Below, piece by piece: positions 1-64,000 of a DNA stretch of 64,000 nt. The stretch lies in assembly GCF_036246005.1 (NCBI RefSeq), contig NZ_CP109171.1:7738001-7802000 (forward strand). Direction: 5' to 3'. The number at the start of each line of letters is the position of its first letter. Positions within the stretch are counted from its first letter, which is position 1. This stretch comes from Streptomyces sp. NBC_01723 (lineage in GTDB: Bacteria; Actinomycetota; Actinomycetes; Streptomycetales; Streptomycetaceae). Under the pieces are notes generated by a model. It was not told the DNA's origin. It worked only from the letters and a program-made list of their open reading frames with translations, and did no database searches. A program made the translations under genes and the position numbers.

Positions 1-585
1 GGTGCCCTCAGGGAGTTCTTCCCCCGGGCCCGCATGAGGATCATCCACCTCACCCGCAACCCGGGCGCCGCGATCAGCAGCTACCGCGAGGCATGGCTGT
101 CGCACTGGTTCTTCAACGCCAGGGTCGGCACCCCGTTGAACATCGCCGGATACACCGAACCGGGACGGCCGTGGAGCCGTCACTGGTGGAAGCTCGACTT
201 CCCGCCGGGCTGGCAGGACCTCACCGAATCCCCGCTGGAGGAGGTCTGCGCCACCCAGTGGCGCTGCTCGCACACCGCCATCCTCGACTTCGCGGCGCGG
301 AACAAGGACATCGACGTCCTCCGCCTCCAGTACGAGGACCTGATCGGCACGGCTCACGAACGCACCCGCGCCATCGACGAGTTGGCGAGCTGGCTCGGCA
401 CGGACCGCGCACCCCTGCTGGCCCCGGCGGTGCGGGGGATGACCCCCATGAACGCCCTCACGCTGCCGCGGCGCGCGAAGTGGTACGGCAACTACGACGT
501 CCTCAAGGACGCCCTGAACAGCCCCGACGTGCTGTCCCTCGCTGCGGACCTGGGCTACTCGACGGACCTGACCGACTGGCCGTGA
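1..585 (+). CDS. Sulfotransferase, 5'-truncated by window edge
   Basis: The reading frame is open from base 1, so the ATG at 34 is probably internal and the true start lies upstream. The visible part has the 3'-phosphate (PAPS) binding signature of sulfotransferases near its start (RIIHLTRNPG, with the Arg and a downstream Ser in AISS) and a later YEDL segment typical of the family. The 5'-phosphosulfate loop that normally precedes this by 80-120 residues is missing because it lies outside the window. It should transfer sulfate from PAPS to a hydroxyl in the cytoplasm. Its place next to a second sulfotransferase and Hpg-pathway genes suggests the peptide, its sugar or a phenol as acceptor, which is inference. 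The gene converges on the MarR-sulfotransferase gene with about 27 bp between the two stop codons. Confidence 0.75.
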   Translation, partial: GALREFFPRARMRIIHLTRNPGAAISSYREAWLSHWFFNARVGTPLNIAGYTEPGRPWSRHWWKLDFPPGWQDLTESPLEEVCATQWRCSHTAILDFAARNKDIDVLRLQYEDLIGTAHERTRAIDELASWLGTDRAPLLAPAVRGMTPMNALTLPRRAKWYGNYDVLKDALNSPDVLSLAADLGYSTDLTDWP

Positions 586-612
586 CCCGCGCCCGGCGGC
601 CGTGACCCCCGC

Positions 613-1884
613 TCACCGGCGGTGCAGCCACGCGAGGAAGTCGGGCGGTGCCAGTGCGGCCGCCCTGGCGTGATACCTCGTCAGCTCGTCGCCGGTCAGC
701 AGGGCCGTGCCGGACCCGGACCCACCCCGCCGGAAGAAGGCCCGGTTGTCACGGGTCGTCCCCAGGGGCTGGATCCGGTCCGCGGCCGCGCGCATCCGGT
801 CGAACGAGGCGGCCGCGACCAGATCGTCCCAGCCGGCGCCTCCGGTGGGGACCCCGAGATGCCGGCCCAGTCGGGCCATCTCACCCGAGAGGTCGGCCGA
901 CAGATCCTCGTAGTGGAACAGGAGGATCCCGCCGTCGGTACGGCGGGACCAGGCGTCCGACAGATGCCACAGCACACCCCGCAGGGACGACGGCTGCCCC
1001 TCGCGCGGGGGATCCTCCTCCACCCACCGGGCCAGCCACTCCCGCGGTGCCACCTGCCGCTCCCGACGCGGGCCCCCGGGCCCCGGCACACCGCCGGACC
1101 GGTCGTGGTTGCCGCTCTGGTGGTACAGCGAGACAGCGGTGTCCAGCGGATGCCGGGCGACGACGACATGGGTGACGTCCGGCGCCGTCACGACGTCGCT
1201 CAGCGGCGTATGGGTCTTGATCAGCCGCCGGTGCGACTGACCGGTGAACGCGGCGAACACCTCGTCGCACGGACGCGCCATGTCGTCCAGCCAGGGCGAC
1301 AGTTGAGGCAGCGGCGCCGGGAGGTCCGGAGTCCGCAGGACCAGCAGGGCGCAGATCATCTGCATCCACGTGGTGCCGCTCTTGGCGGGGGTGCTGATGA
1401 CGATGTCACCGGACCGGAAGTCGAACCGGCGCCACCGCGCCGTCCGGAGGAACGTCCACAGCGAGAGGGCGGCGGCGCGTCCGCGGTCGGTCAGGACGAG
1501 CCGCACCCGTCGGCGGTCGGCCCGGTCCACCCGCAGTTCCAGGTACCCGTGCGTGGTCAGCGCGTCCACCGTCTCGCCGGCCTGCCGGTCGCCGATGCCC
1601 AGCACGCGCTTGAGGTCCCCGGCCGCCCCGCCCCGGAACGCCATGGCACCCAGCACGAAGGGCCCGTGCCGCGGAAGGCCGTCGAATCCCGCTGCCGAGA
1701 GATGGGCGTCGAGGTCCGCCTCCACGTCCCCCGCCTCCCGGAGCAGGGAGCGGAGCATTTCATCGCTGACGGCAACAGGAAACACATCCGCAGCGTATTG
1801 AGCTGCCGTCCCGGCGTCAATGCGTGCAAACTCGACAACGCCCGCCACCCGTCCGGAAATCGAAGCGAAAGCCGAGCATTTCAC
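613..1884 (-). CDS. MarR winged-helix / sulfotransferase fusion protein
   Basis: One 423-residue frame holds two recognisable parts. Residues about 43-140 look like a MarR winged helix: a recognition-helix region (GDLKRVLGIGDRQAGETVDAL) followed by a wing with RADRRRVRLVLTDRGRA. Residues about 150-423 are a PAPS sulfotransferase with the 5'-phosphosulfate loop PAKSGTTW (166-173), a KTHTP segment whose His225 matches the catalytic His of the family, and a 3'-phosphate site ARHPLD (243-248). The usual C-terminal dimerisation helix of MarR is replaced by the sulfotransferase start. The chosen start is GTG 1884, with no strong ribosome binding site, so a start nearer residue 43 is possible. It is divergent from hmaS across 83 bp, the classic layout of a MarR regulator and its target. 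A regulator that also acts as an enzyme, or an enzyme with a degenerate DNA-binding part, are both possible. A lost stop codon between two genes cannot be excluded. Confidence 0.75.
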   Translation of the reverse strand: MKCSAFASISGRVAGVVEFARIDAGTAAQYAADVFPVAVSDEMLRSLLREAGDVEADLDAHLSAAGFDGLPRHGPFVLGAMAFRGGAAGDLKRVLGIGDRQAGETVDALTTHGYLELRVDRADRRRVRLVLTDRGRAAALSLWTFLRTARWRRFDFRSGDIVISTPAKSGTTWMQMICALLVLRTPDLPAPLPQLSPWLDDMARPCDEVFAAFTGQSHRRLIKTHTPLSDVVTAPDVTHVVVARHPLDTAVSLYHQSGNHDRSGGVPGPGGPRRERQVAPREWLARWVEEDPPREGQPSSLRGVLWHLSDAWSRRTDGGILLFHYEDLSADLSGEMARLGRHLGVPTGGAGWDDLVAAASFDRMRAAADRIQPLGTTRDNRAFFRRGGSGSGTALLTGDELTRYHARAAALAPPDFLAWLHRR

Positions 1885-1967
1885 TTTACGCCCGTCGGCC
1901 GTCGTTCCCAGCGGCAGTGATCCTCAGGTAGCGTGCACCGACGCCATTCGGATACCGGAGGGTTCCC
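1885..1967. promoter_or_regulatory. Divergent promoter region, MarR-sulfotransferase / hmaS
   Basis: This 83-bp gap separates the divergent starts and must hold the promoters for both directions and any MarR operator. A -10-like TAGCGT lies at 1929-1934, and the same hexamer occurs upstream of the aminotransferase gene at 6715-6720. No convincing -35 box is visible. The hmaS ribosome binding site CGGAGGGT is at 1956-1963, five bases before ATG 1968. I see no clear palindrome that would mark an operator. Confidence 0.4.
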
Positions 1968-3044
1968 ATGGATATTGGCGCTATCGATCATCTCGAATGC
2001 TATGTGGCCGATGTGGACAGCTCGGCCGACTTCCTCCGCGACGCGTTCGGCTTCCAGGTATGCGGTCGCGGCGGCCCCGACACCGGCCTGACCGGCTGCC
2101 GGTCGGTGCTGCTGCGCCAGCACGGGATCAGCCTCCTGCTGACGACGGCCCTGGACGAGCACCACCCGGCAGCCGCCTACGTGGAGCGCCACGGCGACGG
2201 AGTCGCCGTCATCGCCGTCACGACCGCCGACGCCCACGCGGCGTTCACCGAAGCCGTGGAGCGCGGAGCGGCCGCGGTGGAACTCCCCGCCGAACTCAAG
2301 GGCGACGGAACGCGCGTCGCCACCGCGTCGGTGAGCGGGTTCGGCGACGTCGTCCAGCGGTTCGTCGAGCGGACGGACCCCGCCGGCCCCTTCGCCCCCG
2401 GCCTCCTCGTCGAGGAACCTCCCGGGGCCACCGCGCCGGGACTGCTGCGGACCATCGACCACCTCGCCGTGTGCGTCCCCGCCGGCGAACTGGACCGCAC
2501 GGTGCGCGACTACCAGTCGATATTCGGATTCTCGCAGACTTTCGAGGAACGCATCATCGTCGGTTCCCAGGCGATGGATTCCAAAGTGGTGCAGAGCGAA
2601 TCCGGAAAAGTAACCCTGACCATTATCGAACCGGACACCACGCGGGAGCCGGGGCAGATCGACGCATTCGTCCGCGCCCACGACGGCGCCGGCGTGCAGC
2701 ACATCGCTTTCCTCACCGAAGACATAGCGGAGGCCGTACGCGACTGCACGAAACGCGGCGTCCGCTTCCTTTCGACACCTTCCCGCTACTACGACGCGCT
2801 GCCCGAGCGGATCGGTGCCCTCGGCGTGCCCCTGGACGAGCTGCGCGAACTCAACATCCTCGCCGACCGCGACCACTGGGGCCTGCTGCTCCAGCTCTTC
2901 ACCGAGTCACGGCACCCCCGGGGCACCCTCTTCTACGAGCTGATCGACCGGCGCGGCGGGCGCACCTTCGGCAGCAACAACATCAAGGCCCTCTACGAGG
3001 CGGTCGACCGACAGCGTGCCGCGGACCCGGAACCGGCCACCTGA
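1968..3044 (+). CDS. hmaS: 4-Hydroxymandelate synthase (HPPD-family non-heme iron dioxygenase)
   Basis: Converts 4-hydroxyphenylpyruvate and O2 to 4-hydroxymandelate and CO2, the first committed step to 4-hydroxyphenylglycine (Hpg). The 358-residue protein has the two vicinal-oxygen-chelate halves of the HPPD family. The three iron ligands are visible: His165 (IDHLAV), His245 (GVQHIAF) and Glu324 (FYELIDR). It is assigned as HmaS and not HPPD for two reasons. First, it sits in an Hpg-using NRPS locus. Second, the active-site strand reads KVTLTIIEP, with Thr218 and Ile220 where HPPD normally has Pro and Asn in FPLNEP; from memory these swaps mark the synthase. ATG 1968 has a good ribosome binding site five bases upstream. 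The halogenase follows after 18 bp, so the two are probably one transcript. Confidence 0.87.
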   Translation: MDIGAIDHLECYVADVDSSADFLRDAFGFQVCGRGGPDTGLTGCRSVLLRQHGISLLLTTALDEHHPAAAYVERHGDGVAVIAVTTADAHAAFTEAVERGAAAVELPAELKGDGTRVATASVSGFGDVVQRFVERTDPAGPFAPGLLVEEPPGATAPGLLRTIDHLAVCVPAGELDRTVRDYQSIFGFSQTFEERIIVGSQAMDSKVVQSESGKVTLTIIEPDTTREPGQIDAFVRAHDGAGVQHIAFLTEDIAEAVRDCTKRGVRFLSTPSRYYDALPERIGALGVPLDELRELNILADRDHWGLLLQLFTESRHPRGTLFYELIDRRGGRTFGSNNIKALYEAVDRQRAADPEPAT

Positions 3045-3062
3045 GACGAGCGGAGGACCGTG

Positions 3063-4580
3063 ATGGGGCAGACACGGGCACGGACGGAAGAGGCCGACGT
3101 CGTCGTGGTGGGAGGCGGCCCGGGCGGCTCGACCGCCGCCGCACTCGTCGCCCTGCGGGGACACCGGGTGGTGCTCCTGGAGAAGGAGAGGTTCCCCAGG
3201 TACCAGATCGGCGAATCGCTGCTGCCGGCCACGGTGCACGGAGTCTGCCGCCTCACGGGCGTCGCGGACGAACTCGCCGCCGCCGGCTTCACCAGGAAAC
3301 GCGGCGGCACCTTCCGCTGGGGGTCGCGACCCGACCCCTGGACCTTCTCCTTCTCGGTCTCGCCCAGGATGGCGGGCCCCTCCTCCTTCGCCTACCAGGT
3401 CGAACGCTCGAAGTTCGACCACATCCTCCTCAACCACGCCCGCAGCCTCGGCGTGGACGTCCGCGAGGGCTCCGCCGTCGACCGCGTCCTGGAGGACGGC
3501 GAACGGGTGAGCGGCGTCGGCTACAGCGACGAGGCCGGCGAGCGGCACGAGATCACGAGCCGGTACGTCATCGACGCCTCCGGCAACACCAGCCGCCTCT
3601 TCACCAACGTCGCCGGCACCAGGAACTACTCGGAGTTCTTCCGCAGCCTCGCCCTCTTCGGCTACTTCACCGGCGGCAAGCGACTCCCGGAACCCAACTC
3701 CGGCAACATCCTCTCGGCGGCCTTCAAGAGCGGCTGGTTCTGGTACATCCCCCTGAGCCCCGAACTCACCAGCGTCGGCGCCGTCGTACGCCGTGACATG
3801 GCGCAGAAGGTCCAGGGAGACCCCGAGGCGGCACTGCGCGCCCTGATCGACGAATGCCCCCTCGTCAAGGAGTACCTCGCCGACGCCGAACGCGTCCGCA
3901 CCGGCCAGTACGGGCGGCTGCGGGTGCGCAAGGACTACTCCTACCAGGCCACGTCCTACTGGCGTCCCGGAATGGTCCTCATCGGTGACGCCGCCTGCTT
4001 CGTGGACCCGGTGTTCTCCTCCGGGGTCCACCTCGCCACGTTCAGCGCGCTTCTCGCCGCCCGCTCCATCAACAGCGTCCTGGCCGGCACGGTCGGGGAA
4101 CAGGACGCCTTCCGCGAGTTCGAGGCCCGCTACCGCCGCGAGTACAGCGTCTTCTACGAGTTCCTCGTCTCCTTCTACGACATGAACGTCAGCGAGGCGT
4201 CGTACTTCTGGCGGGCGAAGAAGGTCACCGGCAGCTCGGCGGCGGAATTCGAGTCCTTCATCGACCTCGTCGGCGGCGTCGCCTCCGGAGAGGCGACGCT
4301 CACCGACGGCCGGACGACCTCGGCCCAACTCAAGTCCAGATCAGCGGAGTTCTCCGGCGCGGTCGACCAGGTCGCCGCGGACGACGGAGGGACCATGGTT
4401 CCCCTCTTCCGGTCCGAAGTGGTCCGAAACGCCATGCGACAGGGCGGCCAGGTCCAGAGCCACGCCATGCTGGGAGACGACGCCGAGGACGAGACACCAC
4501 TCTTCCCCGGCGGACTCATAGGCTCACCCGACGGGCTGTCCTGGCAGACCCCGAAACGCGAGGAGACCCCGAAACGGTAG
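3063..4580 (+). CDS. FAD-dependent halogenase (Hpg/Tyr, carrier-protein type)
   Basis: A flavin-dependent halogenase that should chlorinate an activated aromatic ring using FADH2, chloride and O2. Seen: the FAD-binding GGGPGGS near residue 17, the halogenase motif GWFWYIP (residues 224-230), and GDAACFVDPVFSSG from about residue 308. Length (505 residues) and motifs fit the halogenases of glycopeptide and enduracidin-type pathways, which act on aromatic residues held on carrier proteins. Those homologues and the Hpg modules here make Hpg the likely target, giving 3-chloro-Hpg; the number of chlorines cannot be read. GTG 3060 directly precedes ATG 3063. The GGAGGA site at 3052-3057 is better spaced for the ATG. 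No flavin reductase is visible, so a host enzyme would supply FADH2. The last 11 codons and the stop lie in an 18-bp tandem repeat. Confidence 0.88.
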   Translation: MGQTRARTEEADVVVVGGGPGGSTAAALVALRGHRVVLLEKERFPRYQIGESLLPATVHGVCRLTGVADELAAAGFTRKRGGTFRWGSRPDPWTFSFSVSPRMAGPSSFAYQVERSKFDHILLNHARSLGVDVREGSAVDRVLEDGERVSGVGYSDEAGERHEITSRYVIDASGNTSRLFTNVAGTRNYSEFFRSLALFGYFTGGKRLPEPNSGNILSAAFKSGWFWYIPLSPELTSVGAVVRRDMAQKVQGDPEAALRALIDECPLVKEYLADAERVRTGQYGRLRVRKDYSYQATSYWRPGMVLIGDAACFVDPVFSSGVHLATFSALLAARSINSVLAGTVGEQDAFREFEARYRREYSVFYEFLVSFYDMNVSEASYFWRAKKVTGSSAAEFESFIDLVGGVASGEATLTDGRTTSAQLKSRSAEFSGAVDQVAADDGGTMVPLFRSEVVRNAMRQGGQVQSHAMLGDDAEDETPLFPGGLIGSPDGLSWQTPKREETPKR

Positions 4581-4648
4581 CGGACCCCGAAACGGTAGGG
4601 GACCCCGAAACGGTAGGGGACCCCGAAACGGTAGAGGACCCCGTAGGA
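4547..4648. repeat. 18-bp tandem repeat spanning the halogenase stop codon
   Basis: Five units of 18 bp with consensus gaccccgaaacggtaggg start at 4547, 4565, 4583, 4601 and 4619, followed by a partial sixth unit to about 4648. Unit 1 reads cgcgag in place of cggtag and so codes through, giving TPKREE. Unit 2 carries the TAG stop (4578-4580). Because the period is a multiple of three, each later unit also carries an in-frame TAG. Loss or gain of units would change the spacer to the convergent ABC gene and could alter the C-terminal TPKR tail. Confidence 0.9.
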
Positions 4649-4656
4649 AGAAGATC

Positions 4657-4685
4657 GCGGCGGCCGGCTAGGACCCGGCCGCCGC
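4657..4685. terminator. GC-rich hairpin between convergent genes
   Basis: A perfect 11-bp inverted repeat (GCGGCGGCCGG at 4657-4667 and its complement at 4675-4685) surrounds a 7-base loop. It overlaps the stop codon of the minus-strand ABC gene and lies 77 bp past the halogenase stop. Placed between two converging genes, it is a good candidate for a bidirectional terminator. There is no T-run, as is common in actinomycetes. Confidence 0.6.
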
Positions 4686-6560
4686 CGACTTCTGCGGGGC
4701 GAACTGCGTGCGGTACACCTCCGCGTAGAGCCCGCCGCCGGCGAGCAGCTCCTCATGCGTTCCGCGCTCGGCGATCCGGCCCTCGTCGATGACCAGGATC
4801 TGGGAGGCGTCGCGGACCGTGGACAGCCGGTGCGCGATCACCAGCGACGTCCTGCCCTCCAGCGCGGTCGCCAGCGCTCGCTGGACGGCCGCCTCCGACT
4901 CCGAGTCCAGGTGCGCCGTCGCCTCGTCCAGCACCACGACCGCGGGAGACTTCAGCAGCAGCCGGGCCAGGGCGATCCGCTGCTTCTCACCCCCAGAGAG
5001 CCGATAGCCGCGATCACCCACCACCGTGTCCAGACCCTCCGCCAGCGAGGACACCAGCTCCCAGATCTGCGCCGCCCGGCACGCCTCGACGATCTCCCGC
5101 TCCGTCGCGTCCGGCCGGGCATAGGCCAGGTTGGCCCGGATCGTGTCGTGAAACAGATGGGCCTCCTGACTGACCACCCCGATCGTCTCCCGCAACGAGG
5201 CCAGCGTCAGGTCCCGGACGTCCTCACCACCGATGCGCACCGTCCCCACATCGGGGTCGTACAGCCGGGGCACCAGCCGGGTGACCGTCGTCTTGCCCGA
5301 CCCCGAACGCCCCACCAGCGCCGTCAGCCGACCGGCGGGCGCGCGGAAGCTCACCCGGTCCAGCACCTGCGCCGGGACCGCACGCTCGGGAACCGCCGAC
5401 GCGATGGACTCCAGCGACGCCAGGGAGACCTTGTCGGCGGCCGGGTACGAGAACGACACCCCCTCGAACTCGATCTCCGGGGCGCTGGCGTCCGACGCGA
5501 GCACCAGCGGGCGAGCCCCGGGACGCTCCTTGATGATCGGCTCCAGGTCCAGCACCTCAAACACCCGGTCGAAGCTCACCAACGCCGTCAACACACTCAC
5601 CTGCATGTTCGACAGCTGGTTCACCGGCCCGTACAGCCGGGCCAGCAGAGTGACCAGCGCGACCATGGTGCCCAGTTGGAACACCTCGTCGATGACGAGG
5701 CGCCCCCCGAGCCCGTACATGACGGCGGTGGTCAGCGACGTGAGCAACCCCATCAGGATGAAGAACGAACGCGCGTACACCGCCGTGACCGTCGCGATGT
5801 CCCGGACCTTCCCGGCCCGGTCCGCGAAGAGGCCGGCCTCCTCCTCCGGCCGCCCGTACAGTTTGACGAGCAGCGCACCCGACACGTTGAAGCGCTCGTT
5901 CATCATGGAGGCCGCCTCGGCGTCCAACTGCATCTGCTGCCTGGTGAGCCGCTGCAGCCGCTTCCCGATCACCTTGCCGGGCAGCAGGAACAGCGGAATG
6001 AGCACCAGCGCGGCCAGCGTCAACTGCCAGGACAGGTACAGCATGGCCGCGAGGACGAGCACCAGCGTGAGCAGAGTGGACACCGCCTGGGACAACAGCG
6101 TCGTCACCGCCTGCTGGGCGCCGATGACATCCGTGTTCAGCCGGCTGACGAGGGACCCGGTCTGCGCCCGGGTGAAGAAGGCCATCGGCTGCCGCTGCAC
6201 ATGGCGGAAGACCTCGGTCCGCAGATCGTAGATGAGACCCTGACTGATCTGGGCCGAGCACCTGGTCTGCACGAACAGCACCAGCGCGTCGAGCACCGCC
6301 AGCCCGGCGATCGCCAGGGACAGCGTGACCACCACCGAGACCCGGCCCGGCATGACACCGTCATCGATGATCACCTTGAGGATCAACGGCATGGACACCG
6401 TGATGACCGCGTCGGTCGCGGTCACGAACATCAGCAGAACCAGCCGCCACCGGTACGGCTTCGCGTAGGGAATGATCCGGCCCAGCGTGCCGGGCTTGAT
6501 CTGCTGGCGGGTGACCGAATCACCGAGGCGCAGCCGTATCGGCCCGGGGCCTCCAAGCAT
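4668..6560 (-). CDS. ABC exporter, fused membrane and ATPase domains
   Basis: A 630-residue half-transporter with six predicted membrane helices in about residues 35-310 and a C-terminal ATPase. Visible ATPase motifs: Walker A GRSGSGKTT (about residue 417), signature LSGGEKQR (about 520), Walker B VVVLDEAT (about 540) and the H-loop IAHRLS. It should act as a homodimer in the cytoplasmic membrane. Comparable MsbA-like exporters occur in Hpg-peptide loci, so export of the mature peptide and self-protection are the likely roles, which is inference. ATG 6560 is preceded by GGAGGAGG (6571-6578, read on the minus strand) at a 10-base spacing. It is the only minus-strand gene besides the MarR fusion and is divergent from hpgT. 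Confidence 0.88.
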   Translation of the reverse strand: MLGGPGPIRLRLGDSVTRQQIKPGTLGRIIPYAKPYRWRLVLLMFVTATDAVITVSMPLILKVIIDDGVMPGRVSVVVTLSLAIAGLAVLDALVLFVQTRCSAQISQGLIYDLRTEVFRHVQRQPMAFFTRAQTGSLVSRLNTDVIGAQQAVTTLLSQAVSTLLTLVLVLAAMLYLSWQLTLAALVLIPLFLLPGKVIGKRLQRLTRQQMQLDAEAASMMNERFNVSGALLVKLYGRPEEEAGLFADRAGKVRDIATVTAVYARSFFILMGLLTSLTTAVMYGLGGRLVIDEVFQLGTMVALVTLLARLYGPVNQLSNMQVSVLTALVSFDRVFEVLDLEPIIKERPGARPLVLASDASAPEIEFEGVSFSYPAADKVSLASLESIASAVPERAVPAQVLDRVSFRAPAGRLTALVGRSGSGKTTVTRLVPRLYDPDVGTVRIGGEDVRDLTLASLRETIGVVSQEAHLFHDTIRANLAYARPDATEREIVEACRAAQIWELVSSLAEGLDTVVGDRGYRLSGGEKQRIALARLLLKSPAVVVLDEATAHLDSESEAAVQRALATALEGRTSLVIAHRLSTVRDASQILVIDEGRIAERGTHEELLAGGGLYAEVYRTQFAPQKSAAAGS

Positions 6561-6766
6561 GGGGCGCGTACCTCCTCCGTCATGGGCGACGAGACGTACC
6601 CACCCTCCATGGCAGATGTGCCAGCCGAGTATCGCCCGCCGTGACTCCGACTGACAACACAGGCAGGGCGGTTGGGGCCCCGGCCCTTCACTGGCGGCGC
6701 CCGGTGCCTGCTGTTAGCGTCCGCGCGAACGCACCGCCATAGGTTTCACGCTCCAGGAGGGTGACG
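6561..6766. promoter_or_regulatory. Divergent promoter region, ABC exporter / hpgT
   Basis: About 200 bp between divergent genes with no coding sequence I would support. It holds the exporter's ribosome binding site (6571-6578), an 8-bp GGGGCCCC palindrome near 6674, and a TAGCGT hexamer at 6715-6720 that also occurs upstream of hmaS. The strong AGGAGG at 6755-6760 serves the aminotransferase. Promoter assignment is tentative; no well-spaced -35 box is seen. Confidence 0.4.
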
Positions 6767-8158
6767 TTGACGACCGAGAATCCACCCGCGACACCGACCC
6801 GGCCGATTCCCGCGGAATCCGACGTGAACGGGGCCGTCGTGAGCGGGGCCCACCTCCACCGGGCCGACCTGCACGGCAGCGTCTCCGACCCGACGCTGGA
6901 CACGATGAACTTCCTCAACGAAATCACCCTGCGATATCCGGACGCCATCTCCTTCGCCCCCGGCCGGCCCTACGACGGATTCTTCGACACCCGCCAGATA
7001 TTCGAACACATCCAGCGATATCTGAACCACCTCGCGGACAACGGGAATTCACCCGAAGCCGTCCGCGACGCGATGTTCCAGTACGGCCCGACCGCGGGAC
7101 GCATCCGCGAGCTGGTCGCCGACTCACTGCGCCGCGACGAGGACATCGACGTCCCCCCGGAATCCATCGTCGTGACCGTCGGCTGCCAGGAGGCGATGCT
7201 CCTCGCCGTACGGGCCCTCATCGCCGACCGCGACGACGTACTCCTCGTGGCCAGCCCCTGCTACGTCGGCATCACCGGCGCCGCCCGCCTCCTGGACGTC
7301 GAACTGATCGCGGTCGAGGAGCAGGAGAGCGGCCTGCACACCGCCGACCTGGAAGCAGCACTGGAAGCCCAGCGAGCCCTCGGACGCCGCCCCCGGGCCT
7401 TCTACGTCGTACCCGACCACTCCAACCCCTCCGGCACCACCATGCCCCTGGCCACCAGGCACGCACTGCTGGACCTGGCCGACCGACACGACATCCTGCT
7501 CCTGGAGGACAGCCCCTACCGCCTGGTGAGCGGCGCCCCGCGCCTGCCCACCCTCAAATCCCTCGACCGCCGCCACCGCGTGGTCCACCTCGGATCCTTC
7601 TCCAAGACGCTCTTCCCCGGCGCGCGCGTCGGCTACGCCGTCGCCGACCAGCCCGTCCACGACGCACACGGCCGCACCGGCCTCCTGGCCGACGAACTGG
7701 CCAAGATCAAGAGCATGGTGACCGTCAACACGTCCCCACTGAGCCAGGCCGCGGTGGCGGGCATGCTGCTCGCCGCCGAAGGACAGGTCGCCGAACTCAA
7801 CAAAGAAGCCTCGGCCTACTACCAGGGCACCATGCGCTCCACCCTCCACCGGCTCGAACAACGCTTCCCACCAGGCGTCCGAGAGGCGACCCGAGTCCGG
7901 TGGAACAGCCCTGAAGGCGGCTTCTTCCTGACCGTGCGGGTCCCCTTCAGCGCCGACAACGAGGCCCTCGCCCGCTCGGCCCAGGACTTCGGCGTCATCT
8001 GGACACCCATGTCCTACTTCCACCCCCACGGCGGCGGCGGCCACAGCATCCGCCTCTCCACCAGCTACCTGACCGAGGATCACATCAGGGAGGGCATCCA
8101 GCGACTCGGCGACTTCATCGAGCACGAGGCGCGGCGCCCGAGCGGCCCCGCGTCCTGA
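6767..8158 (+). CDS. hpgT: 4-Hydroxyphenylglycine aminotransferase (PLP, fold type I)
   Basis: Transfers an amino group, in known pathways from tyrosine, to 4-hydroxyphenylglyoxylate to give L-Hpg, while regenerating 4-hydroxyphenylpyruvate for HmaS. The N-terminal part (SVSDPTLDTMNFLNE, then ISFAPGRPYDGFFD) is the pattern I associate with glycopeptide-type HpgT. Class I/II features follow: VGCQEAM, SPCYVGITGA, PDHSNPSGT and the PLP lysine K280 in SFSKTLFPGARVG. The AGGAGG at 6755-6760 abuts a GTG at 6761 but is 6 bases from TTG 6767, so TTG 6767 is the preferred start; GTG 6761 adds only two residues. The donor and acceptor roles come from family knowledge, not from this sequence. Confidence 0.85.
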   Translation: MTTENPPATPTRPIPAESDVNGAVVSGAHLHRADLHGSVSDPTLDTMNFLNEITLRYPDAISFAPGRPYDGFFDTRQIFEHIQRYLNHLADNGNSPEAVRDAMFQYGPTAGRIRELVADSLRRDEDIDVPPESIVVTVGCQEAMLLAVRALIADRDDVLLVASPCYVGITGAARLLDVELIAVEEQESGLHTADLEAALEAQRALGRRPRAFYVVPDHSNPSGTTMPLATRHALLDLADRHDILLLEDSPYRLVSGAPRLPTLKSLDRRHRVVHLGSFSKTLFPGARVGYAVADQPVHDAHGRTGLLADELAKIKSMVTVNTSPLSQAAVAGMLLAAEGQVAELNKEASAYYQGTMRSTLHRLEQRFPPGVREATRVRWNSPEGGFFLTVRVPFSADNEALARSAQDFGVIWTPMSYFHPHGGGGHSIRLSTSYLTEDHIREGIQRLGDFIEHEARRPSGPAS

Positions 8159-8181
8159 CAACCACGCCCGCCCATACGGCC

Positions 8182-8218
8182 GTTCAAGTGGCGCCACGCC
8201 CCAGTTGAACACTTCAAC
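8182..8218. promoter_or_regulatory. Cluster of small inverted repeats, operator-like
   Basis: GTTCAA (8182-8187) pairs with TTGAAC (8205-8210) around the perfect palindrome GTGGCGCCAC (8188-8197). An overlapping repeat GTTGAA-CAC-TTCAAC runs 8204-8218. The last has the size and dyad form of a MarR-type operator. Binding by the fusion regulator at 613-1884 is speculation, since no copy is seen near hmaS. Confidence 0.35.
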
Positions 8219-8253
8219 CAACGTGGCCCGGCCAGGACGCCGACCTGGGGCGG

Positions 8254-8286
8254 CGAACGGATCGACGTATTGCGTCGATCCGTTCG
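8254..8286. terminator. Perfect 14-bp hairpin after hpgT
   Basis: CGAACGGATCGACG (8254-8267) is followed by a 5-base loop TATTG and its exact complement (8273-8286). It lies 95 bp after the hpgT stop and 243 bp before the hydrolase ATG. A terminator is the simplest reading; an operator or attenuator for the downstream hydrolase-mbtH-NRPS operon is also possible. Confidence 0.55.
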
Positions 8287-8529
8287 GCAGGACAGTATTC
8301 CCCCGGGGTGGGCTCCCCGGACGACGAGCCCACCGTGCGCGCAGGTAATGGGGGAGGAATTCTCGCTCGTGAGCCAGGCCATGCCACCCATACGCGACGA
8401 CGACGCACGCCGACCGCGACAGACCGGCGAAGACCCGGCCCGGCGCCGAAGGCGGCACCAGGACAGACAGCCCCACCACGACCGGTCCTCCGAACGGCCG
8501 GCGGTGACGACGCCGGAAGCGGTGCGGGC

Positions 8530-9342
8530 ATGCCGCAACTCCTGACCAACGGTGTCCGCCTCGCCTACCAACGCCAGGGAGCGGGCACACCGGTGCTCTA
8601 CATCATGGGCTCCGGTGCCGCCGGACGCGTGTGGACCGTCCACCAGACCCCGGCCGCGGTACGCGCGGGCTACGAGGCCATTACCTTCGACAACCGCGGA
8701 ATCCCGCCGTCCGACAGCCCTCCCGGCAAGTACTCACTCGCCGACCTGGCCGAAGACACCCGAGGACTGATCGAAGGACTGGACCTCGCACCCTGCCGGA
8801 TCGTCGGCGTCTCCCTGGGCGCCCTGATCGCCCAGGAACTGCTGATCACCTCGCCGCACCTGGTCCACTGCGCCGTCCTCATGGCCACCAAGGCACGCTC
8901 CGACACGGCCCGGACCGCGCACGCCATGGCACACCGCGCCCTCACCGACTCAGGGATCACCCTGCCACCCGAGTACTACGCCGCCACGACGGTCTTCGAG
9001 ATGTTCTCACCGAAGACCCTCGACAACGACGACGCGATCTCCCTCTGGCTCGAAACGTTCCAGATCGCGGACGGCGGCCGGCACATGGGCGGCGGCCAGT
9101 CCTGGGCCGGCCTCACCGGTGAGGACCGCCGACCCGCCCTGCGCGACACCACCGTCCCCTGCCGCGTCATCGCCTTCTCCGACGACCTCATCACACCACC
9201 GCACCTGGGCGCCGAAGTCGCCGACGCCATCCCGGACTGCGACTACGTCGAGATCCCCTCCTGCGGACACCTCGGCTACCTGGAACGCCCCGAAGAGATC
9301 AACTCCGCCATCCTGGAATTCCTGCGAAAGCACGACGACTGA
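8530..9342 (+). CDS. Alpha/beta-hydrolase
   Basis: A 270-residue alpha/beta-hydrolase with a visible triad: Ser95 in the nucleophile elbow GVSLGAL, an acid at Asp218 or Asp219 (FSDDLITPP), and His247 (SCGHLGYLERP). The oxyanion region is IMGSGAAG near residue 24. Length and motifs resemble small-molecule esterase and lactonase-like enzymes more than editing thioesterases. Its place just before mbtH and the NRPS genes suggests a pathway role, such as hydrolysis of a precursor ester or stalled intermediates, but no substrate can be read. ATG 8530 is chosen because conserved sequence starts there (MPQLLTNGVRLAY). The ribosome binding site is weak, so a start further upstream is not excluded. Confidence 0.72.
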   Translation: MPQLLTNGVRLAYQRQGAGTPVLYIMGSGAAGRVWTVHQTPAAVRAGYEAITFDNRGIPPSDSPPGKYSLADLAEDTRGLIEGLDLAPCRIVGVSLGALIAQELLITSPHLVHCAVLMATKARSDTARTAHAMAHRALTDSGITLPPEYYAATTVFEMFSPKTLDNDDAISLWLETFQIADGGRHMGGGQSWAGLTGEDRRPALRDTTVPCRVIAFSDDLITPPHLGAEVADAIPDCDYVEIPSCGHLGYLERPEEINSAILEFLRKHDD

Positions 9343-9416
9343 ACGTCACCGCGCGATTTTACGTCCTTTCATGTCTACGTCTTTCATGCCGTCAGCAGCC
9401 AGAGAGGGAAACGTAA
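9343..9416. promoter_or_regulatory. T-rich leader of mbtH with short direct repeat
   Basis: This gap is less G+C-rich than its surroundings and contains a near-direct repeat, tacgtcctttcatg (9360-9373) and tacgtctttcatg (9376-9388). An AGAGGGA ribosome binding site precedes ATG 9417. It may hold a promoter for mbtH and the NRPS genes, but no clear -35/-10 pair is visible. Confidence 0.3.
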
Positions 9417-9629
9417 ATGACCAACCCCTTCGAGGACCCGGAAGCCACCTACCTCGTGCTCGTCAACGACGAGGGGCAGCACTCGTTGTGGCCCGCCTTC
9501 ATCGACGTACCGGCCGGCTGGGAGGTGATCCTCAGTGAGTCCAGCCGCCAGGAATGCATGGACTTCATCGAGACCAACTGGACCGACCTCCGCCCCAACA
9601 GCCTGATCAAGGCCATGGAGAACAACTAG
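9417..9629 (+). CDS. MbtH-like protein
   Basis: A 70-residue protein with the family signature: [10 protein letters not shown], then P-A-G-W, then C-M-D-F-I-E, and W-T-D-L-R-P-N-S-L at the end. MbtH-like proteins bind adenylation domains and are often needed for their folding and activity. Hpg- and Tyr-using domains are well-known clients. It lies 94 bp before the first NRPS gene in the same direction and is likely co-transcribed. Length is standard for the family, and no other copy is in the window. Confidence 0.93.
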
Positions 9630-9723
9630 CTCCACCGCTCCGCACCACGAGTTGTCAGCCGGCCGAGCAGCCGGCTCCTGTGCCGCTCACGGGCAGTCGA
9701 AAGCCGAGGAGGTCAGGTCAGGT

Positions 9724-12700
9724 ATGTCCCATGACGCGGAAAACGGCCAGGAGCTGATGACGGGGCAACTCGCCATCTGGAACGCACTCCAACTCGAACC
9801 CGTGGACCCGATCTTCAACATCGCCGAATACCTCGACATCCGGGGCGACCTGAATGTCGAGGTCTTCGTCGCCGCACTGCGCCGGCTCCTGGGCGAATGC
9901 GACTCCCTCCACGCCTGTTTCCGCGGCACCGGCACGGAGGCCAGGCAGCACTGGATGCCGCCGGACCGCCTGCCCATCCACGTCATGGACGTCTCCTCCG
10001 CCGCCGACCCCGCCGCGGCCGCGGTCGAGTGGATGCGCACCGACATGAACCGCTCCCTCGACGTGGCGAACGGCCCCCTCGCCACCCACGCCGTCTTCCG
10101 GATCGCGGAGCGGCGCTACTTCTGGTACATGTGCGCCCACCACCTCGTCGGAGACGGCTTCAGCGCCACCGTGCTCGTCGCCAGGCTGTCGCACATCTAC
10201 GCCGCCCTGCTCGCCGGCGAGGACCCCGCCGAGTCCGAGGATGTCCTGGAGTCCTCCGCACTCCTCCTGGAGGAGGACCGCAGATACCGCCAGTCGGAAG
10301 AATTCCAGGAGGACCGGCGCTTCTGGCTCGACCTGCTCGCCGACTGCCCCCGCACGGCCACCATCAGCGGCCTGCCCGTACGCAGGGCCAGATTCCTGCG
10401 CCGCAGGCACTTGGTCGAGGTCGACCGCGACCAGGCGGCCCGCATGAGGTCGTCCGCACGGAGACTCCGCACCAGCCTGGCCGGACTCGCGATCACCGCC
10501 GGCGCCGCATGCCTGCACCAGATCACCGGAGCCGACGATCTCACCTTCGGCATCCCCGTCCTGGGACGCGCCAACAACCGCCTGCGCGGAATCCCGGGCA
10601 CCACCACCAACATCGTCCCCGTCCGCTCCAGACTGGACCCCCGCGCCACGCTGGCCGACCTCGTACGGGCCACCTCGCGCAACGTCCGTGCCTCACTGAA
10701 GCACCAGCGCTACCACCAGATGGACATCCTCAAGGACCTGCACCGCGTGGGATCGGGCCCCGTCTTCGGCACGATCCTCAACGTCATGTCGTTCGACTAC
10801 CAGGTCACGTTCGGAGACTGCACGGCAACGGCCCACAACATCTCCAGCGGACCGGTCGACGACGTCCAGATCTCCATCTACGACCGCTCGACCGACGCCG
10901 GCTTCGAGATCGCCGTCGACGTGAACCCCGAGGCCTACAGCGCCGAAGCGGCCGAGGACATCGCCCGCCGCTTCCTGAACGCCCTGGAACAGCTGACCGA
11001 GGCTCCCCCCACGGAGCCGGTCGGCCGCTTGCAGCTGCTCTCGGAATCGGAGCGCCACCAGGTGCTCTCCGAGTGGAATGACACGGGTGTGGTGGTGGGG
11101 GATGTGTCGGTGTTGGGTTTGTTCGGGGAGGTGGTGGGGCGGGATCGGGGTGCGGTGGCGGTGGTGTGTGGTGATGAGCGGGTGTCGTATGGGGAGTTGG
11201 ATGTGCGGTCGGATCGGTTGGCGGGTGTGTTGAGGGGTCTTGGGGTGGGGCCTGAGTCGGTGGTGGGGGTGGTGTTGGAGCGGTCGGTTGATTTGGTGGT
11301 GGCGTTGTTGGCGGTGTGGAAGGTGGGGGGTGTGTATGTGCCGGTGGATGTGGAGGTGCCGGCGGAGCGGGTGGGTTGGGTGGTGGGGGATGCGGGGGCG
11401 GTGTGTGTGGTGTCGTGTCGTGGGTTGGTGGGGGGTTTGTTGGGGGGTGTGTCGGTGCCGGTGGTGTGTGTGGATGAGGTGGGGGCTGGTGCGGTGGGGG
11501 CTGGTGGGGTGGGGGCTGGTGTGGTGGGTGCGGTGGGGTCGGGTGGTGCGGCGTATGTGATGTATACGTCGGGGTCGTCGGGGGTGCCGAAGGGTGTGGT
11601 GGTGTCGCATGGGGGGTTGGTTAATCGGTTGTTGTGGATGCAGGGGCGGTTTGGGCTGGGTGTTGATGATGTGGTGTTGCATAAGGCGTCGGTGGGTTTT
11701 GATGTGTCGTTGTGGGAGTTGTTGTGGCCGTTGGTGGTGGGTGCGCGGTTGGTGTTGGCGCGGCCGGGTGGGCATCGGGATCCGGTGTATTTGTCGGGGT
11801 TGATTGAGGGTGAGGGGGTGACGACGGTTCATTTTGTGCCGTCGATGTTGGGGGTGTTTGTTGAGGGGGGTGTGGTGGGTGGTTGGGGTTCTTTGCGGCG
11901 GGTGGTGTGTTCGGGTGAGGTGTTGTCGGGGGTGTTGGCGGAGCGGTTTGTGGGGTTGTGTGGTGCGGAGTTGCATAATTTGTATGGTCCGACGGAGACG
12001 TCGGTGGATTCGACGGCGTGGGTGTGGCCGGGGTCGGGTTCGGGTGGGGTTTCTGGTGGGGGTTCGGGTTCGGGTTCGGGTTCGGGTGTGGTGGTGCCGT
12101 TGATTGGTGGTCCTATTTGGAATACGCGGGTGTTTGTGTTGGATGGGTGGTTGCGGCCGGTGGCGCCGGGTGTGGTGGGGGAGTTGTATATCGCGGGGGT
12201 GGGGTTGGCTCGGGGGTATGTGGGGCGGGCTGGGTTGACGGGGGAGCGGTTTGTGGCGTGTCCGTTTGGTGGTGTGGGTGAGCGGATGTATCGGACGGGG
12301 GATTTGGTGCGGTGGGTTGGGGGTGGGGAGTTGGCTTTTGTGGGGCGGGTGGATGGTCAGGTGAAGGTGCGGGGGGTGCGGGTTGAGCCGGGTGAGGTGG
12401 AGGGGGTGTTGGGGTCTCATGCGGGGGTGGGGCAGGTGGTGGTTGTTCCGCGTGAGGATGTGCCGGGGGATGTGCGGCTCGTCGCCTATGTCGTCCCCGA
12501 CAGGGAGGTCGGCGAGGCCGAAGCCGAGGCACTGCCCGGGATGTTGCGTGCACACGTGAGCCGACGGTTGCCGGAGTACATGGTGCCGTCGGCGGTGCTG
12601 GTCCTGGACGAACTGCCGTTTACGGTGAACGGGAAGCTGGACCGGGCGGCGCTGCCGGCACCGGAGCACTCGTCTGCCGGTGGGCGGGGTCCCGCGTCGG

Positions 12701-15700
12701 TGGCTGAAGAGCTTGTCTGCCAGGCCTTCGCGGAAGTGCTGGGTGTGGATCGGGTGGGGGTGGAGGACAACTTCTTCGAACTGGGCGGGCATTCGCTGTT
12801 GGCGGGCTCGCTGGTGCAGCGGCTGGGCGAGCGGGGCCTCGGGGTGTCGGTGCGGGTGCTGTTCGAGGCGCCGACACCGGCGGCGCTGGCCGCGTCGAGC
12901 AGCGGTGGTGGTGCGGTCGAGGTGCCGCCGAACGGCATCCCCGAGCAGGGCGCGGAGGTGGTCACGCCGGAGATGCTGCCGCTGGTCGAGCTGACGACCG
13001 CGCAGGTGGAGTCGGTGTGCGCGGCGGTCGAGGGCGGGGCGGCGAACGTGACGGATGTGTATCCGCTGGCGCCGTTGCAGGAGGGCATCTTCTTCCATCA
13101 TCTCCTCGCCGGGCCGGGTGAGGCGGACGCGTATCTGATGCAGATGGCGCTGGCCTTCGACTCTCGCGAACGGCTGAACGAGTTCCTGGCGGCGTTGCAG
13201 CAGGTGGTGGACCGGCATGACATCTGCCGCACGGGAGTGGTGTGGGAGGGGTTGCCCGAGCCGGTGCAGGTGGTCTTGCGCCGTGCCCAGCTTCCGGTAA
13301 CCGAGGTGACGTTGTCGGAAGGCGGTGATGCGGCCGCGGAGTTGTTGGCGAACGCAGAGCAGTGGATGGACGTACGGCGAGCACCGTTGCTGCGGGTGTA
13401 TGCGGCTGCCGAGCCCGGTGGTTCGGGGCGGTGGCTGGGGTTGGTGCAGGTGCATCACCTGCTCCAGGACCACACGGCGCTGGAGGTGGTGCTGGGTGAG
13501 GTCGCGGCGTTGATGGAGGGACGCGGGGATGAGTTGCCGGTGCCGCTGCCGTTCCGGGACTTCGTGGCGCAGGCGCGGTTGGGGGTTTCGCGTGCGGAGC
13601 ATGAGGAGTTCTTCGCTGAGCTGTTGGGCGATGTGACGGAGCCGACGCTGCCCTTTGGGTCGGCCGATGCTCATGGTGACGGCACGGGTGTGCGGTCGGC
13701 GCGGGTGGTGGTGGACGACGGGCTGGCGGGGCGGGTGCGGGAGAGTGCGCGTGGGTTGGGGGTGAGTCCGGCGACGTTGTTCCACGTCGCGTATGCGCGG
13801 GTGCTGGCGAGTCTGGCGGGGCGGTCGGATGTGGTGTTCGGGACGGTGTTGCTGGGTCGGATGAATGCGGGGGTGGGGGCGGAGCGGATTCCTGGCCCGT
13901 TCATCAACACGTTGCCGGTGCGGATGGACGTCGCGGATACGGATGTGGTGGGTGCGGTGCGGGCGATGCAGGGGCAGTTGGCCGGCCTGCTGGTGCATGA
14001 GCATGCCCCGCTGGCCCTGGCGCAGAGGGTGAGTGGTGTCCCGGCGTCGGCTCCGTTGTTCACGTCGTTGTTCAACTACCGGCATGACGGGCGATCGGTG
14101 CGTGGTGGTGCTGCGGGTGTTGAGTTGTTGTTCGCGCGGGAGCGGACGAATTATCCGTTGGCGGTTGCGGTGGATGATCTCGGGTCTGGGTCTGGGTCTG
14201 GGTTTGCGGTGGTGGTTGATGCGGTTGCTCCGGGGGATGCCGGGTTGGTGTGTGAGTTGGTGGAGATGGCGGTGGGGGAGTTGGTGGGGGCGTTGGAGGT
14301 TGCGCCGGGAGCTGTGTTGGGTGGTGTGGGTGTGCTGCCGTCGTCGGTGCGGGGGCAGGTGGTGGATGGCTGGAACAGTGGTGTGGTGTCGGTGCCTGAG
14401 GTGACGTGGGTGGAGTTGTTCGCGGAGCGGGTGGTGGGGGATCCGGGTGCGGTGGCGGTGGTGTGTGGGGAGGAGAGGCTGACTTATGGGGAGTTGGATG
14501 AGCGTTCTGGTCGGTTGGCGGGTGTGCTGGCGGGTCGGGGTGTGGGGCCGGAGTCGGTGGTGGGTGTGGTGTTGGGGCGGTCGGTTGATGTGGTGGTGGC
14601 GTTGTTGGGGGTGTGGAAGGCGGGGGGTGCGTATGTGTTTGTTGATCCGTCGTATCCGGTGGAGCGGGTGGGTGTGGTGCTGGCGGAGGCGGGGCCGGTG
14701 TGTGTGGTGACCGACAGGGCTTTGTCCGGTGGGTTGCCGGATGGGCTGGGTGTGCCGGTGGTGTGTCTGGATGATCCGGGGGTGGAGTCTGCGCCGGTGG
14801 TGGGTTCTGTGGTGGGTGCTGGGTTGGGTGTGGCGGCGTATGTGATGTTTACGTCGGGGTCGTCGGGTGTGCCGAAGGGTGTGGTGGTGTCTCAGGGTGC
14901 GGTGGTGGGTTTGGTGGCGGCTTTGGGTCCGGTGCTGGGTGCTGGGCCTGGGGTGGGTGTGTTGCAGTTTGCGTCGTTTGGGTTTGACGGTTCGGTGCTG
15001 GATGTTGCGGTGGTGTTGGCGTCGGGTGGGCGTCTGGTGGTGGCGTCGGAGGCGGAGCGGGCGGATGTGGGGTTGTTGGCGGATCTGGTGGTGCGGGAGG
15101 GCGTGGGGGTCGCGAGTGTGGTGCCTTCCCTCCTGGGTGTGGTCGATCCGGCGGGGGTGCCTGGTCTGGGGCGGGTGTTGGTGGGCGGTGAAGTGTTGTC
15201 GAATGAGGTGGCGCGGGTGTGGGCGGGTGGTGGCCGGGTGTTGGTGAACACGTATGGGCCGACGGAGGCGACGGTGATGGTCACCGCCGGGCGGGTGCCG
15301 CAGGGTGGGGTGGGTGTGCCGTCGGTGGGTGGGCCGGTGGCGAATGCGCGGGTGTATGTGCTGGACGGGTTCCTTGAGCCGGTGCCGCCAGGGGTGGTGG
15401 GGGAGCTGTATGTCGCGGGTGTGCAGCTGGCCCGTGGGTATCACCAGCGTCCGGGGCTGACCGGGGAACGGTTTGTGGCGTGTCCGTTCGGTGGTGCGGG
15501 TGAGCGGATGTATCGGACCGGTGACCTGGCGCGGTGGACGGTGGACGGGCAGTTGATGTTCGTGGGCCGTGCGGATGATCAGGTGAAGGTGCGTGGGTTC
15601 CGGGTCGAGCCGGCCGAGGTCGAGGCCGTCCTGGCCGCACATGCCGGGGTGGGTCAGGCGGTGGTGGTCGCGCGTGAGGATGTGCCGGGTGACAAGCGGC

Positions 15701-18369
15701 TGGTCGCCTACGTCGTGCCCGAGGGCGACGGCCCGCTGGGCGGTGACCTGAGGCGCTTTACGGCTGAGCGGTTGCCGGAGTACATGGTGCCGTCGGCGGT
15801 GGTGGTGCTCGACGGGCTGCCGTTGTCGGTGAACGGGAAGCTGGACCGTTCCGCGCTGCCGGCGCCGGAGTATTCGTCTGCAGGTGGGCGGGGGCCTGCC
15901 ACGGTGGCTGAAGAGCTGGTGTGCCAGGTCTTCGCGGATGTCCTGGGCGTCGACCGTGTAGGGGTGGAGGACAACTTCTTCGAGCTGGGTGGGCATTCGT
16001 TGCTGGCGGTGTCGTTGGTGCAGCGGTTGCGTGAGCGTGGGTTCGGGGTGTCGGTGAGGGCGCTGCTGGTGGCGCCGACCCCGGCAGGCTTGGCTGCGGC
16101 CGGTGCTGGTGGCGAGGGTGTGGTGGAGGTGCCTGCGAACGGGATTCCCGAGCAGGGTGTGGAGGTGATTACGCCGGAGATGCTGCCGTTGGTGGAGCTG
16201 ACAGCCGCCCAGATCGATTTGGTGTGTGAGTCGGTGGAGGGTGGGGCGGCGAACGTGACGGATGTGTATCCGCTGGCGCCGTTGCAGGAGGGCATCTTCT
16301 TCCATCATCTGCTGGCCGGCCCGGGTGAGGCGGATGTGTACCTCGTGCCGATGGTGTTGGGCTTCGACAGTCGTGAGCGGCTGGACGGGTTCCTGGCGGC
16401 GTTGCAGCGGGTCGTGGACCGGCACGACATCTACCGCACCGGGCTGGTGTGGGAGGGGCTGCCTGAACCGGTGCAAGTGGTCGCCCGCCGTGCGGTCGTT
16501 CCGGTGACCGAGGTGACGTTGCAGGAGGGTGGTGGAGACCCGGCCGCGGCGCTGCTGTCGGTGGCGGGTGAGTGGATGGACCTGCGGCGGGCGCCCCTGG
16601 TTCGGGTGCACGTTGCGGCCGAGCCGGGGATGCCGGGCCGGTGGGTGGCGTTGGTGCAGGCGCATCACTTGTTGCAGGACCACGCCGCGTTGGAGGTGGT
16701 GCTGGGCGAGGTGGCGGCGTTTATGACAGAGGACGGTGACCGTCTCCCAGAGCCGCTGCCGTTCCGTGGCTTCGTGGCTCAGGCGCGGTTGGGGGTTTCG
16801 CGTGTGGAGCATGAGGAGTTCTTTGCGGAGCTGTTGGGCGATGTGACAGAGCCGACGCTGCCGTTCGGATTGGCCGATGCTCGTGGTGATGGTTCCGGTG
16901 TGCAGCGGGCGCGGCTGGCAGTGGATGACCTATTGGCCTACAGGGTGCGGGAGCGGGCCCATGGTCTGGGTGTCTCTCCGGCAACGTTGTTCCATGTGGC
17001 GTGGGCGCGAGTGCTGGCGAGTTTGTCCGGCCGGACGGACGTCGTGTTCGGGACTGTGCTGCTGGGCCGGATGAATGCCGGGCTAGGCGCGGACCGGATC
17101 CCGGGTCCGTTCATGAACACTCTGCCGGTCCGGGTGCACGTTGATAAGGATGTCATCGGTGCGGTGCGGGCGATGCAGGCCCAGCTGGCCGGCCTCCTGG
17201 TGCACGAGCATGCCCCGCTGGCCCTGGCGCAGAAGGCCAGCGGCGTCCCGGCCTCAGCCCCGCTGTTCACCTCCCTGCTGAACTATCGCCACACCCAGCT
17301 GTCGGGTGAGCACCCCGGCGACGGTGATCTGAACGGCATCGACGGCGTGACGATGCTTTACGGGAGAGGTGTCACCAACTATCCGCTGGCCTTGGCAGTG
17401 GATGACACGGGGAATGGGTTCCGGCTGACGGCCGATGCACTTCAGCCTGCTGATCCCGAGTTGGTGTGCGGGCTGATGCACACGGCGGTCGGGAGTCTCG
17501 TCGAGGCTTTGGAGAGCGCGCCGGGCACGGGGCTGCGTGGGCTTGAGGTGTTGTCGGAGGGTGTTCGGGGGCGGGTGTTGGTTGGGTGGAATGAGTCGGG
17601 TGTGGTGGGGGTGTCGGGTGTGGTGCCGGGGTTGTTCGGGGAGCAGGTGGTACGGACTCCGGATGCGCCGGCGGTGGTGGGTGTGGGGGAGACGCTGTCG
17701 TATGGGGAGTTGGATGAGCGGGCGTCTCGGTTGGCGGGTGTGTTGAGGGGTCGGGGTGTGGGGCCTGAGTCTGTGGTGGGGGTGTTGTTGGAGCGGTCGG
17801 TGGATGTGGTGGTGGCGTTGTTGGGGGTGTGGAAGGCGGGGGGTGCGTATCTGCCGGTTGATCCGGAGTCTCCGGCGGAGCGGGTGGCGTGGTTGTTGGA
17901 GGATGCGGGTCCGGTGTGTGTGGTGACCAGTGCGGAGTTGGCGGGTGGGTTGCCGCAGGGTCTGGCGGTGTTGGTGGATGAGGCGGTGGGTGAGGGGCCG
18001 GTGGTGTCGGCTGAGGCCGTGGTGGGTCCGGGGCATGCGGCGTATGTGATGTATACGTCGGGGTCGACGGGGCGGGCGAAGGGTGTGGTGGTGTCGCATG
18101 GGGCGTTGGCGGGTTATGTGGCGTGGTGTGTGGGGGCGTATCCGGGGGTGCGGGAGAGCAGTCTGCTGCATGGGTCGGTGTCGTTTGATCTGGGTGTGAC
18201 GGGGTTGTATGCGGCGTTGGTGTCGGGTGGGTGTGTGTTCGTGTCGGGGCTGGATGAGGGTCTGCCGGGGGTGCTGGGTGGGCGTCGTCTGGGCTTTTTG
18301 AAGGTGACGCCGAGCCATCTGCCGTTGCTGGATGCGTTGGCGGGGAGTGTGTTCCGACGGGCCAGTTGA
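9724..18369 (+). CDS. NRPS gene 1, 5' fragment (modules 1-2 and part of 3)
   Basis: First part of a ten-module NRPS whose frame breaks at 18342-18345. Order: C-A(Ser)-T, C/E-A(X)-T, C/E-A(Asp, N-terminal half). The start is ATG 9724, with GAGGAGGT at 9705-9713 at good spacing; a TTG at 9652 is in frame but has no such site. The protein opens with a complete C domain (HHLVGDG at 10138-10158), so something must be delivered to module 1: a fatty acid, another acyl group, or a residue from another protein. No acyl ligase or free carrier protein is in the window. The last 8 residues (SVFRRAS before TGA 18367-18369) are out of frame compared with sister Asp domains at 34470 and 53830. Fragment 18366-42059 is the continuation of the same gene. 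Confidence 0.9.
11074..12487 (+). repeat. 1.4-kb Ser adenylation repeat, copy 1
   Basis: Aligns without gaps to 40161-41574 at a constant offset of 29,087 bp. Reading both by eye I found about four substitutions. The repeat covers almost all of the A domain up to the A8/A9 region and stops abruptly at GTCGCCTA, where the C-terminal subdomains diverge. Confidence 0.85.
12060..12086 (+). repeat. (GGGTTC)4-GGG G-quadruplex-type repeat
   Basis: Five GGG tracts separated by three bases on the coding strand, encoding alternating Gly-Ser in a loop of the module 1 Ser adenylation domain. It meets the usual G3-N1-7 definition of a G-quadruplex motif. The identical run occurs at 41147-41173. Confidence 0.8.
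12891..16095 (+). other. NRPS module 2: C/E-A(X)-T
   Basis: The dual C/E domain opens with [16 protein letters not shown] sequence (VTPEML here) and [15 protein letters not shown], with a second motif HHLLQDH at 13453-13473. A3 core is [12 protein letters not shown] near 14845; NGK at 15832; carrier Ser 15997-15999. Pocket code DGLSLGTVMK is one I cannot assign; the same code recurs in modules 7 and 13. A dual C/E domain follows, so D-X is predicted. Confidence 0.75.
14182..14202 (+). repeat. (GGGTCT)3-GGG repeat
   Basis: Four GGG tracts with three-base spacers, encoding GSGSG in the C-terminal part of the dual C/E domain of module 2. Repeated exactly at 49739-49759 in module 13. Confidence 0.75.
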
Positions 18370-19307
18370 TGGTGGGCGGCGAAGCCCTCGGCTGGGATGC
18401 GGTGCAGCGGTGGCGTGAGGCGCATCCGGGTGTGGTGGTGGTGAATCACTACGGTCCGACGGAGGGGACGGTTGGTTCGGCGCATTACGTGATTGGTGCC
18501 GATCAGAGTGTGGGTGTGGGTTCGGTTCCGATCGGTCGGTCGTTTGCGACGACGAGGACGTTTGTGCTGGACCGGTTCCTGGAGCCGGTGGCGCCTGGGG
18601 TTGTGGGTGAGTTGTATGTGGCGGGGATGCAGTTGGCCCGCGGGTATCTGGGCCGTCCGGGGTTGACGGGGGAGCGTTTCGTGGCGTGTCCGTTTGGCGG
18701 GCCGGGTGAGCGGATGTACCGGACGGGGGATCTGGTCCGGTGGACCGCGGACGGGCAGCTGGTGTTCGTCGGGCGTGCGGATGATCAGGTGAAGCTGCGT
18801 GGCTACCGGATTGAGCCGGGTGAGGTGGAGGCCGTGCTGGCGGCGCATCCCGCGGTGGGCCGGGCGGTGGTGCTGGTCCGTGAGGACGTCCCGGGGGACA
18901 GGCGTCTGGTGGCCTACGTCGTCGCGGACGGTCAGGCCGTCGGTGGTGGTGACCTGCGGGGCTTGGTGGCTGAGCGGTTGCCGCAGTACATGGTGCCGTC
19001 GGCGGTGGTGGTGTTGGACGGGATGCCGTTGACGGCGAACGGGAAGGTGGACCGGGCTGCCTTGCCGGCCCCCGAGCATGCGTCGGCCGGTGGACGGGGT
19101 CCTGCGACGGTCCTCGAGGAGCTGGTGTGTGGGGTGTTCGCAGAGGTGCTGGGTGTGGAGCGGGTGGGGGTGGAGGACAACTTCTTCGAGCTGGGCGGGC
19201 ACTCCCTGCTGGCGGTGACCCTGGCGTCCCGGCTGCGCGAGCGCGGGCTCGGCGTCTCCGTGCGGGCACTCCTGATGGCACCGACGCCGGCCGGGCTGGC
19301 TGCGGCC
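16096..19307 (+). other. NRPS module 3: C/E-A(Asp)-T, frame broken inside A
   Basis: Dual C/E with HHLL at 16303 and HHLLQDH at 16663-16683. A3 core [12 protein letters not shown] near 18050, with Ala in place of the usual Pro. Combining both frames gives code DLTKMGHVGK, an aspartate-type code (Asp DLTKVGHIGK; Asn usually has E where H is). NGK 19038; carrier Ser 19203-19205. A dual C/E domain follows: D-Asp. The frame break at 18342-18345 falls between the A4 and A5 regions. Confidence 0.75.
18342..18345 (+). other. Frameshift site 1 (one G missing)
   Basis: Here the sequence reads gcggggagtgtgttccg. The sister module at 53821 reads gcgggggagtgtgttccg, five G's against four, and keeps the frame (LAGECVPTG). 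The single-base loss ends the upstream frame at TGA 18367. The downstream frame is open at once and continues the adenylation domain without loss of sequence. Confidence 0.85.
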
Positions 19308-22300
19308 GCGGGAACCGGTGGCGGCGGTGCGGTGGACGTTCCGCTGAACGGGATCCCCGGGGAAGGCGCGGAGGTCATCACGCCGGAGATGCTGCCGTTG
19401 GTCGAGCTGACGCCGGCGCAGATCGGTCTGGTCTGCGCGTCGGTCGAGGGCGGCGCGGCGAACGTGGCGGACGTGTACCCGCTGGCACCTGTGCAGGAGG
19501 GCATCTTCTTCCACCACCTGATCACCGACTCAGGGGACGCAGACCCCTATCTCCTCTCACTCGCTCTGGGCTTCGACAGTCGTGAGCGGCTGGACGGGTT
19601 CCTGGCCGCGTTGCAGCAGGTGGTGGACCGGCACGACATCTATCGCACCGGGGTGATCTGGGAAGGGCTGCCCGAACCGGTACAGGTGGTCTGGCGGCGT
19701 GCCGCCGTCCCGGTCAGAGAGGTCGTCCTGCCCGGGAACGGCGACGCGGCGGCCGAGCTGCTGGAGGTCGCCGGGCGGTGGATGGACGTGCGGCGGGCGC
19801 CGTTGCTTCGGGTGGTGGTGGCGGCCGACCCGGCGACGGGGCGCTGGTTGGCAGTGGTGCAGGTCCACCATCTGTTGCGCGATCACACGGCTCTGGAGGT
19901 GGTGCTGAGCGAGGTCGTCGCGCTGCTGGACGGGCGCGGGCACGAGTTGCCGGTGCCGCTGCCCTTCAGGGACTTCGTTGCCCAGGCGCGGCTGGGGATG
20001 TCCCGCGCGGAGCATGAGGCGCACTTCGCGGAGCTGTTGGGCGGAGTGACGGAGCCGACGCTGCCGTTCGGTCTGGCCGATGCCCATGGCGACGGTTCCG
20101 ATGTGCAGCGGGTGCGGATGGCGGTGGACGACCTGCTGGCGCGGCGGGTACGAGAGGGGGCGCGTGCGCTGGGGGTGAGTCCGGCGACGTTGTTCCACGT
20201 GGCGTGGGCGCGAGTTCTGGCGAGCCTCGCGGGCAGGACGGACGTGGTCTTCGGGACCGTGCTGCTGGGCCGCATGAACGCGGGGGCGGGGGCCGAGCGG
20301 ATTCCCGGCCCGTTCATGAACACCCTGCCGGTGCGGATGGACGTAGCTGATCTGGACGCCCTTGGCGCGGTGCGGGCCATGCAGGAGCAGCTGGCCGGCC
20401 TGCTGGTGCACGAACACGCTCCTCTCGCCCTGGCGCAGGTGGCCAGCGGGGTACCGGCCTCGGTGCCGCTGTTCACCACGCTGTTCAACTACCGTCACGG
20501 AAACCGCGTGCCCGGGGACGACACGCACGCCGGCGGGATGGCCGGCATGACGGTCCTGTCGACCGAGGACCGGACGAACTACCCCTTGGTGGTCTCGGTC
20601 GATGACTCCGGGACCGGGTTCGTGTTGACGGCCGGGACGGCGGCACCGGGCGATCCGGAGCTGGTGTGCGCGTCGCTGCACACCGCCCTCGAGAGCCTGA
20701 TCACCGGGCTGGAGGAGGCGCCGTCCACGCCGCTCCCCGCGGTGGAGGTGTTGGCACCCCGGGATCGTTCGCGGGTCCTGGAACGGTGGAACGACACCAC
20801 GAAGACGCTGCCCGACGTGACGGTGGTGGACCTGTTCGAGCGACAGGTGGCGCGGACCCCCGACGCACCGGCGGTGATCTGCGGGGAGGAGGAGATCGGC
20901 TACGCCCACCTCGACGATCGGGCGTCACGACTGGCCCGGGTGCTGGTGGACCGGGGTGTCGGCCCGGAGTCGGTGGTGGCGGTCGCGATGGACCGCTCGA
21001 TCGACCTGGTCGTGGCCCTGCTGGCGGTGCTGAAGGCCGGCGGCGCATACCTGCCCGTTGACCTGGCGTACCCGGAACAACGCGTCGCCTTCCTGCTCGC
21101 CGACGCGCGTCCGGTCTGCGTGATCGCCCGCGCCTCGTGGCGGGAGGAGGGGGCCGCCGGACTGGGCCTGCCGATGCTCACGGTCGACGGACACGGCATC
21201 GGGGACCGTATCGGGAACGGCCCTGACCCTGCCGAGGACACCGAAGCCGGTGCGGGCGGCGGTGAGCGCCCCCTGCTCCTCCCCGCCCACCCGATGTACG
21301 TGATGTACACCTCCGGCTCCACCGGCACCCCGAAGGGAGTCACGGTCACCCACGCGGCAGTGGTCAATCACGTACTCGCCCGTGTCGCGGAGTTCGGATG
21401 GGACCGGACGGACCGGCTGATGCTCACCGCACCCATGGGTTTCGACCCCTCGGTGTGGCAGACCTTCTGTCCCTTGGTGATCGGCGCGAGCTTGGTCATC
21501 GCGCCTACCGGGAGCACGGCCGACCCCGCTCACCTGGTGGAACTGGTACGGCGCCACGACGTGACGGTGCTGCACCTCATCGCCTCGGCCCTGGCCGGGG
21601 TCCTGGAGGAGCCGACCGTGTCCGGCCTGTCCTCCCTGCGGCAGCTGGCCAGCGGCGGTGAGGCGGTGCCCGGAGCCCTGCGAGACCGGGCCTTCGCGCT
21701 GTTCCCGCACGTCGACCTCGTCCAGGGCTACGGACCGGCCGAGACCTGCATCGCGGTGACCTGGCACCGCTGCTCCAGCGAGGAGGAGACGGTCCCGCCG
21801 ATCGGAGGCCCCGTCGCCAACACTCGCCTGTACGTGCTGGACCGGTACCTGCGGCCGGTCCCGCCCGGGGTCGCCGGTGAACTGTATGTAGCGGGCCTGC
21901 CGCTGGCCCGCGGTTACCACCATCGTCCGGGGCTGACCGGAGAGCGGTTCGTGGCATGCCCGTACGGCGGTGCCGGTGAGCGGATGTACCGGACCGGCGA
22001 CCTGGTGCGGTGGCGTGCGGACGGTGTGCTGGTGTTCATGGGGCGGGCGGACGACCAGGTGAAGATCCGTGGTTTCCGGATTGAGCCGGGTGAGGTCGAG
22101 GCTGTGTTGGTCGCGCATCCGGGGGTGGTTCAGGCTGCGGTGATGGCGCGTGAGGATGTGCCGGGGGATAGGCGTTTGGTTGCGTATGTGGTGGTGGAGG
22201 GGTCGGAGGTTGCGGAGGGGTTGGGTTCGCGGTTGCGGGGGTGGGTGGCGGGGAGGTTGCCGGAGTTCATGGTGCCGTCTGCGGTGGTGGTGTTGTCGGG

Positions 22301-25300
22301 TGGGCTGCCGTTGTCGGTGAACGGGAAGGTGGATCGGGGGGCGTTGCCGGTTCCGGAGTATGGGGTTGGTGGGGTGGGTGCGGCTGGTGGTGGGCGGGGT
22401 GGGGTGTCGGTGTTGGAGGAGTTGGTGTGTGGGGTGTTCGCGGAGGTGCTGGGCGTGGAGCGGGTGGGGGTTCAGCAGGACTTCTTCGCGTTGGGTGGGC
22501 ATTCGTTGCTGGCGATGCGGTTGGTGTCGCGGGTGCGGGTGGTGTTGGGGGTGGAGTTGGGTGTCCGGCAGTTGTTCGAGGCGTCGACGCCGGCGAGGTT
22601 GGCGGCGCGGATCGCGGGTGCGGGTGCGGCCCGGGTGAGCCTGACGCCTTGGGAGCGGCCTGAGCGGGTGCCGTTGTCGTTCGCGCAGCGGCGGTTGTGG
22701 TTCCTGGCGCAGATGGAGGGGCCCAGCCCCACCTACAACATGCCGACGGCACTGCGGCTGTCCGGACAGGTCGACGTAAGCGCGCTCAGGTCGGCGCTCG
22801 GGGACGTGCTGGCGCGCCACGAGGTGCTGCGTACGGTCTTCCCCGCTCACGATGACGAGCCGTACCAGCGGGTGCTGGACCTCGCCGAGGTCGGGAACGT
22901 CCTTCGGGTCGCCCAGGCCACCGACGAAGAGCGGGCCGCGGAACTGGTGGCGGCCGAGATCGGCCACGGTTTCGACCTCGCGCTCGAAATCCCCGTACGG
23001 GCCCTGCTGGTCAACACCGGTCCGGCCTCGTCGGTGCTGGTCGTGGTGTTCCACCACATCGCGGGAGACGGCTGGTCCATGGGGCCGTTGGCACGGGACA
23101 TCTCGACGGCATACGCGGCGCGGTGCGAGGGGCGTGCGCCCGGGTGGGAACCGCTGCCGGTGCAGTACGCGGACTACACCCTCTGGCAAAGGGACCTGCT
23201 GGGGGAGGAGGACGATCCGGACAGCCTCCTCGCCTCCCAGGTCGGCCACTGGCGGCAGGCGCTGGCGGGGGCACCGCAGGAGCTGAACCTGCCGACGGAC
23301 CGGCCGCGGCCGACGGAGGCCTCATACCGAGGGCACACGATGCCACTGGATATTCCGGCGGAGGCACATGCCGAGCTCGCCTCCCTGGCCCGCCGACGAG
23401 GTGTCACGCTCTTCATGGTCGTCCAGGCCGGTCTGGCGGTCCTGTTGTCGCGGCTGGGCGCCGGGGAGGACATCCCGATCGGCACCGCGGTGGCCGGGCG
23501 CACCGACCAGGCCCTGGACGGTCTGGTCGGGTTCTTCGTCAACACCCTGGTGCTGCGTACGGATCTGCACGGCGAGCCCACCTTCGCCGAGGTCCTTGAC
23601 CGGGTACGCGAACGCGACCTGCAAGCGCTGGAGAACCAGGATCTGCCGTTCGAGCGGCTGGTCGAACTCATGGCTCCGCCGCGCTCCATGGCACGCCATC
23701 CGCTGTTCCAAGTCATGCTCACCTTCCAGAACAACGACCCCGCGATCCTCGACCTGCCTGGCGTGAGGGCCGAGGCATACACCGGCCGACCGCTGCCGGC
23801 AAAGTTCGATCTCGACGTGACGCTGACGGAGGTCTTCGAGGACGGTCGGCCCATGGGCCTGCGGGGCTCGGTCGTCGGAGCGGCGGACCTGTTCGACGCG
23901 GAGAGCGTCACGGCATTCGGGCACCGGCTGAACCGCCTGCTGACGACGGTGGCCGCCGATCCGGACGTACGCCTCCATGAGATCGATGTCCTGTCCGAGG
24001 ACGAGCGCAGCCTGCTTCTCCAGGAGCAGGAGCAGGAGCGGGAGCGGGAGCGCGAGTCGGACGCTGGCGTGCCGGTCGCAGCGCATGTGACGCTGCCCGG
24101 ACTCTTCGAGGAACAGGCGGCACGGACGCCGGAAGCCGTGGCTTTGGTCTCCGGTGACCAGAGGATGACCTACGGGGAACTGAACGAGCAGGCGAACAGA
24201 CTGGCACGGGTCCTGACACGGCGTGGGGTGGGGCCGGAGTCCGTGGTGGCGGTGCTGATGGACCGGTCCGCGGAACTGGTCGTGGCCCTGCTGGCCGTAC
24301 TCAAGGCCGGCGGCGCCTACCTGCCGGTCGATCCCGCCTATCCCCGGGATCGGATCGCGTACGTACTGGAGGACGCGGAGCCGGTGTGCGTGCTGACCAC
24401 CGGCACGCTCCTGGATGTGCTGCCCGCTGGTCTGGTGGTCCCGGCCCTGGTGCTGGACGACCTCGATGCGACGGCCGCCCTCGCGACGGAGTCGTCCGCG
24501 GATCTGCGCGGGGCGGCGGACCGGCCGGGTACGAAGACGGCCGAGGAGCACCCGGCGTACGTGATCTACACGTCCGGGTCGACGGGCGCACCGAAGGGTG
24601 TGCTGGTGACGCACCACAACGTTGCGACGCTGTTCGGCGCACTGCGCCGGCGGTTCGGCTTCGGAGCCGACGATGTGTGGTCCTGGTTCCACTCCTTCGC
24701 GTTCGACTTCTCGGTGTGGGAGATCTGGGGTGCCTTGCTGCACGGAGGCCGCCTCGTGGTGGTGCCGTACCACGTGTCGCGGTCCCCCGACGCGTTCCTG
24801 CGGCTGCTGGCCGAGGAGCGGGTGACGGTACTGTCCCAGACCCCCTCGGCCTTCTACGAGTTGATGCGCGCCGAGGAATCCGGGCCCGCGACCGCGGACT
24901 GGTCCTCGTTGCGGTGGGTCGTCTTCGGCGGCGAGGCGCTGGACGTGGAGCGGCTGGACAGCTGGTGGACGCGTCATCGGTCCGACGAACCGACGCTGGT
25001 GAACATGTACGGAATCACCGAGACGACGGTGCACGTCACGGTTGAGGTCGTGAAGCCGCCCGCGGGTGCGGGTGCGGGTGTGGGTGCGGGTGCCGGTGCC
25101 GGCGCCGGAGCCTCGCGGGGAAGTGCGGTCGGGCGGGCGATTCCGGGTCTGCGGGTCTTCGTCCTGGACCGGCACCTGAAGCTGCTCCCGCCAGGCGCCA
25201 CCGGCGAGCTGTACGTCGCCGGTGGCCAACTGGCACGGGGATACGCGGGCCGGGAAGGCCTGACGGCCGAGCGTTTCGTGGCATGCCCGTATGGCATGCC

Positions 25301-28300
25301 GGGTGAGCGGATGTATCGGACCGGTGATCTGGGCCGGTGGACTGCTGATGGGCGGCTGATGCACATGGGGCGGGCCGATGACCAGGTGAAGATCCGTGGT
25401 TTCCGGATTGAGCCGGGTGAGGTCGAGGCTGTGTTGGTCGCGCATCCGGGGGTGGTTCAGGCTGCGGTGATGGCGCGTGAGGATGTGCCGGGGGATAGGC
25501 GTTTGGTTGCGTATGTGGTGGTGGAGGGGTCGGAGGTTGCGGAGGGGTTGGGTTCGCGGTTGCGGGGGTGGGTGGCGGGGAGGTTGCCGGAGTTCATGGT
25601 GCCGTCTGCGGTAGTGGTGCTCGACGGGCTGCCGTTGTCGGTGAACGGGAAGGTGGATCGGAGGGCGTTGCCGGTTCCGGAATATGGGGTCGGCGGGGTG
25701 GGTGGGGCTGGTGGTGGGCGGGGTGGGGTGTCGGTGTTGGAGGAGTTGGTGTGTGGGGTGTTCGCGGAGGTGCTGGGTGTGGAGCGGGTGGGGGTGGAGG
25801 ACAACTTCTTCGAGTTGGGTGGGCATTCGTTGTTGGCGATGCGGTTGGTGTCGCGGGTGCGGGTGGTGTTGGGGGTGGAGTTGGGTGTGCGGGCTTTGTT
25901 CGAGGCGTCGACGCCGGCGGGGTTGTCGGTGCGGATTGCGGGTGCGGGTGGTGCGCGGGTGGGGTTGGTGCGGTGGGAGCGGCCTGAGCGGGTGCCGTTG
26001 TCGTTCGCGCAGCGGCGGTTGTGGTTCCTGGCGCAGATGGAGGGGCCCAGCCCCACCTACAACATGCCGGTGATACTGCGTCTGAGTGGGCAACTCGACA
26101 CCGAGGCACTGGAGGCAGCGCTCGGCGATGTCATCGCTCGGCACGAGGTGCTGCGTACGGTGTTCCCCGCTCACGACGACGAGCCGTACCAGCAGGTGCT
26201 GGACGTGGACGGGGTGGGACGCATCCTGCGGACCACTGAAGTCACGAGCGAAGGAGATACCGCTGCCCTGGTGGCCGCGGAGATCGGCCGTGGGTTCGAC
26301 CTCGCATCCGAGATCCCCCTGCGTGCCTTGCTGATCCGCGGCGGGACGGATGCCCACCGGCTGGTGGTGGTGATCCACCATGTCGCAGGGGACGGCTGGT
26401 CGACGGACCTGCTGGCCCGGGACCTGTCGGCCGCCTACGCGGCGCGGCGCCAGGACCAGGAGCCGGAGTGGCTGCCACTCCCGGTGCAGTACGCGGACTA
26501 CACCTTGTGGCAGCGCGAACTGCTCGGCGACAAGGATGATCCGGAAAGCCTGGAGGCAACCCAGATCGCCTATTGGCATGAGGCACTGCAGGGTGCCCCG
26601 GAGGAGCTGCGGCTGCCGACGGACCGCCCACGTCCGACGGTGCCCTCCCACCGGGGACACGCGATCACGTTCCACCTCCCGGCCGCCGTGCACCAGGAAT
26701 TGACCTCGCTGGCACGGGAGCAGGGTGTCACGTCGTTCATGGTGGTACAGGCGGCGTTGGCGGTACTGCTGTCCCGGCTGGGGGCGGGCGAGGACATCCC
26801 GATCGGCACCGCGGTGGCCGGACGAACCGACCAGGCGCTGGACGGGCTGGTCGGCTTCTTCGTCAACACCTTGGTCCTGCGGACCGACCTGACGGGCAAC
26901 CCGAGCTTCACCGACGTACTGGCCCGGGTACGTGAACACGACCTGGCCGCTCTCGACCACCAGGACGTGCCGTTCGAGCGGCTGGTCGAAGTGCTCGCCC
27001 CAACCCGGGTACGCGCTCGGCACCCCCTCTTCCAGGTCATGCTCACCGTCGAGCAGGCAAACGAGGCGGCACTCGAGCTGCCCGGCATTCAGACGGAGGC
27101 CCAGCTGCCCGAGGGCAAGCCGGCCAAGTTCGATCTCAGCGTCACCGTGACCGAGACGCGTGACGACGACGACCGCCCGGCCGGCCTGAGCTGTTCGTTG
27201 ACGGTCGCGGCCGACATGTTCGACCGGACTACCGCGGCCACCATCGGTCAGCGGTTCGCACGTGTCCTGGCCGGCGTCGTCGCCAAACCTCAGGCACGGG
27301 TGCGGCAGATCGACATCCTCACTGACGCGGAGCGGCGACAGATCCTCGGCGGGTGGAACACGACCGCGGAGCCCCAGACTGTGTCGGGCCTCTTCGAGCG
27401 GCAGGTGGTGCGGGATCCGGGTGCGGTGGCGGTGGAGCAGGGTGGGGTGGGTGTGTCGTATGGGGAGTTGAATGCTCGTGCGAATCGGTTGGCGCGGGTG
27501 TTGGTGGGTGAGGGGGTGGGTGCGGAGTGTGTGGTGGCGGTGTCGTTGGAGCGGTCGGTTGATCTGGTGGTTGCTCTGCTTGCTGTGTGGAAGGCGGGCG
27601 GGGCGTATGTGCCGGTGGATCCTGGGTGGCCGGCGGGGCGTGTGGGTGTGGTGTTGCGGGATTGTGGTGTGCGGGTTGCGGTGGCGGATGTGGGTTCGGG
27701 TGGCGGGGTGTTTGGTGGGGTGGCGGGGGAGTGTGGGGTGCGGGTGGTGGGGGTGGGGGCTGGTGTTGGGTTGGATGGGGGGGACTTGGGTGTGGGTGGG
27801 TTGGGGGGTGTGGCGGCGTATGTGATGTATACGTCGGGGTCGTTGGGGGTGCCGAAGGGTGTGGTGGTGTGTCAGCGGGATGTGGTGGGTTTGGTGGTGG
27901 ATGGGTGTTGGGGTGAGGTGGTGGGGCGTCGGGTGTTGGGGTGGGCTCCGTTTGCGTTTGATGCGTCGGTGTTTGAGTTGTGGGTGACGTTGGCTGGTGG
28001 TGGGGTGGTGGTGTTGGCGCCGGTGGGTGAGGTGGATGGTGGTGTGTTGCGGTCGTTGGTGGGGGGTGGTGGGTTGGATCGGGTGCATGTGACGGCGGGG
28101 TTGTTGCGGGTGTTGGTGGAGGAGGATGCGGGTTGTTTTGCTGGGGTGGGTGAGGTGTTGACGGGTGGGGATGTGGTGCCGTCGTCTGTGGTGTCGGGGG
28201 TGTTGGGGGCTGTTCCTGGGGTGGTGGTGCGGCATTTGTATGGGCCGACGGAGGTGACGTTGTGTGCGACGCAGTGGGTGGTGGGGGATGTGGGGTTGGT

Positions 28301-31300
28301 GCCGGGGGTGTTGCCGATGGGGCGGCCGTTGGAGAACACGCGGGTGTATGTGCTTGATGATGGTTTGTCTCCGGTGCCTGCGGGTGTTGTGGGTGAGTTG
28401 TATGTGGCGGGTATGGGGGTGGCGCGGGGGTATCAGGGGCGGTCTGGGCTGACGGGTGAGCGGTTTGTGGCGTGTCCGTTCGGTGTGCCGGGTGGGCGGA
28501 TGTACCGGACTGGTGACCTGGTGCGGTGGACGGTGGACGGGCAGCTGGTGTTCGTCGGGCGTGCGGATGATCAGGTGAAGGTCCGCGGCTTCCGGGTCGA
28601 GCCGGGTGAGGTGGAGGGGGTCCTGGCGGCGCATCCTGGGGTGGGTCAGGCGGTGGTGGTCGCGCGTGAGGATGTGCCGGGTGACAAGCGCCTGGTCGCC
28701 TACGTCGTGCCCGAGGGCGCGGGGGAGGGCGAGGGCGCGCGCCCGGACGAGGTCTCGGACGAGGACTCGGGCATGGGTGGCGTGGACGGCCGGCTCAGTG
28801 CCGAGCTGCGTGGCTTTGTCGGCGAAGAACTGCCGGAGTACATGGTCCCCGCGGTGGTGGTCGAGCTGACCAGGCTGCCGCTGACCGTGAATGGAAAGGT
28901 GGACCGGGCGGCGTTGCCGGCGCCGGAGTACGCGGTGGCCGGAGGGGGGCGTGAGGCCACCACGGAGGAGGAGCGGATCCTCTGCGAGATCTTCGCCGAC
29001 GTCCTGGGCCTGGACACGGTGGGCCCTGACGACGACTTCTTCGAATTGGGGGGCCACTCCCTCCTTGTCACGCGATTGGTGAGCCGCATTCGTTCGAGGC
29101 TGGGTGTCGAGGCGGGCATCTGGCTCCTGTTCGAGGTTCCGACCCCCGCCAGGCTGGCACTCCGGATCGCGGAGGCAGCCCCGGCGCGGGTGAGCCTGGT
29201 GCCGTGGGAGCGGCCTGAGCGGGTGCCGTTGTCGTTTGCGCAGCGGCGGTTGTGGTTCTTGGCGCAGTTGGAGGGGCCGAGTGCGACGTACAACATGCCG
29301 GTTGCGTTGCGGTTGGAGGGTGCGCTGGATGTGGCCGCGCTGCGGGCGGCGTTGGGGGATGTGCTGGGGCGGCATGAGGTGTTGAGGACGGTGTTCCCGG
29401 TGGTGGACGGGGAGCCGTATCAGGAGGTGTTGGTGCCTTCGGCGGTGGGTGGGGTGCTGCGGGTTGTGCGGGCTGGTGAGGGGGAGGTGGCGGGTCTGGT
29501 GGTGGAGGAGACCGGGCGCGGGTTCGATCTCGGGGTGGAGGTGCCGTTGCGGGCGTTGTTGGTTGAGGTCGGGGTGGATGTGCATGTGTTGGTGGTGGTG
29601 GTGCATCACGTTGCGGGGGATGGGTGGTCGATGGGGCCGTTGGCGCGGGACATCTCGGTGGCGTATGCGGCGCGGCGTGACGGCCGTGTGCCTGGTTGGG
29701 AGCCGTTGCCGGTGCAGTACGCGGATTACACCCTGTGGCAGCGGGAGCTGCTGGGGGATGAGGGTGATCCGGGCAGTGTGCTGGCCGGCCAGGTGGATTT
29801 CTGGCGAGATGCGCTGGCGGGAGCTCCGCAGGAGTTGGTGCTGCCGGTGGATCGGCCGCGGTCGGCAGTCGCGTCGCACCGGGGCCATACGGTGTCGGTT
29901 GTCGTCCCGGCGGAGGTGCACGCGCAGTTGACGGCGTTGGCGCGGGAGCAGGGCGTCACGCTGTTCATGCTGGTGCAGGCTGCGCTGGCCGTGCTCTTGT
30001 CGAAGTTGGGTGCGGGGGAGGACATTCCCGTCGGCACGGCGGTCGCCGGCCGTACCGACCAGGCCCTCGACGATCTGGTGGGGTTCTTCGTCAACACGCT
30101 GGTGTTGCGTACGGATGTGTCGGGGGATCCGACGTTCGGTGAGTTGCTGGGGCGGGTGCGGGAGACGAGTCTGGCGGCTTTGGAGCATCAGGAGGTGCCG
30201 TTCGAGCGGTTGGTTGAGGTGCTGGCGCCGGACCGTTCGCTGGCGCGGCATCCGCTGTTCCAGGTCATGCTCACTCTGCAGAGCGTGGATGGGGCGGGTC
30301 TGGAGTTGCCAGGTGTGAGCGTGACGCCGGTGGGGGTGCAGTTGGCGGCAGCCAAGTTTGATCTTGATGTGTCGTTGGGTGAGGTGGTTGATGGTGAGGG
30401 GCGTCCTGGGGGGTTGCGGGGGTCGGTTACGGGGTCGGTGGATCTGTTTGATGCGGGGACGGTGGAGCGGATCGGTCGGTGGTTGGTGAGGGTTCTGTCG
30501 GTTGTGGTTGAGGATCCGCAGGTTCGGGTGGGGCGGGTTGAGGTGTTGTCGGAGGTGGAGCGGTATGAGGTGGTGGCGGGGTGGAATGCCGCTGTCGAGC
30601 CGGTGCCTGAGGTGACGTGGGTGGAGTTGTTCGCGGAGCGGGTGGTGCGGGATCCGGGTGCGGTGGCGGTGGTGTGTGGTGGGGAGTCGTTGACTTATGG
30701 GGAGTTGGATGAGCGTTCTGGCCGGTTGGCGGGTGTGTTGGCTGGCGTGGGTGTGGGGTCTGAGTCGGTGGTGGGTGTGGTGTTGGGGCGGTCGGTTGAT
30801 GTGGTGGTGGCGTTGTTGGGGGTGTGGAAGGCGGGGGGTGCGTATGTGTTTGTTGATCCGTCGTATCCGGTGGAGCGGGTGGGTGTGGTGCTGGCGGAGG
30901 CGGGGCCGGTGTGTGTGGTGACCGACAGGGCTTTGTCCGGTGGGTTGCCGGATGGGCTGGGTGTGCCGGTGGTGTGTCTGGATGATCCGGGGATGGCGTT
31001 CGCTGCGGTGGCGCGTCCTTTGCTCGGTGGGCGGGATGTGGCGGCGTATGTGATGTTTACGTCGGGGTCGTCGGGTGTGCCGAAGGGGGTGGTGGTGTCT
31101 CAGGGTGCGGTGGTGGGTTTGGTGGCGGCTTTGGGTCCGGTGCTGGGTGCTGGGCCTGGGGTGGGTGTGTTGCAGTTTGCGTCGTTTGGGTTTGACGGTT
31201 CGGTGCTGGATGTTGCGGTGGTGTTGGCGTCGGGTGGGCGTCTGGTGGTGGCGTCGGAGGCGGAGCGGGCGGATGTGGGGTTGTTGGCGGATCTGGTGGT

Positions 31301-34300
31301 GCGGGAAGGGGTGGAGGTCGCGAGTGTGGTGCCCTCCCTCCTGGGTGTGGTGGACCCGGCGGGGGTGCCCGGTCTGGGGCGGGTGTTGGTGGGCGGTGAA
31401 CTGTTGTCGGGTGAGGTGGCGCGGGTGTGGGCGGATGGTGGCCGGGTGTTGGTGAACACGTATGGGCCGACGGAGGCGACGGTGATGGTCACCGCCGGGC
31501 AGGTGCCGCAGGGTGGGGTGGGTGTGCCGTCGGTGGGTGGGCCGGTGGCGAATGCGCGGGTGTATGTGCTGGACCGGTTCCTGGAGCCGGTGCCGCCAGG
31601 GGTGGCGGGGGAGCTGTATGTCGCCGGTGTGCAGCTGGCCCGCGGGTATCACCAGCGTCCGGGCCTGACCGGGGAACGCTTCGTGGCCTGCCCGTTCGGT
31701 GGTGCGGGTGAGCGGATGTATCGGACTGGTGACCTGGCGCGGTGGACCGCGGACGGGCAGCTGATGTTCGTCGGCCGTGCGGATGACCAGGTCAAGGTCC
31801 GCGGCTTCCGGGTCGAGCCGGCCGAGGTCGAGGCCGCCCTGGCCGCACATCCCGGGGTGGGCCAGGCGGTGGTGGTCGCGCGTGAGGATGTGCCGGGTGA
31901 CAAGCGGCTGGTCGCCTACGTCGTGCCCGAGGGCGACGACGCGCTGGACGGTGACCTGAGGCACTTTACGGCTGAGCGGCTGCCGGAGTACATGGTGCCG
32001 TCGGCGGTGGTGGTGCTCGACGGGGTGCCGTTGTCGGTGAACGGAAAGCTGGACCGTTCCGCGCTGCCGGCGCCGGAGTATTCGACAGCCGGTGGGCGGG
32101 GTCCTGCCACGGTGGCTGAAGAGCTGGTGTGCCAGGTGTTCGCGGATGTCCTGGGTGTGGAGCGGGTGGGGGTGGAGGACAACTTCTTCGAGCTGGGTGG
32201 ACATTCGTTGTTGGCGATGCGGTTGGTGTCGCGGTTGAGGGTGGTGTTCGGGGTTGAGGTGGGTGTGCGGGAGTTGTTTGAGGCGTCGACGCCGGCGGGG
32301 TTGGCGGCGCGGATTGCGGGTGCGGATGCGGCGCGGGTGAGCCTGGTGCCGTGGGAGCGGCCCGAGCGGGTGCCGTTGTCGTTTGCGCAGCGGCGGTTGT
32401 GGTTCTTGGCGCAGTTGGAGGGGCCGAGTGCGACGTACAACATCCCGATCGCGCTGCGGCTGGAGGGTGCGCTGGATGTGGTCGCGCTGCGGGCGGCGTT
32501 CGGTGATGTGCTGGGGCGGCATGAGGTGCTGCGGACGGTGTTCCCGGTGGTGGACGGGGAGCCGTATCAGCAGGTTCTGACTGTCGCTGAGGTGGGAGAC
32601 GTGCTGCGGGTCGCGCGGGTGGCCGAGGGTGAGGTGGCGGACCTGGTGGTGGAGGAGACCGGGCACGGGTTCGACCTCGGCGTTGAGGTGCCGCTGCGGG
32701 CGCTCCTGCTGGAGACCGGCGTGGGTGTGCATGTGTTGGTGGTGGTAGTGCACCACGTTGCGGGGGACGGGTGGTCGATGGGGCCGTTGGCGCGGGACAT
32801 CTCGGTGGCGTACGCGGCACGGCGTGACGGCCGTGCGCCCGGTTGGGAGCCGTTGCCGGTGCAGTACGCGGATTACACCCTGTGGCAGCGGGAGCTGCTG
32901 GGTGATGAGGGTGATCCGGGCAGTGTGCTGGCCGGCCAGGTGGATTTCTGGCGGGACGCGCTGGCCGGGGCACCGCAGGAGCTGGCGCTGCCGGTGGATC
33001 GGCCGCGGCCGGCGGTGGCCTCGCACCGGGGCCACACGGCGTCGCTGGTGGTCCCCGCGGAGGTGCACGCGCAGCTGACGGCGCTGGCGCGGGAGCAGGG
33101 CGTGACGCTGTTCATGGTGGTGCAGGCCGCGCTGGCCGTGCTCTTGTCGAAGTTGGGTGCGGGCGAGGACATTCCCGTCGGTACGGCGGTGGCCGGCCGT
33201 ACCGACCAGGCCCTCGACGATCTGGTGGGCTTCTTCGTCAACACGCTGGTTCTGCGTACGGATGTGTCGGGAGACCCGACCTTCGGTGAGCTGCTGGGGC
33301 GGGTGCGGGAGACAAGCCTGGCGGCGCTGGAGCACCAGGAGGTGCCGTTCGAGCGGTTGGTGGAGGTGCTGGCACCGGACCGTTCTCTCGCGCGGCATCC
33401 GCTGTTCCAGGTCATGCTCACTCTCCAGAACAACGCTGAACCCAGCATTGAGCTGGGCGGTGTGCGAGCTGTGCCAGTTCCCTTCGGGCAGGTGGCGTCG
33501 CGGTTCGACATGAACCTGACCCTGAGGGAGACCACGATTGATGGGCGTCCTGGGGGGTTGCGGGGGTCGGTTACGGGGTCGGTGGATTTGTTCGATGGGG
33601 TGGGTGTGGAGGCGTTTGCTGAGCGGTTGGTGCGGGTGTTGTCGGTGGTGGCGGGGGGTGTGCGGCTTAGTGAGGTTGAGGTGTTGTCGGAGGGTGAGCG
33701 GGGGCGGGTGTTGGTTGGGTGGAATGAGTCGGGTGTGGTGGGGGTGTCGGGTGTGGTGCCGGGGTTGTTCGGGGAGCAGGTGGTACGGACTCCGGATGCG
33801 CCGGCGGTGGTGGGTGTGGGGGAGGTGTTGTCGTATGGGGAGTTGGATGAGCGGGCGTCTCGGTTGGCGGGTGTGTTGAGGGGTCGGGGTGTGGGGCCTG
33901 AGTCGGTGGTGGGGGTGTTGTTGGAGCGGTCGGTGGATGTGGTGGTGGCGTTGTTGGGGGTGTGGAAGGCGGGGGGTGCGTATGTGCCGGTTGATCCGGA
34001 GTCTCCGGCGGAGCGGGTGGCGTGGTTGTTGGAGGATGCGGGTCCGGTGTGTGTGGTGACCAGTGCGGAGTTGGCGGGTGGGTTGCCGCAGGGTCTTGCG
34101 GTGCTGGTGGATGAGGCGGTGGCGGATGGTGGGTTGGTGGAGCCGGCGAGGGTGGGTCCGGGGCATGCGGCGTATGTGATGTATACGTCGGGGTCGACGG
34201 GGCGGGCGAAGGGTGTGGTGGTGTCGCATGGGGCGTTGGCGGGTTATGTGGCGTGGTGTGTGGGGGCGTATCCGGGGGTGCGGGAGAGCAGTCTGCTGCA

Positions 34301-37300
34301 TGGGTCGGTGTCGTTTGATCTGGGAGTGACGGGGTTGTTTGCGGCGTTGGTGTCGGGTGGGTGTGTGTTCGTGTCGGGGCTGGATGAGGGTTTGCCGGGG
34401 GTGTTGGGTGGGCGTCGTCTGGGCTTTTTGAAGGTGACGCCGAGCCATTTGCCGTTGCTGGATGTGTTGGAGGGGGCGTGTGTTCCGACGGGCCAGTTGA
34501 TGGTGGGCGGCGAAGCGTTGAGCTGGGATGTGGTGCAGCGGTGGCGTGAGGCGCATCCGGGTGTGGTGGTGGTGAATCATTACGGCCCCACGGAGGGGAC
34601 GGTTGGTTCGGCGCATTACGTGATTGGTGCGGATCAGGGTGTGGGTGTGGGTTCGGTTCCGATCGGTCGGTCGTTTGCGACGACGAGGACGTTTGTGCTG
34701 GACCGGTTTCTGGAGCCGGTGGCGCCGGGTGTGGTGGGTGAGTTGTATGTGGCGGGGATGCAGTTGGCCCGCGGGTATCTGGGCCGTCCGGGGTTGACGG
34801 GGGAGCGTTTCGTGGCGTGTCCGTTTGGCGGGCTGGGTGAGCGGATGTACCGGACGGGGGATCTGGTCCGGTGGACCGCGGACGGGCAGTTGGTGTTCGT
34901 CGGGCGTGCGGATGATCAGGTGAAGCTGCGTGGCTACCGGATTGAGCCGGGTGAGGTGGAGGCCGTGCTGGCGGCGCATCCCGCGGTGGACCGGGCGGTG
35001 GTGCTGGTCCGTGAGGACGTCCCGGGGGACAGGCGTCTGGTGGCCTACGTCGTCGCGGACGGTCAGGCCGTCGGTGGTGGTGACCTGCGGGGCTTGGTGG
35101 CTGAGCGGTTGCCGCAGTACATGGTGCCCTCGGCGGTGGTGGTGTTGGACGGGATGCCGTTGACGGCGAACGGGAAGGTGGACCGGGCCGCCTTGCCGGC
35201 CCCCGAGCATGCGTCGGCCGGTGGACGGGGTCCTGCGACGGTCCTCGAGGAGCTGGTGTGTCAGGTGTTCGCAGAGGTGCTGGGTGTGGAGCGGGTGGGG
35301 GTGGAGGACAACTTCTTCGAGTTGGGCGGGCACTCCCTGCTGGCGGTGACCCTGGCGTCCCGGCTGCGTGACCGCGGCTTCGGCGTCTCCGTGCGGGTGC
35401 TGTTCGAGGCGCCGACGCCGGCGGCGCTGGCAGCTGCCGGCAGCGGTGCAGGTGTGGTGGAAGTGCCTCCGAACGGGATTCCGGAAGGGGCGGTGGTGGT
35501 CACGCCGGAGATGCTGCCGTTGGTCGAGTTGACGACGGCGCAGATCGGTCTGGTCTGCGCGTCGGTCGAGGGCGGCGCGGCGAACGTGGCGGACGTGTAT
35601 CCGCTGGCGCCGTTGCAGGAGGGCATCTTCTTCCACCACCTGATCACCGAGCCGGGTGAGGCGGATGCGTATCTGGTGCCGATGGTGCTGGGCTTTGACA
35701 GCCGTGAACGGCTGGACGGGTTCCTGGCCGCGTTGCAGCAGGTGGTGGACCGGCACGACATCTATCGCACCGGCGTGATCTGGGAAGGGCTGCCCGAACC
35801 GGTACAGGTGGTCTGGCGGCGTGCCGTCGTTCCTGTGACCGAGGTGAGGTTGTCGCCGGACGGGGATCCCGTCGATGAACTACTGGCTGTCGCCGGACGG
35901 TGGATGGATGTGGGACAGGCGCCCTTGGTGCGGGTGAACGTAGCTTCGGATCCTGGAACGGAACGGTGGCTTGGGTTGGTCCAGGTGCATCACCTGTTGC
36001 AGGATCACACGGCGTTGGACGTGGTGTTGGGTGAGGTCGGGGCGTTGATGGAGGGACGCGGGGACCAGTTGCCCGTGCCGCTGCCTTTCCGGGACTTCGT
36101 CGCCCAGGCGCGGCTGGGCGTGTCCCGCGCGGAGCATGAGGAGTACTTCGCCCAGCTGCTGGGTGACGTCACGGAACCGACGCTGCCGTTCGGCCTGGCC
36201 GACGCTCATGGTGACGGCGCCGGTGTGCGGTCGGCGCGGCTGCGGGTGGATGACGGGCTGGCAGCGCGGGTGCGCGAGGCAGCGCGCACGATCGGGGTGA
36301 GCCCGGCGACGTTGTTCCACGTGGCGTGGGCGCGAGTTCTGGCGAGCCTCGCCGGCCGGACGGACGTGGTGTTCGGGACCGTCCTGCTGGGCCGGATGCA
36401 CGCCGGCGCTGGTGCGGAGTGGGTGCCTGGCCCGTTCATGAACACGCTTCCGGTGCGGATGGACGTGGCGGCCTTGGGCGTCGTGGGTGCAGTGCGGGCG
36501 ATGCAAGCTCAGCTGGCCGGCCTGCTGGTGCACGAGCACGCCCCGCTCGCGCTTGCGCAGAAGGCAAGTGCGGCCTCGGCCTCGGCGCCGTTGTTCACCT
36601 CCTTGCTCAACTACCGCCACGGTCGTCAACGGGCCGAGCTGCCTTCTGACGAGGGTCGGCACCAGCTCAATGGCGTGGAGATGGTCTACAGCCGGGAGTC
36701 CACCAACTATCCGCTGGCCGTATCGGTGGATGACTTGGGGACGGGGTTCGCCATCACGACCGACGTAGTTGCTCCGGAAGACCCGAACCTCGTGTGCCAA
36801 TTGCTGCATACGGTCATCGACAACCTCACTGACGAAATAGCGGCCGGTCCTGACACACCGTTGCGTGCGGTGGAGGTATTGGCGCCGGCGGGTCGTGAGC
36901 GGGTGTTGGTGGAGTGGAACGACACCGATCGTGTGGTGCCCGAGGAGACGGTGGTGGGTCTGTTCGAGCGGCAGGTGGCGCGGGATCCGGGTGCGGTGGC
37001 GGTGGTGTGTGGGGAGGTGGATTTGTCGTATGGGGAGTTGGATGAGCGGGCGTCTCGGTTGGCGGGTGTGTTGAGGGGTCGGGGTGTGGGGCCTGAGTCG
37101 GTGGTGGGGGTGTTGTTGGAGCGGTCGGTTGATTTGGTGGTGGCGTTGTTGGGTGTGTGGAAGGCGGGGGGTGCGTATGTGCCGCTTGATCCGTCGTATC
37201 CGGCGGAGCGGTTGGAGTTGATGGTGGGGGATGCGGGGCCGGTGTGTGTGGTGACGGTGAGTGGTGTGGCCGGGATGCTGCCTGATGCGGTGTCGGTGCC

Positions 37301-40300
37301 GGTGTTGTGTCTGGATGATCCGGGTGTGGTGGTGGAGTTGGCGGGGGTGGATCCGGGTGTGGGTTTGGGTGTGGGTGGGTTGGGGGGTGTGGCGGCGTAT
37401 GTGATGTATACGTCGGGGTCGTTGGGGGTGCCGAAGGGTGTGGTGGTGTGTCAGCGGGATGTGGTGGGTTTGGTGGTGGATGGGTGTTGGGGTGAGGTGG
37501 TGGGGCGTCGGGTGTTGGGGTGGGCGCCGTTTGCGTTTGATGCGTCGGTGTTTGAGTTGTGGGTGACGTTGGCTGGTGGTGGGGTGGTGGTGTTGGCGCC
37601 GGTGGGTGAGGTGGATGGTGGTGTGTTGCGGTCGTTGGTGGAGGGTGGTGGGTTGGATCGGGTGCATGTGACGGCGGGGTTGTTGCGGGTGTTGGTGGAG
37701 GAGGATGCGGGTTGTTTTGCTGGGGTGGGTGAGGTGTTGACGGGTGGGGATGTGGTGCCGTCGTCTGCGGTGTCGGGGGTGTTGGGGGCTGTTCCGGAGT
37801 CTTTGGTGCGGCATTTGTATGGGCCGACGGAGGTGACGTTGTGTGCGACGCAGTGGGTGGTGGGGGATGTGGGGTTGGTGCCGGGGGTGTTGCCGATGGG
37901 GCGGCCGTTGGAGAACACGCGGGTGTATGTGCTGGACGGGTTCCTGGAGCCGGTGCCTCCGGGTGTTGTGGGTGAGTTGTATGTGGCGGGTATGGGGGTG
38001 GCGCGGGGGTATCAGGGGCGGTCTGGGCTGACGGGTGAGCGGTTCGTTGCGTGTCCGTTCGGTGTGCCGGGTGGGCGGATGTACCGGACTGGTGACCTGG
38101 TGCGGTGGAGTGCGGACGGGCAGCTGGTGTTCGTCGGGCGTGCGGATGATCAGGTGAAGGTCCGCGGCTTCCGGGTCGAGCCGGGTGAGGTGGAGGCCGT
38201 GCTGGCGGCGCATCCGGGGGTGGGTCAGGCGGTGGTGGTCGCTCGTGAGGATGCGCCGGGTGACAAGCGCCTCGTCGCCTACGTCGTGCCCGAGGACGAC
38301 GGCACCTTGAATGGTGATGTACCCAGCTTTGTGGCTGAGCGGTTGCCGGAGTACATGGTGCCCTCTGCCGTCGTGGTGCTCGATGAGCTGCCCTTGTCGG
38401 TGAACGGGAAGGTAGACCGTTCGGCGTTGCCGGCGCCTGAGTATGCGTCCGCTGGTGGGCGGGGTCCTGCGACGGTCCTCGAGGAGCTGGTGTGTGGGGT
38501 GTTCGCGGAGGTTCTGGGTGTGGAGCGGGTGGGGGTGGAGGACAACTTCTTCGAGTTGGGTGGGCATTCGTTGCTGGCGGTGTCGTTGGTGCAGCGGTTG
38601 CGTGAGCGTGGGTTCGGGGTGTCGGTGAGGGCGCTGCTGGTGGCGCCGACCCCGGCAGGCTTGGCTGCGGCCGGTGCTGGTGGCGAGGGTGTGGTGGAGG
38701 TGCCTGCGAATGGGATTCCTGAGCAGGGTGTGGAGGTGATTACGCCGGAGATGCTGCCGTTGGTGGAGCTGACGGCGGCGCAGATCGACCTGGTGTGCGC
38801 GTCGGTGGAGGGTGGGGCGGCGAACGTGGCGGATGTGTATCCGTTGGCGCCGTTGCAGGAGGGCATCTTCTTCCATCATCTGCTGGCCGGGCAGGGTGAG
38901 GCGGATGTGTATCTGGTGCCGATGGTGTTGGGCTTTGACAGTCGTGAGCGGCTGGACGGGTTCTTGGATGCGTTGCAGCGGGTGGTGGACCGGCACGACA
39001 TTTACCGGACTGGGGTGGTGTGGGAGGGGCTGCCGGAGCCGGTGCAGGTGGTTCGGAGGCGTGCGGCGGTTCCGGTCACCGAGGTGGTCCTGACCGGGGA
39101 GGGCGGTGATCCGCAGGCTGAGCTGTTGGCGGTCGCTGGGCGGTGGATGGATCTGCGGCGGGCTCCGTTGCTGCGGGTGCATGTGGCGGCTGAGCCGGGG
39201 AGGACGGGGCGGTGGCTGGGGCTGGTGCAGGTGCACCACCTGCTGCAGGACCACACCGCTGCGGAGGTGGTGCTGAGTGAGGTTGAGGCGTTCATGTCCG
39301 GCAACGGGGATGGGCTCCCAGTGCCGCTGCCGTTCCGTGACTTCGTGGCGCAGGCGCGGTTGGGGGTTTCGCGGGCGGAGCATGAGGAGTTCTTCGCTGA
39401 GCTGTTGGGTGATGTGACGGAGCCGACGCTGCCGTTCGGTCTGGCCGATGCTCGTGGGGATGGCACGGGTGTGCGGTCGGCGCGGTTGAGGGTGGATGAC
39501 GGGCTGGCGGTGCGGGTGCGGGAGCAGGCTCGCGGGCTGGGGGTGAGCCCGGCGACGTTGTTCCATGTGGCGTGGGCGCGGGCGCTCGCGGGTCTGGCCG
39601 GGCGGTCGGATGTGGTGTTCGGGACGTTGTTGCTGGGCCGGATGAACGCCGGGCGGGGTGCGGACCGGGTGCCGGGGCCGTTCATGAACACGCTTCCGGT
39701 GCGGATGGACGTCGCGGATACGGATGTGGTGGGTGCGGTGCGGGCGATGCAGGGGCAGCTGGCCGGCCTGCTGGTCCATGAGCATGCCCCACTGGCCCTG
39801 GCACAGAAGGCCAGCGGCGTCCCGGCCTCAGCCCCGCTGTTCACGTCGTTGCTCAACTACCGCCACAGTGCACGGCGCGTGCACTCGGGGGACTCGAAGT
39901 CTGACGGAACCGCCGGTCTGACGGTTCTGTCGGCAGCCGAGGACCGGACGAACTATCCGGTGACCGTCTCGGTGGATGACCTGGGGGACGGGTTCGGGCT
40001 GAAGGCCGATGTGGTGGACCCGGGGGACCCGGAGCTGGTGTGCGGATTGATCCAGACGGTGGTCGAGGCCTTGGTCGCGGCTCTGGAGGTAGCACCTGAG
40101 ACGCCTCTGTATGAGGTCGATCCACTGTCGCCGCTCGATCGAGAGCGAGTCGTCACGGACTGGAATGACACGGGTGTGGTGTTGGGGGATGTGTCGGTGT
40201 TGGGTTTGTTCGGGGAGGTGGTGGGGCGGGATCGGGGTGCGGTGGCGGTGGTGTGTGGTGATGAGCGGGTGTCGTATGGGGAGTTGGATGTGCGGTCGGA

Positions 40301-42059
40301 TCGGTTGGCGGGTGTGTTGAGGGGTCTTGGGGTGGGGCCTGAGTCGGTGGTGGGGGTGGTGTTGGAGCGGTCGGTTGATTTGGTGGTGGCGTTGTTGGCG
40401 GTGTGGAAGGTGGGGGGTGTGTATGTGCCGGTGGATGTGGAGGTGCCGGCGGAGCGGGTGGGTTGGGTGGTGGGGGATGCGGGGGCGGTGTGTGTGGTGT
40501 CGTGTCGTGGGTTGGTGGGGGGTTTGTTGGGGGGTGTGTCGGTGCCGGTGGTGTGTGTGGATGAGGTGGGGGCTGGTGCGGTGGGGGCTGATGGGGTGGG
40601 GGCTGGTGTGGTGGGTGCGGTGGGGTCGGGTGGTGCGGCGTATGTGATGTATACGTCGGGGTCGTCGGGGGTGCCGAAGGGTGTGGTGGTGTCGCATGGG
40701 GGGTTGGTTAATCGGTTGTTGTGGATGCAGGGGCGGTTTGGTCTGGGTGTTGATGATGTGGTGTTGCATAAGGCGTCGGTGGGTTTTGATGTGTCGTTGT
40801 GGGAGTTGTTGTGGCCGTTGGTGGTGGGTGCGCGGTTGGTGTTGGCGCGGCCGGGTGGGCATCGGGATCCGGTGTATTTGTCGGGGTTGATTGAGGGTGA
40901 GGGGGTGACGACGGTTCATTTTGTGCCGTCGATGTTGGGGGTGTTTGTTGAGGGGGGTGTGGTGGGTGGTTGGGGTTCTTTGCGGCGGGTGGTGTGTTCG
41001 GGTGAGGTGTTGTCGGGGGTGTTGGCGGAGCGGTTTGTGGGGTTGTGTGGTGCGGAGTTGCATAATTTGTATGGTCCGACGGAGACGTCGGTGGATTCGA
41101 CGGCGTGGGTGTGGCCGGGGTCGGGTTCGGGTGGGGTTTCTGGTGGGGGTTCGGGTTCGGGTTCGGGTTCGGGTGTGGTGGTGCCGTTGATTGGTGGTCC
41201 TATTTGGAATACGCGGGTGTTTGTGTTGGATCGGTGGTTGCGGCCGGTGGCGCCGGGTGTGGTGGGGGAGTTGTATATCGCGGGGGTGGGGTTGGCTCGG
41301 GGGTATGTGGGGCGGGCTGGGTTGACGGGGGAGCGGTTTGTGGCGTGTCCGTTTGGTGGTGTGGGTGAGCGGATGTATCGGACGGGGGATTTGGTGCGGT
41401 GGGTTGGGGGTGGGGAGTTGGCTTTTGTGGGGCGGGTGGATGGTCAGGTGAAGGTGCGGGGGGTGCGGGTTGAGCCGGGTGAGGTGGAGGGGGTGTTGGG
41501 GTCTCATGCGGGGGTGGGGCAGGTGGTGGTTGTTCCGCGTGAGGATGTGCCGGGGGATGTGCGGCTCGTCGCCTACATCGTGCCGGCGGACGAAGAGGGA
41601 ACTCGGGCGGGCGAGGACCTGACCACTGAGCTTCGGGCATTTGCCGCCGGGCGGCTTCCTGGCTCCATGGTTCCCTCCGCGTTCGTTTCCCTGCCACATT
41701 TCCCCTTGACCACGAATGGCAAGCTCGACCGTGCTGCCCTGCCCGCTCCGGAACACGGAGCCCCAGGCGGCGGCCGTGAGCCGGCCACACGGGAAGAACG
41801 CCTCTTGTGCGAGGCATTCGCGACGGTGCTCGGATTGGACCGGGTCGGGGCGGACGCCGACTTCTTCGAACTCGGCGGACACTCATTGCTCGCGACCCGC
41901 CTGGTTTCTCAGATACGGGCGGTCCTCGGGGCCGAGGTAGAAATGCGGACGCTGTTCGAGGCGCCGACGCCGGCGGCACTCGCGGTGCGACTTGGAAGTG
42001 AGCGGAAACCTGCCCGGCCGCCTCTGCGGCCCATGCGTAAGGAGGGGGAAGCCCGATGA
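18366..42059 (+). CDS. NRPS gene 1, main fragment (rest of module 3, modules 4-10)
   Basis: Continues the adenylation domain broken at 18342. The apparent start TTG 18366 is inside a conserved A-domain core and has no biological meaning. Order after the Asp half-domain: C/E-A(Y)-T, C-A(Thr)-T, C-A(Hpg)-T, C-A(X)-T, C-A(Asp)-T, C/E-A(Hpg)-T, C/E-A(Ser)-T. No epimerisation, methylation or thioesterase domain is present. The last carrier domain (Ser at 41883-41885) is followed by a short basic tail ([14 protein letters not shown]). The stop overlaps the next gene's ATG as ATGA (42056-42059), implying translational coupling. With the frame restored, gene 1 encodes roughly 10,800 residues. Codon use alternates between ordinary C/G-ending Streptomyces blocks (modules 4-5) and G/T-ending blocks (Hpg, X, Asp and Ser adenylation domains). 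Confidence 0.92.
19308..22620 (+). other. NRPS module 4: C/E-A(Y)-T
   Basis: Dual C/E with HHLI at 19512 and HHLLRDH at 19866-19886. A3 core [12 protein letters not shown] near 21305; NGK 22320; carrier Ser 22503-22505. Pocket code reads DPWHAGGIAK, from GFDPSVW, VLHLIAS, LASGGE and [11 protein letters not shown] know no match; the D-P-x-H-x-G pattern recalls Dpg (DPYHGGTLCK), but no Dpg genes are here. Codons are C/G-ending, unlike neighbouring A domains. A standard C domain follows, so L is predicted. Confidence 0.7.
22621..25950 (+). other. NRPS module 5: C-A(Thr)-T
   Basis: Standard C domain with HHIAGDG at 23052-23072. A3 core [12 protein letters not shown] near 24570; NGK 25644; carrier Ser 25827-25829. 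Pocket code DFWSVGMVHK fits threonine (DFWNIGMVHK). An Ala-Gly loop coded by GGGTGC repeats (25064-25090) follows the A5 region. The next C domain is standard: L-Thr or L-allo-Thr. Its side-chain hydroxyl could close a depsipeptide ring, which is inference. Confidence 0.8.
25064..25090 (+). repeat. (GGGTGC)n repeat, five GGG tracts
   Basis: Five GGG tracts at six-base period, encoding an Ala-Gly loop in the Thr adenylation domain of module 5, at the same structural place as the Gly-Ser loop of the Ser domains. Confidence 0.75.
25951..29175 (+). other. NRPS module 6: C-A(Hpg)-T
   Basis: Standard C domain with HHVAGDG at 26376. A3 core [12 protein letters not shown] near 27825, Leu replacing the usual Thr. 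NGK 28890; carrier Ser 29058-29060. Pocket code DAFHLGLLCK is the classic hydroxyphenylglycine code. The N-terminal half of the A domain ([14 protein letters not shown]) is shared with module 16 only. The next C domain is standard: L-Hpg. Confidence 0.85.
29176..32330 (+). other. NRPS module 7: C-A(X)-T
   Basis: Standard C domain with HHVAGDG at 29604. NGK 32040; carrier Ser 32205-32207. Pocket code DGLSLGTVMK, as in modules 2 and 13. The next C domain is standard, so this X should be L, unlike X2. About 30,600-33,400 is repeated almost exactly at 49,945-52,780. Confidence 0.78.
32331..35440 (+). other. NRPS module 8: C-A(Asp)-T
   Basis: Standard C domain with HHVAGDG at 32751. A3 core [12 protein letters not shown] near 34182; NGK 35169; carrier Ser 35334-35336. 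Pocket code DLTKMGHVGK: aspartate. A dual C/E domain follows: D-Asp. The intact sequence at 34450-34510 shows how the broken module 3 should read. Confidence 0.8.
35441..38680 (+). other. NRPS module 9: C/E-A(Hpg)-T
   Basis: Dual C/E with HHLI at 35634 and HHLLQDH at 35988. NGK 38403; carrier Ser 38568-38570. Pocket code DAFHLGLLCK: Hpg. The N-terminal half differs from module 6 and matches module 11 ([14 protein letters not shown]). A dual C/E domain follows: D-Hpg. Confidence 0.83.
38693..39845 (+). repeat. 1.15-kb dual C/E repeat, copy 1
   Basis: Almost identical to 45196-46348 at an offset of 6,503 bp. It covers the interdomain linker and most of the dual C/E domain of module 10. Module 13 shares the first part, about 48,448-48,860, then diverges. 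Confidence 0.75.
40161..41574 (+). repeat. 1.4-kb Ser adenylation repeat, copy 2
   Basis: Partner of 11074-12487. Differences seen include AGGV to ADGV and DGW to DRW. The flanks on both sides are unrelated at base level, so the unit exchanged is the A-domain body without its carrier domain. Confidence 0.85.
41147..41173 (+). repeat. (GGGTTC)4-GGG G-quadruplex-type repeat, copy 2
   Basis: Same motif as 12060-12086, inside the duplicated Ser adenylation domain of module 10. Confidence 0.8.
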
Positions 42060-45000
42060 CTACTCCGTTGTCTTTCGCCCAGCGGCGGTTGTGGTTCCTG
42101 ACGCAGTTGGAGGGGCCGAGCGCGACCTACAACATGCCGGTTGTGCTGCGTCTCGAGGGTGCCCTGAACATCGGGGCCTTGCAGGCGGCAATGAGCGACG
42201 TGATCTCCCGGCATGAGGTGCTGCGGACGGTATTCCCTTCCCTTTCCGGAGAGCCGTATCAGCAGATACTGGCCGCCGATGAAGTGGGGGAGGTGTTGAG
42301 GGTCAGGCGGGCCACCGAGGGGGAGGCCGCGGATCTGGTTGCGGAGGAGACTGGGCGTGGGTTTGATCCGTCGACCGAGGTGCCACTGCGTGGGCTACTG
42401 ATCGAGACCGGTGCGGACAGGCATGTGCTGGCGGTCGTGCTCCATCACATCGCGGGGGACGCCTGGTCAATGGGGCCGTTGGCGCGGGACATCTCTGTCG
42501 CGTATGCGGCGCGGTGTGACGGTCGCGCGCCCGGCTGGGAGCCGCTGCCGGTGCAGTACGCGGACTACACGCTCTGGCAGCGGGAAGTGCTCGGTGACGA
42601 GGACGATCCGGGCAGTGTGCTGGCGGAGCAGGTGGGCTACTGGCGTCGAGCGCTCGGGGGGGCGCCCCAGGAACTGGCCCTGCCGTTCGACAGGCCGCGG
42701 CCGGCGATGGCCTCGCACCGCGGTCACACGGTGACACTCGAAGTCCCGGCGGACGTGCATGCTCGCCTGGCATTGCTGGCGCGGGAGCAGGGCGTCACGC
42801 TGTTCATGGTGGTGCAGGCCGCTCTGGCCGTGCTGCTGGAGCGGCTGGGTGCGGGCGATGACATCCCGATCGGTACAGCGGTTGCCGGACGCACGGATCG
42901 GGCACTGGATGACCTGGTCGGCTTCTTCGTCAACACTCTCGTCCTGCGCACCGATATGTCAGGCGACCCGACCTTCAGTGAGCTGCTGGCAAGGGTGCGC
43001 GAGACGAGTCTTGCTGCCCTCGACCACCAGGACGTGCCGTTCGAGCGGCTCGTGGAGCTGCTGGCACCAGATCGGTCTCTCGCTCGACACCCGTTGTTCC
43101 AGGTGATGCTCAGCGTTCGAAACACGGGTCAGGCCACGCTCCAGCTCGCCGGTCTGCGTGCCCAGATGGTGATGGATCATATACTGCCCTCTCGATTTGA
43201 TCTTGATGTGTCCTTGGGTGAGGTGGTTGACGGCGAGGGGCGTCCTGGGGGGCTGCGCGGGTCGCTGACGGGATCGGCCGACCTGTTCGACGCTGACACC
43301 GTGGAGCGGATCGGACGCTGGTTGGTGCGGGTGCTGACAGTTGCGGTGACCACGCCGCAGATACGGCTTGGTCAGGTCCAGGTCCTGTCCGACGCTGAGC
43401 GCCTTCAGGTGGTGGAGGGCTGGAACGACACGGATGTGCCGGTGCCTGATGTCACATGGGTGGAGTTGTTCGCGGAACAGGTTGCGCGGACTCCGGATGC
43501 GCCGGCGGTGGTGGGTGTGGGGGAGGTGTTGTCGTATGGGGAGTTGGATGAGCGGGCGTCTCGGTTGGCGGGTGTGTTGAGGGGTCGGGGTGTGGGGCCT
43601 GAGTCGGTGGTGGGGGTGTTGTTGGAGCGGTCGGTTAACTTGGTGGTGGCGTTGTTGGGTGTGTGGAAGGCGGGGGGTGCGTATGTGCCGCTTGATCCGT
43701 CGTATCCGGCGGAGCGGTTGGAGTTGATGGTGGGGGATGCGGGGCCGGTGTGTGTGGTGACGGTTCGGGAGCTGGTCGGGGGGTTGCCGGGTGGTCTGGG
43801 TGTGCCGGTGTTGTGTCTGGATGATCCGGGTGTGGTGGTGGAGTTGGCGGGGGTGGATCCGGGTGTGGGTTTGGGTGTGGGTGGGTTGGGGGGTGTGGCG
43901 GCGTATGTGATGTATACGTCGGGGTCGTTGGGGGTGCCGAAGGGTGTGGTGGTGTGTCAGCGGGATGTGGTGGGTTTGGTGGTGGATGGGTGTTGGGGTG
44001 AGGTGGTGGGGCGTCGGGTGTTGGGGTGGGCGCCGTTTGCGTTTGATGCGTCGGTGTTTGAGTTGTGGGTGACGTTGGCTGGTGGTGGGGTGGTGGTGTT
44101 GGCGCCGGTGGGTGAGGTGGATGGTGGTGTGTTGCGGTCGTTGGTGGGGGGTGGTGGGTTGGACCGGGTGCATGTGACGGCGGGGTTGTTGCGGGTGTTG
44201 GTGGAGGAGGATGCGGGTTGTTTTGCTGGGGTGGGTGAGGTGTTGACGGGTGGGGATGTGGTGCCGTCGTCTGCGGTGTCGGGGGTGTTGGCGGCTGCTC
44301 CGGAGTCTTTGGTGCGGCATTTGTATGGGCCGACGGAGGTGACGTTGTGTGCGACGCAGTGGGTGGTGGGGGATGTGGGGTTGGTGCCGGGGGTGTTGCC
44401 GATGGGGCGGCCGTTGGAGAACACGCGGGTGTATGTGCTTGATGATGGTCTGTCTCCGGTGCCTGCGGGTGTTGTGGGTGAGTTGTATGTGGCGGGTATG
44501 GGGGTGGCGCGGGGGTATCAGGGGCGGTCTGGGCTGACGGGTGAGCGGTTCGTTGCGTGTCCGTTCGGTGAGCCGGGTGGGCGGATGTACCGGACTGGAG
44601 ACCTGGTGCGGTGGAGTGCGGACGGGCAGCTGGTGTTCGTCGGGCGTGCGGATGATCAGGTGAAGGTCCGCGGCTTCCGGGTCGAGCCGGGTGAGGTGGA
44701 GGGGGTCCTGGCGGCGCATCCTGGGGTGAGTCAGGCGGTGGTGGTCGCGCGTGAGGATGCGCCGGGTGACAAGCGCCTCGTCGCATATGTGGTTCTTACT
44801 GCTGGGGAGGTAGCAGCGGCGGACTTGCGTTCCCATGTAGGCGCTCAGTTGCCGGAGTTCATGGTGCCGTCGGCGGTGGTGGTGCTGGATGAGTTGCCGT
44901 TGTCGGTGAACGGGAAGGTGGACCGGGCAGCGCTCCCCGCCCCGGACTATTCGTCTGGCGCTGGGCGGGGTCCTGCCACGGTGGCTGAGGAGCTGGTGTG

Positions 45001-45180
45001 TGGGGTGTTCGCGGAGGTTTTGGGTGTGGAGCGGGTGGGGGTGGAGGACAACTTCTTCGAGTTGGGTGGGCATTCGTTGCTGGCGGTGTCGTTGGTGCAG
45101 CGGTTGCGTGAGCGTGGGTTCGGGGTGTCGGTGCGGGTGTTGTTCGAGGCGCCGTCGCCGGGGGCGTTGGCTGCTGCGGG
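42056..45180 (+). other. NRPS module 11: C-A(Hpg)-T
   Basis: Standard-type C domain with HHIAGDA at 42443-42463. A3 core near 43910; NGK 44909; carrier Ser 45074-45076. Pocket code DAFHLGLLCK: Hpg. A dual C/E domain follows: D-Hpg. This C domain joins the two proteins and must accept the ten-residue chain from module 10. Confidence 0.83.
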
Positions 45181-48100
45181 CAGTGGTGGGGGTGTGGTGG
45201 AGGTGCCTGCGAATGGGATTCCTGAGCAGGGTGTGGAGGTGATTACGCCGGAGATGCTGCCGTTGGTGGAGCTGACGGCGGCGCAGATCGATTTGGTGTG
45301 CGCGTCGGTGGAGGGTGGGGCGGCGAACGTGGCGGATGTGTATCCGTTGGCGCCGTTGCAGGAGGGCATCTTCTTCCATCATCTGCTGGCCGGGCAGGGT
45401 GAGGCGGATGTGTATCTGGTGCCGATGGTGTTGGGCTTTGACAGTCGTGAGCGGCTGGACGGGTTCTTGGATGCGTTGCAGCGGGTGGTGGACCGGCATG
45501 ACATTTACCGGACTGGGGTGGTGTGGGAGGGGTTGCCGGAGCCGGTGCAGGTGGTTCGGAGGCGTGCGGCGGTTCCGGTCACCGAGGTGGTCCTGACCGG
45601 GGAGGGCGGTGATCCGCAGGCTGAGCTGTTGGCGGTCGCTGGGCGGTGGATGGATCTGCGGCGGGCTCCGTTGCTGCGGGTGCATGTGGCGGCTGAGCCG
45701 GGGAGGACGGGGCGGTGGCTGGGGCTGGTGCAGGTGCACCACCTGCTGCAGGACCACACCGCTGCGGAGGTGGTGCTGAGTGAGGTTGAGGCGTTCATGT
45801 CCGGCAACGGGGATGGGCTCCCAGTGCCGCTGCCGTTCCGTGACTTCGTGGCGCAGGCGCGGTTGGGGGTTTCGCGGGCGGAGCATGAGGAGTTCTTCGC
45901 TGAGCTGTTGGGTGATGTGACGGAGCCGACGCTGCCGTTCGGTCTGGCCGATGCTCGTGGGGATGGCACGGGTGTGCGGTCGGCGCGGTTGAGGGTGGAT
46001 GACGGGCTGGCGGTGCGGGTGCGGGAGCAGGCTCGCGGGCTGGGGGTGAGCCCGGCGACGTTGTTCCATGTGGCGTGGGCGCGGGCGCTCGCGGGTCTGG
46101 CCGGGCGGTCGGATGTGGTGTTCGGGACGTTGTTGCTGGGCCGGATGAATGCCGGGCGGGGTGCGGACCGGGTGCCGGGGCCGTTCATGAACACGCTTCC
46201 GGTGCGGATGGACGTGGCGGGCCTGGACGTCGTGGGTGCGGTGCGGGCGATGCAGGGGCAGCTGGCCGGCCTGCTGGTGCATGAGCATGCCCCGCTGGCC
46301 CTGGCACAGAAGGCCAGTGGCGTTCCGGCCTCAGCCCCGCTGTTCACGTCCCTGCTGAATTACCGTCGCGGTCCTCAGTCTGGCACGGCTTCCACTTCCA
46401 CTCAGGGCGGCCGACGCGCCTTGGCCGGCGTGGATCTGGTACACAGCCAGGACCTCACGAACTATCCCTTGGCCGTGGCGGTGAATGACGACGGTTCAGG
46501 GTTCGGACTCACGACCGATGTGATCGCTCCGGGTGATCCGGGACTCGTGTGCGCATCGCTGCATACCGCCCTTGACGGACTGATCACTGCGCTGGAAGAA
46601 GCTCCGGAAGGACCGTTGCGCGAGATCGCGCTCCTTTCCGGTGCTGAGCGCGAGCAGATGCTGGCGGGCTGGAACGACACCGCCACCAGGGTTTCAGACA
46701 CCACGCTGGCTCAGCTGTTTGCGGAACAGGTGGCTCGAGACCCGGGTGCGGTTGCGGTGGTGTGTGGAGATGAGCGTTTGTCGTACGGGGAGTTGGATGA
46801 GCGGGCGAGCCGACTTGCGAAGGTGCTGGCCCATCGGGGTGTGGGGCCGGAGTCGGTGGTTGCGGTCATGCTGGAGCGGTCGGTCGAGCTGGTGGCGGGG
46901 CTGCTGGCCGTGTGGAAGGCCGGTGCCGCCTACCTTCCGGTCGATCCCGGTTATCCCTCTGAACGGCTCGCGTTCACGTTGTCCGACGCCCGTCCGTCCT
47001 GTGTGCTCACGACGCGGGCGCACGCTGGTGAACTTCCGGCAGATGTGACCGTCCCCGTGCTCGCCGTCGACGAGGCGGAGCCGGCTGAGAGGGATGCAGC
47101 GCCGGCCACGGACGGGACGCGTCCGGTCCTGACGGCCGGGCACGCGGCGTATGTGATGTATACGTCCGGATCGACAGGGCGGCCGAAGAGCGTAGTGGTC
47201 ACTCATGGCGGCCTGGTCAACCACATGATGTGGATGCAACAGGTGTTTGGGCTGGAGGCGTCGGACCGAGTGCTCCACAAGACGCCGTTCGGGTTCGACG
47301 CGTCGGTCTGGGAGCTGTGGTGGCCGTTGATGTCCGGGGCGGCGTTGGTTATTGCCGCACCGGAGGGACACCGTGATCCGGCCTACCTTGCGGAGTTGAT
47401 GCGGCGTGAGGAAGTAACTGTCGCGCAGTTCGTTCCTTCGTTGCTGTCGGTGTTCGTCGCCGAACCCGCAGCGGTCGATTGCGCGAGCCTGCGGATGCTG
47501 TTCTGCGGCGGTGAGGTGATGCCGGGTGCTTTGCATGAGCGCGTCACCGATCTTCTCGGTGTGGAGTTGTACAACCTGTACGGGCTGACGGAGACGACGG
47601 TCGATTCGACGTCTTGGCATAGCAGCCCGGGTGAAGCGCTGGGCGGGAGTGCCCCGATCGGCCGACCGGTCGACAACACCCGCGTCTATGTCCTGGACCG
47701 GTTCCTGGAGCCGGTGCCTCCGGGTGTTGCGGGTGAGTTGTATGTGGCGGGGACGGGGGTGGCGCGGGGGTATCAGGGGCGGCCTGGGCTCACGGGCGAA
47801 CGGTTTGTTGCGTGTCCGTTCGGTGGTGCGGGTGAGCGGATGTACCGGACCGGTGACCTGGCGCGGTGGACCGCGGACGGGCAGTTGATGTTCGTCGGCC
47901 GTGGGGACGACCAGGTGAAGATCCGTGGGTTCCGGGTCGAGCCGGGTGAGGTGGAGGCCGTCCTGGCGGCGCATCCGGGCGTGGGCCAGGCGGTGGTGGT
48001 CGCACGCGAGGATGCTCCGGGGAACAAGCGGCTGGTCGCGTATGTGGTCCTCGCGGATGAGGGTGCGGAGGGTGATGATCTGCGGAGGTTTGCGGAGGAG

Positions 48101-50800
48101 CGGCTGCCGGAGTTCATGGTGCCGTCGGCGGTGGTGGTGCTGGATGAGTTGCCGTTGTCGGTGAACGGGAAGCTCGACCGTTCCGCGCTGCCGGCTCCTG
48201 AGTTTTCGTCTGGCGCTGGGCGGGGTCCTGCCACGGTGGCTGAAGAGCTGGTGTGCCAGGTCTTCGCGGATGTCCTGGGCGTCGACCGTGTAGGGGTGGA
48301 GGACAACTTCTTCGAGCTGGGTGGGCATTCGTTGCTGGCGGTGTCGTTGGTGCAGCGGTTGCGTGAGCGTGGGTTCGGGGTGTCGGTGAGGGTGTTGTTC
48401 GAGGCGCCGTCGCCGGGGGCGTTGGCTGCTGCGGGCAGTGGTGGGGGTGTGGTGGAGGTGCCTGCGAATGGGATTCCTGAGCAGGGTGTGGAGGTGATTA
48501 CGCCGGAGATGCTGCCGTTGGTGGAGCTGACGGCGGCGCAGATCGATTTGGTGTGCGCGTCGGTGGAGGGTGGGGCGGCGAACGTGGCGGATGTGTATCC
48601 GCTGGCGCCGTTGCAGGAGGGCATCTTCTTCCATCATCTGCTGGCCGGGCAGGGTGAGGCGGATGTGTATCTGGTGCCGATGGTGTTGGGCTTTGACAGT
48701 CGTGAGCGGCTGGACGGGTTCTTGGATGCGTTGCAGCGGGTGGTGGACCGGCATGACATTTACCGCACTGGGGTGGTGTGGGAGGGGCTGCCGGAGCCGG
48801 TGCAGGTGGTTCGGAGGCGTGCGGCGGTTCCGGTCACCGAGGTGGTCCTGACCGGGGAGGGCGAGGATCCGCAGGCTGAGCTGCAAGCGCTCGCCGGACG
48901 GTGGATCGATCTGCGGCAGGCGCCGTTGCTGCGGGTGCATGTGGCGGCTGACCCCGGGAGGACGGGGCGGTGGCTGGGGCTGGTGCAGGTGCACCACCTG
49001 CTCCAGGACCACACCGCATTGCAGGTGGTACTGGGCGAGGTCGCGGCGTTGATGGAGGGACGCGGGGATGAGTTGCCGGTGCCGCTGCCGTTCCGGGACT
49101 TCGTGGCGCAGGCCCGGCTGGGGGTCTCACGGACGGAGCATGAGGAGTACTTCGCCGAGCTGCTGCGGGACGTGACGGAGCCGACGCTGCCGTTCGGCCT
49201 GGCCGATACGCGCGGCGACGGCACGGGTGTGCAGCAGGCGCGGTTGGTGGTGGATGACGGGCTGGCGGGGCGGGTGCGGGAGAGTGCGCGTGGGTTGGGG
49301 GTGAGTCCGGCGACGTTGTTCCACGTCGCGTATGCGCGGGTGCTGGCGAGTCTGGCGGGGCGGTCGGATGTGGTGTTCGGGACGGTGTTGCTGGGTCGGA
49401 TGAATGCGGGGGTGGGGGCGGAGCGGATTCCTGGCCCGTTCATCAACACGTTGCCGGTGCGGATGGACGTCGCGGATACGGATGTGGTGGGTGCGGTGCG
49501 GGCGATGCAGGCCCAGCTGGCCGGCCTGCTGGTGCATGAGCACGCCCCGCTCGCGCTGGCCCAAAAGGTCAGTGCGGTGTCGGCTTCGGCTCCGTTGTTC
49601 ACCTCACTGTTCAACTATCGCCACGGCGGCCCGTCGGCGGACGCTGGCGCTTCGGTGCGTGGTGGTGCTTCGGGTGTTGAGTTGTTGTTCGCGCGGGAGC
49701 GGACGAATTATCCGTTGGCGGTTGCGGTGGATGATCTCGGGTCTGGGTCTGGGTCTGGGTTTGCGGTGGTGGTTGATGCGGTGGCTCCGGGGGATGCCGG
49801 GTTGGTGTGTGAGTTGGTGGAGATGGCGGTGGGGGAGTTGGTGGGGGCGTTGGAGGTTGCGCCGGGGGCGGTGTTGGGTGGTGTGGGTGTGCTGCCGTCG
49901 TCGGTGCGGGGGCAGGTGGTGGATGGCTGGAACAGTGGTGTGGTGTCGGTGCCTGAGGTGACGTGGGTGGAGTTGTTCGCGGAGCGGGTGGTGGGGGATC
50001 CGGGTGCGGTGGCGGTGGTGTGTGGGGAGGAGAGGCTGACTTATGGGGAGTTGGATGAGCGTTCTGGTCGGTTGGCGGGTGTGCTGGCGGGTCGGGGTGT
50101 GGGGTCTGAGTCGGTGGTGGGTGTGGTGTTGGGGCGGTCGGTTGATGTGGTGGTGGCGTTGTTGGGTGTGTGGAAGGCGGGGGGTGCGTATGTGTTTGTT
50201 GATCCGTCGTATCCGGTGGAGCGGGTGGGTGTGGTGCTGGCGGAGGCGGGGCCGGTGTGTGTGGTGACCGACAGGGCTTTGTCCGGTGGGTTGCCGGATG
50301 GGCTCGGTGTGCCGGTGGTGTGTCTGGATGATCCGGGGATGGCGTTCGCTGCGGTGGCGCGTCCTTTGCTCGGTGGGCGGGATGTGGCGGCGTATGTGAT
50401 GTTTACGTCGGGGTCGTCGGGTGTGCCGAAGGGGTGGTGGTGTCTCAGGGTGCGGTGGTGGGTTTGGTGGCGGCTTTGGGTCCGGTGCTGGGTGCTGGGC
50501 CTGGGGTGGGTGTGTTGCAGTTTGCGTCGTTTGGGTTTGACGGTTCGGTGCTGGATGTTGCGGTGGTGTTGGCGTCGGGTGGGCGTCTGGTGGTGGCGTC
50601 GGAGGCGGAGCGGGCGGATGTGGGGTTGTTGGCGGATCTGGTGGTGCGGGAAGGCGTGGGGGTGGCGAGTGTGGTGCCCTCCCTCCTGGGTGTGGTGGAC
50701 CCGGCGGGGGTGCCCGGTCTGGGGCGGGTGTTGGTGGGCGGTGAACTGTTGTCGGGTGAGGTGGCGCGGGTGTGGGCGGATGGTGGCCGGGTGTTGGTGA
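42056..50800 (+). CDS. NRPS gene 2, 5' fragment (modules 11-12 and part of 13)
   Basis: Second NRPS gene, overlapping gene 1 by four bases (ATGA). The protein begins directly with a C domain ([15 protein letters not shown]) and has no N-terminal docking helix. Order: C-A(Hpg)-T, C/E-A(Gln)-T, C/E-A(X, N-terminal part). The first C domain reads HHIAGDAWS at 42443, so the last Gly of the usual HHxxxDG is Ala. The true frame ends at about 50,431 in the A3 core (SGSSGVPKG). From there to 50800 the translation is a Trp/Arg/Cys-rich out-of-frame product. The same bases are read correctly in the fragment 50434-60267. Ribosome binding site: a GGAGGGGGAAG run lies upstream of the ATG inside the end of gene 1. 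Confidence 0.9.
45181..48436 (+). other. NRPS module 12: C/E-A(Gln)-T
   Basis: Dual C/E with HHLL at 45377 and HHLLQDH at 45737, nearly identical to module 10's (offset 6,503 bp). A3 core [12 protein letters not shown] near 47155, final Gly replaced by Ser. NGK 48164; carrier Ser 48329-48331. Pocket code DAWQFGLVDK is close to the glutamine code DAWQFGLIDK. Codons are more C-rich than in the neighbours. A dual C/E domain follows: D-Gln. Confidence 0.75.
45196..46348 (+). repeat. 1.15-kb dual C/E repeat, copy 2
   Basis: Partner of 38693-39845, in module 12. The repeat ends near the LFTSLLNYR segment, after which the two domains differ. Confidence 0.75.
49739..49759 (+). repeat. (GGGTCT)3-GGG repeat, copy 2
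   Basis: Second copy of the run at 14182-14202, in the dual C/E domain of module 13. Confidence 0.75.
50431..50434 (+). other. Frameshift site 2 (one G missing)
   Basis: The sequence reads ccgaaggggtggtggtg, whereas the sister copy near 31080 reads ccgaagggggtggtggtg. One G fewer turns the conserved [11 protein letters not shown] core into [10 protein letters not shown]. The correct frame resumes immediately, and the whole remaining adenylation domain is intact. Confidence 0.87.
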
Positions 50801-53800
50801 ACACGTATGGGCCGACGGAGGCGACGGTGATGGTCACCGCCGGGCAGGTGCCGCAGGGTGGGGTGGGTGTGCCGTCGGTGGGTGGGCCGGTGGCGAATGC
50901 GCGGGTGTATGTGCTGGACGGGTTCCTTGAGCCGGTGCCTCCGGGGGTGGCGGGGGAGCTGTATGTCGCGGGTGTGCAGCTGGCCCGCGGGTATCACCAG
51001 CGTCCGGGCCTGACCGGGGAACGCTTCGTTGCGTGTCCGTTCGGTGGTGCGGGTGAGCGGATGTATCGGACTGGTGACCTGGCGCGGTGGACGGTGGACG
51101 GGCAGTTGATGTTCGTGGGCCGTGCGGATGATCAGGTGAAGGTGCGTGGGTTCCGGGTGGAGCCGGCCGAGGTCGAGGCCGCCCTGGCGGCACATCCCGG
51201 GGTGGGTCAGGCGGTGGTGGTCGCGCGTGAGGATGTGCCGGGTGACAAGCGGCTGGTCGCCTACGTCGTGCCCGAGGGCGACGGCCCGCTGGACGGTGAC
51301 CTGAGGGGCTTTACGGCTGAGCGGCTGCCGGAGTACATGGTGCCGTCGGCGGTGGTGGTGCTCGACGGGGTGCCGTTGTCGGTGAACGGAAAGCTGGACC
51401 GTTCCGCGCTGCCGGCGCCGGAGTATTCGTCTGCCGGTGGGCGGGGTCCTGCCACGGTGGCTGAAGAGCTGGTGTGTCAGGTGTTCGCGGATGTCCTGGG
51501 TGTGGAGCGGGTGGGGGTGGAGGACAACTTCTTCGAGTTGGGTGGGCATTCGTTGTTGGCGATGCGGTTGGTGTCGCGGTTGAGGGTGGTGTTCGGGGTT
51601 GAGGTGGGTGTGCGGGAGTTGTTTGAGGCGTCGACGCCGGCGGGGTTGGCGGCGCGGATTGCGGGTGCGGATGCGGCGCGGGTGGGGTTGGTGCCGTGGG
51701 AGCGGCCTGAGCGGGTGCCGTTGTCGTTTGCGCAGCGGCGGTTGTGGTTCTTGGCGCAGTTGGAGGGGCCGAGTGCGACGTACAACATCCCGATCGCGCT
51801 GCGGCTGGAGGGTGCGCTGGATGTGGTCGCGCTGCGGGCGGCGTTCGGTGATGTGCTGGGGCGGCATGAGGTGCTGCGGACGGTGTTCCCGGTGGTGGAC
51901 GGGGAGCCGTATCAGCAGGTTCTGACTGTCGCTGAGGTGGGTGAGGTGCTGCGGGTGGCGCGGGTGGCCGAGGGTGAGGTGGCGGACCTGGTGGTGGAGG
52001 AGACCGGGCACGGGTTCGACCTCGGGGTTGAGGTGCCGCTGCGGGCGCTCCTGCTGGAGACCGGCGTGGGTGTGCATGTGTTGGTGGTGGTAGTGCATCA
52101 CGTTGCGGGGGACGGGTGGTCGATGGGGCCGTTGGCGCGGGACATCTCGGTGGCGTACGCGGCACGGCGTGACGGCCGTGTGCCCGGTTGGGAGCCGTTG
52201 CCGGTGCAGTACGCGGATTACACCCTGTGGCAGCGGGAGCTGCTGGGTGATGAGGGTGATCCGGGCAGTGTGCTGGCCGGCCAGGTCGGCTTCTGGCGGG
52301 ATGCGCTGGCCGGGGCACCGCAGGAGCTGGTGCTGCCGGTGGATCGGCCGCGGCCGGCGGTGGCCTCGCACCGGGGTCACACGGCGTCGCTGGTGGTCCC
52401 GGCGGAGGTGCACGCGCAGTTGACGGCGCTGGCGCGGGAGCAGGGCGTGACGCTGTTCATGGTGGTGCAGGCCGCGCTGGCCGTGCTCTTGTCGAAGTTG
52501 GGTGCGGGCGAGGACATTCCCGTCGGTACGGCGGTGGCCGGCCGTACCGACCAGGCCCTCGACGATCTGGTGGGCTTCTTCGTCAACACGCTGGTTCTGC
52601 GTACGGATGTGTCGGGGGACCCGACGTTCGGTGAGCTGTTGGGGCGGGTGCGGGAGACAAGCCTGGCGGCGCTGGAGCATCAGGAGGTGCCCTTCGAGCG
52701 GTTGGTTGAGGTGCTGGCACCGGACCGTTCGCTCGCGCGGCATCCGCTGTTCCAGGTGATGATCACTCTGCAGAACGTGGATGGGGCGGGTCTGGAGCTG
52801 CCGGGGCTGCGAGTGGTGCCGGTGGGGGCGCAGCTGGCGGCAGCGAAATTTGATCTCGACTTGTCGTTGGGTGAGTTGGTCGATGGTGATGGGCGTCCTG
52901 GGGGGTTGCGGGGGTCGGTTACGGGGTCGGTGGATTTGTTCGATGGGGTGAGTGTGGAGGCGTTTGCTGAGCGGTTGGTGCGGGTGTTGTCGGTGGTGGC
53001 GGGGGATGTGCGGCTTAGTGAGGTTGAGGTGTTGTCGGAGGGTGAGCGGGGGCGGGTGTTGGTTGGGTGGAATGAGTCGGGTGTGGTGGGGGTGTCGGGT
53101 GTGGTGCCGGGGTTGTTCGGGGAGCAGGTTGCGCGGGATCCGGATGCGCCGGCGGTGGTGGGTGTGGGGGAGGTGTTGTCGTATGGGGAGTTGGATGAGC
53201 GGGCGTCTCGGTTGGCGGGTGTGTTGAGGGGTCGGGGTGTGGGGCCTGAGTCGGTGGTGGGGGTGTTGTTGGAGCGGTCGGTGGATGTGGTGGTGGCGTT
53301 GTTGGGGGTGTGGAAGGCGGGGGGTGCGTATGTGCCGGTTGATCCGGAGTCTCCGGCGGAGCGGGTGGCGTGGTTGTTGGAGGATGCGGGTCCGGTGTGT
53401 GTGGTGACCAGTGCGGAGTTGGCGGGTGGGTTGCCGCAGGGTCTGGCGGTGTTGGTGGATGAGGCGGTGGGTGAGGGGCCGGTGGTGTCGGCTGAGGCCG
53501 TGGTGGGTCCGGGGCATGCGGCGTATGTGATGTATACGTCGGGGTCGACGGGGCGGGCGAAGGGTGTGGTGGTGTCGCATGGGGCGTTGGCGGGTTATGT
53601 GGCGTGGTGTGTGGGGGCGTATCCGGGGGTGCGGGAGAGCAGTCTGCTGCATGGGTCGGTGTCGTTTGATCTGGGTGTGACGGGGTTGTTTGCGGCGTTG
53701 GTGTCGGGTGGGTGTGTGTTCGTGTCGGGGCTGGATGAGGGTCTGCCGGGGGTGCTGGGTGGGCGTCGTCTGGGCTTTTTGAAGGTGACGCCGAGCCATC

Positions 53801-56800
53801 TGCCGTTGCTGGAGGCGTTGGCGGGGGAGTGTGTTCCGACGGGCCAGTTGATGGTGGGCGGCGAAGCCCTCGGCTGGGATGCGGTGCAGCGGTGGCGTGA
53901 GGCGCATCCGGGTGTGGTGGTGGTGAATCACTACGGTCCGACGGAGGGGACGGTTGGTTCGGCGCATTACGTGATTGGTGCCGATCAGGGTGTGGGTGTG
54001 GGTTCGGTTCCGATCGGTCGGTCGTTTGCGACGACGAGGACGTTTGTGCTGGACCGGTTCCTGGAGCCGGTGGCGCCGGGTGTGGTGGGTGAGTTGTATG
54101 TGGCGGGGATGCAGTTGGCCCGCGGGTATCTGGGCCGTCCGGGGTTGACGGGGGAGCGTTTCGTGGCGTGTCCGTTTGGCGGGCCGGGTGAGCGGATGTA
54201 CCGGACGGGGGATCTGGTCCGGTGGACCGCGGACGGGCAGCTGGTGTTCGTCGGGCGTGCGGATGATCAGGTGAAGCTGCGTGGCTACCGGATTGAGCCG
54301 GGTGAGGTGGAGGCCGTGCTGGCGGCGCATCCCGCGGTGGACCGGGCGGTGGTGCTGGTCCGTGAGGACGTCCCGGGGGACAAGCGCCTGGTGGCCTACG
54401 TCGCCGCCGACCGCGAGGGCGACCAGGATGATGACGGACTGACGGCTGAGCTGCGCGCATCCGTGGGGCAGCGGCTGCCGGAGTACATGGTGCCGTCGGC
54501 GGTGGTGGTGCTCGACGGCATGCCGTTGACGGCGAACGGCAAGGTGGACCGGGCCGCGCTGCCGGCGCCGGAGTTCAGCTCGGATGTGAACGGTCGAGGT
54601 CCTGCCACGGTGCTGGAAGAGGTCGTGTGCGGGGTGTTCGCAGAGGTGCTGCGGCTGGAACGGGTGGGAGCGGAGGACAACTTCTTCGAGCTGGGCGGGC
54701 ACTCCCTGCTGGCGGTGACCCTGGCGTCCCGACTGCGTGACCGCGGCTTCGGCGTGTCGGTACGGGCATTGTTCGAGGCGCCGACACCGGCGTCGCTGGC
54801 TGCGGCAGCGAGTGCCGGTGGCGGTGGTGTGGTGGAGGCGCCGCCCAACGGGATTCCGGAGGGCGCGGAGGTCATCACGCCGGAGATGCTGCCGTTGGTC
54901 GAGCTGACGCCGGCGCAGATCGACCTGGTCTGCGCGTCCGTCGAGGGCGGCGCGGCGAACGTGGCGGACGTGTACCCGCTGGCACCTGTGCAGGAGGGCT
55001 TCTTCTTCCACCACTTGCTGGCCGGTCCTGGTGGGACGGATGTCTATTTCGAGGGGATCGTGCTGGGCTTTGACAGCCGTGAGCGGCTGGACGGGTTCCT
55101 GGCGGCGTTGCAGCGGATGGTGGGGCGCCACGACATCTACCGGACCGGGGTGGTGTGGGAGGGGCTGCCCGAGCCGGTGCAGGTGGTCTGGCGGCGTGCC
55201 GTTGTCCCGGTGACGGAGGTGACCCTGTCGCGCGACGGGGACCCGGTGGCGGAGCTACGGGCCATCGCCGGGCGGTGGATCGACCTGCGAGACGCGCCGC
55301 TGGTACGGGTGCATGTGGCCGCGGAGCCGACCAGCGAGGGTGGCGACCGCTGGATGGGTCTGGTGCAGGTGCACCACCTCCTCCAGGACCACACCGCACT
55401 GGAAGCGGTGCTTCGAGAGGTCGCGGCGTTCATGGAGGGGCGCGACGACGAGCTGTCGGCACCCCTGCCGTTCCGTGACTTCGTGGCCCAAGCCCGGTTG
55501 GGGGTCTCCCGTGAGGAGCACGAGGAGTACTTCACGGAGCTGTTGGGTGACGTGACGGAGTCGACGCTGCCGTTCGGCCTGTCCGATGCTCGTGGTGACG
55601 GCTCCGACTTGGAGCAGGCGAGGCTGAGCGTGGATGCCGAGCTGGTGGGACGGGTGCGGGAGCAGGCCCGTCAGCTCGGCGTGAGTCCGGCGACGTTGTT
55701 CCATGTGGCGTATGCGCGAGTCCTGGCGAGCCTCGCCGGCCGGACGGACGTGGTGTTCGGGACCGTGCTGCTGGGCCGCATGAACGCCGGGCGGGGTGCG
55801 GATCGGAATCTGGGCCCGTTCATGAACACCCTGCCGGTCCGGGCCGATGTCGCCGAGGACGACGTGGTGGGTGCGGTGCGGGCCATGCAGGCCCAGCTGG
55901 CCGGCCTGCTGGTGCACGAACACGCTCCCCTCGCCCTGGCGCAGAAGGCCAGCAGCGTCCCCGCGCGCGCCCCGCTGTTCACCTCCATTTTCAATTACCG
56001 CAACAGCCAGCGGTGGGGTGCTCTGCCGAACGGCGGTGACAGGGTCGGATTGGCCGGCGTGTCCGTGGTGCACCGGAGGGGAGGCACCAACTACCCGTTG
56101 ACCGTGGCGGTGGACGACATGGGCTCTGGGTTCGGGCTGACGGTGGACGCCCTCGAGCCGGGTGATCCCGAGTTGGTGTGCGGGTTGATGCACACGGCGG
56201 TCGAGAGTCTCGTCGAGGCCTTGGAGAACGCGCCGGGCACAGAGCTGCATGGGCTCGAGGTGTTGTCGGAGGGTGAGCGGGAGCGGGTGTTGGTTGGGTG
56301 GAATGAGTCTGGCGTGGTGGAGGCCTCAGGCGTGGTGCCGGAGTTGTTCGCGGAGCGGGTGGTGCGGGATCCCGGTGCGGTAGCGGTGGTGGATGGGCGG
56401 GTGGAGTTGTCCTATGAGGAGTTGGATGAGCGGGCGTCTCGGTTGGCGAGTGTGCTGAGGGTGCGTGGGGTGGGGTTGGAGTCGGTGGTGGGGGTGATGC
56501 TGGAGCGATCGGTGGACGTGGTGGTCGCGTTGTTGGCGGTGTGGAAGGCCGGCGGTGCGTACCTGCCGATCGATCCGGAGTATCCCGCGGATCGCGTAAC
56601 GATGATGTTGGAGGACGCGGGCCCGGTGTGTGTGGTGACCAGTGACGGGCTGGTCGGGCGACTGCCGGAGGGCCTTGGGGTGGTGGTGGATGAGGCGGTG
56701 ACGGCCGGTGAGCTGATGGAGCCGGTGCGGGTCGAGTCGGGGCATGCGGCGTATGTGATCTATACGTCGGGGTCGACGGGTCGGCCGAAGGGTGTGGTGG

Positions 56801-59800
56801 TGTCGCATGGGGCGCTGGCCGGCTACGTGGCCTGGTGTGTGGAGGCTTATCCGGGGGTGCGGGAGAGCAGTCTGCTGCACGCGTCGGTGTCATTCGACGC
56901 GGGTGTGACGGGTCTGTTCGGAGGGTTGGTGAGCGGTGGGTGTGTGTTCGTGTCCGGGCTCGATGAGGGTCTGCCGGCGGTGCTGGGTGAGCGCCGTCTG
57001 GGCTTCCTGAAGGTGACGCCAAGCCACCTGCCCGTGCTGGAGGCGTTGCCGGAGGCGTGTGTCCCGACGGATCAGTTGATGGTGGGCGGCGAGGCCTTGA
57101 GCTGGAGCCTGGTGGAGCGGTGGCGCGAGGCGCACCCGGGGCTGGCCGTCGTGAATCACTACGGGCCGACGGAGGCTACGGTCGGCTGCGCGCACTACGA
57201 GATCGGTGCGGGTGAGGGCGACGGAGGTGCGGGTTCGGTTCCGATCGGGCGGTCGTTCGCCACGACGAGGACTTTCGTCCTGGATGGATGGATGCGCCCG
57301 GTGGCGCCGGGCGTGGTGGGTGAGTTGTACGTGGCGGGCGTGCAGCTGGCCCGCGGATATCTCGGTCGTCCCGGCCTGACCGCGGAGCGGTTCGTGGCGT
57401 GCCCGTACGGCGGGCCGGGTGAGCGGATGTACCGGACGGGAGACTTGGTCCGATGGACGATCGACGGGCAGCTGGTGTTCGTCGGGCGGGCGGACGACCA
57501 GGTGAAGGTACATGGGTACCGGATCGAACCGGGTGAGATCGAGGCCGTACTGGCCGCGCATCCGGACGTCGACCAGGTGGTGGTGATCGCCCGTGAGGAC
57601 ACCTCCGGCGACAAGCGACTGACGGCGTACGTCGTCGCCGAGGACGGCGGTGGTGTGGGCGCTGGTCTGGCCGCTGAGCTCCGCGCCCACACGGCGCAGA
57701 GACTGCCGGAGTACATGGTGCCGTCCGCGGTGGTGGTGCTGGACGAGTTGCCGTTGATGGTGAACGGAAAGCTGGACCGGGCGGCGCTGCCTGCACCCGA
57801 CTACGGGATCGCGGGTGGCAAGGGACGCGGGCCGGCCTCGGTGGTCGAGGAAGTCGTGTGCGCGGTCTTCGCCGAGGTGCTGGGCCTGGAGCAGATCGGG
57901 GTCGACGACAACTTCTTCGAACTGGGCGGCCACTCGCTGCTCGCGGTGTCGTTGGTGTCCCGGCTGCGCGAATGGGGACTGGGGATCTCGGTGCGGGCGC
58001 TCTTCGAGACACCCACACCGGCCGGGTTGGTCGATGCCGGCAACGGACCGGTTGTGGAGGTGCCGCCGAACGGCATTCCGGACGGCGCCGAGGCCATCAC
58101 GCCCGAGATGCTGCCGTTGGTGGAGCTCACGGCCGCGCAGGTGGAGTTGGTGTGTGCGGCGGTCGACGGCGGAGCGGGCAACGTGGCGGACGTGTACCCG
58201 CTGGCGCCCTTGCAGGAGGGCATCTTCTTCCACCACCTGCTCGCCGATCCGGGGGAGGCGGATCCGTACCTCCGCTCTCTCGCCATGGGCTTTGACGGCC
58301 GTGAGCGGCTGGACGGGTTCCTGGCCGCGTTGCAGCAGGTGGTGGACCGGCACGACATCTACCGCACCGGCGTGATGTGGGAAGGCCTGCCCGAGCCGGT
58401 GCAGGTGGTGCGGCGGCGCGCGGTCGTTCCGGTGACAGAGGCGACGCTGACGGACGGAGGGCACCCGGCGGCGGAGCTCATCGCGATCGCCGGCCGGTGG
58501 ATGGATGTCCGACGGGCGCCGCTGCTGCGCGTCTACGTGGCGGCGGAGCCGGGCAGCGAGCGGTGGGTGGCACTGGTGCAGGTGCACCACCTGCTGCAGG
58601 ACCACACAGCGTCCGAGGTGGTACTGGGTGAGGTCGCGGCCCTCATGACCGGGCGTGGGGACACCCTGCCGGTACCGCTGCCCTTCCGCGACTTCGTGGC
58701 CCAGGCGCGGCTGGGTGTGTCCCGCGCGGAACACGAGGAGTACTTCGCCCAGCTGCTGAGGGACGTGACGGAACCGACGCTGCCGTTCGGCCTGGCCGAC
58801 GCCCGCGGGGACGGCACCGGCGCCCAGCAGGCACGCGTGATGGTTGACGACTCCCTGGCGGAGAGGGTGCGGGAGCGAGCGCGTGGGCTCGGGGTGAGCC
58901 CGGCGACGTTGTTCCATGTGGCGTGGGCGCGGGTGCTGGCCGTACTGGCCGGCCGGTCGGACGTGGTGTTCGGGACCGTGTTGCTCGGCCGGATGAACGC
59001 CGGGGTGGGAGCTGAGCGGATCCCTGGGCCCTTCATGAACACGCTGCCGGTGCGGATGGACGTCGCGGATACGGATGTGGTGGGTGCGGTGCGGGCGATG
59101 CAGGCCCAGCTGGCCGGCCTGCTGGTGCACGAGCACGCGCCCCTCGCCCTGGCCCAGGCGGCCAGCGACGTCCCGACGTCCGTTCCGTTGTTCACGGCGC
59201 TGTTCAACTACCGCCACAGCAATCGAGTGCGGTCGGACGCGCCGCAGTCCGGCGACACACGGCCGGGTGGGGTGGCCGGCATGAGGGTGCTGCTGGGTGA
59301 GGATCGAACGAACTATCCGTTGGCGGTCTCGGTCGATGATCTGGGGGTCGGCTTCGGGCTGACGACCGGTGTGGTCGCGCCCGGCGACCCGCAGCTCGTA
59401 TGTGACTTGATGCAGACGGCGGTCGAGAGCCTGGTCACGGCCCTGGAGGAAGCGCCACGGACCCCGTTGCGTGCGGTGGAGGTGTTGGCGCCGGCGGGTC
59501 GTGAGCGGGTGTTGGTGGAGTGGAACGACACCGATCGTGTGGTGCCCGAGGAGACGGTGGTGGGTCTGTTCGAGCGGCAGGTGGTGCGGGATCCGGGTGC
59601 GGTGGCGGTGGAGCAGGGTGGGGTGGGTGTGTCGTATGGGGAGTTGAATGCTCGTGCGAATCGGTTGGCGCGGGTGTTGGTGGGTGAGGGGGTGGGTGCG
59701 GAGTGTGTGGTGGCGGTGTCGTTGGAGCGGTCGGTTGATCTGGTGGTTGCTCTGCTTGCTGTGTGGAAGGCGGGCGGGGCGTATGTGCCGGTGGATCCTG

Positions 59801-60267
59801 GGTGGCCGGCGGGGCGTGTGGGTGTGGTGTTGCGGGATTGTGGTGTGCGGGTTGCGGTGGCGGATGTGGGTTCGGGTGGCGGGGTGTTTGGTGGGGTGGC
59901 GGGGGAGTGTGGGGTGCGGGTGGTGGGGGTGGGGGCTGGTGTTGGGTTGGATGGGGGGGACTTGGGTGTGGGTGGGTTGGGGGGTGTGGCGGCGTATGTG
60001 ATGTATACGTCGGGGTCGTTGGGGGTGCCGAAGGGTGTGGTGGTGTGTCAGCGGGATGTGGTGGGTTTGGTGGTGGATGGGTGTTGGGGTGAGGTGGTGG
60101 GGCGTCGGGTGTTGGGGTGGGCGCCGTTTGCGTTTGATGCGTCGGTGTTTGAGTTGTGGGTGACGTTGGCTGGTGGTGGGGTGGTGGTGTTGGCGCCGGT
60201 GGGTGAGGTGGATGGTGGTGTGTTGCGGTCGTTGGTGGGGGTGGTGGGTTGGATCGGGTGCATGTGA
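50434..60267 (+). CDS. NRPS gene 2, middle fragment (rest of module 13, modules 14-15, part of 16)
   Basis: Continuation of gene 2 after the break at 50431; the apparent start lies in the A3 core (GVVVSQ) and is an artefact of the break. Order: A(X, rest)-T, C-A(Asp)-T, C/E-A(Asx)-T, C/E-A(Hpg, first half). The dual C/E domain of module 15 has a slightly altered first motif ([11 protein letters not shown] where sisters have GEAD). The frame ends at TGA 60265-60267 soon after a second break at 60237-60241; the last residues (VVGWIGCM) are out of frame compared with the four sister Hpg domains. The next fragment, 60240-64000, continues the same gene. Confidence 0.9.
51676..54810 (+). other. NRPS module 14: C-A(Asp)-T
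   Basis: Standard C domain with HHVAGDG at 52096 (module 8 copy offset by 19,345 bp). A3 core near 53530; NGK 54535; carrier Ser 54703-54705. Pocket code DLTKMGHVGK: aspartate. A dual C/E domain follows: D-Asp. Confidence 0.8.
54811..58040 (+). other. NRPS module 15: C/E-A(Asp/Asn-like)-T
   Basis: Dual C/E with HHLL at 55009 and HHLLQDH at 55372. A3 core [12 protein letters not shown] near 56760; NGK 57763; carrier Ser 57934-57936. Pocket code DATKMGHVGK: an Asp-type pocket with Ala in the second position where sisters have Leu. It is more diverged and more C-rich than the other Asp domains. A dual C/E domain follows: D. Confidence 0.65.
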
Positions 60268-61310
60268 CGGCGGGGTTGTTGCGGGTGTTGGTGGAGGAGG
60301 ATGCGGGTTGTTTTGCTGGGGTGGGTGAGGTGTTGACGGGTGGGGATGTGGTGCCGTCGTCTGCGGTGTCGGGGGTGTTGGGGGCTGCTCCGGAGTCTTT
60401 GGTGCGGCATTTGTATGGGCCGACGGAGGTGACGTTGTGTGCGACGCAGTGGGTGGTGGGGGATGTGGGGTTGGTGCCGGGGGTGTTGCCGATGGGGCGG
60501 CCGTTGGAGAACACGCGGGTGTATGTGCTTGATGATGGTCTGTCTCCGGTGCCTGCGGGTGTTGTGGGTGAGTTGTATGTGGCGGGTATGGGGGTGGCGC
60601 GGGGGTATCAGGGGCGGTCTGGGCTGACGGGTGAGCGGTTCGTTGCGTGTCCGTTCGGTGTGCCGGGTGGGCGGATGTACCGGACTGGAGACCTGGTGCG
60701 GTGGAGTGCGGACGGGCAGCTGGTGTTCGTCGGGCGTGCGGATGATCAGGTGAAGGTCCGCGGCTTCCGGGTCGAGCCGGGTGAGGTGGAGGGCGTGCTG
60801 GCGGCGCATCCGGGGGTGAGTCAGGCGGTGGTGGTCGCACGCGAGGCCGGCCTCGGTGACAAGCGACTGACCGCGTATGTGGTCGCCGCTCACGGTGCCG
60901 GTGCGGATGATGACGATGACTTGGCTGGGCAGGTACGGGCCTTCGCCGACGGGCGGCTGCCGGAGTACATGGTGCCCTCCGCGGTGGTGATGCTGGACGA
61001 GTTGCCGCTGTCGGTGAACGGCAAGGTGGACCGAGCGGCGTTGCCCGACCCGGAGTACGGGACGTCCGAGGGTGGGCGGGGGCCGACGACCGCGGTCGAG
61101 GAGATCCTGTGTGGTGTGTTCGCGGAGCTGTTGGGCCTGACGCGGGTTGGTGTGGAGGACCACTTCTTCGAGCTGGGTGGGCATTCACTGTTGGCGACGC
61201 GCTTGGTGTCGCGGGTGCGGTCGGTGTTCGGGGTCGAGGTGAGTGTGCGGGCCCTGTTCGAGGCTCCGACGCCGGCGGGCTTGGCTGCGCGGATCGCGGG
61301 TGCGGATGCG
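58041..61310 (+). other. NRPS module 16: C/E-A(Hpg)-T, frame broken inside A
   Basis: Dual C/E with HHLL at 58231 and HHLLQDH at 58585. A3 core near 60005; frame break at 60237-60241; NGK 61017; carrier Ser 61185-61187. Combined code DAFHLGLLCK: Hpg. The N-terminal half matches module 6. The next C domain is standard: L-Hpg. Confidence 0.8.
60237..60241 (+). other. Frameshift site 3 (one G missing)
   Basis: This stretch has five G's (gttggtgggggtggtggg), whereas the same place at 28061-28066 has six, in the context [13 protein letters not shown]. Dropping one G gives [13 protein letters not shown] and a stop. The correct frame reopens from 60240 and runs to the end of the window. Confidence 0.87.
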
Positions 61311-64000
61311 GCGCGAGTGAACCTGACGCCGTGGGAGCGGCCTGAGCGGGTTCCGTTGTCGTTTGCTCAGCGGCGGTTGTGGTTCTTGGCGCAGTTGGAG
61401 GGGCCGAGTGCGACGTACAACATGCCGGTTGCGTTGCGGTTGGAGGGTGCGCTGGATGTGGCCGCGCTGCGGGCGGCGTTGGAGGATGTGCTGGATCGGC
61501 ATGAGGTGTTGAGGACGGTGTTCCCGGTGGTGGACGGGGAGCCGTATCAGGAGGTGTTGGCGCCTTCGGCGGTGGGTGGGGTGCTGCGGGTTGTGCGGGC
61601 TGGCGAGGGGGAGGTGGCGGGTCTGGTGGTGGAGGAGACCGGGCGCGGGTTCGATCTCGGGGTTGAGGTGCCGTTGCGGGCGTTGTTGGTTGAGGTCGGC
61701 GTGGATGTGCATGTGTTGGTGGTGGTGGTGCATCACGTTGCGGGGGATGGGTGGTCGATGGGGCCGTTGGCGCGGGACATCTCGGTGGCGTATGCGGCAC
61801 GGCGTGCGGGTGAGGCCCCGGGGTGGGAGCCGTTGCCGGTGCAGTACGCGGACTACACCCTGTGGCAGCGGGAGCTGCTGGGTGATGAGGGTGATCCGGG
61901 CAGTGTGCTGGCCGGCCAGGTGGGTTTCTGGCGAGATGCGCTGGCCGGGGCACCGCAGGAGCTTGTGCTGCCGGGAGATCGGCTGCGGCCTGCGGTGGCC
62001 TCGCACCGGGGCCACACGGCGTCGCTGGTGGTCCCGGCGGAGGTGCACGCGCAGCTGACGGCGTTGGCGCGGGAGCAGGGCGTGACCCTGTTCATGGTGG
62101 TGCAGGCCGCGCTGGCCGTGCTGCTGTCCCGGCTCGGTGCGGGCGAGGACATTCCCGTCGGTACGGCTGTGGCCGGCCGTACGGATCAGGCGCTGGATGA
62201 TCTCGTCGGCTTCTTCGTCAACACGCTGGTGTTGCGTACGGATGTGTCGGGGGATCCGACCTTCGGCGAGCTGTTGGGGCGGGTGCGGGAGACAAGCTTG
62301 GCGGCTTTGGAGCATCAGGAGGTGCCGTTCGAGCGGTTGGTGGAGGTTCTGGCGCCGGACCGTTCGCTGGCGCGGCATCCGCTGTTCCAGGTCATGCTCA
62401 CTCTGCAGAATCAAGGCCAGGCAAGGCTGGACCTCCCGGGTCTTCGGGTGGCGCCGGTGTCGGGTGGGTTGGGTGTCGCGAAGTTTGATCTTGATGTGTC
62501 ATTGGGTGAGGTGACTGATGGTGAGGGCCGCCCGGTGGGGTTGCGGGGGTCGGTTACCGGGGCGGCGGATCTGTTCGATGCGGGGACCGTGGATGCGGTC
62601 GCTGCTCGGTTGGTGAAGGTCCTGTCGCTGGTGGCCGCGGACCCGCAGGCTCGGGTGGGGCAGGTCCAGGTGCTGTCGGAGGCGGAACGGCACCAGGTGG
62701 TGACCGGCTGGAACGACACCGCCGAGCCGGTGCCTGATGCGACGTGGGTGGAGTTGTTCGCGGAGCAGGTGGCGCGGCATCCGGGTGCGGTGGCGGTGGT
62801 GTGTGGGGAGGTGGAGTTGTCGTACGGGGAGTTGGATGAGCGGGCCTCTCGGTTGGCGGGTGTCTTGAGGGCGCGAGGGGTGGGCTCGGAGTCGGTGGTG
62901 GGGGTGATGTTTGAGCGGTCCGTGGATGCGGTGGTGGCGCTGTTGGGGGTGTGGAAGGCAGGGGGCGCCTATCTGTTCATCAATCCCTCCTATCCGGAAG
63001 AGCGCGTGGCGTTGCTGGTGGCGGAGGCCGGGCCCGTGTGCATGGTCACGGTCAGCAGCCTGACCGCTGGGTTGCCTGCTGCTCCGCCGGTGCCGGTGGT
63101 GGCGGTGGACGACCCGGCGGTAGTCACGGAACTGGCCCAGGTGGAGCCTACGGGCGTGCCGGTGCCGACTGAGCCCGGAGCGGCGGCATACGTGATGTTC
63201 ACGTCCGGATCGACGGGGCGGCCGAAGGGTGTGGTGGTGACCCAGCGGGATCTGGCTGAGTTGGTGGTGGATCAGTGCTGGGGACAACCGGGGCGGATGC
63301 TGGGGCACGGTCCGTACGAGTTCGATGCGTCGGTGCTTGAGACATGGGTGACGCTGGCTATTGGGGGAGCGGTGGTACTGGCTCCGGCCGGCAAGTTGGA
63401 TGCTGGTGTGTTGCGGTCGCTGGTAGCGGAGTACGGGCTCGACCGTGTGCATGTGACCGCGGGACTGCTGCGGATGCTGGTGGAGGAGGACCCCGGGTGC
63501 TTCGCCGGGGTGAGCGAGGTGCTGACAGGTGGGGACGTGGTTCCGTCGGCAGCGGTGTCGGCGGTGCTGGCGGCTGCTCCAGGGGCTGCGGTGCGGCAGG
63601 TGTACGGGCCGACCGAAATCACCCTGTGTGCTACCCAGATCCTGGTTGGGGACGCCGATGCGGTCCCGTCGGTGCTGCCGATCGGCCGACCGATGGACAA
63701 CACGCGTATCTACCTGCTCGACGCTGGTCTGTCGCCGGTTCTGCCCGGGGTTGCGGGTGAGCTGTACGTGGCCGGGACCGGGCTGGCCCGGGGGTATCAC
63801 GGTCGGCCGGACCTGACCGGGGAGCGGTTCGTAGCGTGCCCGCTGGGTGCGCCGGGTGAGCGGATGTACCGGACGGGGGACCTGGCCCGGTGGACCAAGG
63901 ACGGGCAGCTGGTGTTCATCGGCCGGGCGGACAACCAGGTGAAGGTGCGTGGCTTCCGGATCGAGCCGGGTGAGGTCGAGGCGGTGTTGGCTGCCCATCC
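60240..64000 (+). CDS. NRPS gene 2, 3' fragment (rest of module 16, module 17, truncated)
   Basis: This frame has no start of its own because it is the continuation of gene 2 after the break at 60237. It is open without a stop to base 64000. It encodes the second half of the module 16 Hpg adenylation domain ([12 protein letters not shown] onward), its carrier domain ([12 protein letters not shown]), a standard C domain (HHVAGDG at 61731) and an adenylation domain cut at the window edge around the A8 motif ([11 protein letters not shown]). The gene must extend further: the carrier domain of module 17 and any thioesterase lie outside. Confidence 0.9.
61311..64000 (+). other. NRPS module 17: C-A(Hpg-like), cut by window end
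   Basis: Standard C domain with HHVAGDG at 61731. A3 core [12 protein letters not shown] near 63190. Pocket code DALHLGVLCK (from [24 protein letters not shown] and [11 protein letters not shown]) differs from Hpg at two positions (F to L, L to V). Hpg or a related arylglycine is likely. The window ends before NGK. Confidence 0.65.

Follow-up and report, generated by a model that had tools for sequence, protein, structure and literature searches.

The window analysed here is a stretch of 64,000 nucleotides from Streptomyces sp. NBC_01723, and it carries most of a large nonribosomal peptide synthetase (NRPS) line together with supply, tailoring and export genes. The features are, in window coordinates:

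1..585, + strand, 3′ part of sulfotransferase 1, the start of which is some 800 bases beyond the left edge (whole gene: PF13469, 50.6 bits)
613..1884, − strand, sulfotransferase 2 (Sulfotransfer_1; PF00685, 95.7 bits)
1968..3044, + strand, HmaS-like enzyme of the 4HPPD family, for Hpg (TIGR01263, 341.3 bits, cut-off 277; HmaS preferred over HPPD by context)
3060..4580, + strand, flavin-dependent halogenase whose likely substrate is a carrier-protein-bound phenolic residue (nearest among solved chains: 3e1t, ‘Halogenase’, E 3.8e-167)
4668..6560, − strand, ABC exporter (PF00664 and PF00005)
6761..8158, + strand, HpgT-type aminotransferase (PF00155; homologues stand beside DpgA in congeners; substrate assigned by context)
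8308..9342, + strand, alpha/beta hydrolase of a kind that also occurs close to other Hpg/Dpg genes (PF00561)
9417..9629, + strand, MbtH-like protein (PF03621, 97.6 bits)
9652..18369, + strand, NRPS part 1: starter-like C domain, modules 1–2 and the beginning of module 3, whose A domain has a frame break
18366..42059, + strand, NRPS part 2: remainder of module 3, then modules 4–10
42056..50800, + strand, NRPS part 3: modules 11–12 and the beginning of 13, whose A domain has a frame break
50434..60267, + strand, NRPS part 4 (coordinates of the listed open frame): remainder of module 13, modules 14–15 and the beginning of 16, whose A domain has a frame break
60249..64000 and on to 78146 outside the window, + strand, NRPS part 5: rest of module 16, modules 17–21 and thioesterase
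30906..32192, + strand, module 7 A domain, pocket DGLSLGTVMK, proposed for Dpg (same type in modules 2, 13 and 18)
56623..57921, + strand, module 15 A domain, pocket DATKMGHVGK, proposed for L-cysteate

With its repeated C-A-T modules, readable pockets and thioesterase, the line is a modular NRPS. The first-pass annotation counted at least 17 modules and a chain running past the window; there are in fact 21 modules of C, A and T domains and one terminal thioesterase (its motif read on the extended sequence). The last four modules and the thioesterase lie beyond the right edge, and the chain ends at window coordinate 78146. The C-A-T spacing is regular, at 3.1–3.3 kb.

Pocket codes were taken from an alignment of the A domains; 20 pockets were read whole or from two pieces, and that of module 13 in part. 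Modules 1–5 read DVWHVSLVDK, DGLSLGTVMK, DLTKMGHVGK (module 3, two pieces), DPWHAGGIAK and DFWSVGMVHK, and modules 6–10 DAFHLGLLCK, DGLSLGTVMK, DLTKMGHVGK, DAFHLGLLCK and DVWHVSLVDK. These are followed in modules 11–15 by DAFHLGLLCK, DAWQFGLVDK, the last part only of module 13 (TVM), DLTKMGHVGK and DATKMGHVGK, and in modules 16–17 by DAFHLGLLCK (two pieces) and DALHLGVLCK. Right of the window, modules 18–21 have DGLSLGTVMK, DTWTVASVDK, DAWHFGVVDK and DTWTVASVDK. The string proposed earlier, Ser-X-Asp-Y-Thr-Hpg-X-Asp-Hpg-Ser-Hpg-Gln-X-Asp-Asx-Hpg-Hpg-like, is thus recovered, with module 13 partial. Module 13 is grouped with the X type because its DNA is 96–98% identical to that of modules 2, 7 and 18.

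The sequence as given has three frame breaks, in the A domains of modules 3, 13 and 16, each a single-base gap relative to near-identical intact copies. The broken A domains were read as pieces and left unmended. Taken as given, with these breaks, the NRPS line may be non-working, and the cluster might be decaying, silenced and without a product. This is improbable in our estimation: the broken copies are 99.3, 97.7 and 98.1% identical, respectively, to the nearest unbroken copy within the locus, which is presumably a setting where read polishing often fails, and between the breaks the reading frames stay open over long stretches, up to 7897 codons.

Left of the window, upstream of the NRPS, are DpgA (637.5 bits, cut-off 425), DpgC (624.4 bits, cut-off 530) and an HmO-type gene; the gene scan recognised neither DpgB nor DpgD. 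Genes of the HmaS, HmO, HpgT, DpgA and DpgC types beside the NRPS make this an arylglycine (Hpg/Dpg) peptide cluster. The residue earlier left as X, specified by DGLSLGTVMK in four modules, is very probably Dpg, a reading adopted because DpgA and DpgC lie upstream and because LSxGTV(M/I) pockets track DpgA. In the 30 genomes read, DpgA is present in 20 of 20 with this pocket, against a base rate of 46/295, and is missing from three of the four with LSVGAV(I/M). One genome (G244) counts against the rule, having A322 in an LSVGAVM pocket and yet DpgA.

The upstream region also contains a cysteate synthase gene (TIGR03844, 395.6 bits, cut-off 324.9), so that the cluster has the enzyme expected of those for cysteate-containing nonribosomal peptides. 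It matches the solved cysteate synthase 9k3c/9k3o at E 1.9e-95; the next match, threonine synthase, is at 8.1e-10. Enzymes of this family form L-cysteate from phosphoserine and sulfite. The upstream enzyme would therefore make L-cysteate, and module 15 would load it via an Asp pocket enlarged by Ala for Leu at position 236.

Pocket and enzyme occur together in other genomes. At a threshold of E ≤ 1e-60, cysteate synthase is found in 16 of 295 genomes, the present one included. In 12 of the 15 others the stretches read include NRPS modules from the contig of the enzyme gene, and all 12 carry there DATKMGHVGK (10), DATKIGAVNK (1) or DITKMGHVGK (1). A 13th (G121) has DATKMGHVGK on another contig, which brings the Asp-like pocket with Ala or Ile at 236 to 13 of the other 15 enzyme-positive congeners sampled; none was seen in the stretches read of G093 and G289. 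By way of control, 65 Asp/Asn-like domains from 61 enzyme-negative genomes have Leu at this position in 60 cases, Met in five and Ala or Ile in none. In the tree DATKIGAVNK falls among DLTK domains, apart from the DATKMGHVGK group; most simply, Ala236 would have arisen at least twice, both times beside the enzyme.

Two of these genomes (G253 and G140) have the pockets Val, DATKMGHVGK, Thr, DAML(I/V)GAVCK and DVFS(A/T)GFIYK. This order fits that of cysteoamide and is thus counted for the cysteate reading. Cysteoamide, a lactone, consists of phenylacetate, Val, cysteate, Thr, hydroxy-Leu and beta-Ala (PMC13260306, in the part consulted); its source is Streptomyces lincolnensis (J. Org. Chem. 2018, as cited in an excerpt of PMC12858407). 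Clusters of the cysteoamide type share with this one a cysteate synthase adjoining an NRPS with the DATKMGHVGK pocket, but their product has five amino acids plus phenylacetate in a lactone (same part of PMC13260306), and the 20 kb stretches read contain no Hpg, Dpg, halogenase or sulfotransferase homologues.

Standard pocket rules would give ordinary Asp at module 15, with the cysteate-synthase-like gene serving some other purpose. Lys278 and His322 are indeed the same in this pocket as in the Asp pockets of the cluster, and Streptomyces fuscichromogenes has DATKMGHVGK without a cysteate synthase in its draft assembly. Nevertheless, loading of Asp seems distinctly unlikely in view of the distribution of the changed pocket with and without the enzyme, the fit to cysteoamide and the apparent two origins of Ala236. 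The residue called Asx in the first-pass annotation is read as L-cysteate because the synthase lies upstream and the Ala/Ile236 pocket tracks it; there is a high probability that the enzyme supplies cysteate and module 15 loads it, the activation by the A domain resting on the association of pocket and enzyme.

Sulfonic amino acids are rare in nonribosomal peptides. The discodermins of marine sponges likewise carry cysteic acid, at a module with a predicted Asp A domain, but they are 14-mers from Entotheonella; in the part of PMC12858407 consulted, no cysteate gene candidate was identified there and the origin of the cysteic acid is reported as unclear.

The 21-module line has no space for separate E domains. 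Eleven C domains (modules 2, 3, 4, 9, 10, 12, 13, 15, 16, 19 and 21) have the motifs YPLAP(L/V)QEG(I/F)(F/L)FHHL and HHLL(Q/R)DH, a pair which we take to mark dual epimerization/condensation domains; the remaining modules after the first have C domains with HH(I/V)AGD(G/A). Each dual domain would, in all likelihood, invert the residue of the preceding module, giving D residues at 1, 2, 3, 8, 9, 11, 12, 14, 15, 18 and 20. Among solved chains, the first C domain is closest to the 7c1k group, followed by ObiF1, EntF and CDA peptide synthetase I. This domain would likely add an acyl cap; the genes scanned next to the NRPS include no recognisable acyl ligase or free carrier protein. The thioesterase would release the chain as a linear peptide or as a lactone on Ser or Thr.

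The nearest sub-domain neighbours of DTWTVASVDK outside its own kind are both Trp-position modules of the CDA-like NRPS, at 48–49%, and it is an even call whether this pocket (modules 19 and 21) is Trp-like. The predicted product is acyl-D-Ser-D-Dpg-D-Asp-?-Thr-Hpg-Dpg-D-Asp-D-Hpg-Ser-D-Hpg-D-Gln-Dpg-D-Asp-D-Cya-Hpg-Hpg-D-Dpg-Trp?-D-Glx-Trp?. The fourth pocket, DPWHAGGIAK, is given no residue. The predicted composition includes five Hpg or Hpg-like residues (module 17 being Hpg-like), four Dpg, three Asp, two Ser, Thr, two Gln/Glu and one cysteate. The description ‘Hpg-rich’ is correct, but Dpg is nearly equal; ‘acidic’ stands as well, and the supposed Asx is most likely cysteate.

The product is probably chlorinated and sulfated. 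The halogenase, which would likely chlorinate one or more phenolic residues, is 69.5% identical to a halogenase adjoining glycopeptide-like pockets in another genome (G277). With somewhat less assurance, the sulfotransferases would sulfate phenols or hydroxyls; among 391 other congeners, sulfotransferase 1 has 12 matches at E ≤ 1e-40, the best at 45% identity. A methyltransferase gene lies downstream of the NRPS. The HmaS, aminotransferase, halogenase, exporter and two sulfotransferases named in the first-pass annotation are all present, sulfotransferase 1 starting left of the window. The programme that looked complete becomes so only when genes beyond both edges are added: cysteate synthase, HmO, DpgA and DpgC on the left, and the rest of module 17 to module 21 and the thioesterase on the right.

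The orthologous, uncharacterised cluster of S. fuscichromogenes CGMCC 4.7110 (BMML01000037, 68, 87, 11) shares the tailoring genes but not the order. Identities are 77% for HmaS, 83% for halogenase and exporter, 79% for aminotransferase and methyltransferase, 75% and 72% for sulfotransferases 1 and 2, 85% for DpgA, 72% for DpgC and 65% for the hydrolase. The pockets DVWHVSLVDK, DGLSLGTVMK, DPWHAGGIAK, DFWSVGMVHK, DATKMGHVGK and DTWTVASVDK are common to both; its Hpg type is DAYHLGLLCK. The order there starts with DALFLGLLSK, then Ser-Dpg-DPWHAGGIAK-Thr-Hpg, and ends Dpg-DTWTVASVDK. Its fragmented assembly lacks a cysteate synthase, and next to DpgA there is no match to HmO.

Modules are skipped or iterated in some NRPSs, and the different order in this related cluster might also suggest a product that is not the linear reading of 21 pockets. 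This is unlikely, given the regular module spacing and the single terminal thioesterase, and the linear reading is retained.

Hpg and Dpg genes, MbtH and an exporter are common to other arylglycine clusters, and the product could on that account be ramoplanin, enduracidin, feglymycin, a glycopeptide or a simple congener, which we consider highly improbable. Ramoplanin and enduracidin, which are acyl-started, Hpg-containing cyclic peptides, contain cationic residues (Orn or enduracididine) and, to our knowledge, neither Dpg nor cysteate; here no pocket reads as Orn-like. Feglymycin resembles the present product as an Hpg- and Dpg-rich peptide with an acidic C-terminus, and as far as we know has no cysteate, chlorine or sulfate. 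We know of no cysteate in any of these peptides, glycopeptides included. As the earlier annotation held, the order is unlike theirs. Against 21 modules, the ramoplanin/enduracidin lipodepsipeptides are 17-mers (PMC4635501, in part) and do not fit. Feglymycin has 13 residues, drawn from Hpg, Dpg, Val, Phe and Asp (parts of PMC5133696 and PMC12416467), and differs in length and in its order, Hpg-Dpg-Val-Dpg-Hpg-Dpg-Hpg-Dpg-Val-Dpg-Hpg-Phe-Asp, reconstructed from the same part of PMC12416467. Glycopeptide antibiotics have a heptapeptide core (PMC11376024, in part), which P450 enzymes cross-link; this does not fit 21 modules, and no P450 family was found among the core genes scanned.

No published product was found in one library of open-access literature (MIBiG was outside its scope). 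For these two reasons, the pocket order and the literature result, the product is held to be unknown, in agreement with the first annotation. With fair confidence, the locus is an orphan cluster whose product would be an acidic nonribosomal peptide of 21 residues, probably acyl-capped and composed mainly of arylglycines.

A broader reading is tentative, and we would put it at somewhat below even. It combines a new class of 21-residue, sulfonate-bearing, arylglycine-rich polyanionic peptide; a sulfonate pocket rule (Asp pocket, Ala for Leu at 236, beside cysteate synthase); and an origin of the Asp A domains of this line by reversion from a cysteate domain and subsequent copying between modules. 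The predicted product is strongly acidic and longer than feglymycin or ramoplanin, which would make it a novel scaffold for a phenol-rich peptide. With a pocket rule linked to a supply gene, sulfonate peptides could be found by genome mining.

The NRPS of this cluster has 21 modules at a regular spacing of 3.1–3.3 kb, located by a C-domain search of the genome together with T and A5 motifs. They run from about 9.7 kb to 78.1 kb in window coordinates and end with one thioesterase motif, GWSFGG; the host genome (window G000:C1:7738001-7802000) is 8.85 Mb in two contigs. A-domain pockets were read with an HMM for which 18 intact A domains from the cluster were used, nine positions being read and the tenth (Lys517) assumed. 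Ser, Thr, Asp, Hpg and Gln/Glu are putative substrates, assigned to their pockets by general pocket rules. Module 13 shares 96–98% DNA identity with modules 2, 7 and 18 and is grouped with the DGLSLGTVMK type on that ground.

A-domain pockets of the 21 modules, in chain order
Module 1: DVWHVSLVDK
Module 2: DGLSLGTVMK
Module 3: DLTKMGHVGK, read in two pieces
Module 4: DPWHAGGIAK
Module 5: DFWSVGMVHK
Module 6: DAFHLGLLCK
Module 7: DGLSLGTVMK
Module 8: DLTKMGHVGK
Module 9: DAFHLGLLCK
Module 10: DVWHVSLVDK
Module 11: DAFHLGLLCK
Module 12: DAWQFGLVDK
Module 13: last part only (TVM)
Module 14: DLTKMGHVGK
Module 15: DATKMGHVGK
Module 16: DAFHLGLLCK, read in two pieces
Module 17: DALHLGVLCK
Module 18: DGLSLGTVMK
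Module 19: DTWTVASVDK
Module 20: DAWHFGVVDK
Module 21: DTWTVASVDK

The genes left of the NRPS span about −6.4 kb (in L003, a stretch reaching left of the window) to 9.6 kb. Their order is cysteate synthase homologue, FMN-dependent HmO-like enzyme, DpgA, DpgC, sulfotransferase 1 and sulfotransferase 2 (reverse), followed by an HmaS type enzyme, halogenase, ABC exporter (reverse), aminotransferase, alpha/beta hydrolase and MbtH. The DpgA scores 637.5 bits (cut-off 425) and the DpgC 624.4 bits (cut-off 530). The DpgC (L003:17453-19120) has about 170 extra residues at its N-terminus; some homologues elsewhere align across 560–585 positions and others over the C-terminal part only. Four genes were seen to the right (scan to about 86.7 kb): a methyltransferase, a gene resembling a regulator (weak helix-turn-helix match), PadR and a permease of FtsX/MacB type.

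The pocket of module 15, listed as Asx in the first-pass annotation, is now proposed to be an L-cysteate pocket. The upstream PLP enzyme scores 395.6 against TIGR03844 (curated cut-off 324.9), a cut-off passed in one of 14 named genomes used as a control. Among solved structures, ‘Cysteate synthase’ 9k3c/9k3o (1.9e-95) is its sole match at E <= 1e-30, and the next, a threonine synthase, is at 8.1e-10. Genomes were searched with the cysteate synthase, the module 15 A domain and the Dpg-type pocket, the five best candidates per genome being scored. The enzyme is present at E <= 1e-60 in 16 of 295 congener genomes, this one included, and genomes without such a match are termed enzyme-negative. 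NRPS modules lie on the same contig as the enzyme in 12 of the 15 other positives, whose surroundings were fetched (G187, G253, G252, G104, G023, G109, G014, G140, G292, G193, G228 and G116). In all 12, an Asp-like pocket is altered at position 236, to DATKMGHVGK in ten, DATKIGAVNK in G023 and DITKMGHVGK in G187. In G121 the enzyme is close to a contig edge and DATKMGHVGK is on a different contig; the enzyme-positive G093 and G289 have no position-236-altered pocket in the stretches fetched.

A control is provided by the module 15 A-domain search of the 295 genomes, from which 70 listed domains were read, 30 at loci returned by the search and 40 picked down the list from enzyme-negative genomes. 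Among 65 domains from 61 enzyme-negative genomes, one of which (L173, DLGKTGVINK) is outside the D.TK type, position 236 is Leu in 60, Met in five and never Ala or Ile. The five domains read from enzyme-positive genomes have three Ala, one Ile and one Leu, the last in the second domain of G292.

At eight loci (L123–L125, L130 and L132–L135), the enzyme is followed by a Val pocket (Thr in L130) and then by DATKMGHVGK; these represent a cysteoamide-like cluster in eight congeners. The next three pockets in G253 and G140 are Thr, DAML(I/V)GAVCK and DVFS(A/T)GFIYK. PMC13260306 gives cysteoamide as phenylacetate, Val, cysteate, Thr, hydroxy-Leu and beta-Ala, an order that fits the G253/G140 series of Val, DATKMGHVGK and these three. 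In the main text of PMC13126170, which describes a pocket predictor, the word cysteate is absent.

The orthologous cluster of Streptomyces fuscichromogenes also has the pocket DATKMGHVGK, but its draft assembly gave no cysteate synthase in either a protein search or a scan with the family model (best 47.9 bits, far below cut-off). Presence of the pocket without the enzyme counts against the cysteate reading; the cluster lies in pieces on four or more contigs, and the enzyme could therefore be in a gap. A plasmid collection searched with the cysteate synthase gave 16 records, two of them from Streptomyces at 49–53%. In two congeners (L136, L138) the stretches fetched around the homologue gave no match to an NRPS, and it may thus serve another sulfonate product. 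Other unassigned clusters (L137, L122 and L127–L128) have a cysteate synthase alongside Hpg genes in L122 and L137, and alongside homologues of HpgT, DpgA and DpgC in G023.

The residue of pocket DGLSLGTVMK, left as X in the first-pass annotation, is now proposed to be Dpg. Reading the 30 loci that the pocket-type search gave showed the pocket LSxGTV(M/I) in 20 genomes, and DpgA is above the family cut-off in 20/20, compared with 46/295 congeners overall; presence was scored by genome and ancestry is shared, so the 20 genomes cannot be counted as independent. The Ala322 pocket LSVGAV(I/M) occurs in four genomes of the same loci, with DpgA in one (G244) and none in three. Trp and Tyr were rejected as readings of DGLSLGTVMK, since both the link to DpgA and the difference between Thr322 and Ala322 pockets speak for Dpg. 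DpgA 13 to 37 kb from the pocket was seen only in G093, G014, G109 and G140. Apart from domains of its own kind, those closest to DGLSLGTVMK at sub-domain level have the pocket DALSLGTVMK (63%). The Ala322 form DALSVGAVIK, with Ala in place of Thr, is found in three genomes without DpgA (L286, L287, L289) and probably reads another aryl amino acid.

In G093 and G014 a DpgA locus is followed by an NRPS. Since the other readable pockets there are Hpg and Tyr-like, plus DVAAIGQIIK and DIFHLGLLAK in G093, DALSVGTVMK/DGLSVGTVMK would be the natural Dpg reader; each also has one final A-like match without a sensible pocket reading. Both genomes were rejected as feglymycin producers because their pocket order does not fit, and they therefore give no direct standard for Dpg.

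For module 4, Pro236 and His278 were the grounds for rejecting it as the main pocket for Dpg. Its S. fuscichromogenes counterpart is 80% identical and every other neighbour is at or below 44%, the nearest outside its own kind being Gln/Glu- and Ser-type domains. For DTWTVASVDK, the nearest outside its own kind are DAWSVGSVCK (49%) and DGWAVASVCK (48%), both from a CDA-like NRPS of the same genome and presumably the two Trp positions of CDA. That second large NRPS (L007–L009, G000:C1:3410001-3470000) has Ser-Thr-Trp-Asp-Asp-Hpg-Asp-Gly-Asn-mGlu-Trp-like pockets, an order taken to be that of the calcium-dependent antibiotic CDA.

The C domains of modules 2, 3, 4, 9, 10, 12, 13, 15, 16, 19 and 21 have an extended first motif and HHLL(Q/R)DH, taken here as the mark of dual epimerization/condensation domains that invert the preceding residue. 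Those of the remaining modules after module 1 have HH(I/V)AGD(G/A). Low-scoring PF00668 matches look E-like by score, but separate E domains are rejected, as the 3.1–3.3 kb spacing leaves no room for them and the motifs point to dual domains. Among solved chains the module 1 C domain comes closest to the 7c1k group, ObiF1, EntF and CDA peptide synthetase I, and it is probably an acyl starter.

By its tailoring genes (65–85%) the S. fuscichromogenes cluster is clearly orthologous, with a different module order. Homologues of the right-side methyltransferase, regulator-like gene, PadR and permease adjoin its NRPS end (79, 71, 67 and 43%). The cluster is strain-specific in this sample, because no relative of sulfotransferase 1 exceeds 45% identity among 391 other congeners and G277, of the same species, has no match to sulfotransferase 1 or cysteate synthase. 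G277 does contain a glycopeptide-like cluster (L241–L242; DPYHGGTLCK, DASTLGAICK and Hpg pockets) with a halogenase 69.5% identical. No published description of the present cluster was found among the titles and abstract openings listed in searches of one open-access library.

A-domain cores of the same specificity are nearly identical in DNA (mostly 95–100%) across distant modules, from window positions 11000 to 64000 and on to 77000: Ser 1/10 99.7%, DTWTVASVDK 19/21 100%, Asp 3/14 99.3%, Dpg 95–98%, Hpg 6/16 98.1% and Hpg 9/11 96.2%. Values are lower where module 15 is compared with the Asp modules (82%), for the Hpg-like module 17 (72–74%) and for Gln/Glu 12/20 (88%). Such identity across distance suggests copying between modules, with the sequence of one apparently written over that of another. 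Modules 3, 13 and 16 each have a frame break, a single-base gap relative to near-identical copies, and residual sequencing error in repeats seems more likely than decay.

A tree was made of 87 D.TK domains, after near-duplicates (>98.5% identical within one genome) and domains with <340 aligned residues were dropped. Position 236 requires five changes on it. The G023 domain (DATKIGAVNK) falls outside the DATKMGHVGK group, in the company of DLTKxGxVNK-like domains, though support near it is low. The two distinct Asp domains of modules 8 and 14 fall in one group with the module 15 domain and the DATK domain of S. fuscichromogenes (module 3 was too broken to enter). This grouping, in one midpoint-rooted tree, suggests that the Asp domains of this cluster descended from a cysteate domain.
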